From: Streptomyces sp. 846.5
GTDB taxonomy: Bacteria > Actinomycetota > Actinomycetes > Streptomycetales > Streptomycetaceae
Assembly (NCBI RefSeq): GCF_004365705.1
Contig: NZ_SOBN01000003.1
Span: 62,001 to 126,000, forward strand
Direction: 5' to 3'
Length of the DNA: 64,000 nt
Below, piece after piece: positions 1 through 64,000 of this stretch (positions within the stretch are counted from its first letter, which is position 1; each line of letters begins with the position of its first letter). A program made the position numbers and the translations under genes. Under the pieces are notes generated by a model. The model was not told the origin of the DNA. It did no database searches and saw only the letters and a list, made by a program, of their open reading frames with translations.

Positions 1-1
1 C

Positions 2-1201
2 GTCGAGGCGGCCCCGGCGGATGTTCCGCTGCGCCTGCATCTCGCGGCGCTGCTGCTGGACGACGGCGAGTCCGATCAGGCCGTCACCCAGATCGCCGCG
101 GCGCTCCAGCACGAGCCCGGGAGCGCCGAGGCAAGGAAGTTGATGCTGCGCGCGATGGGCGCGCCCGCGCCCGACACCGTGCCCCCGCCGTCGCCGACGG
201 AACCGCCACCCGTCGTCTCCTTCGACTGGGCCTCGGCCGAGCAGCAGCTCAGCGACACGGTCCAGCCCCGCTTCGTCGAGCCCGCCGCGGCCGACGGCGA
301 GGACGACCCCGGCGACGAGCCGGCCTGGGACATCGAGAGCAGCCACGTCGTCCTCGCCGACGTCGGCGGCATGACCGAGGTCAAGAAGCGGCTCGAAGCG
401 GCCTTCCTCGCCCCCATGCGCAACCCCGAACTCCGGCGCCTGTACGGCAAGTCACTCCGCGGCGGCCTGCTCCTCTATGGCCCGCCGGGCTGCGGCAAGA
501 CCTTCATCGCCCGTGCCGTGGCAGGGGAGTTGGGCGCGAAGTTCCTCTCCGTCAGCCTCAGCGACATCCTCGACATGTACATCGGCCAGTCCGAGCGCAA
601 CCTCCACGACGTCTTCGCCGCCGCCCGCGCCAACGCGCCCTGCGTGGTCTTCCTGGACGAGATCGACGCCGTCGGCGGCAAGCGCAGCAGCATGCGCCAC
701 AACGCCATGCGCGGCACCGTCAACCAGCTGCTGCTGGAGCTCGACGGCGCACAGTACGACAACGACGGCGTCTTCGTCCTCGCCGCCACCAACTCGCCCT
801 GGGACGTGGACACCGCGCTGCGACGCCCGGGCCGGCTTGACCGCACCCTGCTGGTGCTCCCGCCGGACCAGGAGGCCCGCGAGTCCATCCTGCGCTACCA
901 CCTGAGGGACCGTCCGATCGAGGGCGTCGAGCTCGCCAAGCTGGCGAAGAAGACCGACGGCTGGTCCGGCGCCGACCTGGCCCATCTCTGCGAGACGGCC
1001 GCGGAGGCCGCCCTGCTGGACTCCGCCGCCAGCGGCAGGGTCCGCATGATCGGAATGCCCGACCTGCTGGCCGCGGCCAAGGAGGTCAAGCCCTCCATCG
1101 AGTCCTGGTTCACCGCGGCCCGGAACGTCGCCATGTTCGCCAACGAGGGCGGCACCTACGACGAACTGCTGGCCTTCCTGAAGCGGACCCGCCGCCTGTG
1201 A
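2..1201 (+). CDS. AAA ATPase (Cdc48/FtsH-like), 5' end outside window
   Basis: The reading frame is open from the first bases, so the start lies upstream. The visible N-terminal part (about 45 residues before the first ATG at 140) reads like the end of a TPR-type helical repeat. It is followed by an acidic, proline-rich linker and a complete AAA+ module: Walker A GPPGCGKT near visible residue 160, Walker B FLDEID near 217, and an arginine-finger segment RRPGRLDR near 275. AAA ATPases of this class form hexamers that remodel or unfold protein partners. No protease domain is visible in the 399 residues present. Its stop overlaps the GTG start of the next gene, a TPR membrane protein, so the two are probably cotranscribed and may act together. 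The exact substrate cannot be told. Confidence 0.85.
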   Translation, partial: VEAAPADVPLRLHLAALLLDDGESDQAVTQIAAALQHEPGSAEARKLMLRAMGAPAPDTVPPPSPTEPPPVVSFDWASAEQQLSDTVQPRFVEPAAADGEDDPGDEPAWDIESSHVVLADVGGMTEVKKRLEAAFLAPMRNPELRRLYGKSLRGGLLLYGPPGCGKTFIARAVAGELGAKFLSVSLSDILDMYIGQSERNLHDVFAAARANAPCVVFLDEIDAVGGKRSSMRHNAMRGTVNQLLLELDGAQYDNDGVFVLAATNSPWDVDTALRRPGRLDRTLLVLPPDQEARESILRYHLRDRPIEGVELAKLAKKTDGWSGADLAHLCETAAEAALLDSAASGRVRMIGMPDLLAAAKEVKPSIESWFTAARNVAMFANEGGTYDELLAFLKRTRRL

Positions 1202-2253
1202 CGACTACGGACCGGGTGACCCGGGCCCGTGCGCTGATGGACCTCGGCCGCCACGACCAGGCCCGCGGACTGCTCGCCGAGGCCCTCGCCGAGTTGCCGG
1301 GGGACGCCCAGGCCTGGTCCGCGATGGCCCGCTGCTGCTACCGCACCGACGACTTCGAGGCGGCCCTGCACGCGGCCGACCAGGCGCTGGCGCACAATCC
1401 GGCGCTCGCCGCGGCCTGGCGCTGGCGCGCGCTCTCGCTGGCCGAACTGAAGCGCTGGCCGGAGGCCCACCGCGCCGCGTCGGAGGCGGTCGGCCGCGAG
1501 CCGCTGAACTGGTCCGGGCACATGATCATGGCCCGGGGGCTGCTGGCCGACCCCGGCCGCGGCGGCGACGACCGGCGCGCACGGGAGGCCGCGCACCGCG
1601 CCAGGGAACTGGCCCCGCACGAGGCGGAGACCCACTTCTACGCGGGCCGGGTGGCCGAGCGCGCCGGACGCCAGGACGAGGCCGAGGCCTGCTACCGGGA
1701 GGCCCTGCGGCTCAACCCCGAGCAGCGCTCCGCCAGGAACCAGCTCGCCCTGATCCAGATGCGGCGCGGCGAGAACTACGCGGCGGCCCAGGGCTTCGCC
1801 GCCGTCGCGGCCTCCGCCAAGGGCGCGGAGCTGGGCATCCACAACCTCAAGGTCGTCGCGGTGCGGCTGATCTCCAAGGCCCGCTGGATCTCGGTCGCGG
1901 CGCTGGTCGTCGCCGAGGTGGGCGTCATCGCGGTGCCCCACGGCGGCTGGGCGGTGCGGGGCGCGCTGATGGCCGTCCTGCTCGCCGGCTGGGCGGTCTG
2001 GGCGGTCTGGGCCGCCCGCCAGGTCCCGCCGCAGCTCCGGGGTCCGCTGCTGCGCACGGTTCGCGGCAGCGCCTACGTCCTGCTGGTGCTGCTCGGCGTG
2101 GCCGCCTTCTCGCTGGCCGCCTTCGCGCTGCTGCTGGTCCCGGCCCTGGCGTCGTACTGGGGCGAGATGGTGTTCGCCGCCGTGGCCGTCCAGTTGACCG
2201 CGCTGCGGACGGCGGCGGTGCTTGTTCAGCGGGCGAAGCGGCGGGTGGAGTGA
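1198..2253 (+). CDS. TPR-repeat protein with C-terminal membrane segments
   Basis: The first ~210 of 351 residues form successive TPR-like helical pairs rich in Ala, Leu and Arg, with typical A-x-x-x-A-L-x-L-x-P spacing. The C-terminal third has two hydrophobic stretches (about residues 236-275 and 290-335), so it is probably anchored in the membrane with the TPR scaffold in the cytoplasm. The GTG start lies inside the stop region of the AAA ATPase gene (GTGA overlap), which indicates translational coupling. TPR domains bind peptides or partner proteins, so a role as adaptor of the upstream ATPase is a reasonable inference, not shown by sequence alone. Confidence 0.8.
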   Translation: MTTTDRVTRARALMDLGRHDQARGLLAEALAELPGDAQAWSAMARCCYRTDDFEAALHAADQALAHNPALAAAWRWRALSLAELKRWPEAHRAASEAVGREPLNWSGHMIMARGLLADPGRGGDDRRAREAAHRARELAPHEAETHFYAGRVAERAGRQDEAEACYREALRLNPEQRSARNQLALIQMRRGENYAAAQGFAAVAASAKGAELGIHNLKVVAVRLISKARWISVAALVVAEVGVIAVPHGGWAVRGALMAVLLAGWAVWAVWAARQVPPQLRGPLLRTVRGSAYVLLVLLGVAAFSLAAFALLLVPALASYWGEMVFAAVAVQLTALRTAAVLVQRAKRRVE

Positions 2254-2298
2254 CCGGGCTACGATGCGGAGGACCGCAACGAGCACGAGGAGCGCGAC

Positions 2299-2673
2299 GT
2301 GTCGGGTGAGCCGCAGGCGGACTGCCTGTTCTGCAGGATCGTGGCGAGGGAGATCCCGGCGACCGTGGTCCGGGAGACCGGGACCACGCTGGCGTTCCGC
2401 GACATCAACCCGCAGGCCCCCACCCATGTGCTGGTCGTCCCCAAGGCGCACTACCCGCACGCGGCGGCCCTCGCCGAGGCCGAGCCGGTCCTGGCCGGCA
2501 CGCTGCTGGCCGAGGCCGGCCGGGTCGCCGAGGAGGAGAAGGTGGCCGAGTCGGCCGGCGGGGCAGGCTACCGGCTGATCTTCAACAGCGGCGCCGGCGC
2601 CGGTCAGACCGTGTTCCACGCACACGTCCACGTCCTCGGCGGCGGGGACGGGCTGCGCGAGAAGCTGGTCTGA
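2299..2673 (+). CDS. hinT: HIT family protein (HinT-like nucleotide hydrolase)
   Basis: This 124-residue protein has the complete HIT fold signature: an N-terminal C-x-x-C pair (CLFCRI, residues 9-14), the conserved [10 protein letters not shown] segment, and the catalytic histidine triad H107-A-H109-V-H111 near the C-terminus. HinT proteins hydrolyse purine nucleoside phosphoramidates and aminoacyl-adenylates in the cytoplasm. The GTG start is preceded by GAGGAG at suitable spacing. It sits seven bases before rnz, in the conserved run that leads to phoH and ybeY, and is probably cotranscribed with them. Confidence 0.92.
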
Positions 2674-2680
2674 CCACCGG

Positions 2681-3610
2681 ATGTCGCAACGCGAGCTGGT
2701 GGTGCTGGGGACGGCCAGTCAGGTCCCCACCCGGCACCGCAACCACAACGGCTACCTGCTGCTCTGGGACGGCGAAGGACTGCTGTTCGACCCCGGCGAG
2801 GGCACCCAGCGGCAGCTGCTCTACGCCGGAGTCAGCTCGCACGCCGTCACCCGGATCTGCGTCAGCCACTTCCACGGCGACCACTGCCTCGGCCTGCCCG
2901 GCATCATCCAGCGGATCAACCTGGACCGGGCACCGCACTCCGTCAGTGCCTATTACCCCGCCTCCGGCCAGCAGTACTTTGACCGGCTGCACCACGCCAG
3001 CGCCTTCCACGAGACCGTCGAACTGCTGCCCGAACCCATCGCCGCCGCAGGTGAGCTCAAGGCCGCAGGTGCACCGTTCACCCTCACCGCCGAACCCCTC
3101 TCGCACCCGGTCGAGTCCTTCGGCTACCGCCTCACCGAACCCGACGGGCGCCGCATCCTGCCGGACCGGCTGGCCTCCCACGGCATCGCCGGCCCCGCCG
3201 TCGGACGGCTCCAGCGGGACGGAGCGCTCACCCTCGACGACGGCTCCACGGTGACCCTGGACCAGGTCAGCGAGGTGCGGCGGGGCCAGAGCGCGGCCTT
3301 CGTGATGGACACCAGGCAGTGCGCGGGGGTCGCCGTACTGGCCCAGGGGGTCGACCTGCTGGTCATCGAGGCCACCTTCCTGGAGCCGGAGGCCGCCCTG
3401 GCCCGCGACCACGGCCACCTCACCGCCGCCCAGGCGGCCCATGCCGCCGCCGAAGCGGGCGTGCGCACCCTGGTGCTCACCCACTTCTCCCAGCGCTACC
3501 CCGACACCGCCGGCCACCTCGCCGAGGCCCGGCAGCACTTCGACGGCGAGATCGTCCTCGCCGAGGACCTGCTGCGGGTCCCGGTGCCGCTGCGGCGGCA
3601 CGATGTCTGA
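2681..3610 (+). CDS. rnz: Ribonuclease Z (metallo-beta-lactamase fold)
   Basis: At 309 residues it has the usual length of short-form RNase Z (ElaC). The metal-binding motif H63-F-H65-G-D67-H68 is intact, and further ligands are visible in the FVMDTR and VLTHFSQRY segments. The family endonucleolytically matures the 3' end of tRNA precursors, or processes RNA exonucleolytically as RNase BN. It begins seven bases after the HIT gene and precedes phoH and ybeY, so the cluster is rich in RNA-metabolism genes. Confidence 0.9.
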
Positions 3611-3764
3611 ACAAAACCACTGGCGTCGCCCGCGCCACGGGCGGACCATCGTTCTCTCCGGCCCTACCGGCCGTCGTACCCTTGTCACACCAGGCCTCAG
3701 CGATGCCACAGAGGCTGGCGGACCCGATAGAGAGATGGGATGAGGCAGGCCTCAGCGCCGACCC

Positions 3765-4841
<1,077 letters not shown>

Positions 4842-4855
4842 GATCCGAACTCCCC

Positions 4856-5344
4856 ATGTCGATCGACATCAACAACGAGTCCGGCACGGAGGTGGACGAG
4901 CAGGCGATCCTGGACATCGCCCGCTTCGCCCTGGACCGGATGCGCATCCACCCGCTCTCCGAACTCTCCGTCATCGTGGTGGACGCGGAGGCGATGGAGG
5001 CGCTGCACATCCAGTGGATGGATGAGCCAGGACCGACCGACGTGATGTCCTTCCCCATGGACGAGCTGCGTCCGGGCAAGGAGGACGAGGAGCTGCCGCA
5101 GGGCCTGCTCGGCGACATCGTGCTCTGCCCCGAGGTGGCCACCGCCCAGGGCAAGGCGAACGGCCACTCCATGGACGCCGAGCTGCAGCTGCTCACCGTC
5201 CACGGAGTGCTGCACGTCCTCGGGTACGACCACGAGGACCCCGACGAGGAACGTGAGATGTTCGGGCTGCAGAAGCGGATCCTGGACGACTGGCGCGCCG
5301 AGCGCGGCGAGACGGGGCCGTCCCCGGCCCCGACGACCCGGTGA
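4856..5344 (+). CDS. ybeY: Endoribonuclease YbeY, rRNA maturation factor
   Basis: The 162-residue protein carries the diagnostic zinc-binding motif H-x3-H-x5-H (H116, H120, H126, in the context [14 protein letters not shown]) and the upstream conserved DVMSFPMD segment. YbeY is a single-strand-specific endoribonuclease needed for 16S rRNA 3'-end maturation and ribosome quality control. It lies between its usual partner phoH and a CorC-type membrane protein gene, and all are read in the same direction with short gaps. Confidence 0.95.
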
Positions 5345-5357
5345 GCGGGCGCCGGAA

Positions 5358-6692
5358 ATGAGCGGCAACAGTACCGGCTTCCTCGTCCTGGCCGTCCTGC
5401 TGGTGGTCTTCGCCTGGCTGGCGGCCTGCGCCGAGGCGGCCATCTCCCGGGTGTCCCGGTTCCGCGCCGAGGAGGCCGTCCGCCACGGCCGGCGCGGGGC
5501 CAAGGGGATGCTCACGGTGGCGGCGGAGCCGATCCGCTACCTCAACCTGGCGACGCTGATCCGGGTCACCTGCGAGATGGCCTCGGCCGTCCTGGTGACC
5601 GTGGTCTGCGTCCGCACCTTCCACCAGACCTGGGCCGCGCTGCTGGTCGCCATCGGCGCGATGGTGCTGGTCTCGTACGTGGCGGTGGGCGTCTCGCCGC
5701 GCACCATCGGGCGCCAGCACCCCATGAACGTGTCCACGGCCGCCTCCGTGGTGCTGCTGCCGCTGAACCGGATCCTCGGGCCGATCCCGCAGCTGCTGAT
5801 CCTGATCGGCAACGCGCTCACCCCCGGCAAGGGCTTCCGCGAGGGCCCCTTCGCCTCCGAGGCGGAGCTGCGGGCCCTGGTCGACCTGGCCGAGAAGGAC
5901 TCGCTGATCGAGGACGAGGAGCGCCGGATGGTGCACTCGGTCTTCGAACTCGGCGACACCATCGTCCGCGAGGTGATGGTGCCCCGGACCGACCTGGTCA
6001 TGATCGAACGCGAGAAGACGGTGCGTCAGGCGCTCACCCTGGCCCTGCGCAGCGGCTTCTCCCGGATGCCGGTGGTCGGCGAGAACGAGGACGACGTCGT
6101 CGGCATCGTCTACCTCAAGGACCTGGTCCGGCGCACCCATGTGAACCGGGAGGCCGAGAACGAGCCGGTCAGCTCGGTGATGCGGCAGGCCACCTACGTC
6201 CCCGACAGCAAGCCGGTGGCGGACCTGCTGCGGGAGATGCAGCGGGACCGGATCCATGTCGCCGTCGTCATCGACGAGTACGGCGGCACGGCCGGCCTGG
6301 TCACCATCGAGGACATCCTGGAGGAGATCGTCGGCGAGATCACCGACGAGTACGACCGCGAGGCGCCGCCGGTGGAGCAGCTCGACCACGGCGCGTTCCG
6401 GATCACCGCGCGGCTGCCGGTCGAGGAGCTGGGCGAGCTGTTCGGCATCGAGCTGGAGGACGAGGACGTCGAGACGGTCGGCGGCCTGCTGGCCAAGGCC
6501 CTGGGCCGGGTGCCGATCCCGGGCTCCGGCGTCGAGGTCCCGGTGCCCGAGGACGAGGAACTCCCCATCAGCGCCATCCGTCTGACCGCCGAGAGCACCG
6601 CCGGCCGCCGCAACCGCATCGGCACCCTCCTCGCCGAACCCGTCCTCCGCGACGCCCAGGACAATGAGGAAGAACGCCCCGAATCCGACTGA
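5358..6692 (+). CDS. CNNM/CorC-type transporter (hemolysin family protein)
   Basis: The architecture is a three- or four-helix DUF21/CNNM membrane domain (residues ~1-145), a pair of CBS domains (~200-320, with the typical VPRTDLVMI and IDEYGGTAGLVTIEDILEEIVGEI segments) and a C-terminal CorC_HlyC domain (~345-425). Such proteins are annotated as hemolysins but act in Mg2+/Co2+ homeostasis. The chosen ATG is 13 bases after the ybeY stop. A longer in-frame start at 5253 would overlap ybeY and lacks family support. This placement between ybeY and era is conserved in actinobacteria. Confidence 0.9.
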   Translation: MSGNSTGFLVLAVLLVVFAWLAACAEAAISRVSRFRAEEAVRHGRRGAKGMLTVAAEPIRYLNLATLIRVTCEMASAVLVTVVCVRTFHQTWAALLVAIGAMVLVSYVAVGVSPRTIGRQHPMNVSTAASVVLLPLNRILGPIPQLLILIGNALTPGKGFREGPFASEAELRALVDLAEKDSLIEDEERRMVHSVFELGDTIVREVMVPRTDLVMIEREKTVRQALTLALRSGFSRMPVVGENEDDVVGIVYLKDLVRRTHVNREAENEPVSSVMRQATYVPDSKPVADLLREMQRDRIHVAVVIDEYGGTAGLVTIEDILEEIVGEITDEYDREAPPVEQLDHGAFRITARLPVEELGELFGIELEDEDVETVGGLLAKALGRVPIPGSGVEVPVPEDEELPISAIRLTAESTAGRRNRIGTLLAEPVLRDAQDNEEERPESD

Positions 6693-6704
6693 GCAACGCT
6701 TGGA

Positions 6705-6784
6705 TAGGGGCGCGGGGCTCTGCTTGATCAACTGCGTGCGCGAAACGGCGGTAGAGCACTCACCCCACAGATCCCCGCGCCCTA
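6705..6784. repeat. Inverted repeat after the ybeY-corC operon
   Basis: TAGGGGCGCGGGG at 6705-6717 pairs with CCCCGCGCCCTA at 6773-6784, with one G bulged, around a loop of about 55 bases. It lies directly after the CorC stop and probably helps end that transcript. The GC-rich arms resemble the dispersed repeat at 12901 and 17519. Confidence 0.5.
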
Positions 6785-6819
6785 GTGACCACACGCCGTC
6801 CAGTGATACTCCTAACCCC

Positions 6820-8031
6820 ATGACCGCCACAGCGCCCCTCCCGCCCCTGCTCGATTCCGCCCACGCCCTCCAGCCCGACCTCGTCGCCCTGCGCCACGCC
6901 GTCCACCAGGACCCCGAGATCGGCCTCGAACTCCCGCGCACGCAGGCGAAAGTGCTGGCCGCGCTGGACGGGCTCCCGCTGGAGATCACCCTCGGCGAGA
7001 AACTCGGCTCGGTCACCGCGGTACTGCGCGGCGGCGCCGGCCCCGGCCCCACCGTCCTGCTCCGCGGCGACATGGACGCACTGCCGGTGCAGGAGACCAG
7101 CGGGCTGCCCTTCGCCTCGACCGTCCCCGGAGTGATGCACGCCTGCGGCCACGACCTGCACGTGGCCGTGCTGATGGGCGCGGTCCGGCTGCTCTGCGAG
7201 CGGCGCGAGCAGATCGCCGGTGACGTGGTCTTCATGTTCCAGCCGGGGGAGGAGGGCCTGGGCGGCGCCAAGGTGATGCTGGACGAGGGGCTGCTGGCCG
7301 CCTCCGGCAGCACCCCGGTCGCCGCCTACGCGCTGCACGTCTCCTCCGCGATGCCGCAGGGGCAGGTCCTCGGCCGCCCGGGGACGATCATGGCCGCCGC
7401 CGACACTCTCACCGTCACCATGCGCGGCCGCGGCGGCCACGGATCAGCCCCCTTCGCGGCCCTCGACCCGGTCCCGGCGGCCTGCGAGGCGGTGCTCGCG
7501 CTGCAGACCATGGTGACCCGCCGCTTCAGCGTCTTCGACCCGGTCGTCCTCACCACCGGGCTGCTGCGCGCCGGAACCATCAACAACGTCATCCCGGACG
7601 ACGCGTTCTTCGAGACCACCGTCCGCTCCTTCTCCCCGGAGGCGCGGGAACGGGTCCGCGAGGAGGCGCTGCGGGTGGTGCGGGGCGTCGGGGAGGCCCA
7701 TGGGCTGGAGGTCGACGCCGTCTTCAGCGACATGTACCCGGTCACGGTGAACGACGGCGGAGAGGCCGCGTTCGTGCAGGAGACGACGAAGGCCCTGCTC
7801 GGAGAGGACCGCTGGACGACGATGGACCAGCCCCTGGCCGGTGCTGAGGACTTCTCCTACGTCGCCGAGCAGATCCCCTCCGGCTACTTCTTCCTCGGCG
7901 CCTGCGTGGACGGCCTGGACCCGGAGACCGCCCCGTACAACCACTCGCCGGAGGCGGCCTTCGCCGACTCCGTCCTCGCCGACGGCGCGGCCCTGCTGGC
8001 CGAGCTGGCGCTGCGCCGACTGGCCAGTTGA
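6820..8031 (+). CDS. M20-family amidohydrolase/aminoacylase
   Basis: The 403-residue protein shows the M20 metallopeptidase signature: GDMDALPVQE and HACGHDLHVA near the N-terminal third, FQPGEEGLGGAK with the catalytic Glu pair, the lid-domain segment GRGGHGSAP, and a C-terminal GAEDFSY. The family hydrolyses N-acyl amino acids, hippurate-like or peptide substrates using a di-metal centre in the cytoplasm. The ATG at 6820 aligns with the family N-terminus, and in-frame sequence from 6664 would be an unusual low-complexity extension over the upstream hairpin. It is convergent with the LLM oxidoreductase. Confidence 0.9.
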   Translation: MTATAPLPPLLDSAHALQPDLVALRHAVHQDPEIGLELPRTQAKVLAALDGLPLEITLGEKLGSVTAVLRGGAGPGPTVLLRGDMDALPVQETSGLPFASTVPGVMHACGHDLHVAVLMGAVRLLCERREQIAGDVVFMFQPGEEGLGGAKVMLDEGLLAASGSTPVAAYALHVSSAMPQGQVLGRPGTIMAAADTLTVTMRGRGGHGSAPFAALDPVPAACEAVLALQTMVTRRFSVFDPVVLTTGLLRAGTINNVIPDDAFFETTVRSFSPEARERVREEALRVVRGVGEAHGLEVDAVFSDMYPVTVNDGGEAAFVQETTKALLGEDRWTTMDQPLAGAEDFSYVAEQIPSGYFFLGACVDGLDPETAPYNHSPEAAFADSVLADGAALLAELALRRLAS

Positions 8032-8035
8032 CGGA

Positions 8036-8914
8036 TCAGCCGCGCAACTCCCTGACGGCTGCCTCGATCTGCCGGAACGGCTCCGGGCCGACCGCCCGCA
8101 GCACCACTGTGTCGGCCCCCGCCGCCCACAGCTCGCGCACCCGGGTGGCGGCGGTGGGGGCCGGGCCCGCCGCGGCGAACACGTCCTCGGGGGAGCGGCC
8201 GAGCCAGGCGGCGTGGCCGTCCAGGGCGGGGCCGACGGTGCTGCGGAGGCGCTGCGGGTCGTCCTCGACGCAGAGGAAGGCGAACACGGTGAGGTTGGGC
8301 CGCGCCGCCTTCTCGTCGCGGCCCTTCAGCATGTGCTGCATGGCGGATGACAGATCGTCGGGCCCATGGCCCTCGGCGATGATGGCCCCGTCGGCGACGC
8401 GCCCCGCCAGCTCCAGCGAGCGCGGCCGCACCACCCCGGCCAGCACCTGCGGCACCACGGCCGGCGGGTGCACCAGCCGCACGCCGTCCAGGCTCACCTC
8501 CCGCCCCTGGACCGTCACCTCCTCACCGCGCAGCAGCCCGCGCACGGCCTCCACCGTCTCCTCCAGCAGCGCCAGCGGACTGCGCGGAGCCACCCCCACC
8601 TGCTCCATCCACTCCCGCACCCCGTGCCCGACCCCGGCCGTCAGCCGCCCGGGGAACATCCGCGCCAGCGCGCCCAGCTCCATCGCCAGCAGCGCGGGAC
8701 TGCGCAACGGCGCGGGGGTGATCCCGATCCCGACCCGCAACCGCTCGGTCACCGCGAGCGCCGCAGCGGCGGACGCGATCGAGCCGGTCCACCCCAGGTC
8801 CTCGACCACCCACAGGTCGTCGACCCCCAGCGCCTCCACGTCCCGGGCGAACGGCAGCAGCCCCTCCGGTGCCCAGTCACGGTCGTACATCACGCCGATC
8901 CGATGAGTCGTCAT
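8036..8914 (-). CDS. LLM-class flavin-dependent oxidoreductase
   Basis: The 292-residue protein matches the bacterial luciferase-like TIM-barrel family, with the characteristic VEALGVDDLWVVEDLGW, LRVGIGITPAPLR and GRLTAGVGHGVREWM segments. Actinobacterial members mostly use F420 or FMN to oxidise or reduce small organic substrates. The ATG at 8914 is preferred; a GTG three codons upstream is possible. Its stop lies five bases from that of the convergent amidohydrolase gene. The substrate cannot be predicted. Confidence 0.85.
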   Translation of the reverse strand: MTTHRIGVMYDRDWAPEGLLPFARDVEALGVDDLWVVEDLGWTGSIASAAAALAVTERLRVGIGITPAPLRSPALLAMELGALARMFPGRLTAGVGHGVREWMEQVGVAPRSPLALLEETVEAVRGLLRGEEVTVQGREVSLDGVRLVHPPAVVPQVLAGVVRPRSLELAGRVADGAIIAEGHGPDDLSSAMQHMLKGRDEKAARPNLTVFAFLCVEDDPQRLRSTVGPALDGHAAWLGRSPEDVFAAAGPAPTAATRVRELWAAGADTVVLRAVGPEPFRQIEAAVRELRG

Positions 8915-8945
8915 GCCGCGCACGCTATGCAGGGAGGCGGCGATT

Positions 8946-9068
8946 TATCAACGGGGGTGGGAGCGGGAGCAGCTGTGGGCGGTGATGCTGGAGCGGCTGC
9001 CGGCGTTGGACGACTTCCAGGCGACGGCGCCCGGGCCGATCCCGATGGTGGTGCTGACCAGGCAGTGA
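8946..9068 (+). pseudogene. Remnant of a Ddn-type deazaflavin-dependent nitroreductase (C-terminal ~40 codons)
   Basis: An open stretch ending in TGA at 9066 translates to the typical C-terminus of the nitroreductase/deazaflavin (F420) family: W-E-R-E-Q-L-W, then a Leu/Pro-rich helix, D-F-Q, and the final P-I-P-M-V-V-L-T. No start codon or N-terminal domain is present upstream, because the LLM gene start on the other strand occupies that space. It therefore looks like the 3' relic of a deleted gene. The match is from memory of the family and needs a search. Confidence 0.5.
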
Positions 9069-9099
9069 CGACGTCGGCTCGGGCCTTATCCTCGGACGC

Positions 9100-9474
9100 A
9101 TGAGCGACGAGGCGGCCCCCAAGGCTCCGGTGGATTCCATCGATCCCGAGGACAAGAAGATCATCACCCTGGCGCGGTCCGTCCGTGCCCGCAACGGCGT
9201 GCCCGAGGGCGCGGCGGTCCGCGACGAGACCGGGCGGACCTATGTCGCCGGGTCGGTGGCGCTGGAGTCGCTGCGGCTCAGCGCGCTGCAGACGGCGGTG
9301 GCGATGGCCGTGGCCAGCGGCGCCAAGGGGCTGGAGGCGGCGGCGGTCGTCAGCGCGGCCGAGGCGGTCGCCGCCGACGACCTCGCCGCGGTACGGGACC
9401 TCGGCGGCGCCGGCACCCCGGTGCTGCTGGCCGGCCCCGACGGCACCCTGCGGCTCACCACCCCCGCGAGCTGA
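9100..9474 (+). CDS. Cytidine deaminase-like protein lacking all cysteines
   Basis: The 124-residue protein has the length and secondary-structure pattern of small tetrameric cytidine deaminases (RARNGVPEGAAVRDETGRTYVAGSV, then a long Ala-rich helix). In streptomycetes such a gene sits between the ybeY/CorC region and era. True cytidine deaminases bind zinc through three cysteines (or C/H) and use a glutamate in the C-A-E motif. This sequence has no cysteine at all, and the expected site reads S-A-L-Q-T-A. It is probably a non-catalytic homologue with an unknown binding or structural role. Confidence 0.7.
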   Translation: MSDEAAPKAPVDSIDPEDKKIITLARSVRARNGVPEGAAVRDETGRTYVAGSVALESLRLSALQTAVAMAVASGAKGLEAAAVVSAAEAVAADDLAAVRDLGGAGTPVLLAGPDGTLRLTTPAS

Positions 9475-9512
9475 GCCGTCCGCCCGCGCAGTCGTCGAAC
9501 GGACGTCTTGTC

Positions 9513-9545
9513 ATCCGCCCCGACCCCGCTAGGGTCGGGGCGGAT
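9513..9545. terminator. Perfect 14-bp hairpin after the CDA-like gene
   Basis: ATCCGCCCCGACCC (9513-9526) and its exact reverse complement (9532-9545) flank a 5-base loop. The hairpin sits 38 bases after the CDA-like stop and just before the small membrane protein gene. It has no long T-tract, as is common for terminators in high-GC actinobacteria. Confidence 0.7.
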
Positions 9546-9565
9546 GTCTTTCAGGGAGGGGTGCC

Positions 9566-9721
9566 GTGGGGGGCATAGGTTTCATCGCGGGGGTCCTGTT
9601 CGTGCTGATGGGGATGGGGCACTGGCAGGAGGACCGGAATCCCGGCTGGCTCGCCGCCTCGATCGTCGTGGCGCTGTTCACCGTGGTGGGGGGCATAGGG
9701 TCGCTGTTCAAACGCAAGTAG
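9566..9721 (+). CDS. Small membrane protein (51 aa)
   Basis: A GTG start preceded by GGGAGGGG opens a 51-residue frame with two hydrophobic segments (roughly residues 3-16 and 27-45) separated by a charged loop H-W-Q-E-D-R-N-P-G-W, and ending in the positive tail F-K-R-K. This pattern predicts a two-helix hairpin in the cytoplasmic membrane. I do not recognise a family. The good ribosome-binding site, the isolated position after a terminator, and the coherent topology argue for a real gene. Confidence 0.6.
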   Translation: MGGIGFIAGVLFVLMGMGHWQEDRNPGWLAASIVVALFTVVGGIGSLFKRK

Positions 9722-9813
9722 TGCGTGCACGCTCCCTCGTTCGGGTGAGTGATCAGGAAACCACTGTGGGTACGCTGGACCTGTCGGCGAGGATCCTTCC
9801 CATGGGAGCACTG

Positions 9814-10395
9814 ATGACCGTCGAACCAGAGGTTTCCTGGCCTGTCCCCCCTCGGGACGGCTGGACCGCAGACGACCTTGACCGGCTTCCCAATCTGCCT
9901 CCGCACACGGAGCTGCTCGACGGGAGCCTCGTTTTCATGAGTCCGCAGACCGCCTTTCACGATCGGGCCATGCTGCTGCTCCAACTAGGCCTGTTCCGGA
10001 CAGCTCCTGAGGACCTGGACGTGCGGCGTGAGATGACAGTCACGATCGGTCCGCGCAACCGCCCGGAGCCAGATCTTCTGGTCATCAAGGCCGATGCGCT
10101 GACGTCGTCCAGGCAGACCACGTTCACGCCGGCCGATGTGATCCTCGCCGTCGAAGTCGTCTCGCCGGACTCCGAGGAGCGCGATCTGGGTGTGAAGCCG
10201 CGCAAGTACGCAGGCGCAGGGATCAGCCATTTCTGGCGGGTGGAGAACGAGGACGGTCTTCCGGTCGTCCATGTCTTCGAGCTGGAGCGGGCGACGAAGT
10301 CCTATGTGCCGATGGGAATCTTCCGGGGTCACCTCACGCTCCAGGTGCCTTTTCCGATCGACATCGACCTGACGGCGATGAACCGGCGGCCGTGA
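9814..10395 (+). CDS. Uma2 family (PD-(D/E)XK nuclease fold) protein
   Basis: The 193-residue protein has the Uma2 hallmark order: an N-terminal TELLDGSLVFMSP segment, the catalytic-type EPDLLVI strand, then AVEVVSPDSEERDLGVKPRKYAGAGISHFWRV, which supplies the D...E-x-V core and the conserved K-x-x-x-Y. Uma2 proteins are abundant in streptomycetes and cyanobacteria and have a restriction-endonuclease-like fold, but their biological targets are unknown. The ATG at 9814 has GGGAG five bases upstream; a start at 9802 is an alternative. A hairpin overlapping its stop separates it from era. Confidence 0.85.
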   Translation: MTVEPEVSWPVPPRDGWTADDLDRLPNLPPHTELLDGSLVFMSPQTAFHDRAMLLLQLGLFRTAPEDLDVRREMTVTIGPRNRPEPDLLVIKADALTSSRQTTFTPADVILAVEVVSPDSEERDLGVKPRKYAGAGISHFWRVENEDGLPVVHVFELERATKSYVPMGIFRGHLTLQVPFPIDIDLTAMNRRP

Positions 10396-10417
10396 GGTCC
10401 CTTCGCTGACCTCACGG
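10390..10417. terminator. Hairpin overlapping the Uma2 stop codon
   Basis: CCGTGAGGTC (10390-10399) pairs perfectly with GACCTCACGG (10408-10417) around an 8-base loop. The stop TGA of the upstream gene lies in the left arm. It probably terminates transcription before era. Confidence 0.55.
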
Positions 10418-10445
10418 GCTTCTCCGATAGGGGAGAATGGTCCCC

Positions 10446-11432
10446 ATGAGCTCTCGCCCCACCCAGCAGTCCGCCAGGCCCGCCACCGCTGCCGACGACG
10501 ACGCCCTTCTGGGGGCCCGCCCGCACCGGTCGGGCTTCGCCTGCTTCGTCGGGCGCCCCAACGCGGGGAAGTCCACCCTCACCAACGCCCTGGTCGGCAC
10601 CAAGGTCGCGATCACCTCCGACCGGCCGCAGACCACCCGCCACACCGTCCGGGGCATCGTGCACCGGCCCGACGCGCAGCTGATCCTGGTGGACACCCCC
10701 GGGCTGCACAAGCCGCGCACCCTGCTGGGCGAGCGGCTCAACGACGTGGTGCGCTCCACCTGGGCCGAGGTCGACGTGATCGGCTTCTGCCTCCCCGCCG
10801 ACCAGAAGCTCGGCCCCGGTGACAAGTTCATCGCCAAGGAGCTGGCCGCGATCAAGCGGACCCCCAAGGTCGCCATCGTCACCAAGACCGACCTGGTGGA
10901 CTCCAAGCAGCTCGCCGAGCAGCTGATCGCCGCCTCCCAGCTGGGCGCCGAGCTGGGCTTCGAGTGGGCCGAGATCATTCCGGTGTCGGCCGTCGCGAAC
11001 ACGCAGGTGGAGCTGCTCGCGGACCTGCTGGTGCCGCTGCTGCCGGAGGGCCCGCTGCTCTACCCGGAGGGCGACCTCACCGACGAGCCCGAGCAGATCA
11101 TGGTTGCCGAGCTGATCCGCGAGGCCGCGCTGGAGGGTGTGCGGGACGAGCTGCCGCACTCGCTGGCCGTCGTGGTCGAGGAGATGCTGCCGCGCGAGGG
11201 ACGTCCGGAGGGCCGGCCGTTGCTGGACATCCACGCCAATGTCTACATCGAGCGGCAGAGCCAGAAGGCCATCGTGATCGGTTCCAAGGGCGCCCGGCTG
11301 AAGCATGTGGGCACGGTCGCGCGCCAGCAGATCGAGGCGCTGCTCGGCACCCCGGTCTTCCTGGACCTGCACGTCAAGGTCGCCAAGGACTGGCAGCGCG
11401 ACCCCAAGCAGCTGCGCAAGCTGGGGTTCTGA
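10446..11432 (+). CDS. era: GTPase Era
   Basis: The 328-residue protein has the Era GTPase domain with G1 GRPNAGKST (from residue 36), the TSDRPQTTRH switch region, G3 DTPGLHKP and G4 TKTD, followed by a C-terminal KH domain carrying VIGSKGARLKHVG (the G-x-x-G RNA-binding loop). Era binds the 3' end of 16S rRNA and is needed for 30S assembly, consistent with its proximity to ybeY and phoH. The ATG at 10446 is ten bases after GGGGA; the earlier ATG at 10437 is too close to that site. An N-terminal extension of ~30 residues is typical of streptomycetes. Confidence 0.95.
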   Translation: MSSRPTQQSARPATAADDDALLGARPHRSGFACFVGRPNAGKSTLTNALVGTKVAITSDRPQTTRHTVRGIVHRPDAQLILVDTPGLHKPRTLLGERLNDVVRSTWAEVDVIGFCLPADQKLGPGDKFIAKELAAIKRTPKVAIVTKTDLVDSKQLAEQLIAASQLGAELGFEWAEIIPVSAVANTQVELLADLLVPLLPEGPLLYPEGDLTDEPEQIMVAELIREAALEGVRDELPHSLAVVVEEMLPREGRPEGRPLLDIHANVYIERQSQKAIVIGSKGARLKHVGTVARQQIEALLGTPVFLDLHVKVAKDWQRDPKQLRKLGF

Positions 11433-11466
11433 CGGCAGGCCGGCAGGAGCCGGCAGCGGCGGGCGG

Positions 11467-12498
11467 TCAGCCCGAGTCGCGGACTACGACGGTCGCCGTC
11501 GGCAGGTCGACGACCTCCGGCGGGGAGTCCGGGTGGCGGATCAGATGGTCGATCAGGTCCGCCAACTGCCGTCCTCCGGGCAGGATCTGACGCACTGTCG
11601 ACAGTCTGGGCCGGAGCAGCCGGGCCAGCATCAGATCGTCGGCGCCGACCAGCGCCAGCTCGCCGGGGATGTCGATCCCGGCGTCCTGGAAGGCGCTCAT
11701 CAGCAGCATCGCGAACTCGTCGTTGTAGCTGAACAGCGCGGTGTGGCCGAGGCCGCGCCAGCGGGCGGCGAGGTCCGCGGCGGCCTCCTCGGTGTAGTCC
11801 AGGTCCAGGCGCTCGACCAGGCCGCCGTTGCCCGCTGCGCCCGCCGCGCCCGCCGCGGCGCGGACCCCCGCCAGGCGGGGGAGGCTGAACAGGTCCAGCG
11901 AGTGGTCGGTGGGGACGATCACGCCGATCGAGCGGTGGCCGCGCTCCAGCAGGTGCGCGCCGGCGGCCGCGCCGACCCCGCGCTGGTCCATCACCAGGGC
12001 GTGCACACCCTGCACCGGTGGCCCACCCAGGGTCAGCACCGCGCGGGTGCCGGAACGCTTCAGCAGGTCGGCCGAGCGCGGGGTGAGCGCGGTGCCCAGG
12101 CCGGCGATCACGGCCGAGGGGCGCAGCTCCGCCCAGAGCCGGGCGGCGGTCTCGCTGTCGTTGCCGGTGTCCCCGTAGAGCACGGCGGTGTAGCCGTGGG
12201 CGCGCAGGCCTGAGCGCAGTTCCGCGTAGAAGTCGTTGAACAGCGGGCCGAAGGTGATGTCCGGGGTGGTCAGCAGCACGATTCCGCTGTGCCCGGCGCG
12301 GAGCGAGCGCGCGGCGGCGTGCGGGATGTAGCCGAGTTCGTCGGCCGCGGCGCGGACCCGTTGCCGGGTCTGCTCGCTGACGCGGCCCCCGGCGGTGTCG
12401 TTGAGCACGTACGAGACGGTGGCGCGGGAGACGCCTGCACGGCGGGCGACGTCGGCGCTGGTGGGTGTGCCGGTGCGGGCGGCTGATTGCTGAGTCAT
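11467..12498 (-). CDS. LacI-family transcriptional regulator
   Basis: The 343-residue protein starts with a LacI helix-turn-helix and hinge (TSADVARRAGVSRATVSYVLND through GYIPHAAARSLRAG, residues ~13-67), followed by a periplasmic-binding-protein-like effector domain. It is a DNA-binding repressor or activator, probably sensing a sugar or related metabolite. No transport or catabolic operon lies next to it, so the target is unknown. The ATG at 12498 has GGAAGG about ten bases upstream, which favours it over the ATG at 12510. It converges with era. Confidence 0.88.
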   Translation of the reverse strand: MTQQSAARTGTPTSADVARRAGVSRATVSYVLNDTAGGRVSEQTRQRVRAAADELGYIPHAAARSLRAGHSGIVLLTTPDITFGPLFNDFYAELRSGLRAHGYTAVLYGDTGNDSETAARLWAELRPSAVIAGLGTALTPRSADLLKRSGTRAVLTLGGPPVQGVHALVMDQRGVGAAAGAHLLERGHRSIGVIVPTDHSLDLFSLPRLAGVRAAAGAAGAAGNGGLVERLDLDYTEEAAADLAARWRGLGHTALFSYNDEFAMLLMSAFQDAGIDIPGELALVGADDLMLARLLRPRLSTVRQILPGGRQLADLIDHLIRHPDSPPEVVDLPTATVVVRDSG

Positions 12499-12556
12499 CT
12501 CATGCGGCATCCTTCCAGAGCAGAAGCCTGGCGCGGGGGCGTTATGAGGTGTTTGA

Positions 12557-14926
<2,370 letters not shown>

Positions 14927-14953
14927 CACCCATATCGCATCAGGCCTGATGGG

Positions 14954-14989
14954 CACCGGTCCCCGCGCCAAATCTGGCGGGGGCCGGTG
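14954..14989 (+). terminator. Terminator-like hairpin after leuA
   Basis: CACCGG...CCCCGC...CC pairs with GG...CGGGGG...CCGGTG around AAATCT with minor mismatches. A separate 14-bp palindrome, CATCAGGCCTGATG, lies at 14938-14951. Together they close the leuA transcript. Confidence 0.6.
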
Positions 14990-15107
14990 ATCTCCGACAC
15001 AAATTTCTGATCCGGTAGCCGCCCGGGGTACTGACAGGGTGTCATCGCGCATGGCAGCATCGGTGCAACCGACAGAGGAGTCGGTGCTGCAGGCAGGGGA
15101 GTGTGCC

Positions 15108-15785
15108 GTGACGATGGTGGTGACCCCCAAGCTGATCGAGCTCCGGGCGCGTTGGCGGACCGAGTCGCTCGGGGAGTTCTTCTGCGCGGGCTGCGGCGGC
15201 GACCGCAACTACCGTCGCCAGGGCGGACGCAGATGGCTGCGGCTGCTCGGCCTCCCGGTGCTGCCGGTGGGAGACGCGGGGACCACACTCCAGTGCACCG
15301 CCTGCCGGACCCGCTACGGCCTGGACGCCCTGGAACGCCCCACCTCCAGCAATCTGCTGGCGATGCTGCGCACCGCCCAGTACACCGTCGTCCTCGCCGT
15401 CCTCGCCGCCGGCGGCACCGCCCGCGGCACCCGCGAGACCGCGCTCGGCGTGATCCACGACGCCGGCTACCCCGAACTGGACGAGCCCCAGGTGCTGGCC
15501 GCCATCGCCGCGCTCACCGGCGGCGACGAGGACCTGGTCGAGCTGTACGGCTGCGGCAGCGGCCTGGCGGTGGAACTCCACACCGCGCTGGAGCCGCTGG
15601 CCCCGCACCTGATCGGCCCGGGACGGGAGCGGCTGCTCACCCAGGGCGCCCTGGTCGCGCTCGCCGACGGCCCGTACCGCCCCACCGAGCGCGAGGTGCT
15701 CCGCGCCGCCGGGCGCTGCCTCAAGCTCACCCCGGCGGAGATCGACGCGACCCTGGCGGCGGCGACCCGGCAGCCGCACCCCTGA
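15108..15785 (+). CDS. TerB-like protein with N-terminal zinc ribbon
   Basis: The 225-residue protein has two C-x-x-C knuckles near the N-terminus (CAGCGG and CTACR) that predict a zinc ribbon, then an all-helical domain with the TerB-type pattern (TRETALGVIHDAGYPELDE and a terminal Y-R-P-T-E-R-E-V-L-R-A-A-G). TerB domains occur in tellurite-resistance and metal-sensing proteins, but here no other ter gene is close. The GTG at 15108 follows GGGGAG. Longer starts from 15039 lack a ribosome-binding site. The function in this context, between leuA and recO, is unknown. Confidence 0.7.
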   Translation: MTMVVTPKLIELRARWRTESLGEFFCAGCGGDRNYRRQGGRRWLRLLGLPVLPVGDAGTTLQCTACRTRYGLDALERPTSSNLLAMLRTAQYTVVLAVLAAGGTARGTRETALGVIHDAGYPELDEPQVLAAIAALTGGDEDLVELYGCGSGLAVELHTALEPLAPHLIGPGRERLLTQGALVALADGPYRPTEREVLRAAGRCLKLTPAEIDATLAAATRQPHP

Positions 15786-15801
15786 GCGCTACCGGCCCGG
15801 G

Positions 15802-15864
15802 CTGTCGGTCGCGTACACGGCTGAGACTGTCGGTCGCGTACACGGCTGAGACTGTCGGTCGCGT
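15802..15864 (+). repeat. 25-bp tandem repeat upstream of recO
   Basis: A 25-base unit beginning CTGTCGGTCGCGTACACGG occurs twice in perfect tandem (15802-15826 and 15827-15851) and a third time as the first 13 bases (15852-15864). The array fills most of the 95-base gap before the recO start, so it may include the promoter. Confidence 0.9.
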
Positions 15865-15880
15865 GCGCGACAATGACGGC

Positions 15881-16627
15881 ATGAGTCTGTTCCGCGACGA
15901 CGGGGTGGTGCTCCGGACCCAGAAACTGGGCGAGGCGGACCGCATCATCACCCTGCTCACCCGCCAGCACGGCCGGGTGCGTGCGGTCGCCCGCGGAGTA
16001 CGCCGCACCAAGTCCAAGTTCGGCGCCCGGCTGGAACCTTTCTCCCATGTCGACGTGCAGTTCTTCTCCCGCGGCGAGGAACTGGTCAGCCGCCATCTGG
16101 CGCTGTGCACCCAGGTCGAGACGATCACCCCGTACGGGAGCCGGATCGTCGACGACTACGGCCGCTACACCGCCGCCACGGCCATGCTGGAGACCGCCGA
16201 GCGCTTCACCGAGAACGAGGGCGAGCCGGCGGTCCAGCAGTACCTGCTGCTGATCGGCGCGCTGCGCACGCTCGCCACCGGCGAGCACGGCTCACCGCTG
16301 GTGCTGGACGCCTTCCTGCTGCGCTCACTGTCCGTGAACGGTTACGCCCCGTCGTTCGGCGACTGCGCCAAGTGCGGGATACCGGGCCCCAACCGCTTCT
16401 TCTCGGTGCAGACCGGTGGGGCGCTCTGTCCCGACTGCCGCGTGCCCGGCAGTGTCGTACCCTCCCCTGAGACACTGGTACTGCTGGGGGCGCTGCTGTC
16501 CGGCGACTGGGAGACGGCGGACGCGACCGAACCCCGGCACGCCCGTGAGGGCAGCGGCCTGGTCGCGGCGTACGTCCAGTGGCATCTGGAGCGGGGGCTT
16601 CGCTCGCTCCGGTACGTCGATCGTTGA
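15881..16627 (+). CDS. recO: DNA repair protein RecO
   Basis: The 248-residue protein starts with an OB-fold ([39 protein letters not shown]), followed by a helical domain and a four-cysteine zinc finger (CAKCG near residue 164 and CPDC near 184). RecO loads RecA onto SSB-coated single-stranded DNA with RecR in the RecFOR pathway. It is followed 19 bases later by uppS, the usual actinobacterial order, and preceded by a tandem-repeat promoter region. Confidence 0.93.
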
Positions 16628-16646
16628 GTTGGAGAACAGAGAGCTC

Positions 16647-17480
16647 ATGGCAACAGCACGGCGCGGTCTCTTCGGCGGCGGTCGGCAGCGGGAGTACCTC
16701 CCCCCTTCCCCGCACCCCAGTGGCGCCCGGCCGCCCAAGATCCCGGGCGAGCTGGTCCCCGAGCACGTGGCCGTCGTCATGGACGGGAACGGCCGCTGGG
16801 CCAAGGAGCGCGGTCTGCCGCGGACCGAGGGCCACAAGGTCGGTGAGAGCGTCGTGCTGGACGTGCTCAAGGGCTGTATCGAGCTGGGTGTGAAGAACCT
16901 CTCGCTCTACGCCTTCTCCACCGAGAACTGGAAGCGGTCGCCGGACGAGGTCCGCTTCCTGATGAACTTCAACCGCGACGTCATCCACCGCCGCCGCGAC
17001 GAGATGAACGAGATGGGGATCCGCATCCGCTGGGCCGGGCGGATGCCCAAGCTCTGGAAGAGCGTGGTGCAGGAGCTCCAGATCGCCGAGGAGATGACCC
17101 GCGGCAACGACGCGATGACGCTCTACATGTGCGTCAACTACGGCGGCCGCGCGGAGATCGCCGACGCGGCGGCTGCGCTCGCGGCGGACGTCGCCGCGGG
17201 GAAGCTGGACCCGAAGAAGGTCAACGAGAAGACCCTCGCCAAGTACATGTACCACCCCGACATGCCGGACGTGGACCTCTTCATCCGCCCCAGCGGGGAG
17301 CAGCGGACCTCCAACTTCCTGCTCTGGCAGTCGGCGTACGCGGAGATGGTCTTCCAGGACGTGCTGTGGCCGGACTTCGACCGGCGCGACCTGTGGCGCG
17401 CCTGCGAGGAGTTCGCTTCGCGGGACCGTCGCTACGGCGGTGCACTCCCCAATGAAGTGAGCCTCCCCAAGCAGGGGTGA
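16647..17480 (+). CDS. uppS: Isoprenyl transferase (undecaprenyl/polyprenyl diphosphate synthase)
   Basis: The 277-residue cis-prenyltransferase has the signature [17 protein letters not shown] with the catalytic Asp46, then the conserved [12 protein letters not shown] and, near the C-terminus, [24 protein letters not shown]. It makes the long-chain polyprenyl diphosphate used as lipid carrier for peptidoglycan and cell-wall glycans. It is probably translated from the recO transcript and ends at a large convergent hairpin shared with zur. Confidence 0.93.
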
Positions 17481-17495
17481 CCTGTCGCGCGAGGG

Positions 17496-17623
17496 GCTCT
17501 ACGTCGGCGGGTGGTTTCTGTTCGCGCAGTTCCCCGCGCCCCTGGCAAGTGCAACTGGCCCAGTTGCAGCACCTCAGGGGCGCGGGGAACTGCGCGAACA
17601 CCAGCCACCCGCCGACGTAGAGC
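17496..17623. terminator. 128-bp imperfect palindrome between uppS and zur (bidirectional terminator)
   Basis: The outer arms at 17496-17514 and 17605-17623 are exact reverse complements. Inner arms at 17519-17543 and 17576-17600 are also exact complements and are copies of the 25-bp dispersed repeat. The tip (about 17549-17570) forms its own hairpin, GCAACTGG/CCAGTTGC. The structure lies exactly between the convergent uppS and zur genes and touches the zur stop codon, so it very likely terminates both. Confidence 0.85.
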
Positions 17624-18057
17624 TAACGCTCAGACACGGCACACTCCGCACACGTCCCGAAGATCTCCAGCGTGTGGGCCACGTCCACGAACCCGTTGTC
17701 GCGGGCCACCCCCTCCGCCCAGCGTTCGACCGCCGGCCCCTCCACCTCGACCGTCCGTCCACAGGACCTGCAGACCAGGTGATGGTGGTGCCCACTGCTG
17801 CACCGTCGGTAGACCGCTTCGCCCTCGTTGGTCCGCAGGACATCGATCTCACCGGCGTCCGCCAGCGACTGCAGGGTGCGGTAGACGGTGGTGAGTCCGA
17901 CCGAGTCGCCCCGGTGCTTCAGCAGATCATGCAGCTCCTGCGCGCTGCGGAAGTCGTCGACCTCGGCGAGCAGGGAGGAGACAGCCGTGCGCTGCCGGGT
18001 CGACCGGGCGGGGGACGACGGCTGCGGTGATGACTGCTGCGCGGGCGACGGCGTCAC
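17623..18057 (-). CDS. zur: Zinc uptake regulator (Fur family)
   Basis: The 144-residue protein is a Fur-family regulator: a winged helix (TRQRTAVSSLLAEVDDFRSAQELHDLL and TTVYRTLQSLADAGEID), a H-H-H-H metal-site cluster, C-R-S-C and a C-terminal C-A-E-C that together hold structural and regulatory zinc. Streptomycete Zur represses zinc uptake and zinc-free ribosomal protein genes when zinc is present. The position next to uppS is that of zur in S. coelicolor. Two Zur-box-like palindromes lie ~100 bases upstream, suggesting autoregulation. The znuACB genes expected beside it are missing. Confidence 0.88.
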   Translation of the reverse strand: MTPSPAQQSSPQPSSPARSTRQRTAVSSLLAEVDDFRSAQELHDLLKHRGDSVGLTTVYRTLQSLADAGEIDVLRTNEGEAVYRRCSSGHHHHLVCRSCGRTVEVEGPAVERWAEGVARDNGFVDVAHTLEIFGTCAECAVSER

Positions 18058-18160
18058 CGGGACTCCTCAGGGGCGGGCTTTCGAACAGGACTGCCGCCGC
18101 CATTGTGCCAGCCGGGACCGGCTTTCCGGTGCGCGCACGCGCCATGGAAGCCCGCAGTCA

Positions 18161-18197
18161 TGAAAACCATATTCATCTATACTGGAAACCATTGTCA
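18161..18197. promoter_or_regulatory. Two Zur-box-like operators upstream of zur
   Basis: TGAAAACCATATTCA (18161-18175) and TGGAAACCATTGTCA (18183-18197) both fit the 15-bp 7-1-7 Zur box pattern (TGAAAATGATTTTCA-like). Their starts are 22 bases apart, two helical turns, so dimers would bind the same DNA face. The region is visibly AT-richer than its surroundings. Confidence 0.65.
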
Positions 18198-18366
18198 AAC
18201 TCCATCGCCGGACCCCCGTCGTCGCAACGGATGTGAAACCCCTGCGCCAGCACCGGTAACCTGAGGTATTCGGTCGCGTCTCCCGGTCCCGTTCCCATGG
18301 CCGTGACGCGCCCCGCGTGCAATGAAATCCATCACTGACCGCATTCGTCGTACTGAAGAGAGCACT

Positions 18367-19755
18367 GTGGCCGCCGACAAGATCGACACCATCGTCAGCC
18401 TGAGCAAGCGCCGTGGCTTCGTCTATCCCTGCAGCGAGATCTACGGCGGCCAGAAGGCCGCCTGGGACTACGGGCCGCTGGGTGTCGAGCTGAAGGAGAA
18501 CATCAAGCGGCAGTGGTGGCGCAACATGGTCACCAGCCGTGAGGAGGTTGTCGGCCTCGACTCGTCCGTCATCCTCGCCCGTGAGGTCTGGGAGGCCAGC
18601 GGCCATGTCGCGACCTTCAGCGACCCGCTGACCGAGTGCACCTCCTGTCACAAGCGCTACCGCGCGGACCACCTGGAGGAGGCGTACGAGGCCAAGCACG
18701 GCCACGTCCCGGCGAACGGCCTCGCCGACGTCAACTGCCCCAACTGCGGCAACAAGGGCGGCTTCACCACGCCCAAGCCGATGTCCGGGATGCTGCAGAC
18801 GCACCTCGGCGCGTTCAACGCGGACGACCCGGCCGGTCTGGCGTACCTGCGCCCGGAGACCGCGCAGGGCATCTTCATCAACTTCCACCTGGTGCAGCAG
18901 ACCTCGCGCAAGAAGCCCCCGTTCGGCATCGCCCAGACCGGCAAGAGCTTCCGCAACGAGATCACCCCCGGCAACTTCATCTTCCGCACCCGCGAGTTCG
19001 AGCAGATGGAGATGGAGTTCTTCGTCAAGCCGGGCGAGGACGAGCAGTGGCACGAGTACTGGCTGCAGGAGCGCTGGAACTGGTACACCGACCTCGGCAT
19101 CCGTGAGGAGAACCTGCGCTTCTACGAGCACGCCAAGGAGAAGCTCTCCCACTACGCCAAGCGCACGGTGGACATCGAGTACCGCTTCAACTTCGGCGGC
19201 AACGAGTTCGGCGAGCTGGAGGGCATCGCCAACCGCACCGACTACGACCTGACCCAGCACAGCGAGCACTCCGGCCAGGACCTCAAGTACTTCGACCAGG
19301 AGTCCGGCGAGCGCTGGTTCCCGTACGTCATCGAGCCCGCGGCCGGTGTCAACCGCGCGATGCTGGCGTTCATGCTGGACGCCTACCGCGAGGACGAGGC
19401 GCCCAACGCCAAGGGTGTGATGGAGAAGCGCGTCGTCATGCGCCTCGACCCGCGCCTCGCGCCGGTCAAGGTCGCCGTGCTGCCGCTGTCGCGCAACGCG
19501 GCCCTCTCGCCGAAGGCCCGCGGCCTGGCCGCGGACCTGCGCAAGCACTGGAACGTCGAGTTCGACGACGCCGGCGCCATCGGCCGTCGCTACCGCCGCC
19601 AGGACGAGATCGGCACGCCGTTCTGCATCACCGTCGACTTCGACACCCTCGACGACAACGCGGTGACCGTGCGCGAGCGCGACACCATGGAGCAGCAGCG
19701 GATCTCGCTGGACCAGGTCGAGGGCTTCCTCGCCGGCAAGCTGCTGGGCTGCTGA
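18367..19755 (+). CDS. glyS: Glycyl-tRNA synthetase (class II, dimeric type)
   Basis: The 462-residue protein matches bacterial/eukaryotic-type dimeric GlyRS from its N-terminus ([18 protein letters not shown]) through motif 2 ([25 protein letters not shown]) and motif 3 ([11 protein letters not shown]) to the anticodon-binding domain ([33 protein letters not shown]). It has an inserted zinc-binding part with C-T-S-C and C-P-N-C. It charges tRNA-Gly. The GTG at 18367 fits homologues, and an ATG at 18322 would add 15 unconserved residues. It is divergent from zur across ~310 bases that hold the Zur boxes. Confidence 0.95.
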
Positions 19756-19773
19756 GAGTCCTCCCACAGCCGC

Positions 19774-19826
19774 ACACGGCGCCGCCCCCGTACCGGAGAC
19801 GATCCGGTACGGGGGCGGCGCCGTGT
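19774..19826. terminator. Perfect 24-bp hairpin after glyS (bidirectional)
   Basis: The arms 19774-19797 and 19803-19826 are exact reverse complements around a 5-base loop, a very stable stem. It lies between glyS and the convergent membrane-protein gene and can serve both. Confidence 0.88.
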
Positions 19827-19842
19827 CGCTGGTCGGGGTGGT

Positions 19843-20274
19843 TCAGGCCTGCTGCGGCACCTGCTGCGGCAGGGAGCGCAGGGCCAGCCGGGTGCAGAGG
19901 CAGGCCAGCGGGAGTTCGGCGAGGAGCGCCATGGCCAGGGCGGTGACCAGGGCCTGGCCCGGGGCGGCGGTGCTCACGTCGAACCAGGCGTCGGTCAGCA
20001 GCAGCACCGCCGTGCCCGCGGCGGTGAGGCAGTGCCGCGGGTCGGCACGGCGCAGCAGCAGACCGGTGACGACCAGACCGGCCGCCTCCAGGGAGTCCAG
20101 GCCGACCCAGTTCCACGCGCCGGAGGCGGCGAGGACGCCGAGCCAGGGGACGAGAACCAGGCCGAGCCCGACCAGGGCGAGGGCGATCAGGTCGGGGCGG
20201 GGCAGCGCGGGCCGGGGGAGCGCGGGCGCGGTGCGCGCCGGCGGGTGGGTCGCGGCGACGAGGGCCACGCTCAT
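19843..20274 (-). CDS. Four-helix membrane protein, unknown function
   Basis: The 143-residue product has about four hydrophobic segments (residues ~28-50, 55-72, 80-100 and 105-125) in a short protein, predicting an integral membrane protein. The ATG overlaps the stop of the upstream gene (ATGA), so the two are translationally coupled. I do not recognise a family. A proline-rich N-terminus and a Gln/Pro-containing tail are the only other notable features. Confidence 0.7.
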   Translation of the reverse strand: MSVALVAATHPPARTAPALPRPALPRPDLIALALVGLGLVLVPWLGVLAASGAWNWVGLDSLEAAGLVVTGLLLRRADPRHCLTAAGTAVLLLTDAWFDVSTAAPGQALVTALAMALLAELPLACLCTRLALRSLPQQVPQQA

Positions 20275-20699
20275 CGCGACCACCCCGCGCGCACCCGCAG
20301 CCGCTCGCTCGTACCGTCGGACCGGGTCGCGGTGACCCGGTCGAAACAGCCCTCCAGGGTGGCCAGCCAGAACGATCCGGCGGCGGCGATCGCCTCGGCG
20401 GGCTGCCGGGTGTGGCTCCGCTGGGTGCACAGCACGGCCGGTGGTGTCCCGTCGGGTGGCAGATGGCCCCAGGCGAGCACCGAGGGACGCCCGTTGGCCG
20501 AGGCCCGGCGGGCGCCCCGGAGCAGGTCGGCGGCCAGCGGGCGGGCGACCAGGATGTCCAGCAGCAGACCCGCGTTGTAGACCTCCAGGGCCGTCCGCCC
20601 CTTCGTCCCCAGCGCGAACCGCACCGACCAGGGGGAGTCGAGCAGAGGCAGGTCGTCCAGGTCGAGGTCGAGCGTCGGGTGCGGCTGCGGCATGGTCAT
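20271..20699 (-). CDS. Hypothetical protein (142 aa) coupled to membrane protein
   Basis: The start ATG at 20699 follows GGGAGGG at good spacing. The 142-residue protein is soluble, with an acidic Leu/Asp-rich N-terminus and alternating strands and helices (YNAGLLLDILVARPLAADLL, PSVLAWGHLPPDG, a late GSFWLATLEGCFDRVTATRSDG). No family is recognised. It ends in an ATGA overlap with the membrane-protein gene and is divergent from the histidine kinase, from which 198 bases without a gene separate it. Confidence 0.65.
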   Translation of the reverse strand: MTMPQPHPTLDLDLDDLPLLDSPWSVRFALGTKGRTALEVYNAGLLLDILVARPLAADLLRGARRASANGRPSVLAWGHLPPDGTPPAVLCTQRSHTRQPAEAIAAAGSFWLATLEGCFDRVTATRSDGTSERLRVRAGWSR

Positions 20700-20897
20700 C
20701 AGGGTCCCTCCCCAAGCTGTGAGCCACCTGCAAGAGAGCCGTGCGGCAGGTGGTTCCCGGTCACAGTGACGAGCTTCCCGGAACGGGCCCCCGGAGTCGG
20801 TAGCGCGCGGATCCGACCTGGGGGTGGTGCCAGGTACACCCTGACAGGGACTCAGGGTCCATGGCCGGGGCCGATCTTCTCTCCTAGGCTCTGGCCC

Positions 20898-22190
20898 ATG
20901 GCAACGACAACCCCCGACGCGCCCCGGGCCGTTCCGCTCCCGACGTGGCGAACGGTGCTGCGGGTGCTGGGCGGCCCGGTGCTGCTCTGGGGTTGGCGGG
21001 AGACCGGGTTCATCGCGGCCGGGGTGCCGCTGGCGGCGCCCACCGTGTGGGCGGTCGCAGAGATGGCCAAGATGTCGTACCTCAAGTCCCTGCTGGTGCT
21101 GCTGCTTCTGCTGGCACTGACGCCGCTGCTCACCCGGCTGCAGCGGAGCCGGTTCCGGGCCATGCTGGGCCTGGACATCCCGGAGATCCCCGGGCCCGAC
21201 CAGCCGTTGCGCGGCTGGGCCCGGCTGCGGGTGCTCCGGGCCGAGAGCACCTGGCGGAAGCTGGCCCACCACCTGCTGGCCGGCCCGCTGGTGGCCGCGC
21301 TCGCGACGCTGGTGCTGGCGGGCTGGACGGTGGGGCTGGTGCTGTCCACGGTCTACGCCTGGTGGATGCTGGTGCCGTCGGACAGCCTGATCGTCACCCA
21401 GTCCGGCAGAAGCAGCCTCTGGATGACCGTGACGGGGGTGCTGCTGCTCTGGCTGATGCCCTGGGCGGCGCTGCTGGTACGCGAATTGGACACCAGGGCG
21501 GCGGCCGCGCTGCTCGGCCCGAACCGGGCCAGGGAGCTGCAGCGCCGGGTCGAGTCGCTGGCGGAGAGCCGCAGCGAGGTCGTCGACGCGGCGGACGCCG
21601 AGCGGCGCAGGATCGAGCGGGATCTGCACGACGGCGCCCAGCAGCGGCTGGTGTCCCTGGCGATGAACCTGGGGCTGGCCCGGCGGATGCTCAAGGGACT
21701 CCCGGCGGACGTACAGGCGCCGCGCGCCATGGAGGCGCTCGAGGAGGCGCACCGTGAGGCGCAGGCGGCCATCGTCGAACTCCGGGACCTGGTCCGCGGT
21801 CTGCACCCGGTGGTGCTGGAGGACCGGGGCCTGGACGCGGCCCTGTCCGGCATCGCCGCCCGCGCCCCGCTCCCGGTGCGGCTGACCGTGGAGTTGAAGC
21901 AGCGGGCGTCCCCTGCGGTCGAGGCGGTGGCCTACTTCGTGGTCTCCGAGGCCCTGGCGAACACCACCAAGCACGCGCACGCCTCGCGGGCCGAGGTGTC
22001 GGTGCGGCAGAGTGGCCCGCGCATCGTGATCACCGTCCTGGACGACGGGATCGGCGGTGCGGACCCGGCGAAGGGGACCGGACTCTCCGGGCTGCGGCAG
22101 CGCGCCGCCTCGGTGGACGGGACCCTGGCCGTCAGCAGCCCCCCAGGGGGCCCCACCACACTCACCGTGGAGTTGCCGTGCGTGCTGTGA
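20898..22190 (+). CDS. Two-component sensor histidine kinase (NarX/DesK-type)
   Basis: The 430-residue protein has several N-terminal transmembrane segments (including about residues 55-75 and 135-200), then a HisKA_3 dimerisation domain with the phospho-acceptor His in RRRIERDLHDGAQQRL, and a HATPase_c domain with N-box N-T-T-K-H-A-H-A and G-box DDGIGGADPAKGTGLSGL. It autophosphorylates in response to an unknown membrane or envelope signal and passes the phosphate to the regulator encoded by the overlapping downstream gene. No extracellular sensor domain of note is visible. Confidence 0.92.
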   Translation: MATTTPDAPRAVPLPTWRTVLRVLGGPVLLWGWRETGFIAAGVPLAAPTVWAVAEMAKMSYLKSLLVLLLLLALTPLLTRLQRSRFRAMLGLDIPEIPGPDQPLRGWARLRVLRAESTWRKLAHHLLAGPLVAALATLVLAGWTVGLVLSTVYAWWMLVPSDSLIVTQSGRSSLWMTVTGVLLLWLMPWAALLVRELDTRAAAALLGPNRARELQRRVESLAESRSEVVDAADAERRRIERDLHDGAQQRLVSLAMNLGLARRMLKGLPADVQAPRAMEALEEAHREAQAAIVELRDLVRGLHPVVLEDRGLDAALSGIAARAPLPVRLTVELKQRASPAVEAVAYFVVSEALANTTKHAHASRAEVSVRQSGPRIVITVLDDGIGGADPAKGTGLSGLRQRAASVDGTLAVSSPPGGPTTLTVELPCVL

Positions 22191-22855
22191 TCGCCGAGGA
22201 CTCGGTCCTGCTGCGGGTCGGACTGGTCAAGGTGCTGGAGGCGGTGGGCTACGAGGTGGTGGCCGCCGTCGGAGAGGCCGAGGCGCTGCTGGCCGCGGTG
22301 GCGGAGCACAGCCCCGACGTGGTGGTGACCGACGTCCGGATGCCGCCCGGATTCACCGACGAAGGCGTGCGAGCAGCCCTGATGATCCGTCAGCAGTGGC
22401 CCTCGGTGGCCGTTCTGCTGCTCTCCCAGTACGTGGAGGAGCGCTACGCCGCCGACCTGCTGGTCGGCAACGTCCGGGGCGTCGGCTATCTGCTGAAGGA
22501 GCGGGTGGCCAATGTGGACGACTTCCTGGACGCGCTGGAGCGGGTCGCGGCCGGCGGCACCGCGCTCGACCCCGAGGTCGTCTCGCAGCTGCTGCTGCGC
22601 CGGCAGAGCGGCCCGCTGGACTCGCTCACCCCGCGCGAGCGCGAGGTGCTGTCGCTGATGGCGGAGGGCAGGTCGAACGCGGCCATCGCGCAGTCCCTGG
22701 TGGTCAGCGAGAGCGCGGTGGCGAAGCACATCAACAACATCTTCATGAAGCTGGCGCTCTCCCCGACCGAGGGGGAGCACCGCCGGGTGATGGCGGTCCT
22801 GCAGTTCTTGGATCAACGCAGCTTGGATCAGCGCAGCCTGGACCAGCAGTCATGA
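22178..22855 (+). CDS. NarL/LuxR-family response regulator
   Basis: The 225-residue protein begins with a receiver domain (acidic pair ED near residue 7, phospho-acceptor Asp in VVVTDVRMPPG) and ends with a LuxR helix-turn-helix (LTPREREVLSLMAEGRSNAAIAQSL and SESAVAKHINNIFMKL). The GTG start lies 13 bases inside the kinase gene, so the pair is translationally coupled. The last residues are a short tandem repeat D-Q-R-S-L, encoded by 15-bp direct repeats at 22810-22839, which is unusual for this family. It probably controls the operon that includes the next gene. Confidence 0.92.
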   Translation: MRAVIAEDSVLLRVGLVKVLEAVGYEVVAAVGEAEALLAAVAEHSPDVVVTDVRMPPGFTDEGVRAALMIRQQWPSVAVLLLSQYVEERYAADLLVGNVRGVGYLLKERVANVDDFLDALERVAAGGTALDPEVVSQLLLRRQSGPLDSLTPREREVLSLMAEGRSNAAIAQSLVVSESAVAKHINNIFMKLALSPTEGEHRRVMAVLQFLDQRSLDQRSLDQQS

Positions 22856-23658
22856 CCGACCGACCGTCGGAGTCGCTGAAGCGGTCGCTGTGGTGGGTGG
22901 TCGCGCTGCTCACCGCGCTGGCGGTGGCCTTGACCACCGGGCTGGTGCTGGTCGGCAAACTGGCCCGGCGGGACGCCACGGAGACGCGGTCCTTCAGCCG
23001 GCCGATCTCCCGGCTCAGGATCGACGCCGCCGGGGGCGCGTTCGAGGTCGACGGCGGCTCGACCGGCGGCCGGGTGACGGTGCGGCAGGACGTCGGCTGG
23101 ATCACCGCCAAGCCGGTCGTCACCTACTCCTGGGACCAGGACACCCTGGTGGTGTCGGTCTCCTGCTCGGGTGGCGCCCTGCTGGGATCGTTCAACTGCC
23201 AGGCCGATGTGCGGCTGCAGGTTCCGGCGGGCATCGCCGTCGACGCGGAGACGGGTTCGGGCGCCGTCGTCGTCAACGGGGTGTCGGGTGCGGTGAGCCT
23301 CCGCTCGCACTCCGGTCCGCTCACCCTCAGCAAGGTCAGCGGACCGGTGACGCTGTGGTCCGGTTCGGGGCCGATCGAGGCCGACGGGCTGCGCTCGGCC
23401 ACCGTGACCGCCCACAGCTCCTCGGGTCCGCAGTCGCTGAACTTCGAGAGCGCGCCGCAGTGGGTCAAGGCCGAGTCGACCTCGGGCCCGATCGACATCG
23501 CCCTGCCCCGGAACACCCACTACCGGGCGACCGCCAGTTCGCGCAGCGGGCCGCCGCCCTCGGTGGACAAGGGCCTGGACGACCCGAGCAGCACCGGCAC
23601 CGTCAGTGCCACCAGCCGCTCCGGCCCGGTGGACATCGCCTACCGGTCAGGAAGCTGA
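22852..23658 (+). CDS. DUF4097-type beta-repeat protein with N-terminal membrane anchor
   Basis: The ATG overlaps the regulator stop (ATGA). The 268-residue protein has one N-terminal transmembrane helix (~residues 14-36) followed by a right-handed beta-helix-like domain with repeated short strands such as SHSGPLTLSKVSGPVTLWSGSGPIEAD. This fits DUF4097/adhesin-like proteins often encoded with two-component systems. It is probably displayed outside the membrane. A role as accessory sensor or output of the kinase/regulator pair is inferred from operon context. Confidence 0.8.
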   Translation: MTDRPSESLKRSLWWVVALLTALAVALTTGLVLVGKLARRDATETRSFSRPISRLRIDAAGGAFEVDGGSTGGRVTVRQDVGWITAKPVVTYSWDQDTLVVSVSCSGGALLGSFNCQADVRLQVPAGIAVDAETGSGAVVVNGVSGAVSLRSHSGPLTLSKVSGPVTLWSGSGPIEADGLRSATVTAHSSSGPQSLNFESAPQWVKAESTSGPIDIALPRNTHYRATASSRSGPPPSVDKGLDDPSSTGTVSATSRSGPVDIAYRSGS

Positions 23659-24390
23659 CGGCAGCGTGCCGGTCCAGGGATCCCGGGACGTCAGGCAGTA
23701 CGTCCCGCCGGCCGGATCCCGCATCACGGTCCAGAGCCGTTCCCGACGGACCTCCTCGGCCCCGAGCCGCACATGCAGCGCGGTGGTCGCCGGGACGTCG
23801 GCGCAGGCCAGATCCAGGTGGGCCGAGGTCGGACGCTCCTCGTCCAGCCGCTGCAGCAGGATCCGCACCGGGAGCCCGGCCTCCGCCGGGGGCCGCACCA
23901 CGTGGAACTCCGGCAGGGCGCCCCGGTACGAGCCCCAGCCGGTCAGCCCGGCCCAGAACTCCACCTCGGCGTCGAACACGCTCGGCGCGAGGTCGATCGC
24001 CACCTGGTCCAGGCGCACGCCGACATCGGGCTCGGGACGTTCGGCCCCGCCGTCCCAGGGCATGACGCAGAACAGCTGGCCGCCGGGGGAGCGCAGCACG
24101 ACCCACCCGCCGTGGTCGTCCACGACGACGGCGCCCGAGGCGACCGCCCCGGCCCGGAACGCCTGGTAGTCGTCGACGTCCAGATCCAGATGCGCGCCGC
24201 CGACCCCGTCGACGCCCTGCAGCTTCAGATAGGCGTCCCCGCCCGCCCGCTGTGGCAGCAGCGTCACGAACTCGCCCCGCTCACCGCGCGTCGGTGACAG
24301 GCCGGTCCCGGTGACAGCCGTCCAGAAGGCGCAGCTCTGCTCGAAGCGGTCGAGCGGCCGGTCGATGAATGCGTACATCCAGCGGATCAC
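23647..24390 (-). CDS. VOC (glyoxalase/bleomycin-resistance fold) protein, tandem domains
   Basis: The 247-residue protein contains two VOC half-domains (residues ~1-115 and ~125-240). Each has the beta-alpha-beta pattern and terminal D-P-x-G-x-x-F/Y-C-L motif (SPGGQLFCVMPW, DPAGGTYCLTSRDPW). VOC proteins bind a metal and act as isomerases, dioxygenases or resistance proteins, and the substrate here is unknown. The GTG start at 24390 overlaps the NADAR stop (GTGA), indicating one operon. Its 3' end overlaps the convergent DUF4097 gene by 12 bases. Confidence 0.85.
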   Translation of the reverse strand: MIRWMYAFIDRPLDRFEQSCAFWTAVTGTGLSPTRGERGEFVTLLPQRAGGDAYLKLQGVDGVGGAHLDLDVDDYQAFRAGAVASGAVVVDDHGGWVVLRSPGGQLFCVMPWDGGAERPEPDVGVRLDQVAIDLAPSVFDAEVEFWAGLTGWGSYRGALPEFHVVRPPAEAGLPVRILLQRLDEERPTSAHLDLACADVPATTALHVRLGAEEVRRERLWTVMRDPAGGTYCLTSRDPWTGTLPSAS

Positions 24391-24959
24391 TGCGCCAGCC
24401 TTTCCCGTGCCTCCATCAGCGCAAAGCCCAGCAGGTTCAGCCCGCGCCAGCGCGCCGGGTTGCCGGCCCGCTCGTCGTCGGCTGCGAGCCCGATCCCCCA
24501 GACCCGGTCCACCGGGCTGGCCTCGACCAGCACCCGCCCGCGCGTGCCCAGCAGGTACTCGCGCAGCGCCGGATCCTGCCCGAACTTGGCCACATTGCCG
24601 TCCACCACCAGCTCGAACCGCGCCGCCGTCCAGGCCGCATCGTCGAAGCCGCGCACCAGCCGGCCCCGCTTCTTCGCCTCGGCGGGCGTCCGCGCGGCCA
24701 GGATCCCCGGCACCGACTCCTCGTCCCCGAACAGCCGTGCCTTGCCGGCCATCATCCAGTGCTCCGCCGAGGCATACGCCACGCCGTCCACCTCGAACAC
24801 CGACGGCCACCACTGGCTCAGCGCCCCGGCCCCCACCGACCCGTCCTTCTGCGCCTGATGCCCCCAGAACATCAGCTTGTTGTGGCTGGGGGCCGCTGAC
24901 CTGCACTGATCCCGCGAAAGGGGGTCTGACGTGCGGAAATGCCGCTCAGTAGTTGCCAT
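24387..24959 (-). CDS. NADAR (YbiA-like) protein with element-encoded N-terminus
   Basis: From L29 on, the sequence is a NADAR domain (LMFWGHQAQKDGSVG, LSQWWPSVFEVDGVAYASAEHWMMAGKA, LRGFDD-like and AKFGQDP segments). NADAR proteins hydrolyse ADP-ribosyl or ribosylamine adducts, in riboflavin-damage control (YbiA) or in removing ADP-ribose from guanine in DNA. The first 28 codons come from the integrated element. The native 30-codon start, ending A-R-P-K-W, lies at 40993-41079 beyond the right end. Translation could alternatively begin at the ATG at 24872 inside the attachment site. No clear ribosome-binding site precedes 24959. The gene is split by integration, and whether it stays functional is uncertain. 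Confidence 0.85.
   Translation of the reverse strand: MATTERHFRTSDPLSRDQCRSAAPSHNKLMFWGHQAQKDGSVGAGALSQWWPSVFEVDGVAYASAEHWMMAGKARLFGDEESVPGILAARTPAEAKKRGRLVRGFDDAAWTAARFELVVDGNVAKFGQDPALREYLLGTRGRVLVEASPVDRVWGIGLAADDERAGNPARWRGLNLLGFALMEARERLAQ
24859..24876 (+). repeat. attL, 18-bp direct repeat at left end of element
   Basis: TGCCCCCAGAACATCAGC is identical to 40973-40990. On the minus strand it encodes L-M-F-W-G of the NADAR protein, a conserved motif, so reading frame is kept on both sides of the crossover. Flanking bases differ at the two ends, as expected for attL and attR. Confidence 0.92.
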
Positions 24960-25083
24960 AGTTTCGCACCGTTATTCGTTGGCTTGTGCCCGCGTTGTGC
25001 CCTGGTGTGCCCGGGGTCCTCCGGCCGTCTCGCTCTCTCCCGAGCTGGACGGCGCCGCCCGGTGGTTGCACACCGAACGGCGC

Positions 25084-25112
25084 CTTGATCCGCACCCCTT
25101 CCGATCAAGGAG
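25084..25112 (+). promoter_or_regulatory. Inverted repeat over the ribosome-binding site of the first left-module gene
   Basis: CTTGATC (25084-25090) and GATCAAG (25103-25109) can pair across 12 bases, and the right arm runs into AAGGAG (25107-25112), the ribosome-binding site of the gene at 25121. It could be an operator or a translation-controlling hairpin. Confidence 0.45.
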
Positions 25113-25120
25113 TCAGACCC

Positions 25121-25663
25121 GTGCAGAACCCTATCGATCCCGCGCAGGCCGACGGCATCACCGCGGTTGCCCCGGAGTCGCTTGTGCTGTCCGCGCACAC
25201 CGTGAGCATCCTCGCCCGTCACGTAGCCGGACGACTCGGCAACGACCAGGCGGCGCGGGCCTTCCGCGCCACACTGGAGGACGCCGCGGCGTTGGCGGAG
25301 GCGTGGGTGTCGGCGCAACTCGACGCCCTCGCCACGCCGCCGCACGCCTCGGCGCGAGCGACCACGCCCCCGTTGGTTGCGGCCTCTGCGCAGCCTGGCG
25401 CAACACCGGCCGTACCGCCCGCAACCGGCGCGCAACTCCTGACCGCAACAGCTGCGGTCCTCGCCGCAACAACCCAGCTCAGCGAGGGCGCGACCGCGCG
25501 CGACATCTCACAGCATGTCGCAGCGCAACACCAACTCGACGTCTCCCCGGGCACCGTCCGCGCGATCCTGTCCCGCCACAACCGCGAGCAGGCGCAACAG
25601 GCAGCGCAACAGCCCGCAACACTCCCCTTCGGCTTCGGCCAGACCGGAGGCACGCGGCCGTGA
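25121..25663 (+). CDS. HTH-like protein of the element's left module
   Basis: The GTG start is eight bases after AAGGAG. The 180-residue protein has an Ala-rich helical N-terminal half and a long Ala/Pro/Thr-rich linker. Its C-terminal ~45-residue segment (ATARDISQHVAAQHQLDVSPGTVRAILSRHNREQ) reads as a winged or simple helix-turn-helix. No family is recognised. Its stop overlaps the start of the next gene (GTGA), so it heads a tightly coupled operon of membrane proteins and may regulate it or bind element DNA. Confidence 0.65.
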   Translation: MQNPIDPAQADGITAVAPESLVLSAHTVSILARHVAGRLGNDQAARAFRATLEDAAALAEAWVSAQLDALATPPHASARATTPPLVAASAQPGATPAVPPATGAQLLTATAAVLAATTQLSEGATARDISQHVAAQHQLDVSPGTVRAILSRHNREQAQQAAQQPATLPFGFGQTGGTRP

Positions 25664-25836
25664 CAACCACCGCATTCGAGGCCTGGTGCGCCGTCGGCGT
25701 CGTCACCCTGCTCACCTCCAGCGGCCTCCAGCTGCACCCGCGCGACCACATCCGAGCCCTGCACCGCCTCGACTGGATCATCGGCGTCTGGCTGTTCACC
25801 GGCCTGCTCTCACTCGGCCTCGGAGGCCAGCTGTGA
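25660..25836 (+). CDS. Small membrane protein (58 aa), left module
   Basis: Start GTG and stop TGA overlap both neighbours (GTGA at each side). The 58 residues include one or two hydrophobic stretches (about residues 8-23 and 39-55) around a charged R-D-H-I-R-A-L-H-R segment. A membrane hairpin is likely. No family is recognised. Confidence 0.6.
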   Translation: MTTTAFEAWCAVGVVTLLTSSGLQLHPRDHIRALHRLDWIIGVWLFTGLLSLGLGGQL

Positions 25837-25991
25837 TCCTCGACCTGATCTACGCCTGGATCGCCGCCGGCACCGCCCTCGGCGCCGTCGCCCTCGCCGC
25901 ACCCCGCCGCATCAGCACACCCACGAGCTGGGTGTTCGTCGGCTGGCTCTACGTCGGCATCATCGGCCTGCTGGTCTGGGAGGTCCACTGA
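25833..25991 (+). CDS. Small membrane protein (52 aa), left module
   Basis: The GTG start overlaps the preceding stop, and the TGA overlaps the next ATG (TGATG). The 52 residues comprise two hydrophobic segments (about 3-22 and 32-49) separated by A-P-R-R-I-S-T-P, predicting a two-helix membrane protein. No family is recognised. The unbroken chain of overlaps argues that it is translated. Confidence 0.6.
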   Translation: MILDLIYAWIAAGTALGAVALAAPRRISTPTSWVFVGWLYVGIIGLLVWEVH

Positions 25992-26533
25992 TGGGCGCGC
26001 ACTACGTCACCGCCGGCTCCGTCCTGGTCGGCCTGCTCCTGGTCGGCGCCCGCGGCATCACCTGGTACCGCAAGCACGGCCGGAAGACCGGCGGCAAGGG
26101 CGGTGAAGGTGGCGGCAAGCGCAAGCTCGGCCCTCTCGGACCGTTCCTGTGGACCATGACCCTCGGCACCCTGTCCGCGCTCGCCGCTGGCGGCATCCTC
26201 GGCAAGACCGCCCAGGGCGTAGCCACCAGCAGCAACAAGTTCGGCGACCAGCTGCTGAGCACCATCGCCGGAGCCAACAGCCCCAGTGTCACCCGCCCCG
26301 GCATCCAGATGCTCGGCCCCGGCGGCTCCGTGCTGCTGATCGTGCTGCTGTTCTGCTGCGTGGCCTGGTTCTGGATGCACGGCTGGCGCATCCGAGTCGA
26401 GATGGTCGGCGGCTACATCGCAGGCGTCACCCTCGGCCCAACGGCCGGCCTCGCCGGCATCGCAGGCGTCGTCCTGGCGCCGATCTTCAACTACAGCGGC
26501 AACTACATCACCGGGCTGGGCTTCCATGGCTGA
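25991..26533 (+). CDS. Multispanning membrane protein (180 aa), left module
   Basis: The protein has an N-terminal hydrophobic helix, then a highly basic glycine/lysine segment (KHGRKTGGKGGEGGGKRK, residues ~28-46). Hydrophobic stretches follow near 52-72, 112-128 and 137-165, predicting three or four membrane passes. The basic loop could contact DNA or lipid head groups. The layout resembles the hydrophobic spread (Spd) proteins of actinomycete plasmids only in style; no TraB-like translocase accompanies it. It overlaps the next gene by eight bases. Confidence 0.65.
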   Translation: MGAHYVTAGSVLVGLLLVGARGITWYRKHGRKTGGKGGEGGGKRKLGPLGPFLWTMTLGTLSALAAGGILGKTAQGVATSSNKFGDQLLSTIAGANSPSVTRPGIQMLGPGGSVLLIVLLFCCVAWFWMHGWRIRVEMVGGYIAGVTLGPTAGLAGIAGVVLAPIFNYSGNYITGLGFHG

Positions 26534-27131
26534 GCAGCAGAACGACACCGTGGCAGCCTGGCAGCAGACCGTCACCCGCGCCGTGATCGGCACCGGGCAG
26601 ATCGGCAGCCGCCGCCTGCACTGGATCTGGGAGACCGAGGACGGTCGTCGTCGCCTCGGTCGGATCATCGCCCGTGGCCTCGGCAGCGCCTTCGTGGTGT
26701 ACGCGATCGTCCGGCTCGGCACGTACTGGCCGTGGGTCGGCGTGGTCGAGCTGATCGCCCTGCTCTGGTACGGCCACGCGAAGGCCCGGCTGGAGGAGAC
26801 GCCCGAGTTCGCCGAGGACGAGCTGGAGACGGAGCTCACCGCAGAGGAGCAGGTGCTCGGCATCATCGTCGGCATCATCGGCGACGCCTCCGGCATCCAC
26901 CTCGACACCCTGCTGCCGATCCTCCAGCAGGAACCCGGCTGCGAGGAGATGACGCGCGATGATCTGCGCCGCGTCCTGGACGCCGTGGGCTGCCCCATCC
27001 GGCGTGCCCTCCGCGTCGGCACCCGCACCGGCATCGCCGGGGTCCACCGCGACGACGCCCAGGCCGCGCTCGATGCGCTGTACGAGGCGACCGAGCCACT
27101 CCCCCGACCGGTCGCCCCTTCCGAGCTGTAG
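26526..27131 (+). CDS. Membrane-anchored protein with C-terminal winged-helix-like domain, left module
   Basis: The 201-residue protein has a soluble basic N-terminus, two close hydrophobic segments (about residues 57-82), an acidic linker (EETPEFAEDELETELTAEEQ), and a C-terminal ~90-residue domain of alternating helices (DDLRRVLDAVGCPIRRALRVG). A Gly-rich turn gives it the look of a winged helix. No family is recognised. It ends the overlapping operon and is followed by phased TGTAGG repeats. Confidence 0.6.
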   Translation: MAEQQNDTVAAWQQTVTRAVIGTGQIGSRRLHWIWETEDGRRRLGRIIARGLGSAFVVYAIVRLGTYWPWVGVVELIALLWYGHAKARLEETPEFAEDELETELTAEEQVLGIIVGIIGDASGIHLDTLLPILQQEPGCEEMTRDDLRRVLDAVGCPIRRALRVGTRTGIAGVHRDDAQAALDALYEATEPLPRPVAPSEL

Positions 27132-27223
27132 CCACGGATGTAGCCGCAGGTCGTAGGACGTGCCGCAACCGCTGTAGGCCCCCTGTAGGGCCCCTGTTGG
27201 ACCCCATGTAGACCACCTGTAGG
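27127..27223 (+). repeat. Helically phased TGTAGG repeat array
   Basis: The motif TGTAG(G) or a one-base variant starts at 27127, 27139, 27152, 27173, 27184, 27195, 27207 and 27218. Spacings are 11-13 bases (one gap of 21), so the copies face one side of the helix. Most units are followed or preceded by CCC. The array fills the whole gap between the operon stop and the ribosome-binding site of the 36-aa protein. Confidence 0.75.
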
Positions 27224-27230
27224 AGCAGCC

Positions 27231-27341
27231 ATGCTGACCACTCTCCGCCGCCTCACCGCGGCCCTTCGCCAGTACCTCACCTGTGCGGTCTGTGGCTTCT
27301 GGTACGACCCCGACAAGGGGCACGCCTGCGTCCCCTGCTAA
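27231..27341 (+). CDS. 36-aa zinc-ribbon-like miniprotein
   Basis: AGGAG lies five bases before the ATG. The 36 residues have a basic N-terminal helix (LRRLTAALRQYL) and two C-x-x-C knuckles, CAVC and CVPC, separated by G-F-W-Y-D-P-D-K-G-H-A, a compact zinc-ribbon pattern. Its stop overlaps by four bases the stop of the convergent DUF6907 gene. It may bind nucleic acid, possibly the repeat array just upstream, but that is inference. Confidence 0.6.
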   Translation: MLTTLRRLTAALRQYLTCAVCGFWYDPDKGHACVPC

Positions 27342-27673
27342 CGCTGTGCCGCTACCGCCTGCGCCAGCTGCTGGCCGAGCTGGCGTAGGCGTGCGGCGTG
27401 GGCTTCGAGGCCGGCCGCCAAATTCTCGAGTTCGTCGGTACCCATCTCGGGGAAGTCCGCGCCGAGGTCGACGGCGGCGTAGACGTCCCGGCGCCCCACC
27501 ACAGCGTTTGGGTACTGGCACAGGAAGGCCTCCAGGACGGAGACCGTGCCGCGGCTGGTGGGCACGTCCAGAGTGATCGATGCCGACTGGTGGCCCTGGT
27601 CTACCGGGTCTTCCTCGGCGCCGGGGTGGATGCCGCCGCACCAGGCCGGGCACGGGCCGAGCACATCGACCAT
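27338..27673 (-). CDS. DUF6907-type protein (111 aa)
   Basis: The protein carries the pattern C-P-A-W-C near the N-terminus followed by an acidic D-P-V-D and Q-G-H-Q-S motif, as in the DUF6907 family common in actinobacterial mobile elements. The second half is helical (GTDELENLAAGLEAHAARLRQLGQQL). The function of the family is unknown. It ends the leftward gene block of the element and has a distant paralogue at 37912-38505. Confidence 0.65.
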   Translation of the reverse strand: MVDVLGPCPAWCGGIHPGAEEDPVDQGHQSASITLDVPTSRGTVSVLEAFLCQYPNAVVGRRDVYAAVDLGADFPEMGTDELENLAAGLEAHAARLRQLGQQLAQAVAAQR

Positions 27674-27803
27674 GGCGCCTCCAGGGCGTGGTGTGGGGGC
27701 CGTCCGGGGCGCCTGGGGGGCATGGATTTCCCCGGACGGCCGTAGTGCCCCGCCCGGCTGCGGCACCACCGCATGGGCCAGCCGGGCGGGAGTCGTGCGG
27801 GCC

Positions 27804-28097
27804 TTACTCCTGCGCCCTCTCACGAGTCGCCTGGAGCATCCGCGCAGCCGCACCCTTCGCGATGAGCGCGCCGACCTCCCGCGCGACTGCCGGCCGGTCC
27901 ACCTGCGCCTGTAGGCGCCACCCCATGCAGCGGCGGCAGTAGCGCGACACCGGGACGTTCGGATAGCCCTCGTCCTCCACCTCCGTCACGCGCCTGTCGG
28001 CCGGCTGGTAGGCGGCCGGGCAGGAGTGGCAGCTGCCGTCGATCCACGTCAGCGCGTTCAGCTGGTCAAGCACTTCAGGAGACAGGTACCTGCTCAT
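27804..28097 (-). CDS. Small protein with CxxC pairs (97 aa)
   Basis: The ATG at 28097 overlaps the stop of the upstream gene (ATGA). The 97 residues contain CHSC and CRRC, spaced about 32 residues apart, suggesting a zinc knuckle or ribbon, and a basic helical C-terminus. No family is recognised. It belongs to a run of small element genes that are probably translated from one transcript. Confidence 0.55.
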   Translation of the reverse strand: MSRYLSPEVLDQLNALTWIDGSCHSCPAAYQPADRRVTEVEDEGYPNVPVSRYCRRCMGWRLQAQVDRPAVAREVGALIAKGAAARMLQATRERAQE

Positions 28098-28315
28098 GAC
28101 TCGACCGCCAGGTGCTCGGGGCAGGCGACGACGGGCCAGCCGTAGCGGCCTCCGTCGCCGTCGCCGGTGTAGACGTGGCCGGCGGGCAGCAGCGGGCCGG
28201 TGGTGTTGCCGCAGTTGAAGCACGCCAGGGCGTGCAGTCGGGTCAGGGTGTTGTCGTCCACGGGCAGCAGCCGAACCTCAGGCTGCGGCGCCGCCAGAGC
28301 CGCGAGTTCCGCCAT
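28094..28315 (-). CDS. Small protein with zinc-ribbon-like cysteines (73 aa)
   Basis: The protein holds CFNC in the middle and C-P-E-H near the C-terminus, a possible treble-clef or zinc-ribbon arrangement. It is coupled to the next gene by an ATGA overlap. A GTG at 28324 would extend it by three residues; neither start has a strong ribosome-binding site. Function unknown. Confidence 0.5.
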   Translation of the reverse strand: MAELAALAAPQPEVRLLPVDDNTLTRLHALACFNCGNTTGPLLPAGHVYTGDGDGGRYGWPVVACPEHLAVES

Positions 28316-28402
28316 GACCAGCACCGTAGAGCTGGCCGATTCGTCCTTTGGGGGCTGATTCTCCGATATTCGAGACAGCAGCCCAGCATTTCGCCGCGAT
28401 TC

Positions 28403-29245
28403 TCACTGGCCTTCGAGAGCCGCTCTGGCTCGGGCGAGAAGATGTTGCGCGAGGTGGTCAAAGACAGCTGTCTCGTTGAGCCACTCCCACGCCCTGGCGT
28501 ACAGCGCCACGTCAGCCGCGTCATCGAGCCACATCTCGGCGTTGATCGTCTCCACGATGACGAGCCGCTCGTCATAGATCCAGAAGCCGTGTGCCGGAGT
28601 GCGCTTCAACCGGGTTGCGAGCGGGATGATGCCGATCTCCACCGAGTCCATGCCCACGAGCCCGGTGAGCCGGTCCAGTTGCGGGATCATCACCGCGGGC
28701 GGCCCGACCTGTGCGTACAGCGCGGCCTCCCAGAGCACGAACCGGAAGCGGCGGCCGGCCTCGTACAGCGACTCCTGACGCTTCATCCGGGCCCGCACTG
28801 CCTCTTCGACGTCACGGGGCGAGTCGGCGAAGTCAGCTGCCATGGTGAGCAGAGCGCGGGCGTAGGCGCTGGTCTGCAACAGGCCGGGGATGCGGCTGGA
28901 CTCGAAGGCACGGATCACGCTGGTCCGCTGGCTCTCTTCAATAGCCGCGTCCTGCCGTGCTCGGTGGCCCCCGGCCAACTGGCGCCGCCACGACCGGTAG
29001 GCCGTCTCTGCGCCAAGGAGCCGAGCCTTCAGCTCGGTGGCGGCCGAGGGGTTACCTGCGGCTTCGGCCCAGGCGGTGAGGTCAGCGACGGTGGCGGTCT
29101 GCTTGCCGGACTCCAGCTTGCTGACCTTGCTCTGTGGCCATCCCATCCGTTCGGCGAACTCGCGGCCGGTATGGCCGCCCTCGGCGCGCAGCTCGCGGAG
29201 CCGGACGCCGAGGGCGATTCTCGCCTGTTGGAAATCGGTCGTCAC
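28403..29245 (-). CDS. XRE-family regulator with DUF5753 domain
   Basis: The 280-residue protein has an N-terminal XRE helix-turn-helix (LRELRAEGGHTGREFAERMGWPQSKVSKLESGKQTATVADL) and a C-terminal DUF5753 domain (FESSRIPGLLQTSAYARALL through FGFWIYDE-like and LYARAWEWLNETAVF segments). In streptomycetes such proteins are paired with a small DUF397 or DUF6879 partner in developmental or toxin-antitoxin-like regulation. Here the DUF6879 gene lies directly upstream with a GTGA overlap. Inside a mobile element this pair may act in stability or lysogeny control. Confidence 0.85.
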   Translation of the reverse strand: MTTDFQQARIALGVRLRELRAEGGHTGREFAERMGWPQSKVSKLESGKQTATVADLTAWAEAAGNPSAATELKARLLGAETAYRSWRRQLAGGHRARQDAAIEESQRTSVIRAFESSRIPGLLQTSAYARALLTMAADFADSPRDVEEAVRARMKRQESLYEAGRRFRFVLWEAALYAQVGPPAVMIPQLDRLTGLVGMDSVEIGIIPLATRLKRTPAHGFWIYDERLVIVETINAEMWLDDAADVALYARAWEWLNETAVFDHLAQHLLARARAALEGQ

Positions 29246-29772
29246 ATGGCTGACGGTACCGCCGTGTTGAACTCCCTGGCAGGGACTGCGAAGTGCTGAG
29301 CTGCATCACGCACCTGGCAGGCTCGGAGTACCTCACTGGCGTCCTCGATCAGCACTACGCCGAGCGTGCGGTCGGTGTCCTCATCGAAGACCAGGCGCAC
29401 CAGGGTCGCGGAGTCGAACAGCCAGAAGTCCTCCCGTGGTAGGTGCAGCTGGTCCGCCCGGGTGCGCGGGAGCATGCGGATGTCCTCCGGGCTGTCGAGT
29501 GCAGTGGCCAGCAGGAAGCGCTGATTGTCGGTCAGCGGGTCGTCCACGACGCGCACGCGCCCGAAGGTCTTCCCTTGGCTGAGCTGGGCGCGGATGTTGA
29601 CCTGCCATGGGTGGCTGGGGTCGGCCGGCACGCCGCCGGTCGCCAGGAACCGCGCGAGTCGCTCGCCGGTCAGGTCCGACGCGTATCCGCGCCTGCTCTC
29701 CAGCCTCCAAGCGGTGTGCTGGAAGTCCTCGAAGAGGTGGCCGATGTCAGCGAACGGGATGATCTCGACCAC
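29242..29772 (-). CDS. DUF6879 family protein
   Basis: The 176-residue protein fits DUF6879 by its opening (IPFADIGHLFEDFQHTAWRLESRRGY), the R-A-D-Q-L-H-L-P-R-E-D-F-W-L-F-D core and the R-L-V-F-D-E-D segment. DUF6879 proteins are small partners of XRE/DUF5753 regulators in actinobacteria. The coupling to that regulator by a GTGA overlap supports a functional pair. The biochemical role is not established. Confidence 0.75.
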   Translation of the reverse strand: MVEIIPFADIGHLFEDFQHTAWRLESRRGYASDLTGERLARFLATGGVPADPSHPWQVNIRAQLSQGKTFGRVRVVDDPLTDNQRFLLATALDSPEDIRMLPRTRADQLHLPREDFWLFDSATLVRLVFDEDTDRTLGVVLIEDASEVLRACQVRDAAQHFAVPAREFNTAVPSAM

Positions 29773-29773
29773 G

Positions 29774-29974
29774 TCACGCCCTCGGCGCGAAGCGGGTGAG
29801 CAAGTCGCGGGGGATGACGACGAAGGTCTCCGAGTCCTTGACGTCGCGCAGCTGCTCCAGCGCTTCGGGGTCGGTGAGGCGGTCGCCCTGGACGACGATG
29901 CGGCCGTCTTCGGTCTCGTACAGCGTGGGGCAGTCGCCGTGCTCGGACGTGGTGCCGAGGAACGTGAGCTTCAT
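29774..29974 (-). CDS. Small conserved-type protein (66 aa)
   Basis: Begins MKLTFLGTTSEHGDCPTLYETEDG and continues with an acidic V-Q-G-D-R-L-T-D-P segment and I-P-R-D-L-L-T-R-F. Proteins of this look occur beside DUF6879 genes in streptomycetes, which together with the 1-base gap to that gene suggests a three-gene operon with the XRE regulator. The ATG has AAAGG about eight bases upstream, partly within a palindrome. Function unknown. Confidence 0.65.
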   Translation of the reverse strand: MKLTFLGTTSEHGDCPTLYETEDGRIVVQGDRLTDPEALEQLRDVKDSETFVVIPRDLLTRFAPRA

Positions 29975-29984
29975 GGTGATCACC
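29975..29984. promoter_or_regulatory. GGTGATCACC palindrome at the operon start
   Basis: A perfect 10-bp palindrome lies immediately before the ATG of the 66-aa gene and contains its ribosome-binding site on the minus strand. Binding of a repressor here, perhaps the XRE protein of the same operon, would block expression. This is inference from position only. Confidence 0.4.
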
Positions 29985-30084
29985 TTTCGCTCGTGCCCGA
30001 TCGGTTGCCGGGCTGCTGCGCACCGTAGCGCCGACCGGGCGCGAATCAGAAGACCGCCCGGCCGGCACTCGGTTGTCGCTCCGC

Positions 30085-33000
30085 TCAGCCCCTTCCGTGT
30101 ACGCCGAGGGCCGCCTGGACGTTGCCGCCCAGGTTCCTGATCGTCTTGCGGATGGGGTCAAGCACGGCCTCGCCCATGTCCTTGCCGCCGATGGACACGT
30201 GCACGTGGATCGGTGCCGCAGAGGCGGCCGAGCCCCCGGACCGGGCGACATTGCCGCCCACCGAGCCCGAGCGGCCGAGTAGACCCGGCGTCAGACCCGG
30301 GAGGGAGTCTGTGAGGCCAGCGAGTTGCCGGTGCAGGTTGGGCTTCTCGTTGTCGATGCCGGCCATGAAGCTGCGTAGCACCAGGGCGCCGTTGGCGGTC
30401 AGGATCTTGGCATCCACGGCTGGCGGACCCTTCCAGCTCGGCAGCAGAGACGTCAGGTTCGACAGGGTGTTCTTGACGTCATCGAACCCCTGCTCGATCC
30501 CGTGAATGAAGCCCTTGACGATGGAGCCGCCAGCCCCCAGCAGCAGGCTGCCGAGGTCGCCGAGGGCGTGCAGCAGCATGGACGGCAGGTTGCGCATCCA
30601 GGTGATCGCGGGCTGCATCCACGCGACGATTCGCGCTGGGAGGGCGACGAAGATGCTGGCCAGGAAGGAGATCCAGCCGGACACGGCCTGCCGGACGTAG
30701 CCGAGCGCCTGCGAGAAGTGGCCTTGCAGGAGCGCGGTCAGGGCCATAATCGCGGGAATGATCACGCCCGTGATGTATTTGGCCAGGGTGCCGGACAGGA
30801 TCGTCGCCAGCTTGCCGATGATGCCGATGACCGGTGTGATCACCGGGACCAGTACGGAAAGGCCGCGGCCGATCAGCACGGCCAGCTGCTGAATCAGCGG
30901 GGCCACGGCCACGAGCAGTGCGGCGAACGTCCCGGCCAGGATGCCCAGACTCGGGGACAGGGCGACGACCAGCTGCGTCAGGATCGGCAGCACTGCCCCG
31001 GTCAGGGTGGTGAACACCGTCATCAGGGGCGCGATGATGGACGGCAGCGCAGAGAGGATCGGCGCCAGCGTCGTCATGATCGCCTGGCCAAGAGCCAGGA
31101 CCAGCGGAGTGATCTGCCGCCAGTACGTGCCCATCGCCGCGAGGATCGGCGTCAGGATCGGGCCCAGCAGGGCGATCAGCGTGCCCGCCATGGGCAGCAG
31201 CGGCGCCCACACGCCGAGCAGTTGGCCGAAGGACTGGGCCGCTGTCAGGAGCACCGGGCCAAGGGCTGTGATGATCGGTGCGAGGCCCTGGCCGAGGGCG
31301 GCGATGACTGCCTGCACGGGCGGACCGAGGGCGGTCAGCACGGGGGCGATGACGCCGAGGGCGGACATGAGCAGCGGAGCCGCCTGCGTGGCCAGCGAGT
31401 TCATGACGCCGAACAAGGCCTTAAGCGCCGATTGGACGGCCGGGCTGGCGAAGGCCTTCGCCAGGGTGCTGCTGATCGTCTTGAGGACGTCCAGGAAGCT
31501 GCCGCCGCTTGCCGAGGTGGCCTTGAAGACGGACATCAGGATCGAGCCGACGTTCGCGCCGACCGAGATCAGTTCCTTGATCAGGGACACGGCGTCGCTG
31601 ATCGCGGTCTGGAGACCACCCGAGGCGAACGCCTTGCCCAGGGATGCGCCGATCGAGGCCGCGCCGGATGCCACCGAGGCGGTGAGCTTCTGGAACGTCG
31701 GCCCGGCCGCGGCAGCCAGCTGCCCGAAGGCCGTGACGACCAGGCCGGGGATGCCCACCAGGTTGTGCAGGCCGGCCGAAGCGCTGCCCATCGCCTGACC
31801 CAGGACACCCGAACTGGCCAGGTTTCGGGCAGCGCTGAGGACGCCGAGGCCCATGGCGTTCATGGCCCCGGCGGAGGAGACGAGGTTGGCGCGCAGGACG
31901 GGCAGTACGGACGTGGCTGTCGAGGCGAGGGCCCCCGCCAGGCCGAGGAACAGGCGCTGCTGCACGTCCAGCTGGAGGCTGTGCCAGGCCGGTTTGAGGG
32001 CGATGACCTCGCGCACGAATGCTTGTGCGGATGGGGCCAGCTTCGACATCGCCGACGCAAGGGCATTCGCGGCCCCGGCGCTGCTGACCATGGACTGCTT
32101 GAGTGCTTCCTGGGCCTTCTGGATCGACTCCAGGCCCTGGGCTGCGGTGCGGGCCATGGCCTGCTGTGCGAGCTGCACAGCCTGGACCTGGTCCCGGATG
32201 TTCTGCTGGCTCTTGGCGACCTGGGACTGTGCGGAGACCACTGCGGCCGAGCCGTTCACCCCGGCCTTGTTCGCCGCCGCGGTGTCCGACTGGAGCCGCT
32301 GGACCGTGATGCCCTGCTCTTTCAGGTGCTGCTGGGCTTGGTCGTAGGCGAGCTGGTCCTTCTGGATCTGCTCGGCGGTGACCGCGCCGCCCTTCATCCG
32401 GTCGGCGTTGAGCTGGGCGAGCGCGTCCTGGACGTCCAGGACGGCCTGACGCTGGGCCTGCTGGGCGTCGATCAGGTTGTTGTTCTGGTCCTGGAGATCG
32501 CGCGCGGCCTGCACACGGGCGGCGTTGAGGGCCTTCTGCGCTTGCGTCGCCTGGATCTGGGCATCGGTCAGGGCGCGTTCGGCGCTGGTGACCGTGCGCG
32601 CCGCGGCGGCGTTGGCGACCGCGGCCTGCGCGGTGGCGTCCCGGACGGCGCGCTGGGCGTCCGCGAGCTTCTGGGCGGAGTTGGCCGCAGCTCCAGCGGA
32701 ACTGGCGGTGGTGGAGAAGGCAGCCTTGAGTGCCGAGCCGATACCAGCCGAGCCGATCTTGAGGGCAGCCCCGGCCTGAGCGACCGCGAGCAGGGCCGTC
32801 GCCGCGACGGAGGCCGCGGGCACCATGTTGACCAGCGCACCGATCAACCCCGCCACGGCGGGCACGATGGAGCCGAAGGAGCCGGCCATCATGCCCGCCT
32901 GCGAGGCCACCCCGCCGATGGTGCTGGCGAGCTGCCCCATGCCGGTTGCAGCCTGGCTCGCTCCCCCGCTCTCGCCGAGCGCATCCTCCTCATGACGGAC

Positions 33001-33540
33001 GGCAGCCAGGGCAGCGATGGCCGAGGGGGCGTTCGAGTCGATGTGAATGTTGGCGCGAGCGTGGTCAAGGTCGGCGACCGCGCGCCGAGCCGTCTCCAGA
33101 GTGACCAGCGCGTCGGCCGCGTTGGTCTGGATCGCGATGTCCGGGTGCGAGTCAACCAGGGACTGGAGCCCGGCGCGGATCTCCGTGATCTCCCGGTCCA
33201 CGCCCTCCACCGGGGCATCGACATCGATCGTGGCCGACAGGAGCCGGATCCGATCCACCAGCCGGGCCACATCGGCATCCGCCGGGCGGCTGTCGGCGTC
33301 GACCGCAATCTGCGGGTGCAGATCCGCCAGCGACGCATCCAAGTTGGTGCGGATGCCGGCGCCGATAGCCTGCCCGATCTGGGCCGACTGCCGAATCACG
33401 TCGCCCTGCGTGTTCCGCAGGGTCCCGTTGATGTCGCGCCGGAGTCCGGCGACCGCCAGCTCTGCCCGGGTGATGCCGGCGGCGGCCCCGGAGTCGTCCA
33501 GGTCGAACGTGGCCACCAACTCGCCAACGGTCATCGCCAT
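30085..33540 (-). CDS. Phage tail tape-measure protein
   Basis: The 1151-residue protein has the composition and layout of siphovirus tape measures: an N-terminal region, a long Ala/Gln-rich coiled coil (residues ~285-480), and a central series of hydrophobic helices (~535-1000, e.g. APLLMSALGVIAPVLTALG). The C-terminus is Gly/Ser-rich with a strand H-V-H-V-S-I-G-G. Tape measures set tail length and aid DNA entry; at ~1.5 angstroms per residue this length would give a tail of roughly 170 nm. It is the only recognisable virion gene in the element, with no tail tube, baseplate or head genes nearby. Confidence 0.85.
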   Translation of the reverse strand: MAMTVGELVATFDLDDSGAAAGITRAELAVAGLRRDINGTLRNTQGDVIRQSAQIGQAIGAGIRTNLDASLADLHPQIAVDADSRPADADVARLVDRIRLLSATIDVDAPVEGVDREITEIRAGLQSLVDSHPDIAIQTNAADALVTLETARRAVADLDHARANIHIDSNAPSAIAALAAVRHEEDALGESGGASQAATGMGQLASTIGGVASQAGMMAGSFGSIVPAVAGLIGALVNMVPAASVAATALLAVAQAGAALKIGSAGIGSALKAAFSTTASSAGAAANSAQKLADAQRAVRDATAQAAVANAAAARTVTSAERALTDAQIQATQAQKALNAARVQAARDLQDQNNNLIDAQQAQRQAVLDVQDALAQLNADRMKGGAVTAEQIQKDQLAYDQAQQHLKEQGITVQRLQSDTAAANKAGVNGSAAVVSAQSQVAKSQQNIRDQVQAVQLAQQAMARTAAQGLESIQKAQEALKQSMVSSAGAANALASAMSKLAPSAQAFVREVIALKPAWHSLQLDVQQRLFLGLAGALASTATSVLPVLRANLVSSAGAMNAMGLGVLSAARNLASSGVLGQAMGSASAGLHNLVGIPGLVVTAFGQLAAAAGPTFQKLTASVASGAASIGASLGKAFASGGLQTAISDAVSLIKELISVGANVGSILMSVFKATSASGGSFLDVLKTISSTLAKAFASPAVQSALKALFGVMNSLATQAAPLLMSALGVIAPVLTALGPPVQAVIAALGQGLAPIITALGPVLLTAAQSFGQLLGVWAPLLPMAGTLIALLGPILTPILAAMGTYWRQITPLVLALGQAIMTTLAPILSALPSIIAPLMTVFTTLTGAVLPILTQLVVALSPSLGILAGTFAALLVAVAPLIQQLAVLIGRGLSVLVPVITPVIGIIGKLATILSGTLAKYITGVIIPAIMALTALLQGHFSQALGYVRQAVSGWISFLASIFVALPARIVAWMQPAITWMRNLPSMLLHALGDLGSLLLGAGGSIVKGFIHGIEQGFDDVKNTLSNLTSLLPSWKGPPAVDAKILTANGALVLRSFMAGIDNEKPNLHRQLAGLTDSLPGLTPGLLGRSGSVGGNVARSGGSAASAAPIHVHVSIGGKDMGEAVLDPIRKTIRNLGGNVQAALGVHGRG

Positions 33541-33549
33541 GGCTGGCCC

Positions 33550-34344
33550 CTAGACGTTTCGGGGCGGCCAGGCGGCGCCCTCGGGCTTGCGGCCCTGCTG
33601 GTTGGCGTTCTCATGCCCGGCGTAGTCCAGCGCGTCCCACTCGGCCGTGGTGAGCGTCAGCGGCGCCGCGAGCTGCGGCAGCTCGGCTATGGCGCGGCGG
33701 ACGATGGCCTGTCCGGCGGTCAGCTCCTGGGCCAGCTCCCCGATGTCGGCGGGCATCGTCAGGCCCGCTGCGGCGAATGCAGCGGCAGCGACCAGGACGG
33801 CAGGGCGCACAGCGGTCAGCGGGTGCGGCTGGTCGGCGAGGTGGAGCACGTTGACGTTGCTGTGCACGCCGTGGCGTACCCGCGCCAGGCCGGGCACGCC
33901 AGCCTCGTTGAGTTCTCCCTCGATGTCGCGCAGGGCGAAGCCGACTTCGCGGATCCGGTCGTGCCGCTCGGCTGCCAGACGGCCCAGGTGGCTAATGGCG
34001 TCGGCTGCCGCGGTGAAGGCGTCGACCAAATCGTCTGTGGGCTCGGCGGCGAGCTTGCGGGCGCGCTCTGCCTGCTCGGCGGTCCGGGCGTGCAGATCGG
34101 CCTCAAGCGCCGCAGTCAGGCGCCGCTCGGCGGCGGTGATCCGCAGGGCAGCGAAGCGCGCCGTCTCGTGTGCACTGGCGAGCTGCTGGGGGGTGATGTC
34201 GTCCTGGCCGGCGCGCACGCGCTCTTCGAGAGCGGCGGCCAGCTGCTCGGCGTCGGCCTTCTCGGCGCGGGCTGTGGCGATGCCCTGGCGGGCCTGCTGC
34301 GGGGTGAGGACGTCGGCGACCGGGGTGCTCAGGGTGATGGTCAC
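33550..34344 (-). CDS. Coiled-coil protein upstream of tape measure (264 aa)
   Basis: The first ~150 residues are heptad-like helices rich in Ala, Glu and Arg (TPQQARQGIATARAEKADAEQLAAALEERV). The C-terminal part is helical with a final W-D-A-L-D-Y-A-G-H-E-N segment. Its place directly before the tape-measure gene is where tail assembly chaperones are usually encoded, but no frameshift product is apparent and no family is recognised. The GTG start overlaps the stop of the upstream gene (GTGA). Confidence 0.6.
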   Translation of the reverse strand: MTITLSTPVADVLTPQQARQGIATARAEKADAEQLAAALEERVRAGQDDITPQQLASAHETARFAALRITAAERRLTAALEADLHARTAEQAERARKLAAEPTDDLVDAFTAAADAISHLGRLAAERHDRIREVGFALRDIEGELNEAGVPGLARVRHGVHSNVNVLHLADQPHPLTAVRPAVLVAAAAFAAAGLTMPADIGELAQELTAGQAIVRRAIAELPQLAAPLTLTTAEWDALDYAGHENANQQGRKPEGAAWPPRNV

Positions 34345-34562
34345 TGGGCACCGCCAGCGGCGCGGGCACCGGTCAGGGCGCGGTGCTGGACCAGCTGCCG
34401 GCGCATCGGCGGGAGCGCGTCCCACGCGGGGCCGCCGAACAGGGCGGCGTCGGCCTTGATGCCAGCCTCGAAGGCGTCGATGTCGCCCTGGCGCGGATCG
34501 GCGACAGCGGCGGCGTAGGCGCCGATGGCAGCGTTCAGGGTGGGCCTGGTGGTGTCGGTCAT
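34341..34562 (-). CDS. Small element protein (73 aa)
   Basis: A short mostly helical protein (LNAAIGAYAAAVADPRQGDIDAFEAG, then PPMRRQLVQHRALTG). It is translationally coupled to the coiled-coil protein and could be the first of the two small tail-chaperone-like proteins that often precede a tape measure. No family is recognised. Confidence 0.5.
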   Translation of the reverse strand: MTDTTRPTLNAAIGAYAAAVADPRQGDIDAFEAGIKADAALFGGPAWDALPPMRRQLVQHRALTGARAAGGAQ

Positions 34563-34576
34563 GGTCGCCCGGCCCG

Positions 34577-34858
34577 TCAGTGGTAGTTGCGGGCGTTGGG
34601 GGCGAGGCCGTCCTGCATGGCGACCGCGGGCTGCACCACGTGCCTGGCCTGCGCGCGCAGGCTGGTGACGGCGGCCTGGTGCTCGGGCGGCGTGCCGTCG
34701 GGGGCGTCGATGACCGTGTAGCCGGCCGTCTCGAAGTAGGCGAGCTGTGCGGGGTCGGCGGTGTACGCGATGCCGTCGACCCACCACACGGTGTCGGGGT
34801 TGTCAGGCTGGCCGGGGCCATGGACCTTGGCCCCGGCCGGGGCGAGGATCTGCTTCAT
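34577..34858 (-). CDS. Small element protein (93 aa)
   Basis: ATG with GGAG eight bases upstream. The protein contains a hydrophobic-aromatic core (PDTVWWVDGIAYTADPAQLAYFETAGYTVID) suggestive of a small beta-rich domain, and a helical C-terminus. It overlaps the HTH gene upstream by 56 bases. Function unknown. Confidence 0.5.
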   Translation of the reverse strand: MKQILAPAGAKVHGPGQPDNPDTVWWVDGIAYTADPAQLAYFETAGYTVIDAPDGTPPEHQAAVTSLRAQARHVVQPAVAMQDGLAPNARNYH

Positions 34859-35285
34859 GGACTGCTCCGAGTCGGTAGCCGTCCAGGGACGCCGCGTTGA
34901 TGAGCCAGGCCCATCCCGCGCGGCGACCGCTGACACGGCCGGTGGCGACCAGGCGGCGCACGTGGCGGGGTGTGCACTCCAGCAGCGCGGCAGCCTGATC
35001 AACGGTCAGTTCCACACTGGGCTGAGCTGATCCACTACTTCCGAACTCGGACATTGTGAGGAGAGCGTCCTGCCCGTCCAGGTACCGCACGTTGGCGTCG
35101 TGCAGGGCGAACAGCAGGCTGCGGGCGGCAGGTGACAGCTCGCCCCCATCGGCCCGTACGCGCACCGTCAGGCCGAGTTCCACCAGTCGCAGCACGTCCC
35201 CGGCAACGGCCGGCGGGACCAGCACGGCGCCGTCGGGCCGCATCAGCGACCCGAGAGCGACCGGCGGGCGACCGGTGGTTGTCAC
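34803..35285 (-). CDS. Helix-turn-helix (excisionase-like) DNA-binding protein (160 aa)
   Basis: The C-terminal half has a MerR/Xis-type winged helix, V-D-Q-A-A-A-L-L-E-C-T-P-R-H-V-R-R-L-V-A-T-G-R, followed by a W-A-W-L-I wing and D-G-Y. The N-terminal half has a strand-rich segment ending L-S-P-A-A-R-S-L-L-F-A-L. The GTG start overlaps the upstream stop (GTGA). It is probably an element regulator and is distinct from the 71-aa Xis-like protein at 38635. Confidence 0.65.
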   Translation of the reverse strand: MTTTGRPPVALGSLMRPDGAVLVPPAVAGDVLRLVELGLTVRVRADGGELSPAARSLLFALHDANVRYLDGQDALLTMSEFGSSGSAQPSVELTVDQAAALLECTPRHVRRLVATGRVSGRRAGWAWLINAASLDGYRLGAVHEADPRPGRGQGPWPRPA

Positions 35286-35548
35286 TCGGTCGCTCCGTCG
35301 GCCATCGCCTGGAGGACGAGCCGCCGCACCGCCGCGGCATACTGCATGCGCATGTCTGCCGCGCCCTCCCAGTCGAGCGGGATCGTGTTGTCGAGGATGT
35401 GGCGGACCAGGGCGCCGATGATGTGGCCGAGTTCCTCGAAGCCGTACTCGTCCAGGAGCGGCCCGACGTCGGTGATCCGGCCTTCGGCGCAGGTGGCCAG
35501 CAGGATCAGGGCCCGGGCATCCAGCTCGGCGGCAGTGAAGCCAGCCAT
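35282..35548 (-). CDS. Small helical element protein (88 aa)
   Basis: Soluble, Ala/Leu-rich and mainly helical (AAELDARALILLATCAEGRITDVGPLL, then EELGHIIGALVRHILDN). The ATG overlaps the preceding stop (TGATG) and its own stop overlaps the HTH gene start. No family is recognised. Confidence 0.55.
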   Translation of the reverse strand: MAGFTAAELDARALILLATCAEGRITDVGPLLDEYGFEELGHIIGALVRHILDNTIPLDWEGAADMRMQYAAAVRRLVLQAMADGATE

Positions 35549-35916
35549 CAGGCACGCTCCTGCGCCGCGAGCATCCTGACCGCAGAGGCGTTGCCCGCAG
35601 CGGCGGACCTGCGCAGCACCTTGTTCAGCTTCGCCTGCTCCTTGGAGAGCATCGCCCGGTTGCGCAGTGAGTTGTCGGCCGCCCGATCGGCCTCGACCGC
35701 CAGCCGGTCCATCTGCTCGGCCGCGGCCTGGACGATCGGTGCGATCTTCGCTGCGGTCTCCGGGTCGCGCAGGCCCTCGCGGGCGAGCCTGGCGAAGGCC
35801 TTCCGCATGCGCATGTTGGACCGGTCGAGCTGGGCACGCCCGGGGTAGCCCTTGTGACTTCGGGGGCTGAGCTGCTGGGGCAGCACGGTGGGTTCGATGC
35901 TGGCGGGGTCGATCAT
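35548..35916 (-). CDS. Helical basic element protein (122 aa), first gene of the tape-measure operon
   Basis: A basic, strongly helical protein (NMRMRKAFARLAREGL, then a long AAEQMDRLAVEADRAADNSLRNRAMLSKEQAKLNKVL coil). It is the first of seven genes that run, mostly with overlaps, to the tape-measure gene. A 12-bp palindrome lies 17 bases upstream of its start. Function unknown. Confidence 0.55.
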   Translation of the reverse strand: MIDPASIEPTVLPQQLSPRSHKGYPGRAQLDRSNMRMRKAFARLAREGLRDPETAAKIAPIVQAAAEQMDRLAVEADRAADNSLRNRAMLSKEQAKLNKVLRRSAAAGNASAVRMLAAQERA

Positions 35917-35932
35917 GGGGTTCTCCGTTCCT

Positions 35933-35944
35933 CGTACATGTACG
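35933..35944. promoter_or_regulatory. CGTACATGTACG palindrome before the tape-measure operon
   Basis: A perfect 12-bp palindrome 17 bases upstream of the first gene of the seven-gene block, in the only sizeable gap (189 bases, no gene seen) of this part of the element. Position and symmetry suggest a repressor operator. Confidence 0.5.
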
Positions 35945-36105
35945 TGCGTAGAGCCGAATTCACCGAGGCGACCGGTTGTCGGTCGCGGGATCAGTAGTGG
36001 CCTCGGCTGGGTCGTGGCTGGGCTCCAGGCGGCGACTGGGAGGGCGCTGGCGGCTGTCTGCTGGGACGGCTGGGGCCCAGGTGGTGGCCGGGCCCCAGAG
36101 CGCGG

Positions 36106-36876
36106 TCAGCGAGGCTTCTGACGGCGGCGGTCGTTGCCCTTGAGGGTGATGCGCGTGCTCATCTCGGCAAGGCGGGAGGAGACTCGTTCCCCGAGTCGCT
36201 CGCGCAGTACGTCCCCGGGGACGTTGCTGGTGAAGATCGTGGGGAGGCACTGCTCGTACCGGTGGTTGATCAGCCGGTAGAGGATTTCCTCGGTCCACTC
36301 CGTGTCCTTGGAGGCGCCGAGGTCGTCCAGCAGCAGCAGCGGGGTACTGGCGTACTCGCGGTACTTGGCTTCGCTGTCGCCGCCGGCGCTGGGGCGAAGA
36401 GCGGCATAGAGGTCCGCCTCGGTGGTGGCCTTCCACCTGGGTGCGCGCCGGGCCCCGGTGCTCATGACGGCGACGATGACGGCCTGGATGGTGGAGTAGG
36501 CCCGGTGGGTCTTGCCGGTACCAGTGGCGCCGAGGATGAGTTGTGAGCGCGTGTTCCGGGGATCCTTGGCGACCTGCTGCGCCCACTCGACTACATCGGC
36601 GTCGGTCACGCTGACGTTGTGGTACCTGGGGGGCACCTCGTGGGTGAACTGGGCGATGGCTTGGAGGGTTCGCTGCCTGACGGCCTGCTCGTGTGCGTAG
36701 CGGACGAACTCGGCCTCGGCGGGCAGCAGCTGGTCATAGCGGAGTTCGCCCTGGATGTAGTCGTCGATGCGGATGCGGGCTTCGACGTCGCCGGGGTAGT
36801 CGGCGGCGTGGATGTCGATTGAGATATGGGCCTGCGGGTTGGCGCTGAGTTCGGCCTCGGGCCTCTGGATGGTCAT
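36106..36876 (-). CDS. DnaC/IstB-like ATP-binding helicase loader
   Basis: The 256-residue protein has Walker A G116-A-T-G-T-G-K-T123 and Walker B L-L-L-L-D-D-L-G-A (D184-D185), then the sensor-type N-H-R-Y and T-S-N-V segments and an arginine-rich R-L-A-E-M-S-T-R motif. This is typical of phage and bacterial helicase loaders. Its start lies one base after the stop of the initiator gene, so initiator and loader form a replication module like lambda O/P or DnaD/DnaC types. It probably recruits the host DnaB helicase. Confidence 0.85.
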   Translation of the reverse strand: MTIQRPEAELSANPQAHISIDIHAADYPGDVEARIRIDDYIQGELRYDQLLPAEAEFVRYAHEQAVRQRTLQAIAQFTHEVPPRYHNVSVTDADVVEWAQQVAKDPRNTRSQLILGATGTGKTHRAYSTIQAVIVAVMSTGARRAPRWKATTEADLYAALRPSAGGDSEAKYREYASTPLLLLDDLGASKDTEWTEEILYRLINHRYEQCLPTIFTSNVPGDVLRERLGERVSSRLAEMSTRITLKGNDRRRQKPR

Positions 36877-36877
36877 G

Positions 36878-37807
36878 TCAGATGTCCTTTTCGTAGGCGG
36901 ATTGATCGATGGGATTGCGGTATGCCTGGTGGCTACTGGACGGCCGGGAAGGCTGGAGTTCGTCCTCGTAGCTGCCCTTGCGGAGCCAGGTCGCGGGATA
37001 CGGCACGTAGCCGGACTGTCGACCTTCCGCTGTCCAGTGCTCGCGGTGCTTGATCGCTGCGGTGACGAGCTGCCCGCTGTCGACGCCGGCCTTGATGGCG
37101 GAGGCGTACGCCTTCCGCGCGTCAGCCTTGGCGGCCTTGCGGGGGTACTCCGCCCAGAAGGCGTCGAAGCCGTCCGAGACAGGTGCCGGTGCAGCAGCGC
37201 GAGGTGTCTCTCGCTCCGCCTGCGGCGGGGCAGCGAAGAGTGATGGCTCTTCTGGTGGTTCACCTGATGGTTGGGCTGGTGGTTCCGGCGCATCTGACGG
37301 CGTTACAGAACGCTGTTCAACGGCGTTACGTATCTCGTTAGACGGCGTTACTTCGGCGTCTGACGGCGTTACACCGTTACCCGTAACGCTGTTCAACGGC
37401 GTTTCAGTAACGCCATCCGACGGCGTTACCTGCCTGGCCCGGTGCCTACGGACGCGCTCGGCTGTAGCGGCGCGCCGCTTCTCCGTTTCATCGCTCAGCT
37501 GCTCCCAGTCAGCGGCCGGGCGCTTGCGCCTCAACGAGAGCGTCCAGTTCGTGCAGGAGTGTTTCGTCCCCATCGCGGTGATGAGCCCCGCCGCCTCCAG
37601 TCGTCCAAGGGCGTCCTGGACGGTGCGACGGTTGAAGCCGGTCTTGTATTGGATGCGCGGAACTGACGGGTACGAGTTGGTGCCGTCCACATGCGCGTGC
37701 TCGGCCAGAGCTGACAGCACGAAGCGCGCCGTGGTGTCGGGCCTGCCCTTCTCCGTGAGCAGCATGGGAGCGTCGTCCATGGCCCACTTCACGGCTTCGA
37801 CACTCAC
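36878..37807 (-). CDS. Phage-type replication initiator with internal iterons
   Basis: The 309-residue protein has an N-terminal winged helix (ARFVLSALAEHAHVDGTNSYPSVPRIQYKTGFNRRTVQDALGRLEAAGLI), a repetitive central linker with repeated V-T-P-S-D-G/A/N units (~125-180), and a C-terminal DnaD-like domain (FWAEYPRKAAKADARKAYASAIKAG and YVPYPATWLRKG). This is the layout of replisome organisers. The linker DNA carries CGGCGTTAC iterons, so the gene probably contains the origin it binds. It is followed at once by the loader gene. Confidence 0.82.
   Translation of the reverse strand: MSVEAVKWAMDDAPMLLTEKGRPDTTARFVLSALAEHAHVDGTNSYPSVPRIQYKTGFNRRTVQDALGRLEAAGLITAMGTKHSCTNWTLSLRRKRPAADWEQLSDETEKRRAATAERVRRHRARQVTPSDGVTETPLNSVTGNGVTPSDAEVTPSNEIRNAVEQRSVTPSDAPEPPAQPSGEPPEEPSLFAAPPQAERETPRAAAPAPVSDGFDAFWAEYPRKAAKADARKAYASAIKAGVDSGQLVTAAIKHREHWTAEGRQSGYVPYPATWLRKGSYEDELQPSRPSSSHQAYRNPIDQSAYEKDI
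37298..37429. repeat. Iteron cluster (candidate replication origin) inside the initiator gene
   Basis: Perfect CGGCGTTAC copies start at 37298, 37321, 37343, 37364 and 37421, most preceded by GA or AA. A near copy is at 37397, and inverted copies are at 37382-37388 and 37407-37414. Spacings of 21-24 bases equal two helical turns. Iterons inside the initiator gene are the arrangement of lambdoid origins. Confidence 0.82.
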
Positions 37808-37838
37808 GTGCCGCTCCTACCGCCGGGCAGCCCGAAGG

Positions 37839-37854
37839 CCCCGCCGCGGCGGGG
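37839..37854. terminator. 16-bp GC palindrome between DUF6907 and initiator genes
   Basis: CCCCGCCGCGGCGGGG is a perfect palindrome in the 104-base gap between the DUF6907-like gene and the initiator gene, both leftward. It could end the first transcript or be a protein-binding site. Confidence 0.4.
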
Positions 37855-37911
37855 TCCTCGGGTGGTTGTGCCGATCACAGGCGTTCCTCGGGGTGGTGGC
37901 TCGGTGGTGGG

Positions 37912-38505
37912 CTACGCCTCGGCGGCGAGTTGGGCGCGCAGCTGGTGCAGCACCTGGAGCTGCTGCTGAAAGTCGCCGATGAACTGGTCGAGCGCGGAGA
38001 GGTCGAACTCGTGGCCCTCACCGAGGTACTCCAGGACGGCCTTCGGCTCGGAGCCCCAGCTGCCGTAGGGCTCCTGCTGGATGCGGCCGGAGATGAGGAC
38101 CTCGGTCATGCCGTCGGCGTTCGTGACGGTCACCTTGTGGGTGTCGCCCTGGTGGGTGATGTCGAGCGGGTGCATCGGGGCGTCCGCGTCGTGGTCGTGG
38201 GTGCAGAAGGACGCGCGGCACGGGACGGTGATCGATGTGCCGCCCCAGACCTTGATCTTGCAGACGCGGACGCGGGGGTTGGCGGCGATCTCGGCGGCTG
38301 CCTGCTGCCGGACCTCCCAGGTGTTGGCGATGCGCTTTGCCTCGGCGGCCTGCCGCTCGGCGTCGACCTCGGCAAGCAGGTCGTCCAGCACTCGCGCGGT
38401 GACCTGTGGCCGGCGGGTGGGCTCGGCAAGGGCGCGACGCAGCCCCTCGTTCATGTCGGGGTCGCTGTCGGTGGCGATCACGTTGAGGGTGGTCTTAAGC
38501 TGCAC
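37912..38505 (-). CDS. DUF6907-related element protein (197 aa)
   Basis: The GTG at 38505 has AAGGAG seven bases upstream. The N-terminal half is charged and helical (NEGLRRALAEPTRRPQVTARVLDDLLAEVDAERQAAE). The second half has a C-x4-C pair with H-D-H-D-A-D-A-P-M-H-P-L-D and H-Q-G-D, the signature I associate with DUF6907, followed by a helical tail. Its function is unknown. It precedes the replication genes and so belongs to the early region. Confidence 0.6.
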   Translation of the reverse strand: MQLKTTLNVIATDSDPDMNEGLRRALAEPTRRPQVTARVLDDLLAEVDAERQAAEAKRIANTWEVRQQAAAEIAANPRVRVCKIKVWGGTSITVPCRASFCTHDHDADAPMHPLDITHQGDTHKVTVTNADGMTEVLISGRIQQEPYGSWGSEPKAVLEYLGEGHEFDLSALDQFIGDFQQQLQVLHQLRAQLAAEA

Positions 38506-38520
38506 GGGAAGCTCCTTTCG

Positions 38521-38556
38521 ACGGCGGCGCAACGGGTGTAGGGCCCGCGCCGCCGT
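38521..38556. terminator. 10-bp inverted repeat with T-run on the plus strand
   Basis: ACGGCGGCGC (38521-38530) pairs with GCGCCGCCGT (38547-38556) across 16 bases, followed by TTC on the plus strand. It lies between the excisionase-like gene and the DUF6907-related gene. Confidence 0.35.
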
Positions 38557-38589
38557 TTCGGCTGTTCAGGGATGGATGGCGGGTGCTTC

Positions 38590-38626
38590 GGGCCCCTGCT
38601 CCGGACGGCAATCCAGAGCGGGGCCC
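38590..38626 (-). terminator. Hairpin downstream of the excisionase-like gene
   Basis: GGGCCCC and GCTC (38590-38601) pair with GAGC and GGGGCCC (38616-38626) with small interior mismatches. The hairpin starts about nine bases after the stop of the Xis-like gene, which is read leftward. Confidence 0.45.
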
Positions 38627-38634
38627 CTCTCGTT

Positions 38635-38850
38635 TCAGGCGCTGATGGTTTGCGAGTCGAGCCACCGCTCAACGTCGGCCCAGCGGGCCCGCAGATGGCG
38701 GCCGACCTTGATGAACGTGGGGCCACTGCCCCGGCTGGACCAGGCGTAGACGGTGGCCAGCGGCACGCCGCAGTAGTCAGCGACCTCCTGGGCGGTGGCG
38801 AGCTTGCGCCGCTGTACCGCGCTGACCTGCGGAAGGTTGACACGAGTCAT
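38635..38850 (-). CDS. Excisionase-like helix-turn-helix protein
   Basis: The 71-residue protein is a MerR-like/HTH_17 winged helix: LATAQEVADYCGVPLATVYAWSSRGSGPTFIKVGRHLRARWADVERWLDSQ. This form is typical of Xis recombination directionality factors of actinobacterial elements. It is divergent from the XRE-integrase pair across 147 bases that must hold promoters and operators for both directions. It may double as an early regulator. Confidence 0.8.
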   Translation of the reverse strand: MTRVNLPQVSAVQRRKLATAQEVADYCGVPLATVYAWSSRGSGPTFIKVGRHLRARWADVERWLDSQTISA

Positions 38851-38997
38851 GCGCGATCTTCCCTCGTCTCGTTTTCCGGATCGATACGAATTCGAGCCGC
38901 AGCATGAGTCTGCACCCGATGGATTGTCGAGTCAATACGCAAGCTGGTGGGGACTGGTGCGTTGTGAGAACGCGCGTCGTATGTCACTCTGTTGGGC

Positions 38998-39651
38998 ATG
39001 ACGGATGAGCAGGAAGTCCCGCCGACTGTCGGGAATGTGGTCGGTGAGAATCTGCGCCGCATCCGCTTGGCGCTGCGCCTGACTCAGGGCAAGGCGGCTG
39101 ACCGGCTGGCGAGAGCGGGTCTCAACTGGAAGCGGACGCAGCTCTCTGACTTGGAGAGCGGCCGGCGGGAGAGTCTTGACGTCGGCAGCCTCTTCGTTCT
39201 TGCTGCAGCCTTCGAAGTTCAGATGCCCGCACTCTTTGAGGGTGATGGGGACGTCCTACTGACTCCGCGTGCCGATTTTCGCGAGTACGGAGCAACAGCC
39301 ACCCGGGCGCAACTGCGCAGTTGGGTTGCCGAGGTCGAACCTGACACCGTGGGGACGGGGACCCAGACCGCCAAGGCGGCCCTTGACCACCTTCGCTGGC
39401 ACGGGAGATCGATCCCCATTGCCGCCGATCAGGTTGTGGCCGAGAAGCTTGGCGTTGATGTTCAGCGCGTCGTCGAAGCGGCCGAGCAGATTTGGCACCG
39501 CGGTCTGACTGAGCAGCGCGATCTGCTGGTGGCCGAGCTGGGCGACCTTGATGTTGGCGAGCGTCAGGCCAAGCAGGGCCACATCACCAGGCAACTCACG
39601 GGCGTGCTCCTGAAGTGGATGGGCGCCGAGGGGGAGGCGGAGGATGGCTGA
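38998..39651 (+). CDS. XRE-family helix-turn-helix regulator, coupled to integrase
   Basis: The 217-residue protein has an N-terminal XRE domain (GENLRRIRLALRLTQGKAADRLARAGLNWKRTQLSDLESGRRESLDVGSLFVLAAAF) and a C-terminal helical part with WHRGLTEQRDLLVAEL. Its stop overlaps the integrase start by eight bases. It is the most likely repressor of the element's leftward genes. Its DNA is visibly lower in GC than the host genes on either side, a sign of foreign origin. Confidence 0.8.
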   Translation: MTDEQEVPPTVGNVVGENLRRIRLALRLTQGKAADRLARAGLNWKRTQLSDLESGRRESLDVGSLFVLAAAFEVQMPALFEGDGDVLLTPRADFREYGATATRAQLRSWVAEVEPDTVGTGTQTAKAALDHLRWHGRSIPIAADQVVAEKLGVDVQRVVEAAEQIWHRGLTEQRDLLVAELGDLDVGERQAKQGHITRQLTGVLLKWMGAEGEAEDG

Positions 39652-40951
39652 CGTCTACGACCGGTGGCACCTCTCGCGGCCGAAGAAGGACGCGAAGCCC
39701 TGTACCGAGCACTCCAGCCGGACCCGCATGCTGGTTGCCAGCGCCGAGCACGGGGCGGGGAAGCGCTGGCAGGTCCGCTACCGCGACCACGACGGCAAGC
39801 AGTGCAAGGAGAACTTCGAGAAGCGCAGCCAGGCCGATGCGCGCGCCGCCGAGGTCGAGACAGATCTCAACCGCGGCACGTACATCGACCCGAAGGCCGG
39901 CAAGGTCACGCTGAGGGAGTTCGCCGAGGACTGGCTAGCGGCGCGCACCTCGGACCCGTCGACCATCGCCGTGCAGGCTCGACACCTGCGGCTGCACATC
40001 CTGCCCGTCCTGGGTTCCAGGCCGCTGCGCGCACTGCGCCCGTCGACTGTGCAGGCGTGGCTCTCCGGGCTGGTGGCCACGGGGATGCAGCCGACCTACG
40101 CGAACGGCATCCTCGGAACCCTGTCGTCCATCCTCGGGGCGGCCGTTGACGACGAAGCGATCAGCAAGAACCCGTGCCGGGCAGCATCGGTCAAGCCACC
40201 GAAGGTCGTCAAGGCGAAGATCGTCCCGTGGACGGTCGAGCGCGTGACCGCAGTCCTGGCCGCACTGCCGGGCCGCTACACCTGCATGGGCATTCTCGCG
40301 GCAGGGTGCGGCCTGCGGCAGGGCGAGATCCTGGGCATCGGACCGGACGACATTGACTTCCTGCGGGGCGTCGTCCACGTCCGGCGGCAGGTGAAGCACG
40401 TCGACTACAAGCGGGTGTTCGCGCTGCCTAAGGGCAAGAAGGTCCGGGAGGTGCCGCTACCGCCCAAGGTCGCCGCCGCCCTGGCCGCGCACATGAAGGC
40501 GTATCCGGCCGTCCGGGTGGTGCTGCCGTGGGCGACGCTGGACGGCGAGCCGACACCGGTGTCTCTGTTCTTCACTACGGTGGAGAGCGCCAACGCGCTG
40601 GACTCCAACAGCTTCAACTCCCGCATCTGGAAGCCCGTGCTCGCCAAGGCCGGCGTCATCCCGACGCCGAAGAAGGGCGAGCGGTACGCTGCGGCCGACG
40701 AGGACGGCATGCACGCGCTGCGGCACCACTTCGCCAGCGTGCTGCTGGACGGCGGCGAAACGATCACAGCCCTGTCCGAGTACCTGGGCCACCACGATCC
40801 GGCGTTCACGCTGCGGACCTACGCCCACATGATGCCGACAAGCGAAGGACGAACCAAGCGGGTCATCGACGCCGCGCTCGGTGCGTCCATCGACGCCCTA
40901 ATTTCGGGGCCAAGTGCCCCGGATGTGCCCTCCCTGGCCTTGTCCACCTAG
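39644..40951 (+). CDS. int: Tyrosine-type site-specific integrase
   Basis: The 435-residue protein has an N-terminal arm-binding region, a core-binding SAM-like domain (TLREFAEDWLAARTSDPSTIAVQARHLRLHILPVLG) and a catalytic domain with R225 (CGLRQGE), H357-A-L-R360, H383 (Y-L-G-H-H) and the nucleophile Y393 (RTYAHMM), all intact. It should catalyse integration between attP and the NADAR attB, with the Xis-like protein promoting excision. The gene ends 22 bases before attR, the usual location. Confidence 0.95.
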   Translation: MADVYDRWHLSRPKKDAKPCTEHSSRTRMLVASAEHGAGKRWQVRYRDHDGKQCKENFEKRSQADARAAEVETDLNRGTYIDPKAGKVTLREFAEDWLAARTSDPSTIAVQARHLRLHILPVLGSRPLRALRPSTVQAWLSGLVATGMQPTYANGILGTLSSILGAAVDDEAISKNPCRAASVKPPKVVKAKIVPWTVERVTAVLAALPGRYTCMGILAAGCGLRQGEILGIGPDDIDFLRGVVHVRRQVKHVDYKRVFALPKGKKVREVPLPPKVAAALAAHMKAYPAVRVVLPWATLDGEPTPVSLFFTTVESANALDSNSFNSRIWKPVLAKAGVIPTPKKGERYAAADEDGMHALRHHFASVLLDGGETITALSEYLGHHDPAFTLRTYAHMMPTSEGRTKRVIDAALGASIDALISGPSAPDVPSLALST

Positions 40952-41079
40952 ACATTGCTGGTCAGCGAGTTTTGCCCCCAGAACATCAGCCACTTCGGCC
41001 GCGCTCCCGCCGCCACCAGCCCAGCGAGATCCTCCCGACTGCGCGCCCGCGCCGGGTGCCCCAACTCACTCGTCGTCAT
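40948..41079 (-). pseudogene. Detached 5' end of the NADAR gene
   Basis: From an ATG at 41079 the frame encodes MTTSELGHPARARSREDLAG and then ...GARPKWLMFWG across attR. It then runs into element sequence and stops at 40948 after a further Q-N-S-L-T-S-N-V. The first 30 codons plus the attachment-site codons join exactly in frame to the NADAR body at attL, giving a 192-aa reconstructed protein. After integration only a 43-aa fragment can be made here, from the native promoter. Confidence 0.88.
40973..40990 (+). repeat. attR, 18-bp direct repeat at right end of element
   Basis: TGCCCCCAGAACATCAGC is identical to 24859-24876. To its right the minus strand continues upstream with codons for W-K-P-R-A read backwards, the native start of the NADAR gene. 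Confidence 0.92.
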
Positions 41080-41136
41080 ACCGGAGATCCTTCCACCCGC
41101 CACCGACACCCGGCGAAGCAGTTTCCGGCATGCGGC

Positions 41137-41170
41137 AGGCCCCCTGCCGAGCGGACTCGGCAGGGGGCCT
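41137..41170. terminator. Perfect 15-bp hairpin downstream of the MFS gene
   Basis: AGGCCCCCTGCCGAG (41137-41151) and its reverse complement (41156-41170) flank a 4-base loop. It follows the stop of the leftward MFS gene by about 24 bases and faces the detached NADAR start. Confidence 0.8.
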
Positions 41171-41194
41171 GGTGGCTACGGACCGCTCGGCGGG

Positions 41195-42682
41195 TCAGCC
41201 GATGCGGCGGGGGAGGCGGGTGGAGAGGGCGATGACGGCCAGGGTGAGGACGAACTGCAGGGCCAGCACCAGGGTCAGCGCGTCGTGCATGCCGTGGGTG
41301 GGGGAGAGAGTGAGGAAGAGGGTGCCCAGGGTGGCGACGCCGAGGGCGAGGCTGGACTGCTGGGTGGTGGCGAGGATGCCGCCGCCGACGCCGGCCCGCT
41401 CGGCCGGGATCTCGGAGAGGATCAGCCGGATCAGCGGGGGCATCACCAGGCCCTGGCCGGTGCCGGCGACGACCATGCCGGGCAGCAGCACCAGCGGGCT
41501 GAGGCCGGACCAGTCGGTGGCCACGGTGACCGCGAGCACCAGCAGACCCAGGGCCTGGATCACCGCGCCGGTGCGGATCACCTTGCTGCCGTAGCGGGTC
41601 AGCAGCCGCGGTCCGGCCAGCGAGGCGACGAAGAAGCCGACGGCCATCGGGACCATGGCCACGCCGGAGGCGATCGGGCCCTCGTGCAGGCCGACCTGCA
41701 GCGCCACCGCCATCACCACCATGAAGCCGCCGAAGCCGGTGAAGAAGGGGACGGCCATGGTGAGGCCGGTGCGCAGGCCGTCGATGCGGAGCAGCGAGAG
41801 CGGGATCAGCGGGATGTTGCCGGCCTGCTCCGAGCGGCGCTCGGTGCGGACGAAGGCGTAGCCGAGGAAGGGGGCGGCGGCCAACAGGGTCCAGGTCCAC
41901 CAGGCCCAGCCGACGGCGCGGCCCTCCATCAGCGGGATCAGCAGCGCCAGCAGCGTCGCGGCCAGCAGGCCGGTGCCGGGCAGGTCGACCTTGGCCGGGT
42001 TGGCCGAGCGGGTCTCCGGGACGGAGCGCAGTGCGAGCACCGCGGCGACCAGCGCGACCGGGACGTTCACCAGGAAGATGAAGCGCCAGCCGGTGCCGAA
42101 CAGGTTCGCCGAGAGCAGCACGCCGCCGAGGACCTGGCCGATGACGACCGAGATCCCGCCGACCGCGCCGTAGATGCCCATGGCGCGGGCCTTGCGCTCG
42201 CCCTGGGTGGCGGACTGGATGGTGGCCAGCGCCTGCGGCAGCATCAGCGCCGCCGCCGCGCCCTGCAGCACCCGGGCGCCTACCAGCGCCAGCGCGGTCG
42301 GGGCCAGGCCGCAGGCCAGCGAGGTGAGGCCGAAGGCGAGAGAGCCGGCGATGAACAGCCGGCGGCGGCCGAAGAGGTCGCCGAGCCGTCCGCCGAGGAC
42401 GAGCAGGACGGCGTAGGCGATGCCGTAGCCGGCCACGAAGAGTTCCAGCGTCGCCGGGCCGGCGACCAGGTCCTTGTCGATGGTGGGCAGGGCGACGTTG
42501 ACGATGAAGAAGTCCAGCATCGGCAGGAAGGCGCCGAGCAGGACGGTGAAGAGGCCCAGGGTGCTGAGCCGGGGTGCGGCCGGCGCAGGCTTGGGGCCGG
42601 TGCTCGCGGCGCTGCCGCCGAGCCTGGTGACGGTTGGCAGGACGTTCGCCCGGGTTGCGGGTGCGGTCAGTGGAGTAGCCAT
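41195..42682 (-). CDS. MFS drug transporter (DHA2/EmrB-like, 14 TM)
   Basis: The 495-residue protein has about 14 hydrophobic segments and the DHA2 motifs: LDFFIVNVALPTI in helix 1, G-G-R-L-G-D-L-F-G-R-R-R (motif A), and ARVLQGAAAALMLPQALATI (motif C region). Such exporters use the proton gradient to expel drugs or toxic metabolites. A GTG at 42688 is an alternative start. It is divergent from an XRE/MmyB regulator with palindromic sites between them, the usual arrangement of a self-regulated efflux system. Confidence 0.9.
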   Translation of the reverse strand: MATPLTAPATRANVLPTVTRLGGSAASTGPKPAPAAPRLSTLGLFTVLLGAFLPMLDFFIVNVALPTIDKDLVAGPATLELFVAGYGIAYAVLLVLGGRLGDLFGRRRLFIAGSLAFGLTSLACGLAPTALALVGARVLQGAAAALMLPQALATIQSATQGERKARAMGIYGAVGGISVVIGQVLGGVLLSANLFGTGWRFIFLVNVPVALVAAVLALRSVPETRSANPAKVDLPGTGLLAATLLALLIPLMEGRAVGWAWWTWTLLAAAPFLGYAFVRTERRSEQAGNIPLIPLSLLRIDGLRTGLTMAVPFFTGFGGFMVVMAVALQVGLHEGPIASGVAMVPMAVGFFVASLAGPRLLTRYGSKVIRTGAVIQALGLLVLAVTVATDWSGLSPLVLLPGMVVAGTGQGLVMPPLIRLILSEIPAERAGVGGGILATTQQSSLALGVATLGTLFLTLSPTHGMHDALTLVLALQFVLTLAVIALSTRLPRRIG

Positions 42683-42709
42683 GGCCACTACTTTCCGCTC
42701 TCCTTTACC

Positions 42710-42751
42710 CTGGTACCAGTGTCTACTTATCCAGGTATCAGGAGTACCTGG
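42710..42751. promoter_or_regulatory. Operator palindromes between MFS and MmyB-type regulator
   Basis: CTGGTACCAG (42710-42719) is a perfect palindrome. CCAGGTA (42731-42737) and TACCTGG (42745-42751) form an inverted repeat of the same half-site. The shared half-site CCAGGTA/TACCTGG suggests several dimers of the neighbouring regulator bind here. Confidence 0.6.
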
Positions 42752-42784
42752 CACAGGGATGCCGAAAGGCGCATCCTGGTAGAC

Positions 42785-43675
42785 ATGGCCACCCCATCAG
42801 CTTCCGCCGCCGCCCCCCTCGAACTGGTCCCCTCCGTCGCCCCCGAGGACGTCCGCCGTCGCGAGCTGGCCGGGTTCCTCCGCAGCCGGCGCGAGCGGAT
42901 CTCGCCCGAGCAGGTCGGTCTGCCCGCCGTCGGCCGCCGCCGGACGCCGGGGCTGCGCCGCGAGGAGGTGGCGCTGCTCGCCGCCGTCGGAGTCACCTGG
43001 TACACCTGGCTGGAGCAGGCCCGGGACATCCAGGTCTCCCCACAGGTGCTGGACGCCATCGCGCGGGCGCTGCTGCTGGACCCCAACGAGCGCAGGCACC
43101 TCTTCATCCTCGCCGGAACCGCGGACCCGGCCCCCGCCGCGAGCTGCCCGACGGTCACCCCGTCGGTGCAGGCGCTGATGAAGCAGCTGGAGCCCTACCC
43201 CTGCGTGGCGGTCAACAACCGGTACGACGTCCTCGGCTACAACAGCACCTACCGGCTGCTGATCACCGATCTGGACGAGATCGCGCCCGAGGACCGCAAC
43301 CTCATGCTGCTCGCCTTCACCCACCCCGACTGGAAGCGCGGGCTGGTCGACTACGAGCTGGCGACGTCCCTGATGGTGGCCAAGTTCCGCAGTTCCATGG
43401 CCGACCATGTCGCCGAGCCGGCCTGGAAGGCGCTGCTGAAGCGGCTGCGGCTGGCCTCGCCCCGGTTCGACGCGCTCTGGCAGCAGCACGAGGTCGGCAT
43501 GTCCGGCAACGGCGACAAGCGCTTCCTCAACCCCCATGTCGGCCTGCTGCACTTCGACTTCACCACGCTGTGGCTCGGCCCGGGCCCCAGCACCCGGCTG
43601 ATCAGCTACACCCCCTCCGACGAGGAGACCCGGGAACGGATCGAGCGGCTGCACAAGCTGTCCACCGGCGGCTGA
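42785..43675 (+). CDS. XRE-type regulator with MmyB-like ligand-binding domain
   Basis: The 296-residue protein has an N-terminal helix-turn-helix beginning L-A-G-F-L-R-S-R-R-E-R-I-S-P with R-R-T-P-G-L-R-R-E-E-V-A and GVTWYTWLEQAR, then the MmyB PAS-like domain (YPCVAVNNRYDVLGYNSTYRLLITD, and a final HFDFTTLWLGPGPSTRLISYTP). This family binds fatty acids or small molecules and controls adjacent exporters or dehydrogenases in streptomycetes. Its target is probably the divergent MFS gene. Confidence 0.9.
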   Translation: MATPSASAAAPLELVPSVAPEDVRRRELAGFLRSRRERISPEQVGLPAVGRRRTPGLRREEVALLAAVGVTWYTWLEQARDIQVSPQVLDAIARALLLDPNERRHLFILAGTADPAPAASCPTVTPSVQALMKQLEPYPCVAVNNRYDVLGYNSTYRLLITDLDEIAPEDRNLMLLAFTHPDWKRGLVDYELATSLMVAKFRSSMADHVAEPAWKALLKRLRLASPRFDALWQQHEVGMSGNGDKRFLNPHVGLLHFDFTTLWLGPGPSTRLISYTPSDEETRERIERLHKLSTGG

Positions 43676-43741
43676 CGGAAAGGGCCGACGGCCCGGGGTG
43701 GGACAATGGGGGGTCCGCCCAGTGATCAGGAAGAGCCAGAG

Positions 43742-44899
43742 ATGACCACGACCGTCGAAGCCCCCACCACCGCCCCGCTGAAACTGGGCGGCATCCAGGT
43801 GTGGCCGCCGGTCGTGCTGGCGCCGATGGCGGGCATCACCAACGCCCCGTTCCGCACCCTCTGCCGGGAGCAGTCCGGCGGCAAGGGGCTGTTCGTCTCC
43901 GAGATGATCACCACCAGGGCCCTGGTCGAGCGGGACCGCAAGACCATGCGGCTGATCGGCTTCGACGCCTCCGAGACGCCCCGCTCCATCCAGCTGTACG
44001 GGGTGGACCCGGTCACCGTCGGCCGCGCCGTCCGGATGATCGCGGACGAGGACCTGGCCGACCACATCGACCTCAACTTCGGCTGCCCGGTGCCAAAGGT
44101 GACCCGCAAGGGCGGTGGCTCCGCGCTGCCGTACAAGCGGAACCTGCTGCGGGACATCCTGCGCCAGGCGGTCGGCAACGCCAGTGGGCTGCCGGTCACC
44201 ATGAAGATGCGCAAGGGCATCGACGACGACCACATGACCTACCTGGACGCAGGGCGGATCGGCGCCGAGGAGGGCGTGTCCGCCATCGCCCTGCACGGGC
44301 GCACCGCGATCCAGCACTACAGCGGGGTCGCCGACTGGTCCGCCATCGCCCGGCTGCGCGAGTCGGTCCCGGACCACGTCCCGGTGCTGGGCAACGGCGA
44401 CATCTGGTCGGCCGACGACGCGGTCCGGATGGTCCGGGAGACCGGCTGCGACGGCGTGGTGGTCGGCCGCGGCTGCCTGGGCCGCCCCTGGCTGTTCAAG
44501 GAGCTCGTCTCGGTCTTCGAGGGCGAGACCGAGTACGCGCGGCCCGACTTCTCCTACGTGGCCGGCGTGATGTACCGGCACGCCCAGCTGCTGGGCGAGT
44601 GGATCGGCGACGAGAAGCACGGCGTCGTGGACTTCCGCAAGCATGTGGCCTGGTACACCAAGGGCTTCTCGGTCGGCTCCGAGCTGCGCCGCGCGCTGGC
44701 CCTGGCCTCCTCCCTGGACGAGCTGGCCGAGCACCTCGCCGCCGTCGACCAGGACCAGCGCTGGCCCGAGAGCGCCGACGGCCCGCGCGGGCGGACCTCG
44801 GGGGCCAACCGGGTGGTGCTCCCGGAGGGGTGGCTGGACGACCCCTACGACTGCGCCGTACCCAGCGCCGACGCCGAACTGGACACCAGCGGCGGCTGA
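43742..44899 (+). CDS. dusB: tRNA-dihydrouridine synthase (DusB family)
   Basis: The 385-residue protein shows the Dus TIM-barrel motifs: LAPMAGITNAPFR, the catalytic-cysteine segment D-L-N-F-G-C-P-V-P-K-V-T-R-K-G-G-G-S-A-L, MKMRKGIDD, LHGRTAIQHYSG and GNGDIWS with VVVGRGCLGRPWLF. It reduces uridines in the tRNA D-loop using FMN and NADPH. The C-terminal ~50 residues are an actinobacterial extension. It stands alone between the MFS/regulator pair and ppdK. Confidence 0.93.
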   Translation: MTTTVEAPTTAPLKLGGIQVWPPVVLAPMAGITNAPFRTLCREQSGGKGLFVSEMITTRALVERDRKTMRLIGFDASETPRSIQLYGVDPVTVGRAVRMIADEDLADHIDLNFGCPVPKVTRKGGGSALPYKRNLLRDILRQAVGNASGLPVTMKMRKGIDDDHMTYLDAGRIGAEEGVSAIALHGRTAIQHYSGVADWSAIARLRESVPDHVPVLGNGDIWSADDAVRMVRETGCDGVVVGRGCLGRPWLFKELVSVFEGETEYARPDFSYVAGVMYRHAQLLGEWIGDEKHGVVDFRKHVAWYTKGFSVGSELRRALALASSLDELAEHLAAVDQDQRWPESADGPRGRTSGANRVVLPEGWLDDPYDCAVPSADAELDTSGG

Positions 44900-45420
44900 G
44901 GCCCAGCGCTCCAGCTTCCCGGGGGGCGACCCCCGCGTGAACCCGCAGTGGCGGGTCTGGCGTCTACAGCTTCCCCTCGGTGAGCCGCAGGAAGAGTACG
45001 TCCGACAGGTGGCCGGAAGGGTGCGGCGGCACGTGACTCTGGCCACATTGGCGCTCACTTTGCGTCAGAAGGACGTAAAAGCGCAGGTGGCCCGGGGGGT
45101 GAAACGGCTTCCGAACGTGCACGCGTCATCGAGAGGCGATTTCGTCCAGACAATCAAGCCAAGGCAACGGCACGGATACCGATCATGAACGCAGAGTAGC
45201 GCTCGCGTGATCTTGCGGTTTCGGTCCGTTCAACCTTTGAAGGCGGGCTAACGTCAGGCCGACGATTTCAGTTTCCTAGGCGAAGGCCGATCCGGTGCAT
45301 TCGATCTACTGGGTTACCGGTGGGTACAAACCACCGACGGCCCAACGGGGGCGCTGAAACGCCTTTGATCTGGGTATGTTTCCGGTCGTCAGGGCAACCG
45401 TGCGGCAGGAGACCAGACCC
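44900..45420. other. 521-base intergenic region upstream of ppdK
   Basis: No convincing gene. It begins with CCCGGGGGGCGACCCCCGCG at about 44920, a member of a dispersed repeat family, and holds a short inverted repeat TTCAACCTTTGAA near 45230. The last 150 bases are AT-richer and probably contain the ppdK promoter and a long leader. CAGGAG at 45406-45411 is the ppdK ribosome-binding site. Confidence 0.5.
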
Positions 45421-48144
<2,724 letters not shown>

Positions 48145-48341
48145 CGCACCCTCATCGGAGCCCCTCACTCCGGTGTCAGCGCGAGGCAACCCCCTCCCAA
48201 CACCCCCGTCCCCGACCAAGGATGAGGGCCGGGAGGGGGGCTGCCCGCCCACCCGTCGCCCGCCGCCACCCTTGACTGGCGCGCTGCGCGCGACACCCCC
48301 TATGCACGGCGGCGCTCGGCGCAGAGTCCCCGCCGTACGGG

Positions 48342-48395
48342 CCGGGGCGGTGGAACGGACAATGGCGTCCGTTCCACCGCCCCGGTTTCTTTTTG
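48342..48395 (+). terminator. Strong intrinsic terminator (18-bp stem plus T-run)
   Basis: The arms 48342-48359 and 48368-48385 are exact reverse complements around an 8-base loop and are followed by TTTCTTTTTG. It is the clearest Rho-independent terminator in the window. It lies 200 bases after ppdK and just before the convergent GNAT gene. The preceding ~195 bases show no gene. Confidence 0.92.
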
Positions 48396-48408
48396 CCCTT
48401 GTGTGCCT

Positions 48409-49128
48409 TTACGCCGAGATGAGCGGTCTGGACGGCTCGACCGTGAGCCGCGGGGTGGAGACCCGCAGCTCCAGCTGGACCCGGGCGGTCGGCCACTCCT
48501 CGTCCAGGATCGAGTAGAAGGCCGTGCCCCTGACCAGGCCGTCGAGCCCGCGGGTGTGGGCCCGGTGCACGCCTTCCAGGACCGCGCCCAGGCGCTCGAT
48601 CGCCGCGCGGGAGCGCGCGTTACGGGCGTCGGCGCGCATGGAGACCCGGCGCACGCCCCAGGTCTCGAAGGCATGACGCAGCATCAGCAGCTTGGCCTCG
48701 GTGTTGATGCCGGTGCCCTGCGCCCGCGCGGACAGCCAGGTGGCGCCGATCTCGGCGGCGTCCGGGATCGCCGACAGCGGATCGTCGCCGACCGGGCCGC
48801 GGGGGGCTGGCGGCCAGATCACCGGGCCCTGCCAGTAGTCCAGCTCGCAGAACCGGGTCGAGCCGACGACCGTGCCGTCACTGACCCGCACGGTGGCGAA
48901 GGGCACGGCCCGACCGGCCTCCTGGGCGGCCAGCGCGTCCGCGACGTAGCGGGCGGTCGCCTCGACGCCGTTCGGGACGGGGGTGAAGGCGTAGCTGCTG
49001 CGGTCCTCCGCGGCGGCGGCGGCCAGCGGTTCGATGTGACGTACTTCGAGAGGCTCCAGCCGCACCGAGCGGCCGAGGAGGGAGACAGGTACGGGCACGG
49101 GCCTTGTGTCCTTCAGGCGGCGGGACAT
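48409..49128 (-). CDS. GNAT-family N-acetyltransferase
   Basis: The 239-residue protein has a RimJ/RimL-type GNAT fold: GRSVRLEPLEVRHIEPL at the N-terminus, the acetyl-CoA loop region A-Q-G-T-G-I-N-T-E-A-K-L-L-M-L-R-H-A-F-E, then VRRVSMRADARNARSRAAIERLGAVLEGVHRAH. It probably acetylates an amine of a protein, antibiotic or small molecule. The ATG at 49128 fits the family start. Longer frames upstream are low-complexity. Confidence 0.87.
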   Translation of the reverse strand: MSRRLKDTRPVPVPVSLLGRSVRLEPLEVRHIEPLAAAAAEDRSSYAFTPVPNGVEATARYVADALAAQEAGRAVPFATVRVSDGTVVGSTRFCELDYWQGPVIWPPAPRGPVGDDPLSAIPDAAEIGATWLSARAQGTGINTEAKLLMLRHAFETWGVRRVSMRADARNARSRAAIERLGAVLEGVHRAHTRGLDGLVRGTAFYSILDEEWPTARVQLELRVSTPRLTVEPSRPLISA

Positions 49129-49622
49129 GGGGGTGCGCCCAGCGGTTCCGGGTACGGCGACGGAGCGCGTCAGCCGTGGCGGCGCGGGGAGCGGGGGGAC
49201 AGTGTCTGTCCGGGAGATGGCCGAGGAAGGAACGAGTACGCGAAGGACAGCGGGCGGCCAGGTGAAGGCAAGGTGCGATACGAGGGTGCTGCGGGGTCGT
49301 GCGAGGGTACAGCTGTGGCAAGGTCTGCGGACGGCAGCGATGCAGGCAGCGAGAGGACCATACCCGCAGTCGCCGCCCAAGTCACTCCGGCTCGCGGCGC
49401 GGCAGGGTTGACCCTTTTGGGGACGCCGGCGGGAGGCGGGTTTGCGTGGGGGTACGGGGGGTCGCTCCCCGGGCGGGTGGAGTACTCCGGCCCGCGGCGT
49501 CGGGACGGGAACGGCTCCGGGAGAGCTCGGATTCGGGAATACTGCGCTGGTCGGGGATGCTGGTGGCTGTGTAGTGGAGTTCGCCCGCAGTGGGGTGCTG
49601 ACCTAGGGAGATTGGGTTCACC
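49129..49622. other. 494-base intergenic region between GNAT and PAC2 genes
   Basis: No gene is supported. Around 49440-49477 it carries a copy (TGGGGGTACGGGGGGTCGC core) of a repeat also found inverted at 52987-53020. Divergent promoters for both genes must lie here; none is obvious by eye. Confidence 0.5.
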
Positions 49623-50594
49623 GTGCTTGATCCGAAAGCGCTGTACGCATTCGAGCCGCAGGCCCTGGAGGCCGTCGAGGCGGCTTTCGGCGCGGGCGCG
49701 CACGCGGGCGCGGGGGAGAGCTCTGGCACCGGACCCGTGCTGCTGCACTTCTTCGAGGGCTTCATGGACGCCGGCGAGGTCGGCGAGCAGGTCGTCGACC
49801 ACCTCCTGGAGGACCCCGAGAGCAAGCTGCTGGTCCGTTTCGACGCCGACCGGCTGGTCGACTACCGGGCCAGGCGGCCCGCGATGGTCTTCGACCGGGA
49901 CCGCTGGACCAGCTACGACGCGCCGGCCCTCGACCTCTACCTGCTGCACGACTCGGTCGGCGCGCCGTTCCTGCTGCTGAGCGGCCCGGAGCCGGACGTG
50001 GAGTGGGAGCGCTTCGCCCTCGCCGTGCGCGAGGTGGTGGAGCAGCTGAAGGTGCGCCTCTCGGTGAACTTCCACGGAATTCCCATGGGCGTCCCGCACA
50101 CCCGTCCGGTCGGGCTGACCCCGCACGGCAACCGGGAGGACCTGCTCGGCCTGTACCCGCGCTGGTTCGAGAAGGTCCAGGTCCCGGCCAGCGTCGCGGC
50201 GATGCTGGAGTTCCGCCTGGCCGAGGCCGGGCGGGACGTGCTGGGCTTCGCCGCGCACGTCCCGCACTACCTGGCGCGCACCCCCTACCCGCAGGCCGCC
50301 GTGGCGGTCCTGGAGGCCGTCCAGGCGGCCACCGGGCTGGTGCTGCCCGGGCTCTCGCTGCGGGCCAAGCTGGACGAGGTCCGCGCCGACATCGACCAGC
50401 AGATCGCCGAGGGCGACGACGAGCTGCGCGGCGCCGTCGTCGGCCTGGAGCAGCAGTACGACGCCGCGGCGGGCGCCGCCGACCGGGAGAACCTGCTGGC
50501 GGAGCCGGCCGACCTGCCCTCGGCGGACGAGCTCGGCCGCGCCTTCGAGGCGTTCCTGGCCGAGCAGGGCGACACCCCGGGGACCTCCGACTAA
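49623..50594 (+). CDS. PAC2 (proteasome assembly chaperone) family protein
   Basis: The 323-residue protein fits the PAC2 family: [24 protein letters not shown], a [28 protein letters not shown] strand-helix unit, and [20 protein letters not shown]. The C-terminal helical region ([26 protein letters not shown]) is typical of actinobacterial members. Actinobacterial PAC2 proteins may help assemble the 20S proteasome, but that role is unproven here. GTG start with GGGAG upstream. Confidence 0.88.
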
Positions 50595-50615
50595 GGCCCC
50601 GACTTGGCCCCCTGC

Positions 50616-51752
50616 CTAGGGGTGGCTCGGCAGGGACTGCTTGGGGCCGGGCTTGGGCTTCGGCTTGGGGGCCGGCGCCTTTTTGGGCGGGGTGGGGACG
50701 CGGGGCGGGTCGAGGTGGCCGCTCATCCACTGGAGCTCGGTCGGGAGCAGCCGCGCCCAGGTGTTGGTGTTGTGGCCGCCGGTGGCCAGCACCAGCGGTT
50801 CGGCGACCAGGGTCGGCGGGATCGCCACTCGTTGCAGCGCGATCAGGTTGGACGGCGGGCTGAAACGGTCCTTCGCGGCGGTGCCGAGGAAGATCGAGAC
50901 GCTCGGCCACCTGGCCGCCAGCTGGAGCGGGCTGTTCTGCCGGCGCAGGACGGGGTCGGTCAGCACCTGGGGATCGCCGGCGAACGAGTCGGGGCTCATC
51001 GCCGCCGCGGTGGCGAACAGGCCCGGGAACTGCATGGCGAGCTTGACCGAGCACAGGCCGCCGGTGGAGAAGCCGATCAGCCCCCAGGCCTTGGCCTCGG
51101 GGAGGACCCGGAACTGACTGTGGATCAACTCGGGCACGTCCTTGGCCAGCCAGGTGGCGTTCTTCCTGGTGGGGGTGTCGCTGCACTCGGTGTCGATGCC
51201 ACCGGGGTCGATCACCGGCATCACCACGACGGCGGGTCTGACCTGGCCGGAGGCCATGAGCCTGGCGATGGTTCCGGGCATGCCGAGACCCTCGACCCAG
51301 GACAGCGGCGAGCCGGGGACGCCGTGCAGCATCATGATCACTGGGAAGTGCACATTGCGGAACTGCGGCTCGTCGTACTGCGGCGGGGTCCACACCAGGA
51401 CCTGGCCGGAGAGCTTGGAGTGGGTGCCGTGGACATAGGTCTCCAGCAGGCCGTTGCCGGAGCGGGTGAACATCGCCCGACCCGGCGGCGGCCCCGGCAT
51501 CGCGGCGGTCTGGGTGCCGTTGTCGCGTCCGAGCAGGTCGTTCCAGTCGGTGTAGAGGCCGTAGCTGTTGTTGATCCACACCGCCACCACGGCGATCGCG
51601 GTGAACTGGCAGATCGCGATCATGAGGATCCTGGTCAGCCAGCGGACCGGGCGGGGCCCGCGTACGGCACCCCAGGCGAACAGCGTGGCCAGCATGGCCA
51701 GTACCGTGGCGGCGATGAGGACGTAGAAGAAAGCCGTCCCGGTCAGGCTCAT
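50616..51752 (-). CDS. Membrane-anchored alpha/beta-hydrolase esterase (antigen 85/EstA-like)
   Basis: The 378-residue protein has two N-terminal hydrophobic helices (~residues 6-28 and 40-60) that place the rest outside the membrane, then an esterase D-type alpha/beta-hydrolase domain with the nucleophile motif G-F-S-T-G-G, the P-V-I-M-M-L-H-G-V-P-G oxyanion region and the catalytic His in G-G-H-N-T-N-T-W. The C-terminus is a Pro/Lys-rich tail (PKPKPKPGPK) that may contact the cell wall. Substrate unknown. Confidence 0.85.
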   Translation of the reverse strand: MSLTGTAFFYVLIAATVLAMLATLFAWGAVRGPRPVRWLTRILMIAICQFTAIAVVAVWINNSYGLYTDWNDLLGRDNGTQTAAMPGPPPGRAMFTRSGNGLLETYVHGTHSKLSGQVLVWTPPQYDEPQFRNVHFPVIMMLHGVPGSPLSWVEGLGMPGTIARLMASGQVRPAVVVMPVIDPGGIDTECSDTPTRKNATWLAKDVPELIHSQFRVLPEAKAWGLIGFSTGGLCSVKLAMQFPGLFATAAAMSPDSFAGDPQVLTDPVLRRQNSPLQLAARWPSVSIFLGTAAKDRFSPPSNLIALQRVAIPPTLVAEPLVLATGGHNTNTWARLLPTELQWMSGHLDPPRVPTPPKKAPAPKPKPKPGPKQSLPSHP

Positions 51753-52031
51753 GGGTTCAGGCTCCCTGCGATGTCGACCCGTCGTATTGGCACCTTAACC
51801 GACCGAAGTGGGCCAATTGTCCAGGAACGGTAAGAGTGCGTGCCCGTGGCTCCTGGGGCCCGGCGGACGAGTGCGGCATAATGCCGGAAACAGGGGCACG
51901 GAAGCGGTTTATGACGGCTCGTTGCCTTACCTCGGTCAGGAAGTCGGCCGTGGCGTTCCGGAACGGTGTACGAGTCGGCTGCTGATGCATATCATCCGAC
52001 CCATTAGTTTGTTCGGAAAGGAGCACACCAC

Positions 52032-52916
52032 GTGACCCGTCCGCAGTTGCGTGTGCTCACCCGCATCGTAGGGCTGGTCGCCTTCACACTCTGCTTCGCC
52101 CTGGTGATCGAGTACAGCCAGGGCAGGACGGGCTCGGCCACTCCCGCGGCCCCGCTGCCCGCGCCCGCCGCCGACGCGTCCGTCGCGGTACCCGCGGTCC
52201 TGGCCGGGCCGAGGACCGGCGCCACGGCCGGGACCAGCGTGACCTTCGCCGGGCTGCCGAGCGTCGGCGCGATCTTCGGCGCGGACGGGGCGAGGGCTTC
52301 GGACGGCCACCACTTCTGTACGGCCAGCGTGGTCGACAGCCCCAGCGGCAATGTGGTGGCGACGGCGGCCCACTGCGTGGTGACGCCGGGCAGCGGCACG
52401 CCCGCGCCGGGGTCGGTGGTGTTCGTCCCCGGCTACCACGACAAGCAGGAGCCCTACGGGGAGTGGATCTCCTCGCGGATCCTGGTCGACCCGCGCTGGA
52501 CCGCGAACGGGGACCCCGACTACGACGTGGCCTTCCTGGTCGTCGCGCGCGACCACGACCCCTCGGCCCGGCTGGCGGACTACGTCGGCGCCCAGCACAT
52601 CGCGTTCGGGACCCAGCTCCCGCAGCAGGTCGGCGTGATCGGCTACCCCTCGGCCGCGGAGGAGCCGGTGGCCTGCCACAACACGCTGAAGGCCTACTCG
52701 GCCACCCAGTCCGAGTTCGACTGCCCGGGGTTCACCGACGGCAGCAGCGGCGGCCCGATGCTGACCAGCATCGACGCGCGGACCGGTCGGGGCACGCTGA
52801 TCGGCGTCATAGGGGGCTACGAGCAGGGCGGCTACTCGGACTCGGTCTCCTACGCCAGTTCCTTCGGCGACGCCGTCCAATCCCTCTACCTCCAGGCCAC
52901 CGCCACCACGGGCTGA
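52032..52916 (+). CDS. Secreted trypsin-like serine protease
   Basis: A signal-anchor (~residues 10-28) is followed by a low-complexity Ala/Pro linker and a chymotrypsin-fold domain with a complete triad: H114 in ATAAHC, D165 in P-D-Y-D-V-A-F, and S239 in T-D-G-S-S-G-G-P. The cysteines C96 and C115 and the pair C215/C231 suggest two disulfides. It is probably an extracellular protease of V8/glutamyl or trypsin type. The GTG start follows GGAAAGGAG. The 279-base gap upstream holds the divergent promoters with the esterase gene and no convincing gene. Confidence 0.87.
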   Translation: MTRPQLRVLTRIVGLVAFTLCFALVIEYSQGRTGSATPAAPLPAPAADASVAVPAVLAGPRTGATAGTSVTFAGLPSVGAIFGADGARASDGHHFCTASVVDSPSGNVVATAAHCVVTPGSGTPAPGSVVFVPGYHDKQEPYGEWISSRILVDPRWTANGDPDYDVAFLVVARDHDPSARLADYVGAQHIAFGTQLPQQVGVIGYPSAAEEPVACHNTLKAYSATQSEFDCPGFTDGSSGGPMLTSIDARTGRGTLIGVIGGYEQGGYSDSVSYASSFGDAVQSLYLQATATTG

Positions 52917-52936
52917 CGCCCGCTGCTGACGCTGGA

Positions 52937-53073
52937 CTGCTGACGCCCGCCCCTGCCGCCCGTGAGGGCGGGGCTGCGTTCTCTCGGGGAGCGACCCCCC
53001 GTACCCCCGCGAAACCCGCGGTGCCTGCTGTCTCCGCTGCTGACGCCCGCCCCTGCCGCCCGTGAGGGCGGGG
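52937..53073. repeat. 37-bp direct repeats exactly 100 bases apart, each with a hairpin
   Basis: The 37 bases 52937-52973 recur identically at 53037-53073. Each copy contains CCCGCCC and GGGCGGG arms that can pair. Between them lies, on the minus strand, a copy of the repeat seen at 49440-49477. The array follows the protease stop and precedes the CbiX-like gene, and probably terminates the protease transcript. Confidence 0.85.
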
Positions 53074-53131
53074 AAACTCGGTGTGACGGGGGTGCAACTG
53101 GCTGGAAACACCCGTCCGGCAGGCTGGCGAC

Positions 53132-54037
53132 ATGACGCCGACCGACTCCACACCCGACGAGGGCCCGCTCGGCAGCAGCCATGCCGAGCTGATCGCGGAG
53201 ATCGCCCACCGCTTCACGCCCCGTCCTCCGGACCCGCACCGGCACCTCCGCGCCCTGCCGGCCAGGTCCCCGCGGCGGTCCGCGCGACCCGTGCTGGTGG
53301 CCGTGGCGCACGGCTCCCGCGACCCCGCCGCGCTGACGACCGCGCTGCGACTGCTGGACCAGGTCCGCGCGCAGCGTCCGGGGCTCGACGTCCGGCTGGC
53401 CCACCTGGACCTGAACGAGCCCCGGCTCGACGAGGTCCTGGGCGACCTGCCCCGGTCGGGCCGGAGCGAGGTGGTGCTGGTCCCGCTGCTGCTGGGGCGC
53501 GGCTTCCACGTACGCCACGACATCCCCGAGCAGCTGGCCCGGCACCCGCACCTGGACGCCGTCGTCGCCCCGCCGCTCGGCCCGCACCCGCTGCTGGGCG
53601 AGGCGCTGCACCTGCGGCTGGCCGAGGCCGGCTGGGACGAGCCCGAGACCGTCAGGCTGCGCCGCCGCGAGGCCAGGGACGCCGTGGTCCTCGCCGCCTC
53701 CGGGTCCAGGGACCCGGCTTCGGCCAAGGACGCGCAGACCCAGGCGCTGCTGCTGGCCGCCCGCCTGCACGTCCCGGTCGTACCCGCGTTCGTCTCGGCG
53801 GCTGCGCCGACCGTGACGCAGGCGGTGGCCGCCCTCTGCGCCCGGGGCTACCGGCGGATCGCCGTCTCCTCCTACTTCACCGCCCCCGGCGACTTCGCCC
53901 GGCTGGCCGCCGGCGCCGCGCCCTGGCTGGTGGCGGCCCCGCTCGGAGCCCAGGAGGCGATGGCCGCGCTGGTGCTGGAGCGCTTCGACCGGGCCGCGGC
54001 GGGGGACCGGCTGATGGCTGCCGCGCAGGCGGTCTGA
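53132..54037 (+). CDS. CbiX/sirohydrochlorin chelatase-like protein
   Basis: The 301-residue protein has the two-domain chelatase layout: [15 protein letters not shown] near residue 55 and the duplicated [28 protein letters not shown] in the second half, with [11 protein letters not shown] in between. CbiX-type enzymes insert Co2+ or Fe2+ into sirohydrochlorin. In streptomycetes this gene is usually linked to sulfite/nitrite reductase, which is not visible here. In the second domain the metal-binding His is replaced by Ser (A-S-G-S-R), so only the first domain looks catalytic. Confidence 0.83.
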
Positions 54038-54098
54038 CGACCTATCCGGAGGCGTGTCCTGCGGTTTCTGTCGTACCCGCCGGATACGGTTGCCGGAT

Positions 54099-55361
54099 AT
54101 GGACGACAAGGAACAGGTCAGCGCCGGTTACACCGCGGCGGCGAAGGCCCGCTGGGTGGAGGAGCCGGACAAGCGCCCGGGCCGGACCGCCTTCCAGCGC
54201 GACCGCGCCCGGGTGCTGCACTCCGCCGCGCTGCGCCGGCTGGCCGGGACGACCCAGGTCGTCGCCCCGCTGGCCAGCGACTTCCCCCGGACCAGGCTCA
54301 CCCACTCGCTGGAGTGCGCCCAGATCGGCCGGGAGCTGGGCGCCGCCCTGGGCTGCGACCCGGACCTGATGGAGACGGCCTGCCTGTCCCATGACATCGG
54401 CCACCCGCCGTTCGGCCACACCGGCGAGGCGGCCCTGGACCGGGCCGCCGCGAGCTGCGGGGGCTTCGAGGGCAACGCCCAGAGCCTGCGCATCCTGACC
54501 CGGCTCGAACCCAAGCGGTTCGACGACCTCCCGGGCCACGACGGCCGCAGCGTCGGCCTCAACCTCACCCGGGCCGCGCTGGACGCCGCCACCAAGTACC
54601 CCTGGACCAGGGGCAGCCACCCCGAACTGCCGCTGAAGTACGGCGCCTACGCCGACGACCTGGCCGTCTTCAGCTGGCTGCGGGAGGGCGCGCCGGAGCG
54701 CCACCGCTGCTTCGAGGCCCAGGTGATGGACTGGTCCGACGACGTCGCCTACTCCGTCCACGACGTCGAGGACGGTCTGCAGGCCGGGCATGTCGCGCCC
54801 GCCGCGCTGCACTCCGCCACCGAGCGGGCCGAGCTCTTCACGGTCGCCGGGCACTACGCACCCGGTGCCGACGAGGCCGAGCTGGCCGAGGCGCTGGACC
54901 GGCTGCAGGCCGAGGAGTGGTGGCCGGACAGCTATGACGGTTCGGCCCGGGGCCGGTCCGCGCTCAAGGACGCCACCAGCCAGCTGATCGGCCGCTTCTG
55001 CACCGCCGCCGAACAGGCCACCCGGGCGCGCTACGGCCCGGGCCCGCTCAGCCGCTACAGCGCCGATCTGATCGTCCCGCGCGGGGTCCGGCTGGAGTGC
55101 GCGGTCCTCAAGGCCGTCGCGGTCCGCTATGTGATGCAGCGTGACGACCAGGGACAGCTGCGGACCTGGCAGCGCGCGGTGATCGGGGAACTGGCCGAGG
55201 CGCTGGTCGCCGCCGCACCGGTCGGCCTGGACCCGGTGTTCCGGGCGCTGTACGAGGAGGCCGCGGACGACGCCGGCCGGCTGCGCGCGGTGGTGGACCA
55301 GATCGCCACGCTGACCGACGCCTCGGCGGCGGCCCGGCACCGGGAGTTCGCCTCCGGGTAG
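54099..55361 (+). CDS. dgt: Deoxyguanosinetriphosphate triphosphohydrolase (dNTPase)
   Basis: The 420-residue HD-domain protein shows [17 protein letters not shown], the HD metal motif [14 protein letters not shown]...[15 protein letters not shown], and later [15 protein letters not shown]. This matches the Dgt type-2 family that hydrolyses dNTPs to nucleosides and triphosphate. The ATG at 54099 fits homologues. Two genes on lies dnaG, the conserved actinobacterial neighbourhood (dgt-dnaG), here with a FAD reductase inserted between. Confidence 0.92.
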
Positions 55362-55465
55362 GCGGGCAGATGTGCGGGTGTTTGCCTGGGCTTTGCCGCG
55401 GCCTTTTGCGCGGGGCACACCAGGCGCTATGAAGGGTGCGGGCCGAACTGACAAAGGAGACCACG

Positions 55466-56725
55466 ATGGTGGACGCACACGAGACCTATGTCATCGTCGG
55501 AGCCGGGTTGGCGGGGGCCAAGGCCGCCGAGACCCTGCGCGCCGAGGGCTTCACCGGCCGGGTCATCCTGGTCGGCGAGGAACGCGAGGCCCCGTACGAA
55601 CGCCCCGGGCTGTCCAAAGGGTTTCTCACCGGCACCGCGTCCCGGGCCGATCTCTTCGTCCACGACTCGCACTGGTACACCGAGCACGACATCGAGCTGC
55701 GGCTCGGAGCACCGGCGACCCGGCTGGACCGCCCGTCCCGGACGCTGCACCTCGCCGACGGCACCGTGCTCACCTACGACAAGCTGCTGATCGCCACCGG
55801 CTCGGCGCCGCGCACCCTGGACGTCCCCGGGATCGACCTCGGCGGGGTCCACTACCTGCGCAAGCTGCCCGACGCCGAGCGGCTGCGGGCCTCGCTGCAG
55901 ACCCTGGGCCGGGAGAACGGCCGACTGCTGCTGGTCGGCGCGGGCTGGATCGGCCTGGAGGTCGCCGCCGCGGCGCGCGGCTACGGGGCCGAGGTCACCG
56001 TGGTCGAGCCGCAGCCGACCCCGCTGTACGGGGTGCTCGGCCCCGAGCTCGGCGAGTTCTTCACCCGGCTGCACGAGGACCGCGGGGTGCACTTCCACTT
56101 CGGCGCCGGGGTGACCGAGATCGAGGGCGAGGACGGCATGGTGCTGGCCGCGCACACCGACGACGGGGACGAGCACCCGGCGCACGCCGTGCTGATCGGC
56201 ATCGGCGCGGCCCCGCAGACCGCCCTGGCCGAGGCCGCCGGTCTCGCCCTCGCCCCGCGCGAGGAGGGCGGCGGCATCGACGTGGACTCCGCGCTGCGCA
56301 GCTCCGACCCGGACGTCTTCGCGGCCGGTGACGTCGCCTCGGCCGAGCACCCGCTGTTCCACCGGCGGCTGCGGGTCGAGCACTGGGCCAACGCGCTCAA
56401 CGGCGGCCCGGCGGCCGCCCGGTCGATGCTGGGGCAGCCGGTGGTCTACGACCGGGTCCCATACTTCTTCTCGGACCAGTACGACCTCGGTCTGGAGTAC
56501 TCCGGCTACGCCGCCCCGGGCTCCTACGACCACGTGGTGGTACGGGGCGACGCGGGCAAGCGGGAGTTCATCGCCTTCTGGCAGGACCCCGAGGGACGGG
56601 TGCTGGCCGGGATGAACGTCAACGTCTGGGACGTGGCCGGCGGCATCCAGCAGCTGGTCCGCTCCGGGCGCCCGATCGACCCCGACCGGCTCGCCGACCC
56701 GGCGATCCCGCTCGCCGAACTCTGA
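55466..56725 (+). CDS. FAD-dependent NAD(P)H oxidoreductase (ferredoxin reductase-like)
   Basis: The 419-residue protein has an N-terminal FAD-binding GAGLAGAKAAETLR, the P-Y-E-R-P-G-L-S-K-G motif, a second Rossmann G-A-G-W-I-G-L-E for NAD(P)H, and the C-terminal F-A-A-G-D-V-A FAD contact. This fits ferredoxin/rubredoxin reductases of the BphA4/ThcD type, which pass electrons to a ferredoxin for cytochrome P450s or dioxygenases. No ferredoxin or P450 gene is adjacent. AAAGGAG precedes the ATG. Confidence 0.9.
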   Translation: MVDAHETYVIVGAGLAGAKAAETLRAEGFTGRVILVGEEREAPYERPGLSKGFLTGTASRADLFVHDSHWYTEHDIELRLGAPATRLDRPSRTLHLADGTVLTYDKLLIATGSAPRTLDVPGIDLGGVHYLRKLPDAERLRASLQTLGRENGRLLLVGAGWIGLEVAAAARGYGAEVTVVEPQPTPLYGVLGPELGEFFTRLHEDRGVHFHFGAGVTEIEGEDGMVLAAHTDDGDEHPAHAVLIGIGAAPQTALAEAAGLALAPREEGGGIDVDSALRSSDPDVFAAGDVASAEHPLFHRRLRVEHWANALNGGPAAARSMLGQPVVYDRVPYFFSDQYDLGLEYSGYAAPGSYDHVVVRGDAGKREFIAFWQDPEGRVLAGMNVNVWDVAGGIQQLVRSGRPIDPDRLADPAIPLAEL

Positions 56726-56788
56726 TAGCACCCGGGACCGCTTGCGCACCGTCCGGCACTGTCGGCCCCCGGGCATACACTGCACGAC

Positions 56789-58705
56789 GTGGCAGGTCGC
56801 ATCAAGGACGAGGACGTGGACGCGGTTCGGGCCGCCGTCCGGATCGACGCTGTCGTGGGGGAGTACGTCCAGCTCACCAATGGCGGCGGTGGTCAGCTCA
56901 AGGGTCTCTGCCCGTTCCACGACGAGAAGTCCGCGTCCTTCTACGTGAACCCCAGCAAGGGCGTCTACAGCTGCTTCGGCTGCCAGGAGAGCGGCGACAC
57001 CCTCGGCTTTGTGATGAAGATCGAGCACCTGTCGTTCGTGGAGACGGTCGAACGGCTGGCGCCCACCGTCGGGATCACCCTGCGCTACGAGGGCGGCGGC
57101 TACCAGCCGGGCCAGCAGAAGGGCGAGCGGACCAGGCTGCTGGAGATCAACAGGATCGCCGCCGCCTGGTTCACCGAGCAGCTGAGCAGCCCCGAGGCGG
57201 AGATCGGGCGCAGGTTCCTTAAGGAGCGCGGGTTCGAGGCCGAGGCCGCCGCGCACTTCAGCGTGGGCTACGCCCCCGGCGGCTTCGAGCACCTCACCCG
57301 CTTTCTGCGCGGCCGCGGCTTCTCCGACCGCGAACTGCTGCTCTCCGGCATCTGCTCGGAGGGGCAGCGCGGCCCGATGGACCGCTTCCGTGGCCGGCTG
57401 GTCTGGCCGATCCGCGACATCACCGGCGAGGTCGTCGGCTTCGGCGCGCGCAAGCTGCGCGAGGACGACAACGGCCCCAAGTACCTGAACACCCCGGAGA
57501 CCCCGCTCTACAAGAAGTCCAACGTCCTGTACGGGATCGACCTGGCCAAGAAGGACATCGCCAGGACCGGCCGGGCGGTGGTGGTCGAGGGCTACACCGA
57601 TGTGATGGCCTGTCACCTCGCGGGTGTCACCACGGCGGTGGCCACCTGTGGCACCGCCTTCGCCGAGGACCACATCAAGATCCTGCGCCGGCTGCTGATG
57701 GACACCTCCGCCTACCGCGGCGAGGTGGTGTTCACCTTCGACGGCGACGCGGCCGGGCAGAAGGCCGCGCTGCGGGCCTTCGAGGACGACCAGAAGTTCG
57801 CCGCCAGGACCTCCATCGCCATCAGCCCCGGCGGGATGGACCCCTGTGAACTGCGGCTGGCCCAGGGCGACGAGGCGGTGCGCACCCTGATCGAGCACCC
57901 GGTGCCGCTGTTCCTGTTCGCCATCCGGGCCGCTGTCGCCAGCCACAACCTGGAGACCGCGGAGGGCCGTTCGGCCGCGCTGGAGCAGGCCGCGCCGATC
58001 GTCGCCCGGATCAAGGACGGCTCGATCCAGCACGACTACGCGGTCCAACTCGCGGGCATGGTCGGCATCCTGGACGAGCAGTTCGTGGTCCGCCGGGTCA
58101 ACCAGCTGGCCCGCTGGCAGCGCGAGCGGGACCAGCAGGCGGCGCGCTCCGGCGTCCGCCGCCAGGGCCAGCAGCAGGGGGCTCCCGCCGCGGCGGCGCC
58201 GATGCGCCCGGCGTACCGGCTGAACCCGCGCGACCCGGCCCAGTTCGTGGAGCGGGAGCTGCTGAAGCTCGCACTCCAGCACCCCGCGCTGGTCGCCCCC
58301 ACCTTCGACTTCTACGCCCAGGACGAGTTCCCCACCCCGCCCTACGGCGCGGTGCGGGCCGCCATCGCCGCGGCCGGCGGCGTCGAGGCGGGCGCCGCCG
58401 CCCCCGACGCCTGGTCCGGGCTGGTCCGCGCGGCCGCGCCGGACGACGGCGTGCGCGGGCTGATCACCGAGCTGACGGTGGAACCGGTCCGCACCCGCCG
58501 CGCCGCCGACGCCGTCTACGCCGGGGAGTTCCTGGTCAAGCTGCGGCTCCAGGCGGTGGACCGCAGGGTCGCCGACTGCCGGGCCCACCTCCAGCGGCTC
58601 GGGCCCCGGGCCACGCCGGAGCAGCTCTCGGCCGTCCAGGGCGAGCTGTGGGCGCTCCAGCAGTACGGCCAGTCGCTGCGCGAGCGCGGCGCCGCAGCCC
58701 TGTAG
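56789..58705 (+). CDS. dnaG: DNA primase
   Basis: The 638-residue protein has the DnaG zinc finger (C-P-F-H and C-F-G-C around residues 41-65), an RNA-polymerase core with TOPRIM motifs (VVVEGYTDVMA near residue 267 and FTFDGDAAG near 318), and a C-terminal helicase-binding domain (~450-638). It makes RNA primers at the replication fork and binds DnaB. The GTG start is conventional. In bacteria dnaG and a primary-type sigma gene often sit together, as here. Confidence 0.95.
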   Translation: MAGRIKDEDVDAVRAAVRIDAVVGEYVQLTNGGGGQLKGLCPFHDEKSASFYVNPSKGVYSCFGCQESGDTLGFVMKIEHLSFVETVERLAPTVGITLRYEGGGYQPGQQKGERTRLLEINRIAAAWFTEQLSSPEAEIGRRFLKERGFEAEAAAHFSVGYAPGGFEHLTRFLRGRGFSDRELLLSGICSEGQRGPMDRFRGRLVWPIRDITGEVVGFGARKLREDDNGPKYLNTPETPLYKKSNVLYGIDLAKKDIARTGRAVVVEGYTDVMACHLAGVTTAVATCGTAFAEDHIKILRRLLMDTSAYRGEVVFTFDGDAAGQKAALRAFEDDQKFAARTSIAISPGGMDPCELRLAQGDEAVRTLIEHPVPLFLFAIRAAVASHNLETAEGRSAALEQAAPIVARIKDGSIQHDYAVQLAGMVGILDEQFVVRRVNQLARWQRERDQQAARSGVRRQGQQQGAPAAAAPMRPAYRLNPRDPAQFVERELLKLALQHPALVAPTFDFYAQDEFPTPPYGAVRAAIAAAGGVEAGAAAPDAWSGLVRAAAPDDGVRGLITELTVEPVRTRRAADAVYAGEFLVKLRLQAVDRRVADCRAHLQRLGPRATPEQLSAVQGELWALQQYGQSLRERGAAAL

Positions 58706-58813
58706 CAGGCCGCCGGAGCGCTGCGCCGGGCACATGCCAGTCACCGTGCGTACCGAGAAAGTCCGCGCACACGTCTCTGCCTGAGCGTCAGCGCAGGAGC
58801 ACACTGGGTTGCG

Positions 58814-60166
58814 GTGCCCGACTCATCAGAGCGCGAGACCGTCGAGCCCGGCGGAATCTCGCCTACCGTGTCCCGGACGGAGGGCGGCGAGGCCCCCGCC
58901 GTCCCGATTCCACCTGCTCCGCCGCTCACCTCCGGGCTCCACAGTTCCACGAACGGTCCCAGCCCCGGCCAGCAGGCGTCGGCCCCCTCGTCCGCAATGC
59001 GACATCCGGCGCCGGAAGGGAAGGACGTGGACCTCGCCACGGCCATCCGCCCAGCCCAGCAGGACAGTCCCGAGCAGGACGCGCAGGTGCGGCTCACTGC
59101 GCCGGACCTGCCGCCGCCCGACCTCCTCGCCGACGAGGACGCCGAACCCGTCATCGATCCCGTCGACGAGCCCCTCCTCGATCCCGTGCAGGCGGACGAG
59201 CGTGCCGACGACCGCTCGGACGCCCCCCTCCCCTCCCTGGACGACACCGCCGGCCCCTCCGCCGACCTGTTCCGCCAGTACCTGCGCGAGATCGGCCGGA
59301 TTCCGCTGCTCACCGCCGTCGACGAGGTGGACCTCGCGCGCCAGGTCGAGGCCGGGCTGTTCGCCGAGGACTACCTCAACTCCCGTCCCGGCCTGGACGA
59401 CGACCTCCTGGTCAGCGATCTCGACAAGCTGATCGTGCTGGGCCGGATCGCCAAGCGCCGCCTCATCGAAGCCAATCTGCGCCTGGTCGTCTCGGTGGCG
59501 AAACGGTACGTCGGACGCGGCCTGACCATGCTCGACCTGGTCCAGGAGGGCAATCTCGGTCTGATCCGCGCGGTCGAGAAGTTCGACTACGCCCGCGGCT
59601 ACAAGTTCTCCACCTACGCCACCTGGTGGATCCGGCAGGCGATGAGCCGTGCGCTGGCCGACCAGGCCCGGACGATCCGGGTCCCGGTGCATGTGGTGGA
59701 GCTGATCAACCGGGTGGTCCGGGTGCAGCGACGGCTGCTCCAGGAGCGCGGGTCCGAGCCCACCCCGGCCGAGGTCGCCGCTGTGCTGGAGCTGCCGCCC
59801 GAGCGGGTGGTCGAGGTGCTCAGGCTGGCCCAGGAGCCGGTCTCGCTGCACGCGCCGGTCGGCGAGGAGGACGATGTCGCCCTGGGCGACCTGATCGAGG
59901 ACGGCGACGCGACCTCCCCGGTGGAGTCCGCCGCGTTCATCCTGCTGCGCCAGCATCTGGAGGCGGTGCTCTCCACTCTCGGCGAGCGCGAACGGCGGGT
60001 GGTCCAGCTGCGCTACGGGCTGATCGACGGCCGGCCGCGGACCCTGGAGGAGATCGGGCGGATGTTCGGGGTCACCCGCGAACGGATCCGCCAGATCGAG
60101 TCCAAGACCCTCAACAAGCTGCGCGACCACGCCTTCGCCGACCAGCTCCGCGGCTACCTGGACTAG
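58814..60166 (+). CDS. hrdA: Primary-type RNA polymerase sigma factor (HrdA-like)
   Basis: The 450-residue protein has a variable acidic/proline-rich N-terminal ~150 residues without a clear region 1.1. It is followed by region 1.2 ([17 protein letters not shown]), region 2 ([38 protein letters not shown] and [12 protein letters not shown]), region 3, and region 4 ([15 protein letters not shown] and [17 protein letters not shown]). The location after dnaG is that of hrdA in S. coelicolor, and the long disordered N-terminus differs from HrdB. It is probably a non-essential group 2 sigma of sigma-70 type. GTG start. Confidence 0.85.
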
Positions 60167-60184
60167 GAGGGTGTTGGGGCAGCG

Positions 60185-61609
60185 TCAGCCCAGCTCCGGG
60201 TGCGCCTGCGTCCGTACCGCGGCGAACTGCTGCCGGATCGCGCGGCCCACGCTGACGTCCTCGCCGGGGTCGATGGTGACCGCGTCGCGCAGCGGCCACG
60301 CCGGCGGCAGGGCGGTGTCGGCCAGCGCCCAGGCGGCCTGGCGGGCGGCCCCGATCGCGGCGTAGTCGCCCGGCGCGGGGACCACCACCGGCACGCCCAG
60401 GACCAGTGGGGCGATGCTCTGCACGGCGGCCAGCCGCCCGGCGGAGCCGGTCAGGAACACCCGACGGACCGTCACCCCGTGGTCCCTGAGCACGTCCAGC
60501 GCGTCCGCGAGCCCGCACAGCATGCCCTCGACGGCCGCCCTGGCCAGGTGCTCCGGACGCATCGACTCGATCCGCAGTCCGGCCAGGGTCCCCGCGGCGT
60601 GCGGCAGCCTGGGGGTGCGCTCGCCCTCCAGATAGGGGAGCAGCACCAGCCCGTAGGAGCCGGGGGTGGAGCGCAGCGCCAGATCGCTGAGCCCGGACGC
60701 GTCGGTGCGCAGCAGTTCGGCGGTGGCCTGCAGCACCCGGGCCGCGTTGAGCGTGGTGACCTGCGGCAGATGCCGTCCGGTGGCGTCGGCGAAGCTGGTG
60801 ACCATGCCGCTGGGGTCGATCACGGCCTTGTCGTGGACAGCGTGGATGGTGCCGTTGCTGCCGAGCGAGACCATGGCGTCGCCGGGTTCCAGGCCGAGGC
60901 CGAGCATGGTGGCCATGGTGCTGCCGGTGCCGGCCGAGATCAGCAGACCCTCCGGGCTGTGGCCGGCGGCCTCGGAGGGGTCCAGCACCTCGGGGACCGC
61001 GGCCTCGTGGCCGAGGGCCAGGGCGAGCAGGTCGCCCCGGTAGCGGCCGGTCGCGGACGACCAGTAGCCGGTGCCCGAGGCGTCGCCGCGGTCGGTGGTG
61101 CGCCGGGCCGGGTGGCCCAGCAGCTGCCAGACCAGCCAGTCGTGCGGGAGCAGCACCTCGGCGACGCGGTGGGCCGACATCGGCTCGTGCTCGGCCAGCC
61201 AGCGGAGCTTGGCGACGGTCGATCCGGTGCTGGGCACCCCGCCGACGGCCTCGGCCCAGGCGGCGGGTCCGCCGAGCTCGGACACCAGGTGCGCCGCCGC
61301 GCCGGCGGCGCGCGGGTCGGCCCGCAGCAGTGCCGGGCGGACCAGCACCCCGCCGGCGTCCTGGACCAGCACGCCCTGCTGCTGGGCGCTGACCCCGATC
61401 GCCCGGACGCCTTCGAGCATTCCGCCGTCCGCAGCGGCGCCGAGCGAGCGGAGCCAGGACTGCGGGTCGATCTCGGCCACGGAGCTTCCGGCGGCGGCCG
61501 CGCCCGGGTGCGGGGCACGGCTTTCGCGCAGGACAGCGCCGGTGTCGGTGTCGCAGACAACGATCCTGGTGTTCTGGGTGGAGCAGTCGATGCCAGCAGA
61601 AATCGCCAT
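60185..61609 (-). CDS. FGGY-family carbohydrate kinase (xylulokinase-like)
   Basis: The 474-residue protein has an N-terminal AGIDCSTQNTRIVVCD phosphate loop, the substrate-domain G-V-S-A-Q-Q-Q-G, D-A-S-G-T-G-Y-W-S, and the C-terminal ATP-binding LTGSAGRLAAVQSIAPLVLGVPVVVP of the FGGY family. Sequence features fit xylulokinases best, so it probably phosphorylates a pentulose or related sugar. No xylose operon surrounds it. It converges with hrdA. Confidence 0.88.
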   Translation of the reverse strand: MAISAGIDCSTQNTRIVVCDTDTGAVLRESRAPHPGAAAAGSSVAEIDPQSWLRSLGAAADGGMLEGVRAIGVSAQQQGVLVQDAGGVLVRPALLRADPRAAGAAAHLVSELGGPAAWAEAVGGVPSTGSTVAKLRWLAEHEPMSAHRVAEVLLPHDWLVWQLLGHPARRTTDRGDASGTGYWSSATGRYRGDLLALALGHEAAVPEVLDPSEAAGHSPEGLLISAGTGSTMATMLGLGLEPGDAMVSLGSNGTIHAVHDKAVIDPSGMVTSFADATGRHLPQVTTLNAARVLQATAELLRTDASGLSDLALRSTPGSYGLVLLPYLEGERTPRLPHAAGTLAGLRIESMRPEHLARAAVEGMLCGLADALDVLRDHGVTVRRVFLTGSAGRLAAVQSIAPLVLGVPVVVPAPGDYAAIGAARQAAWALADTALPPAWPLRDAVTIDPGEDVSVGRAIRQQFAAVRTQAHPELG

Positions 61610-61688
61610 GGAACGAGATCATGCCGCACCCGGGGGGCCGTCAGCACCACCCCGGCACGGGGGGACACCACGGCCGTGTCGGGGGCGA

Positions 61689-61988
61689 CTACGTCCCGGT
61701 GCTGCCCCAGGCGTCGTTCTTCGCGGCCGCGGTGCGTTCCCGCAGGTAGGGGACCCGGTCGGTGACCGAGGTGGGCAGTTTGTCGCCGACCCTTCCGGCC
61801 ACCGCGTCGGCGGCCTTCCCGGCCGCGTTGCCTGCCGCGTCCTTGGCGCTGCGGGTGGCGTTCTGCACGGCCGGCGTCTGCGAGAGATCACGGGCGGTCT
61901 TGCGGAGCTGCTCGTAACGTTCGCGCCCGGCGCGGGTGCCGAGCACATAGCCGAGTGCCAGACCCGCGAGGAACGTGAGTTTGCGCAT
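61689..61988 (-). CDS. YtxH-like small protein
   Basis: The 99-residue protein starts MRKLTFLAGLALGYVLGTRAGRERY, a short membrane helix followed by a basic patch. It then continues as an amphipathic Ala/Lys/Asp-rich helix (ATRSAKDAAGNAAGKAADAVAGRVGDKL) like YtxH or late-embryogenesis-abundant type proteins. Such proteins are linked to envelope or general stress. GGTGGAGG precedes the ATG. Confidence 0.8.
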   Translation of the reverse strand: MRKLTFLAGLALGYVLGTRAGRERYEQLRKTARDLSQTPAVQNATRSAKDAAGNAAGKAADAVAGRVGDKLPTSVTDRVPYLRERTAAAKNDAWGSTGT

Positions 61989-62273
61989 GTCGCCTCCACC
62001 TCTCTCCGTGCGGAGGGCCCGCGTGCTCCGTCCGGGTCCGCACCGCATCCTGCTTCGGAGCCTACGGGGCTCGTCCGGGCTCGCCTACCCGCCACGACGG
62101 AGGGCGAACCAGGCAGGTGCGGGCGGGGGCGGGCGCGGGCCGGGGTCAGGTCGGGGGCGGGCCCGGGTAACGATTGGCGGAGCACCCCCCTACGTGCGCT
62201 AATGTATGACCCGCAGCAAGCGCGGCCCAGCAGTCCGACCGAGTCGGGGCGACGGGTCCTCGCAGCCGCACCT
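61989..62273. other. 285-base gap upstream of tRNA genes
   Basis: No gene is visible. TAATGT at 62200-62205 could be the -10 box of the tRNA promoter, with TTGGCGGA at 62174-62181 as -35 region. The spacing is long, so this is tentative. The middle is a very G-rich stretch (62120-62165). Confidence 0.4.
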
Positions 62274-62346
62274 TCCCCCATAGCTCAATTGGCAGAGCAG
62301 CCGACTGTTAATCGGCAGGTTATTGGTTCGAGTCCAATTGGGGGAG
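62274..62346 (+). tRNA. tRNA-Asn (GTT), first copy
   Basis: The 73-nt cloverleaf is complete: acceptor TCCCCCA/TGGGGGA, D-arm with AATTGGCAG, anticodon loop CTGTTAA with anticodon GTT at 62307-62309, a 5-bp T-arm with loop TTCGAGT, and discriminator G. CCA is not encoded. Confidence 0.97.
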
Positions 62347-62378
62347 CTGCCGGAAAGCCAGACCGGCATTGCGAACGA

Positions 62379-62451
62379 TCCTCCATAGCTCAATTGGCAG
62401 AGCAGCCGACTGTTAATCGGCAGGTTATTGGTTCGAGTCCAATTGGAGGAG
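62379..62451 (+). tRNA. tRNA-Asn (GTT), second copy
   Basis: Same cloverleaf as the first copy, with anticodon GTT at 62412-62414. It differs only in the acceptor stem, TCCTCCA/TGGAGGA, where a C-G pair has become T-A on both strands. It lies 32 bases after the first copy and is followed by a terminator. Confidence 0.97.
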
Positions 62452-62460
62452 CTCCACACC

Positions 62461-62487
62461 AGGGCCCCGACCACGGTCGGGGCCCTT
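62461..62487 (+). terminator. Terminator after the tRNA-Asn pair
   Basis: AGGGCCCCGACC (62461-62472) and GGTCGGGGCCCT (62475-62486) form a 10-12-bp stem with a minimal loop, followed by TTGCCGTT. It begins nine bases after the second tRNA. Confidence 0.85.
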
Positions 62488-62520
62488 GCCGTTGCGGGGC
62501 GCAGCCGGGAGGGACCCGGG

Positions 62521-62973
62521 ATGACGCAGGCTCAGATACTGGAGATTCTGGCCGCCGTGGCGGTCGCGGTGGCCGGCGCCCTCGGCTACGGGGGAGCCCG
62601 CAGGCGCCGGCGCGGGTCGTCGCGTCCGACCCCGGCGGGGCCGTCCAGGACCGCTCCGTCCCGGCTGCCGCAGCCCCAGGAGATCTGGTGGGCGGACGTT
62701 CCGTTCGAGGACGGCCCCGGATCCAAGGACCGCCCCTGCCTGGTGCTGCACCGCGGCGCCCGTACCGCCACGGTGCTGAAGATCACCAGCAAGCACCACA
62801 CCGAGCGCCCCGGCGTCCTTCCGCTCCCACCCGGCAGCGTGGGCGACCGCGACAAGCGAGCCAGCTGGCTGGAGACCGACGAGCCGCGCGAGGTCCCGCT
62901 GGACCACTTCCGCCGCCGGGTCGGCGCCGTCGACGGCCGGCTCTGGGCCCGGGTCCAGAAGGCCCTCGCCTGA
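62521..62973 (+). CDS. PemK/MazF-like toxin-fold protein with N-terminal membrane helix
   Basis: The 150-residue protein has an N-terminal hydrophobic segment (residues ~6-23), a basic stretch R-R-R-R-R-G, a Ser/Pro-rich linker, and a PemK-like SH3-type domain (EIWWADVPFEDGPGSKDRPCLVLHRG through REVPLDHFRRRVGAVD). MazF/PemK proteins are endoribonucleases, normally paired with an antitoxin. No antitoxin gene is adjacent, and the membrane anchor is unusual, so it may be a domesticated protein. GGGAGGG precedes the ATG. Confidence 0.75.
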   Translation: MTQAQILEILAAVAVAVAGALGYGGARRRRRGSSRPTPAGPSRTAPSRLPQPQEIWWADVPFEDGPGSKDRPCLVLHRGARTATVLKITSKHHTERPGVLPLPPGSVGDRDKRASWLETDEPREVPLDHFRRRVGAVDGRLWARVQKALA

Positions 62974-62996
62974 GCCTGCCCGACTGTGCTCTGTGC

Positions 62997-63027
62997 TTGA
63001 CCTGGAGCGCGCTCCAGCAAGCAGACT
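62997..63027 (+). promoter_or_regulatory. MerR-type promoter and operator before the aldo/keto reductase gene
   Basis: TTGACC (62997-63002) and CAGACT (63022-63027) are separated by 19 bases, the long spacer typical of MerR-controlled promoters. A perfect 16-bp palindrome, CTGGAGCGCGCTCCAG (63002-63017), lies between them. MerR activators bind such palindromes and twist the DNA to bring the boxes into register. Confidence 0.72.
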
Positions 63028-63073
63028 CCCTGTCAGGGCCCGCAGGTGACGGGCCGTGACCAGAGGAGTCCCC

Positions 63074-64000
63074 ATGCGCAACCGTACGATCGGCACCGAC
63101 CCCGCCACCCGTCGTGACGTCAGCGTGCTCAGCCTCGGTGCCATGCTCTTCGGCAGCCGCACCGACGAGGCGACCTCCTTCGCCGTCCTGGACCGCTACG
63201 TCGAGGCCGGCGGCAACTTCATCGACACCTCCGACAACTACGCCTTCTGGGACGACGGAAGCCAGGGCGGCCAGAGCGAGGAACTGCTCGGCCGCTGGCG
63301 CCGCAGCCGTGGCATCGGGGACGAGATCACCATCGCCACCAAGCTGGGCGCCCGTCCGCTGGCCCCCGGCACCGGCTACATCGACAACCCCGAGGGGCTC
63401 TCGGCGAAGGTGATCCGCGAGTCCGCCGAGCGCAGCCGGGAGCGGCTGGGCCTGGACCGGCTGCCGCTGCTCTACGCCCACATCGAGGACCCGCGGGTGG
63501 AGCTGCGGGAGACCGTCGAGGGCTTCGCCGAACTGGTCGCCGAGGGCACTGTCGGCCTGCTGGGCGTCAGCAACCACTGGGCCTGGCGGGTGGAGCGGGC
63601 CAGGAGCATCGCAGCGGCGGCCGGACTGCCGGGCTACGAGGTGCTGCAGTACCGCCACACCTACCTCCGCCCCCGCGCGGACCTGCCGGGCCAGCTCTCC
63701 CTGGACGGCGACCACGGCCTGGTCGGCGCCGACCTGCTGAGCTATCTGCGGGAGCACCCCGAGCTGACCATGGTGGCCTACTCCCCGCTGATCGCCGGCG
63801 GCTACACCCGCACCGACAAGCCGCTGAGCCCCGCTTTCGACCACCCCGGCACGCAGGTCAGGCTGGCGGCCCTGCGCCAGGTCGCGGGCGAGACCGGAGC
63901 CACCGTCAACCAGGTCGTGCTCTCCTGGCTCATCGGCGGCGAGGTCCCGATCCTCCCCCTGGTCGGCGCCTCCTCAGTTGCCCAGCTGAACGAGTCCCTG
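63074..64000 (+). CDS. Aldo/keto reductase, 3' end outside window
   Basis: The first 309 residues are present. The TIM-barrel reductase is shown by V-S-V-L-S-L-G-A-M-L-F-G, the catalytic G-N-F-I-D-T-S-D-N-Y (Asp and Tyr), A-T-K-L-G-A, L-L-Y-A-H-I-E-D with the catalytic His, V-G-L-L-G-V-S-N-H-W and V-A-Y-S-P-L. It reduces carbonyls with NADPH. GAGGAG precedes the ATG. The MerR-type promoter upstream suggests induction by a stress signal or xenobiotic sensed by a MerR regulator, which would be encoded outside this window. Confidence 0.92.
   Translation, partial: MRNRTIGTDPATRRDVSVLSLGAMLFGSRTDEATSFAVLDRYVEAGGNFIDTSDNYAFWDDGSQGGQSEELLGRWRRSRGIGDEITIATKLGARPLAPGTGYIDNPEGLSAKVIRESAERSRERLGLDRLPLLYAHIEDPRVELRETVEGFAELVAEGTVGLLGVSNHWAWRVERARSIAAAAGLPGYEVLQYRHTYLRPRADLPGQLSLDGDHGLVGADLLSYLREHPELTMVAYSPLIAGGYTRTDKPLSPAFDHPGTQVRLAALRQVAGETGATVNQVVLSWLIGGEVPILPLVGASSVAQLNESL

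What the first reader, a model, noticed from the sequence alone, without database searches (positions are those of the whole stretch)
24859..40990. 16.1-kb element integrated inside a NADAR gene at an 18-bp coding attachment site
Exact 18-bp direct repeats bound a block with integrase, excisionase-like protein and replication genes. The repeats lie in codons for the L-M-F-W-G motif of a NADAR protein rather than in a tRNA gene. Joining the outer flanks gives a complete, in-frame NADAR gene. The repeats, integrase and split gene are visible directly; recent mobility is inferred.
Basis: partly seen in the sequence, partly recalled or inferred. Interest (0 to 1): 0.85.

Follow-up and report, generated by a model that had tools for sequence, protein, structure and literature searches.

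The report
Integrative element inserted in NADAR gene
A 16-kilobase mobile DNA element has inserted itself, by a site-specific integrase, into the start of a bacterial NADAR gene in a soil actinobacterium; this way of inserting is well known, but the target gene and a lone phage tail-ruler gene inside the element are unusual.

Summary
Exact 18-bp repeats (24859-24876, 40973-40990) bound a 16.1-kb element; the right copy starts 21 bp after the integrase stop codon. Joining the flanks gives an intact 192-aa NADAR gene. All 12 genus relatives with a NADAR hit carry it uninterrupted at this motif; in G005, 2,886 bp of joined flanks align end to end at 92%.

Mobility is supported by a related circle. 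IMG/VR contig L027 (18,414 bp; integrase 73% identical) carries a joined attP whose core spells another NADAR variant (L-H-F-W-G). That variant lies in NADAR genes in 20 of 20 loci read.

Corrections: the repeat's length alone is not beyond chance. The NADAR domain is not split: the element displaces 30 N-terminal codons and adds an in-frame ATG. That frame shows no coding bias and is closed in a third element, so a purpose is doubtful.

Insertion into protein genes is known for similar actinomycete elements. This one has no FtsK/TraB translocase, which its two closest relatives with long sequence have, although many other related stretches also show none. It carries phage-type replication genes and a tape-measure gene without other recognised virion genes. 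Verdict: new variant of a known kind; its transfer route is unknown.

The parts
24387..24876 (-). NADAR gene, C-terminal 162 codons with the complete Pfam NADAR domain
   Evidence: PF08719 E=4.5e-50, profile positions 2-162 of 163
24859..24876 (.). left copy of the 18-bp attachment core
   Evidence: exact repeat
24877..24959 (-). element-encoded in-frame ATG and leader fused to the NADAR domain (28 codons; the last base of codon 28 lies in the core)
   Evidence: open frame; differences not biased by codon position and frame closed in G468, so probably incidental
24895..24901 (.). GCTGACC, inverted match of GGTCAGC (40960-40966) on the other side of the core
   Evidence: checked; similar blocks in L027 and G468
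24986..25012 (.). three GTGCCC repeats 10-11 bp apart, candidate integrase arm sites
   Evidence: checked; two of the blocks align in L027 and G468
25121..27131 (+). five small ORFs (25121-25663, 25660-25836, 25833-25991, 25991-26533, 26526-27131), three with membrane-like segments
   Evidence: composition-based calling; hydropathy; no family of known function
27338..28315 (-). three small ORFs of unknown function
   Evidence: no PHROG match
28403..29245 (-). HTH regulator with DUF5753
   Evidence: PF19054 E=2e-36
29242..29974 (-). DUF6879 protein and a 66-aa ORF
   Evidence: PF21806 E=3e-43; same trio with the HTH gene in the G468 element
30085..33540 (-). tail tape measure protein, 1151 aa
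   Evidence: phrog_6090 E=7e-86; 40% identical over 87% to the phage mu1/6 protein
33550..35916 (-). six small ORFs upstream of the tape-measure gene; 34803-35285 has a second HTH_17
   Evidence: PF12728; 33550-34344 has a homologue shortly before the tape-measure gene of G081, with one ORF between
36106..36876 (-). DnaC-like helicase loader
   Evidence: phrog_50 E=4e-34
36878..37807 (-). phage-type replication initiation protein
   Evidence: phrog_270 E=2e-32; relatives in 29 IMG/VR loci
37912..38505 (-). DUF6907 protein
   Evidence: PF21848 E=5e-20
38635..38850 (-). excisionase-like HTH protein
   Evidence: TIGR01764; 73% identical to the protein in L027
38998..39651 (+). XRE-type HTH regulator
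   Evidence: HTH_3 below the Pfam cut-off; phrog_3 E=2e-6
39644..40951 (+). tyrosine integrase
   Evidence: PF00589; R225, H357, R360, H383, Y393 invariant in 9 aligned sequences, window included
40914..40930 (.). two GTGCCC repeats 11 bp apart, candidate arm sites on the integrase side
   Evidence: checked; also at the L027 integrase end
40960..40966 (.). GGTCAGC, partner of 24895-24901
40973..40990 (.). right copy of the 18-bp attachment core
   Evidence: exact repeat
40973..41079 (-). NADAR gene, displaced 5' end (30 codons plus core)
   Evidence: rejoined frame

Best explanation
A 16.1-kb integrative element recombined into a NADAR gene by integrase-driven attP x attB crossover within an 18-bp core that encodes the conserved L-M-F-W-G motif. 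Shown: the boundaries, the intact empty site in relatives, the integrase with its conserved active-site residues, an excisionase-like gene nearby, and a related element as a closed circle with a joined attP aimed at another NADAR variant. Inferred: that this copy can still excise. Its integrase and excisionase are shared with AICE-like elements, but its body has phage-type replication genes, a tape-measure gene and no FtsK/TraB translocase. It therefore probably moves with help from another conjugative element or a phage, or it no longer transfers between cells.
For: Exact repeat bounding the block; rejoined 192-aa gene; 12 of 12 NADAR-bearing genus relatives uninterrupted; flank alignment to G005; circular relative L027 with joined attP and left-end homology; its core variant lies in NADAR genes in 20 of 20 loci read, from 44 genomes hit among 200 searched; active-site residues invariant; no FtsK homologue in the element; all 24 called ORFs scanned against PHROGs, tape measure the only virion protein.
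Against: No excised circle or transfer of this very element was seen. FtsK is missing from many related stretches too: of 12 stretches whose integrase is 46% or more identical, 3 have a hit (L027, G468, NZ_CP107792) and 9 do not, some of them cut short, so the AICE link of the integrase is weaker than first thought. Short ORFs are called by composition only. L027 is assembled from a metagenome with unknown host.
Confidence: 0.86

Rival explanations
1. The element is a phage satellite whose tape-measure protein alters or competes with the tail-length ruler of an infecting phage, so that its DNA is carried in helper virions or the phage is inhibited.
For: Full-length tape-measure gene without other recognised virion genes; phage-type replication genes; a second, divergent element (G081, L064) has an integrase, a primase-like gene, a homologue of window 33550-34344 and a tape measure 41% identical over 1144 aligned positions.
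Against: No packaging, capsid or terminase gene found. The Streptomyces satellites MulchRoom and MiniFlayer carry terminase and capsid genes (PMC10690885, passages). Only 5 ORFs of L064 were scanned against PHROGs.
Confidence: 0.2
2. It is a decayed prophage that lost its head and most tail genes.
For: Tape-measure homologues mostly sit among phage genes: 14 of 19 loci examined had another structural or lysis gene.
Against: The integrase has under 30% identity to the 15 phage records listed of 712; no neighbour of the tape measure matches a tail family; a partly similar arrangement recurs in G081.
Confidence: 0.3
3. The element regenerates the NADAR gene by supplying a new start, so that the host keeps the enzyme.
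For: In-frame ATG 28 codons before the core in the window and in L027, with the full Pfam domain retained in the window.
Against: In G468 the homologous frame is closed by a stop just before its core; differences fall 11/8/10, 11/10/9 and 7/4/8 by codon position; no sigma-70-like promoter found, though that scan does not cover other promoter types.
Confidence: 0.25
4. The 18-bp repeat is a chance match in GC-rich DNA.
For: Eight exact repeats of 18 bp or more occur in the window.
Against: Position, frame, intact empty site in relatives and the circular relative.
Confidence: 0.01

Closest known systems
AICEs (actinomycete integrative and conjugative elements)
   Same: Integrase, direct repeats at the ends, size within 11.9-36.3 kb, protein-coding sites known (14 of 51; PMC9513070, passages). 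L027, G468 and plasmid NZ_CP107792, with related integrases, have FtsK-like genes
   Different: No FtsK/TraB here, the transfer protein that defines AICEs in that paper; phage-type replication proteins; tape-measure gene
Defective AICEs (DAICE)
   Same: Incomplete elements that may rely on a helper (PMC9513070, passages)
   Different: DAICEs keep traB and lack integrase or replicase; here the reverse, so it is not a DAICE by that definition
Streptomyces satellites MulchRoom and MiniFlayer
   Same: Small mobile genomes in Streptomyces; MulchRoom has a tyrosine integrase (PMC10690885, passages)
   Different: They encode terminase, portal and capsid and lack known primases; MiniFlayer has a tail fibre; the term tape measure does not occur in the paper
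SXT/R391 elements in prfC
   Same: Integration in the 5' end of a conserved coding gene (PMC2786100, passages). That SXT supplies a new start is recalled, not from a call
   Different: About 100-kb conjugative elements; selection for a new start not supported here

Membership tests
Tyrosine-integrase integrative element | integrase with the conserved R-H-R-H-Y residues (set recalled) | tested here: met
Tyrosine-integrase integrative element | direct repeats and intact empty site in relatives | tested here: met
Tyrosine-integrase integrative element | excised circular form of this element | not testable with these tools
   only a relative's circle seen (L027)
AICE | FtsK/TraB-type translocase | tested here: not met
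   no hit with three FtsK queries or their profile; only the DnaC-like Walker A
AICE | integrase and excisionase typical of AICEs | tested here: inconclusive
   3 of 12 stretches with related integrases have FtsK, 9 do not
AICE | replication protein of AICE type (recalled: RepSA, RepAM or Prim-Pol) | tested here: not met
   phage-type initiator and DnaC-like loader instead
DAICE | traB present while integrase or replicase is missing | tested here: not met
   definition in PMC9513070; traB absent, integrase present
Prophage | terminase, portal and capsid genes | tested here: not met
   24 of 24 called ORFs scanned; 34 proteins of three phages matched only by the tape measure
Phage satellite | dependence on, and packaging by, a helper phage | not testable with these tools
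   no experiment possible
NADAR protein | complete PF08719 domain | tested here: met

The most novel reading that the evidence does not exclude
A class of small integrative elements of Streptomycetaceae carries a lone, conserved tape-measure gene and no other virion gene, and uses it to reset or poison the tails of an infecting phage, either to travel in its virions or to defend the host.
Probability: 0.15. Interest if true: 0.75.

Novelty: new variant of a known kind. Interest (0 to 1): 0.42.

Why it matters
It adds NADAR, a guanine de-ADP-ribosylation enzyme family, to the genes used as integration sites, and shows closely related integrases using different coding motifs (NADAR and an HhH-GPD repair gene; a sister clade borders glnA). 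Such integrases are useful for studying how site choice changes. The lone tape-measure gene raises a testable question about parasitism of phage tails.

Tried and rejected
A selected 5'-end regeneration was tested with three left ends and not supported. A protein search with the chimeric N terminus found no candidate. The exact core is in no viral contig and not in L027 with up to 3 mismatches, because L027 has the L-H-F-W-G variant. In 32 related integrase loci with about 1.5 kb of flank, no NADAR match was better than E 0.6.

The direct-repeat search at 12 related loci gave no clear core at 11. L066 showed colinear matches at an offset of about 17,350 bp that include the integrase end, which may mean a neighbouring second element. 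Wider searches for closer integrases found G468 among 392 genomes; 35 further genomes gave only the known G140, and 70 gave none, an empty answer that the tool says shows nothing without a positive control.

Literature: NADAR plus integrase, 83 papers, 20 listed, none on this; NADAR domain, 15; tape measure with satellite, Streptomyces and integrase, 1; tape measure protein with ICE and Streptomyces, 4; AICE with tape measure, 1 off-topic; phage satellite with tape measure, 7. Judged from listings; this does not prove absence from print. In one search three queries (oB, oC, g8) were in wrong frames, so their lack of hits means nothing. The confidence went from 0.88 to 0.86.

Full report
Observation. 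The two 18-bp copies are exact and end abruptly on both sides. The window contains eight exact repeats of at least 18 bp, so the repeat is not remarkable by length alone. It is remarkable by place: the right copy starts 21 bp after the integrase stop codon, and both copies encode the same NADAR codons on the minus strand. Joining the flanks gives a 192-aa NADAR protein in frame.

Empty sites. The genus was searched as 14 genomes including the window's own. Thirteen have the NADAR hit and one (G002) has none at the threshold. All 12 other hits read without interruption through the motif. Reading the sites printed there, 7 of these 12 match the 18-bp core exactly and 5 differ by one base. Eight of the 12 show the neighbouring MFS gene within the 1.5 kb held. 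In G005 the MFS gene, NADAR and the glyoxalase-like gene are in order, and 2,886 bp of joined flanks align end to end at 91.9% with 4 gaps. The genus is inferred to be Streptacidiphilus: contig G008:C148 has the same length, 79,187, as the longest contig listed for P0089, named Streptacidiphilus neutrinimicus.

A circular relative. IMG/VR contig L027 has identical 127-bp ends, so it closes to 18,414 bp. Its integrase and excisionase-like protein are each 73% identical to the window's. After the integrase stop comes CCCCCAGAAGTGCAG, then DNA 77% identical over 112 bp to the window element's left end. That is a joined attP. Read in the NADAR direction the core gives L-H-F-W-G. The search pattern CTGCACTTCTGGGGNCA, which L027 itself matches except at the last base, occurs in 44 of 200 family genomes. 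All 20 loci fetched lie in NADAR-like frames at Y-L-H-F-W-G-H, judged by reading the translation; the other 24 were not read.

Attachment-site anatomy. GTGCCC repeats 10-11 bp apart lie on the integrase side (40914-40930) and on the left side (24986-25012). Inverted GGTCAGC/GCTGACC flank the core. Similar blocks recur in L027 and partly in G468. Their role as integrase binding sites is inferred.

Target choice among related integrases. Its integrase is 76% identical and its left end 76% identical over 116 bp. It sits in an HhH-GPD gene with a 13-bp shared core. A sister clade borders glnA (L071, L072), and a more distant clade borders a gene without a Pfam match. In the tree of 17 integrases, window, L027 and G468 fall in one supported group of nine whose inner order is partly open; the targets of the other six are unknown. 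Outside window, L027 and G468 no core was established.

Is NADAR restored? The Pfam domain lies wholly on the left side, residues 31-188 of the chimeric ORF. An element-encoded ATG precedes it by 28 codons in the window, and the same spacing holds in L027. In G468 the homologous frame stops just before the core. Differences among the three are not concentrated at third codon positions: 11/8/10, 11/10/9 and 7/4/8. No sigma-70-like promoter was found, though that scan does not cover other promoter types. I judge the frame possibly useful but probably incidental. NADAR enzymes reverse guanine ADP-ribosylation (PMC11125620, abstract start and passages). A PADLOC candidate-defence model, PDC-M42C, matches this NADAR.

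Nature of the element. All 24 called ORFs were scanned against PHROGs. Replication, regulation and integration proteins were found, and one virion protein, the tape measure. No FtsK homologue was found with three queries or a profile built from them. L027 and G468 have one, as does the 18.4-kb plasmid NZ_CP107792 with a 46% identical integrase. Against a simple AICE label: of 12 stretches whose integrase is 46% or more identical, only these 3 have FtsK; 9 have none (L066, L067, L069, L170, L171, L172, L175, L176, L177), some of them cut short. Of all 18 stretches in that call, 5 have a hit, 3 of which supplied the profile. The integrase has under 30% identity to the 15 phage records listed of 712 matched. 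By the definitions in PMC9513070 (passages) the element is neither an AICE nor a DAICE, because both have traB.

The tape-measure gene. The tool failed twice on the whole protein, so 411 of 1151 residues were used: 24 of 200 family genomes matched, the window's own included, with 25 places. I fetched 18 regions and examined them with L064, 19 loci in all, using 34 proteins of three phages; 5 places were not examined. Fourteen of 19 show another structural or lysis gene (one of them, L153, lysin only). Five show the tape measure only: L064, L155, L163, L164 and L165. L064 (G081) has an integrase, a primase-like gene, a homologue of window 33550-34344 and a weak match to window 27338-27853. Its other ORFs were not all scanned, and the other four loci were not resolved. 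The recurrence hints at a function but does not show one.

Literature. In one Streptomyces population 36 insertion sites were in tRNA genes, 14 in protein-coding genes and 1 between genes (PMC9513070, passages), so a coding site is ordinary for such elements. I found no paper naming NADAR as a site in the listings. Tail assembly as a target of satellite-borne defence is known from Tai (PMC11364771, passages), where the targets found were the central tail fibre and tail needle, not the tape measure.

Judgement. Integration in NADAR is established as far as sequence can show it. Novelty is moderate: a new target and an unusual gene set within a known kind.

Noticed in passing
30085-33540: Full-length phage tape-measure gene inside an element with no other recognised virion gene; a possible second such element in G081 (L064).
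   Followed up: partly
28403-29974: HTH/DUF5753, DUF6879 and a 66-aa ORF form a module shared with the G468 element (57, 53 and 75% identity) and with G257 (L063; 53, 48 and 46%), where no tape-measure match was seen.
   Followed up: partly
34803-35285: A second excisionase-like HTH_17 protein.
   Followed up: no
L119 15608-15892: In the G468 element the leader frame homologous to that of L027 is closed by a TAG directly before the core, and the HhH-GPD gene is split.
   Followed up: yes
L066 1325-1465 and 18680-18815: Colinear matches at an offset of about 17,350 bp that include the integrase end, and two excisionase-like genes: perhaps two elements side by side.
   Followed up: no
62274-62452: Two near-identical tRNA-Asn (GTT) genes in tandem, starts 105 bp apart.
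   Followed up: no
15802-15864 and 52937-53073: Exact repeats of 38 bp (offset 25) and 37 bp (offset 100) outside the element.
   Followed up: no
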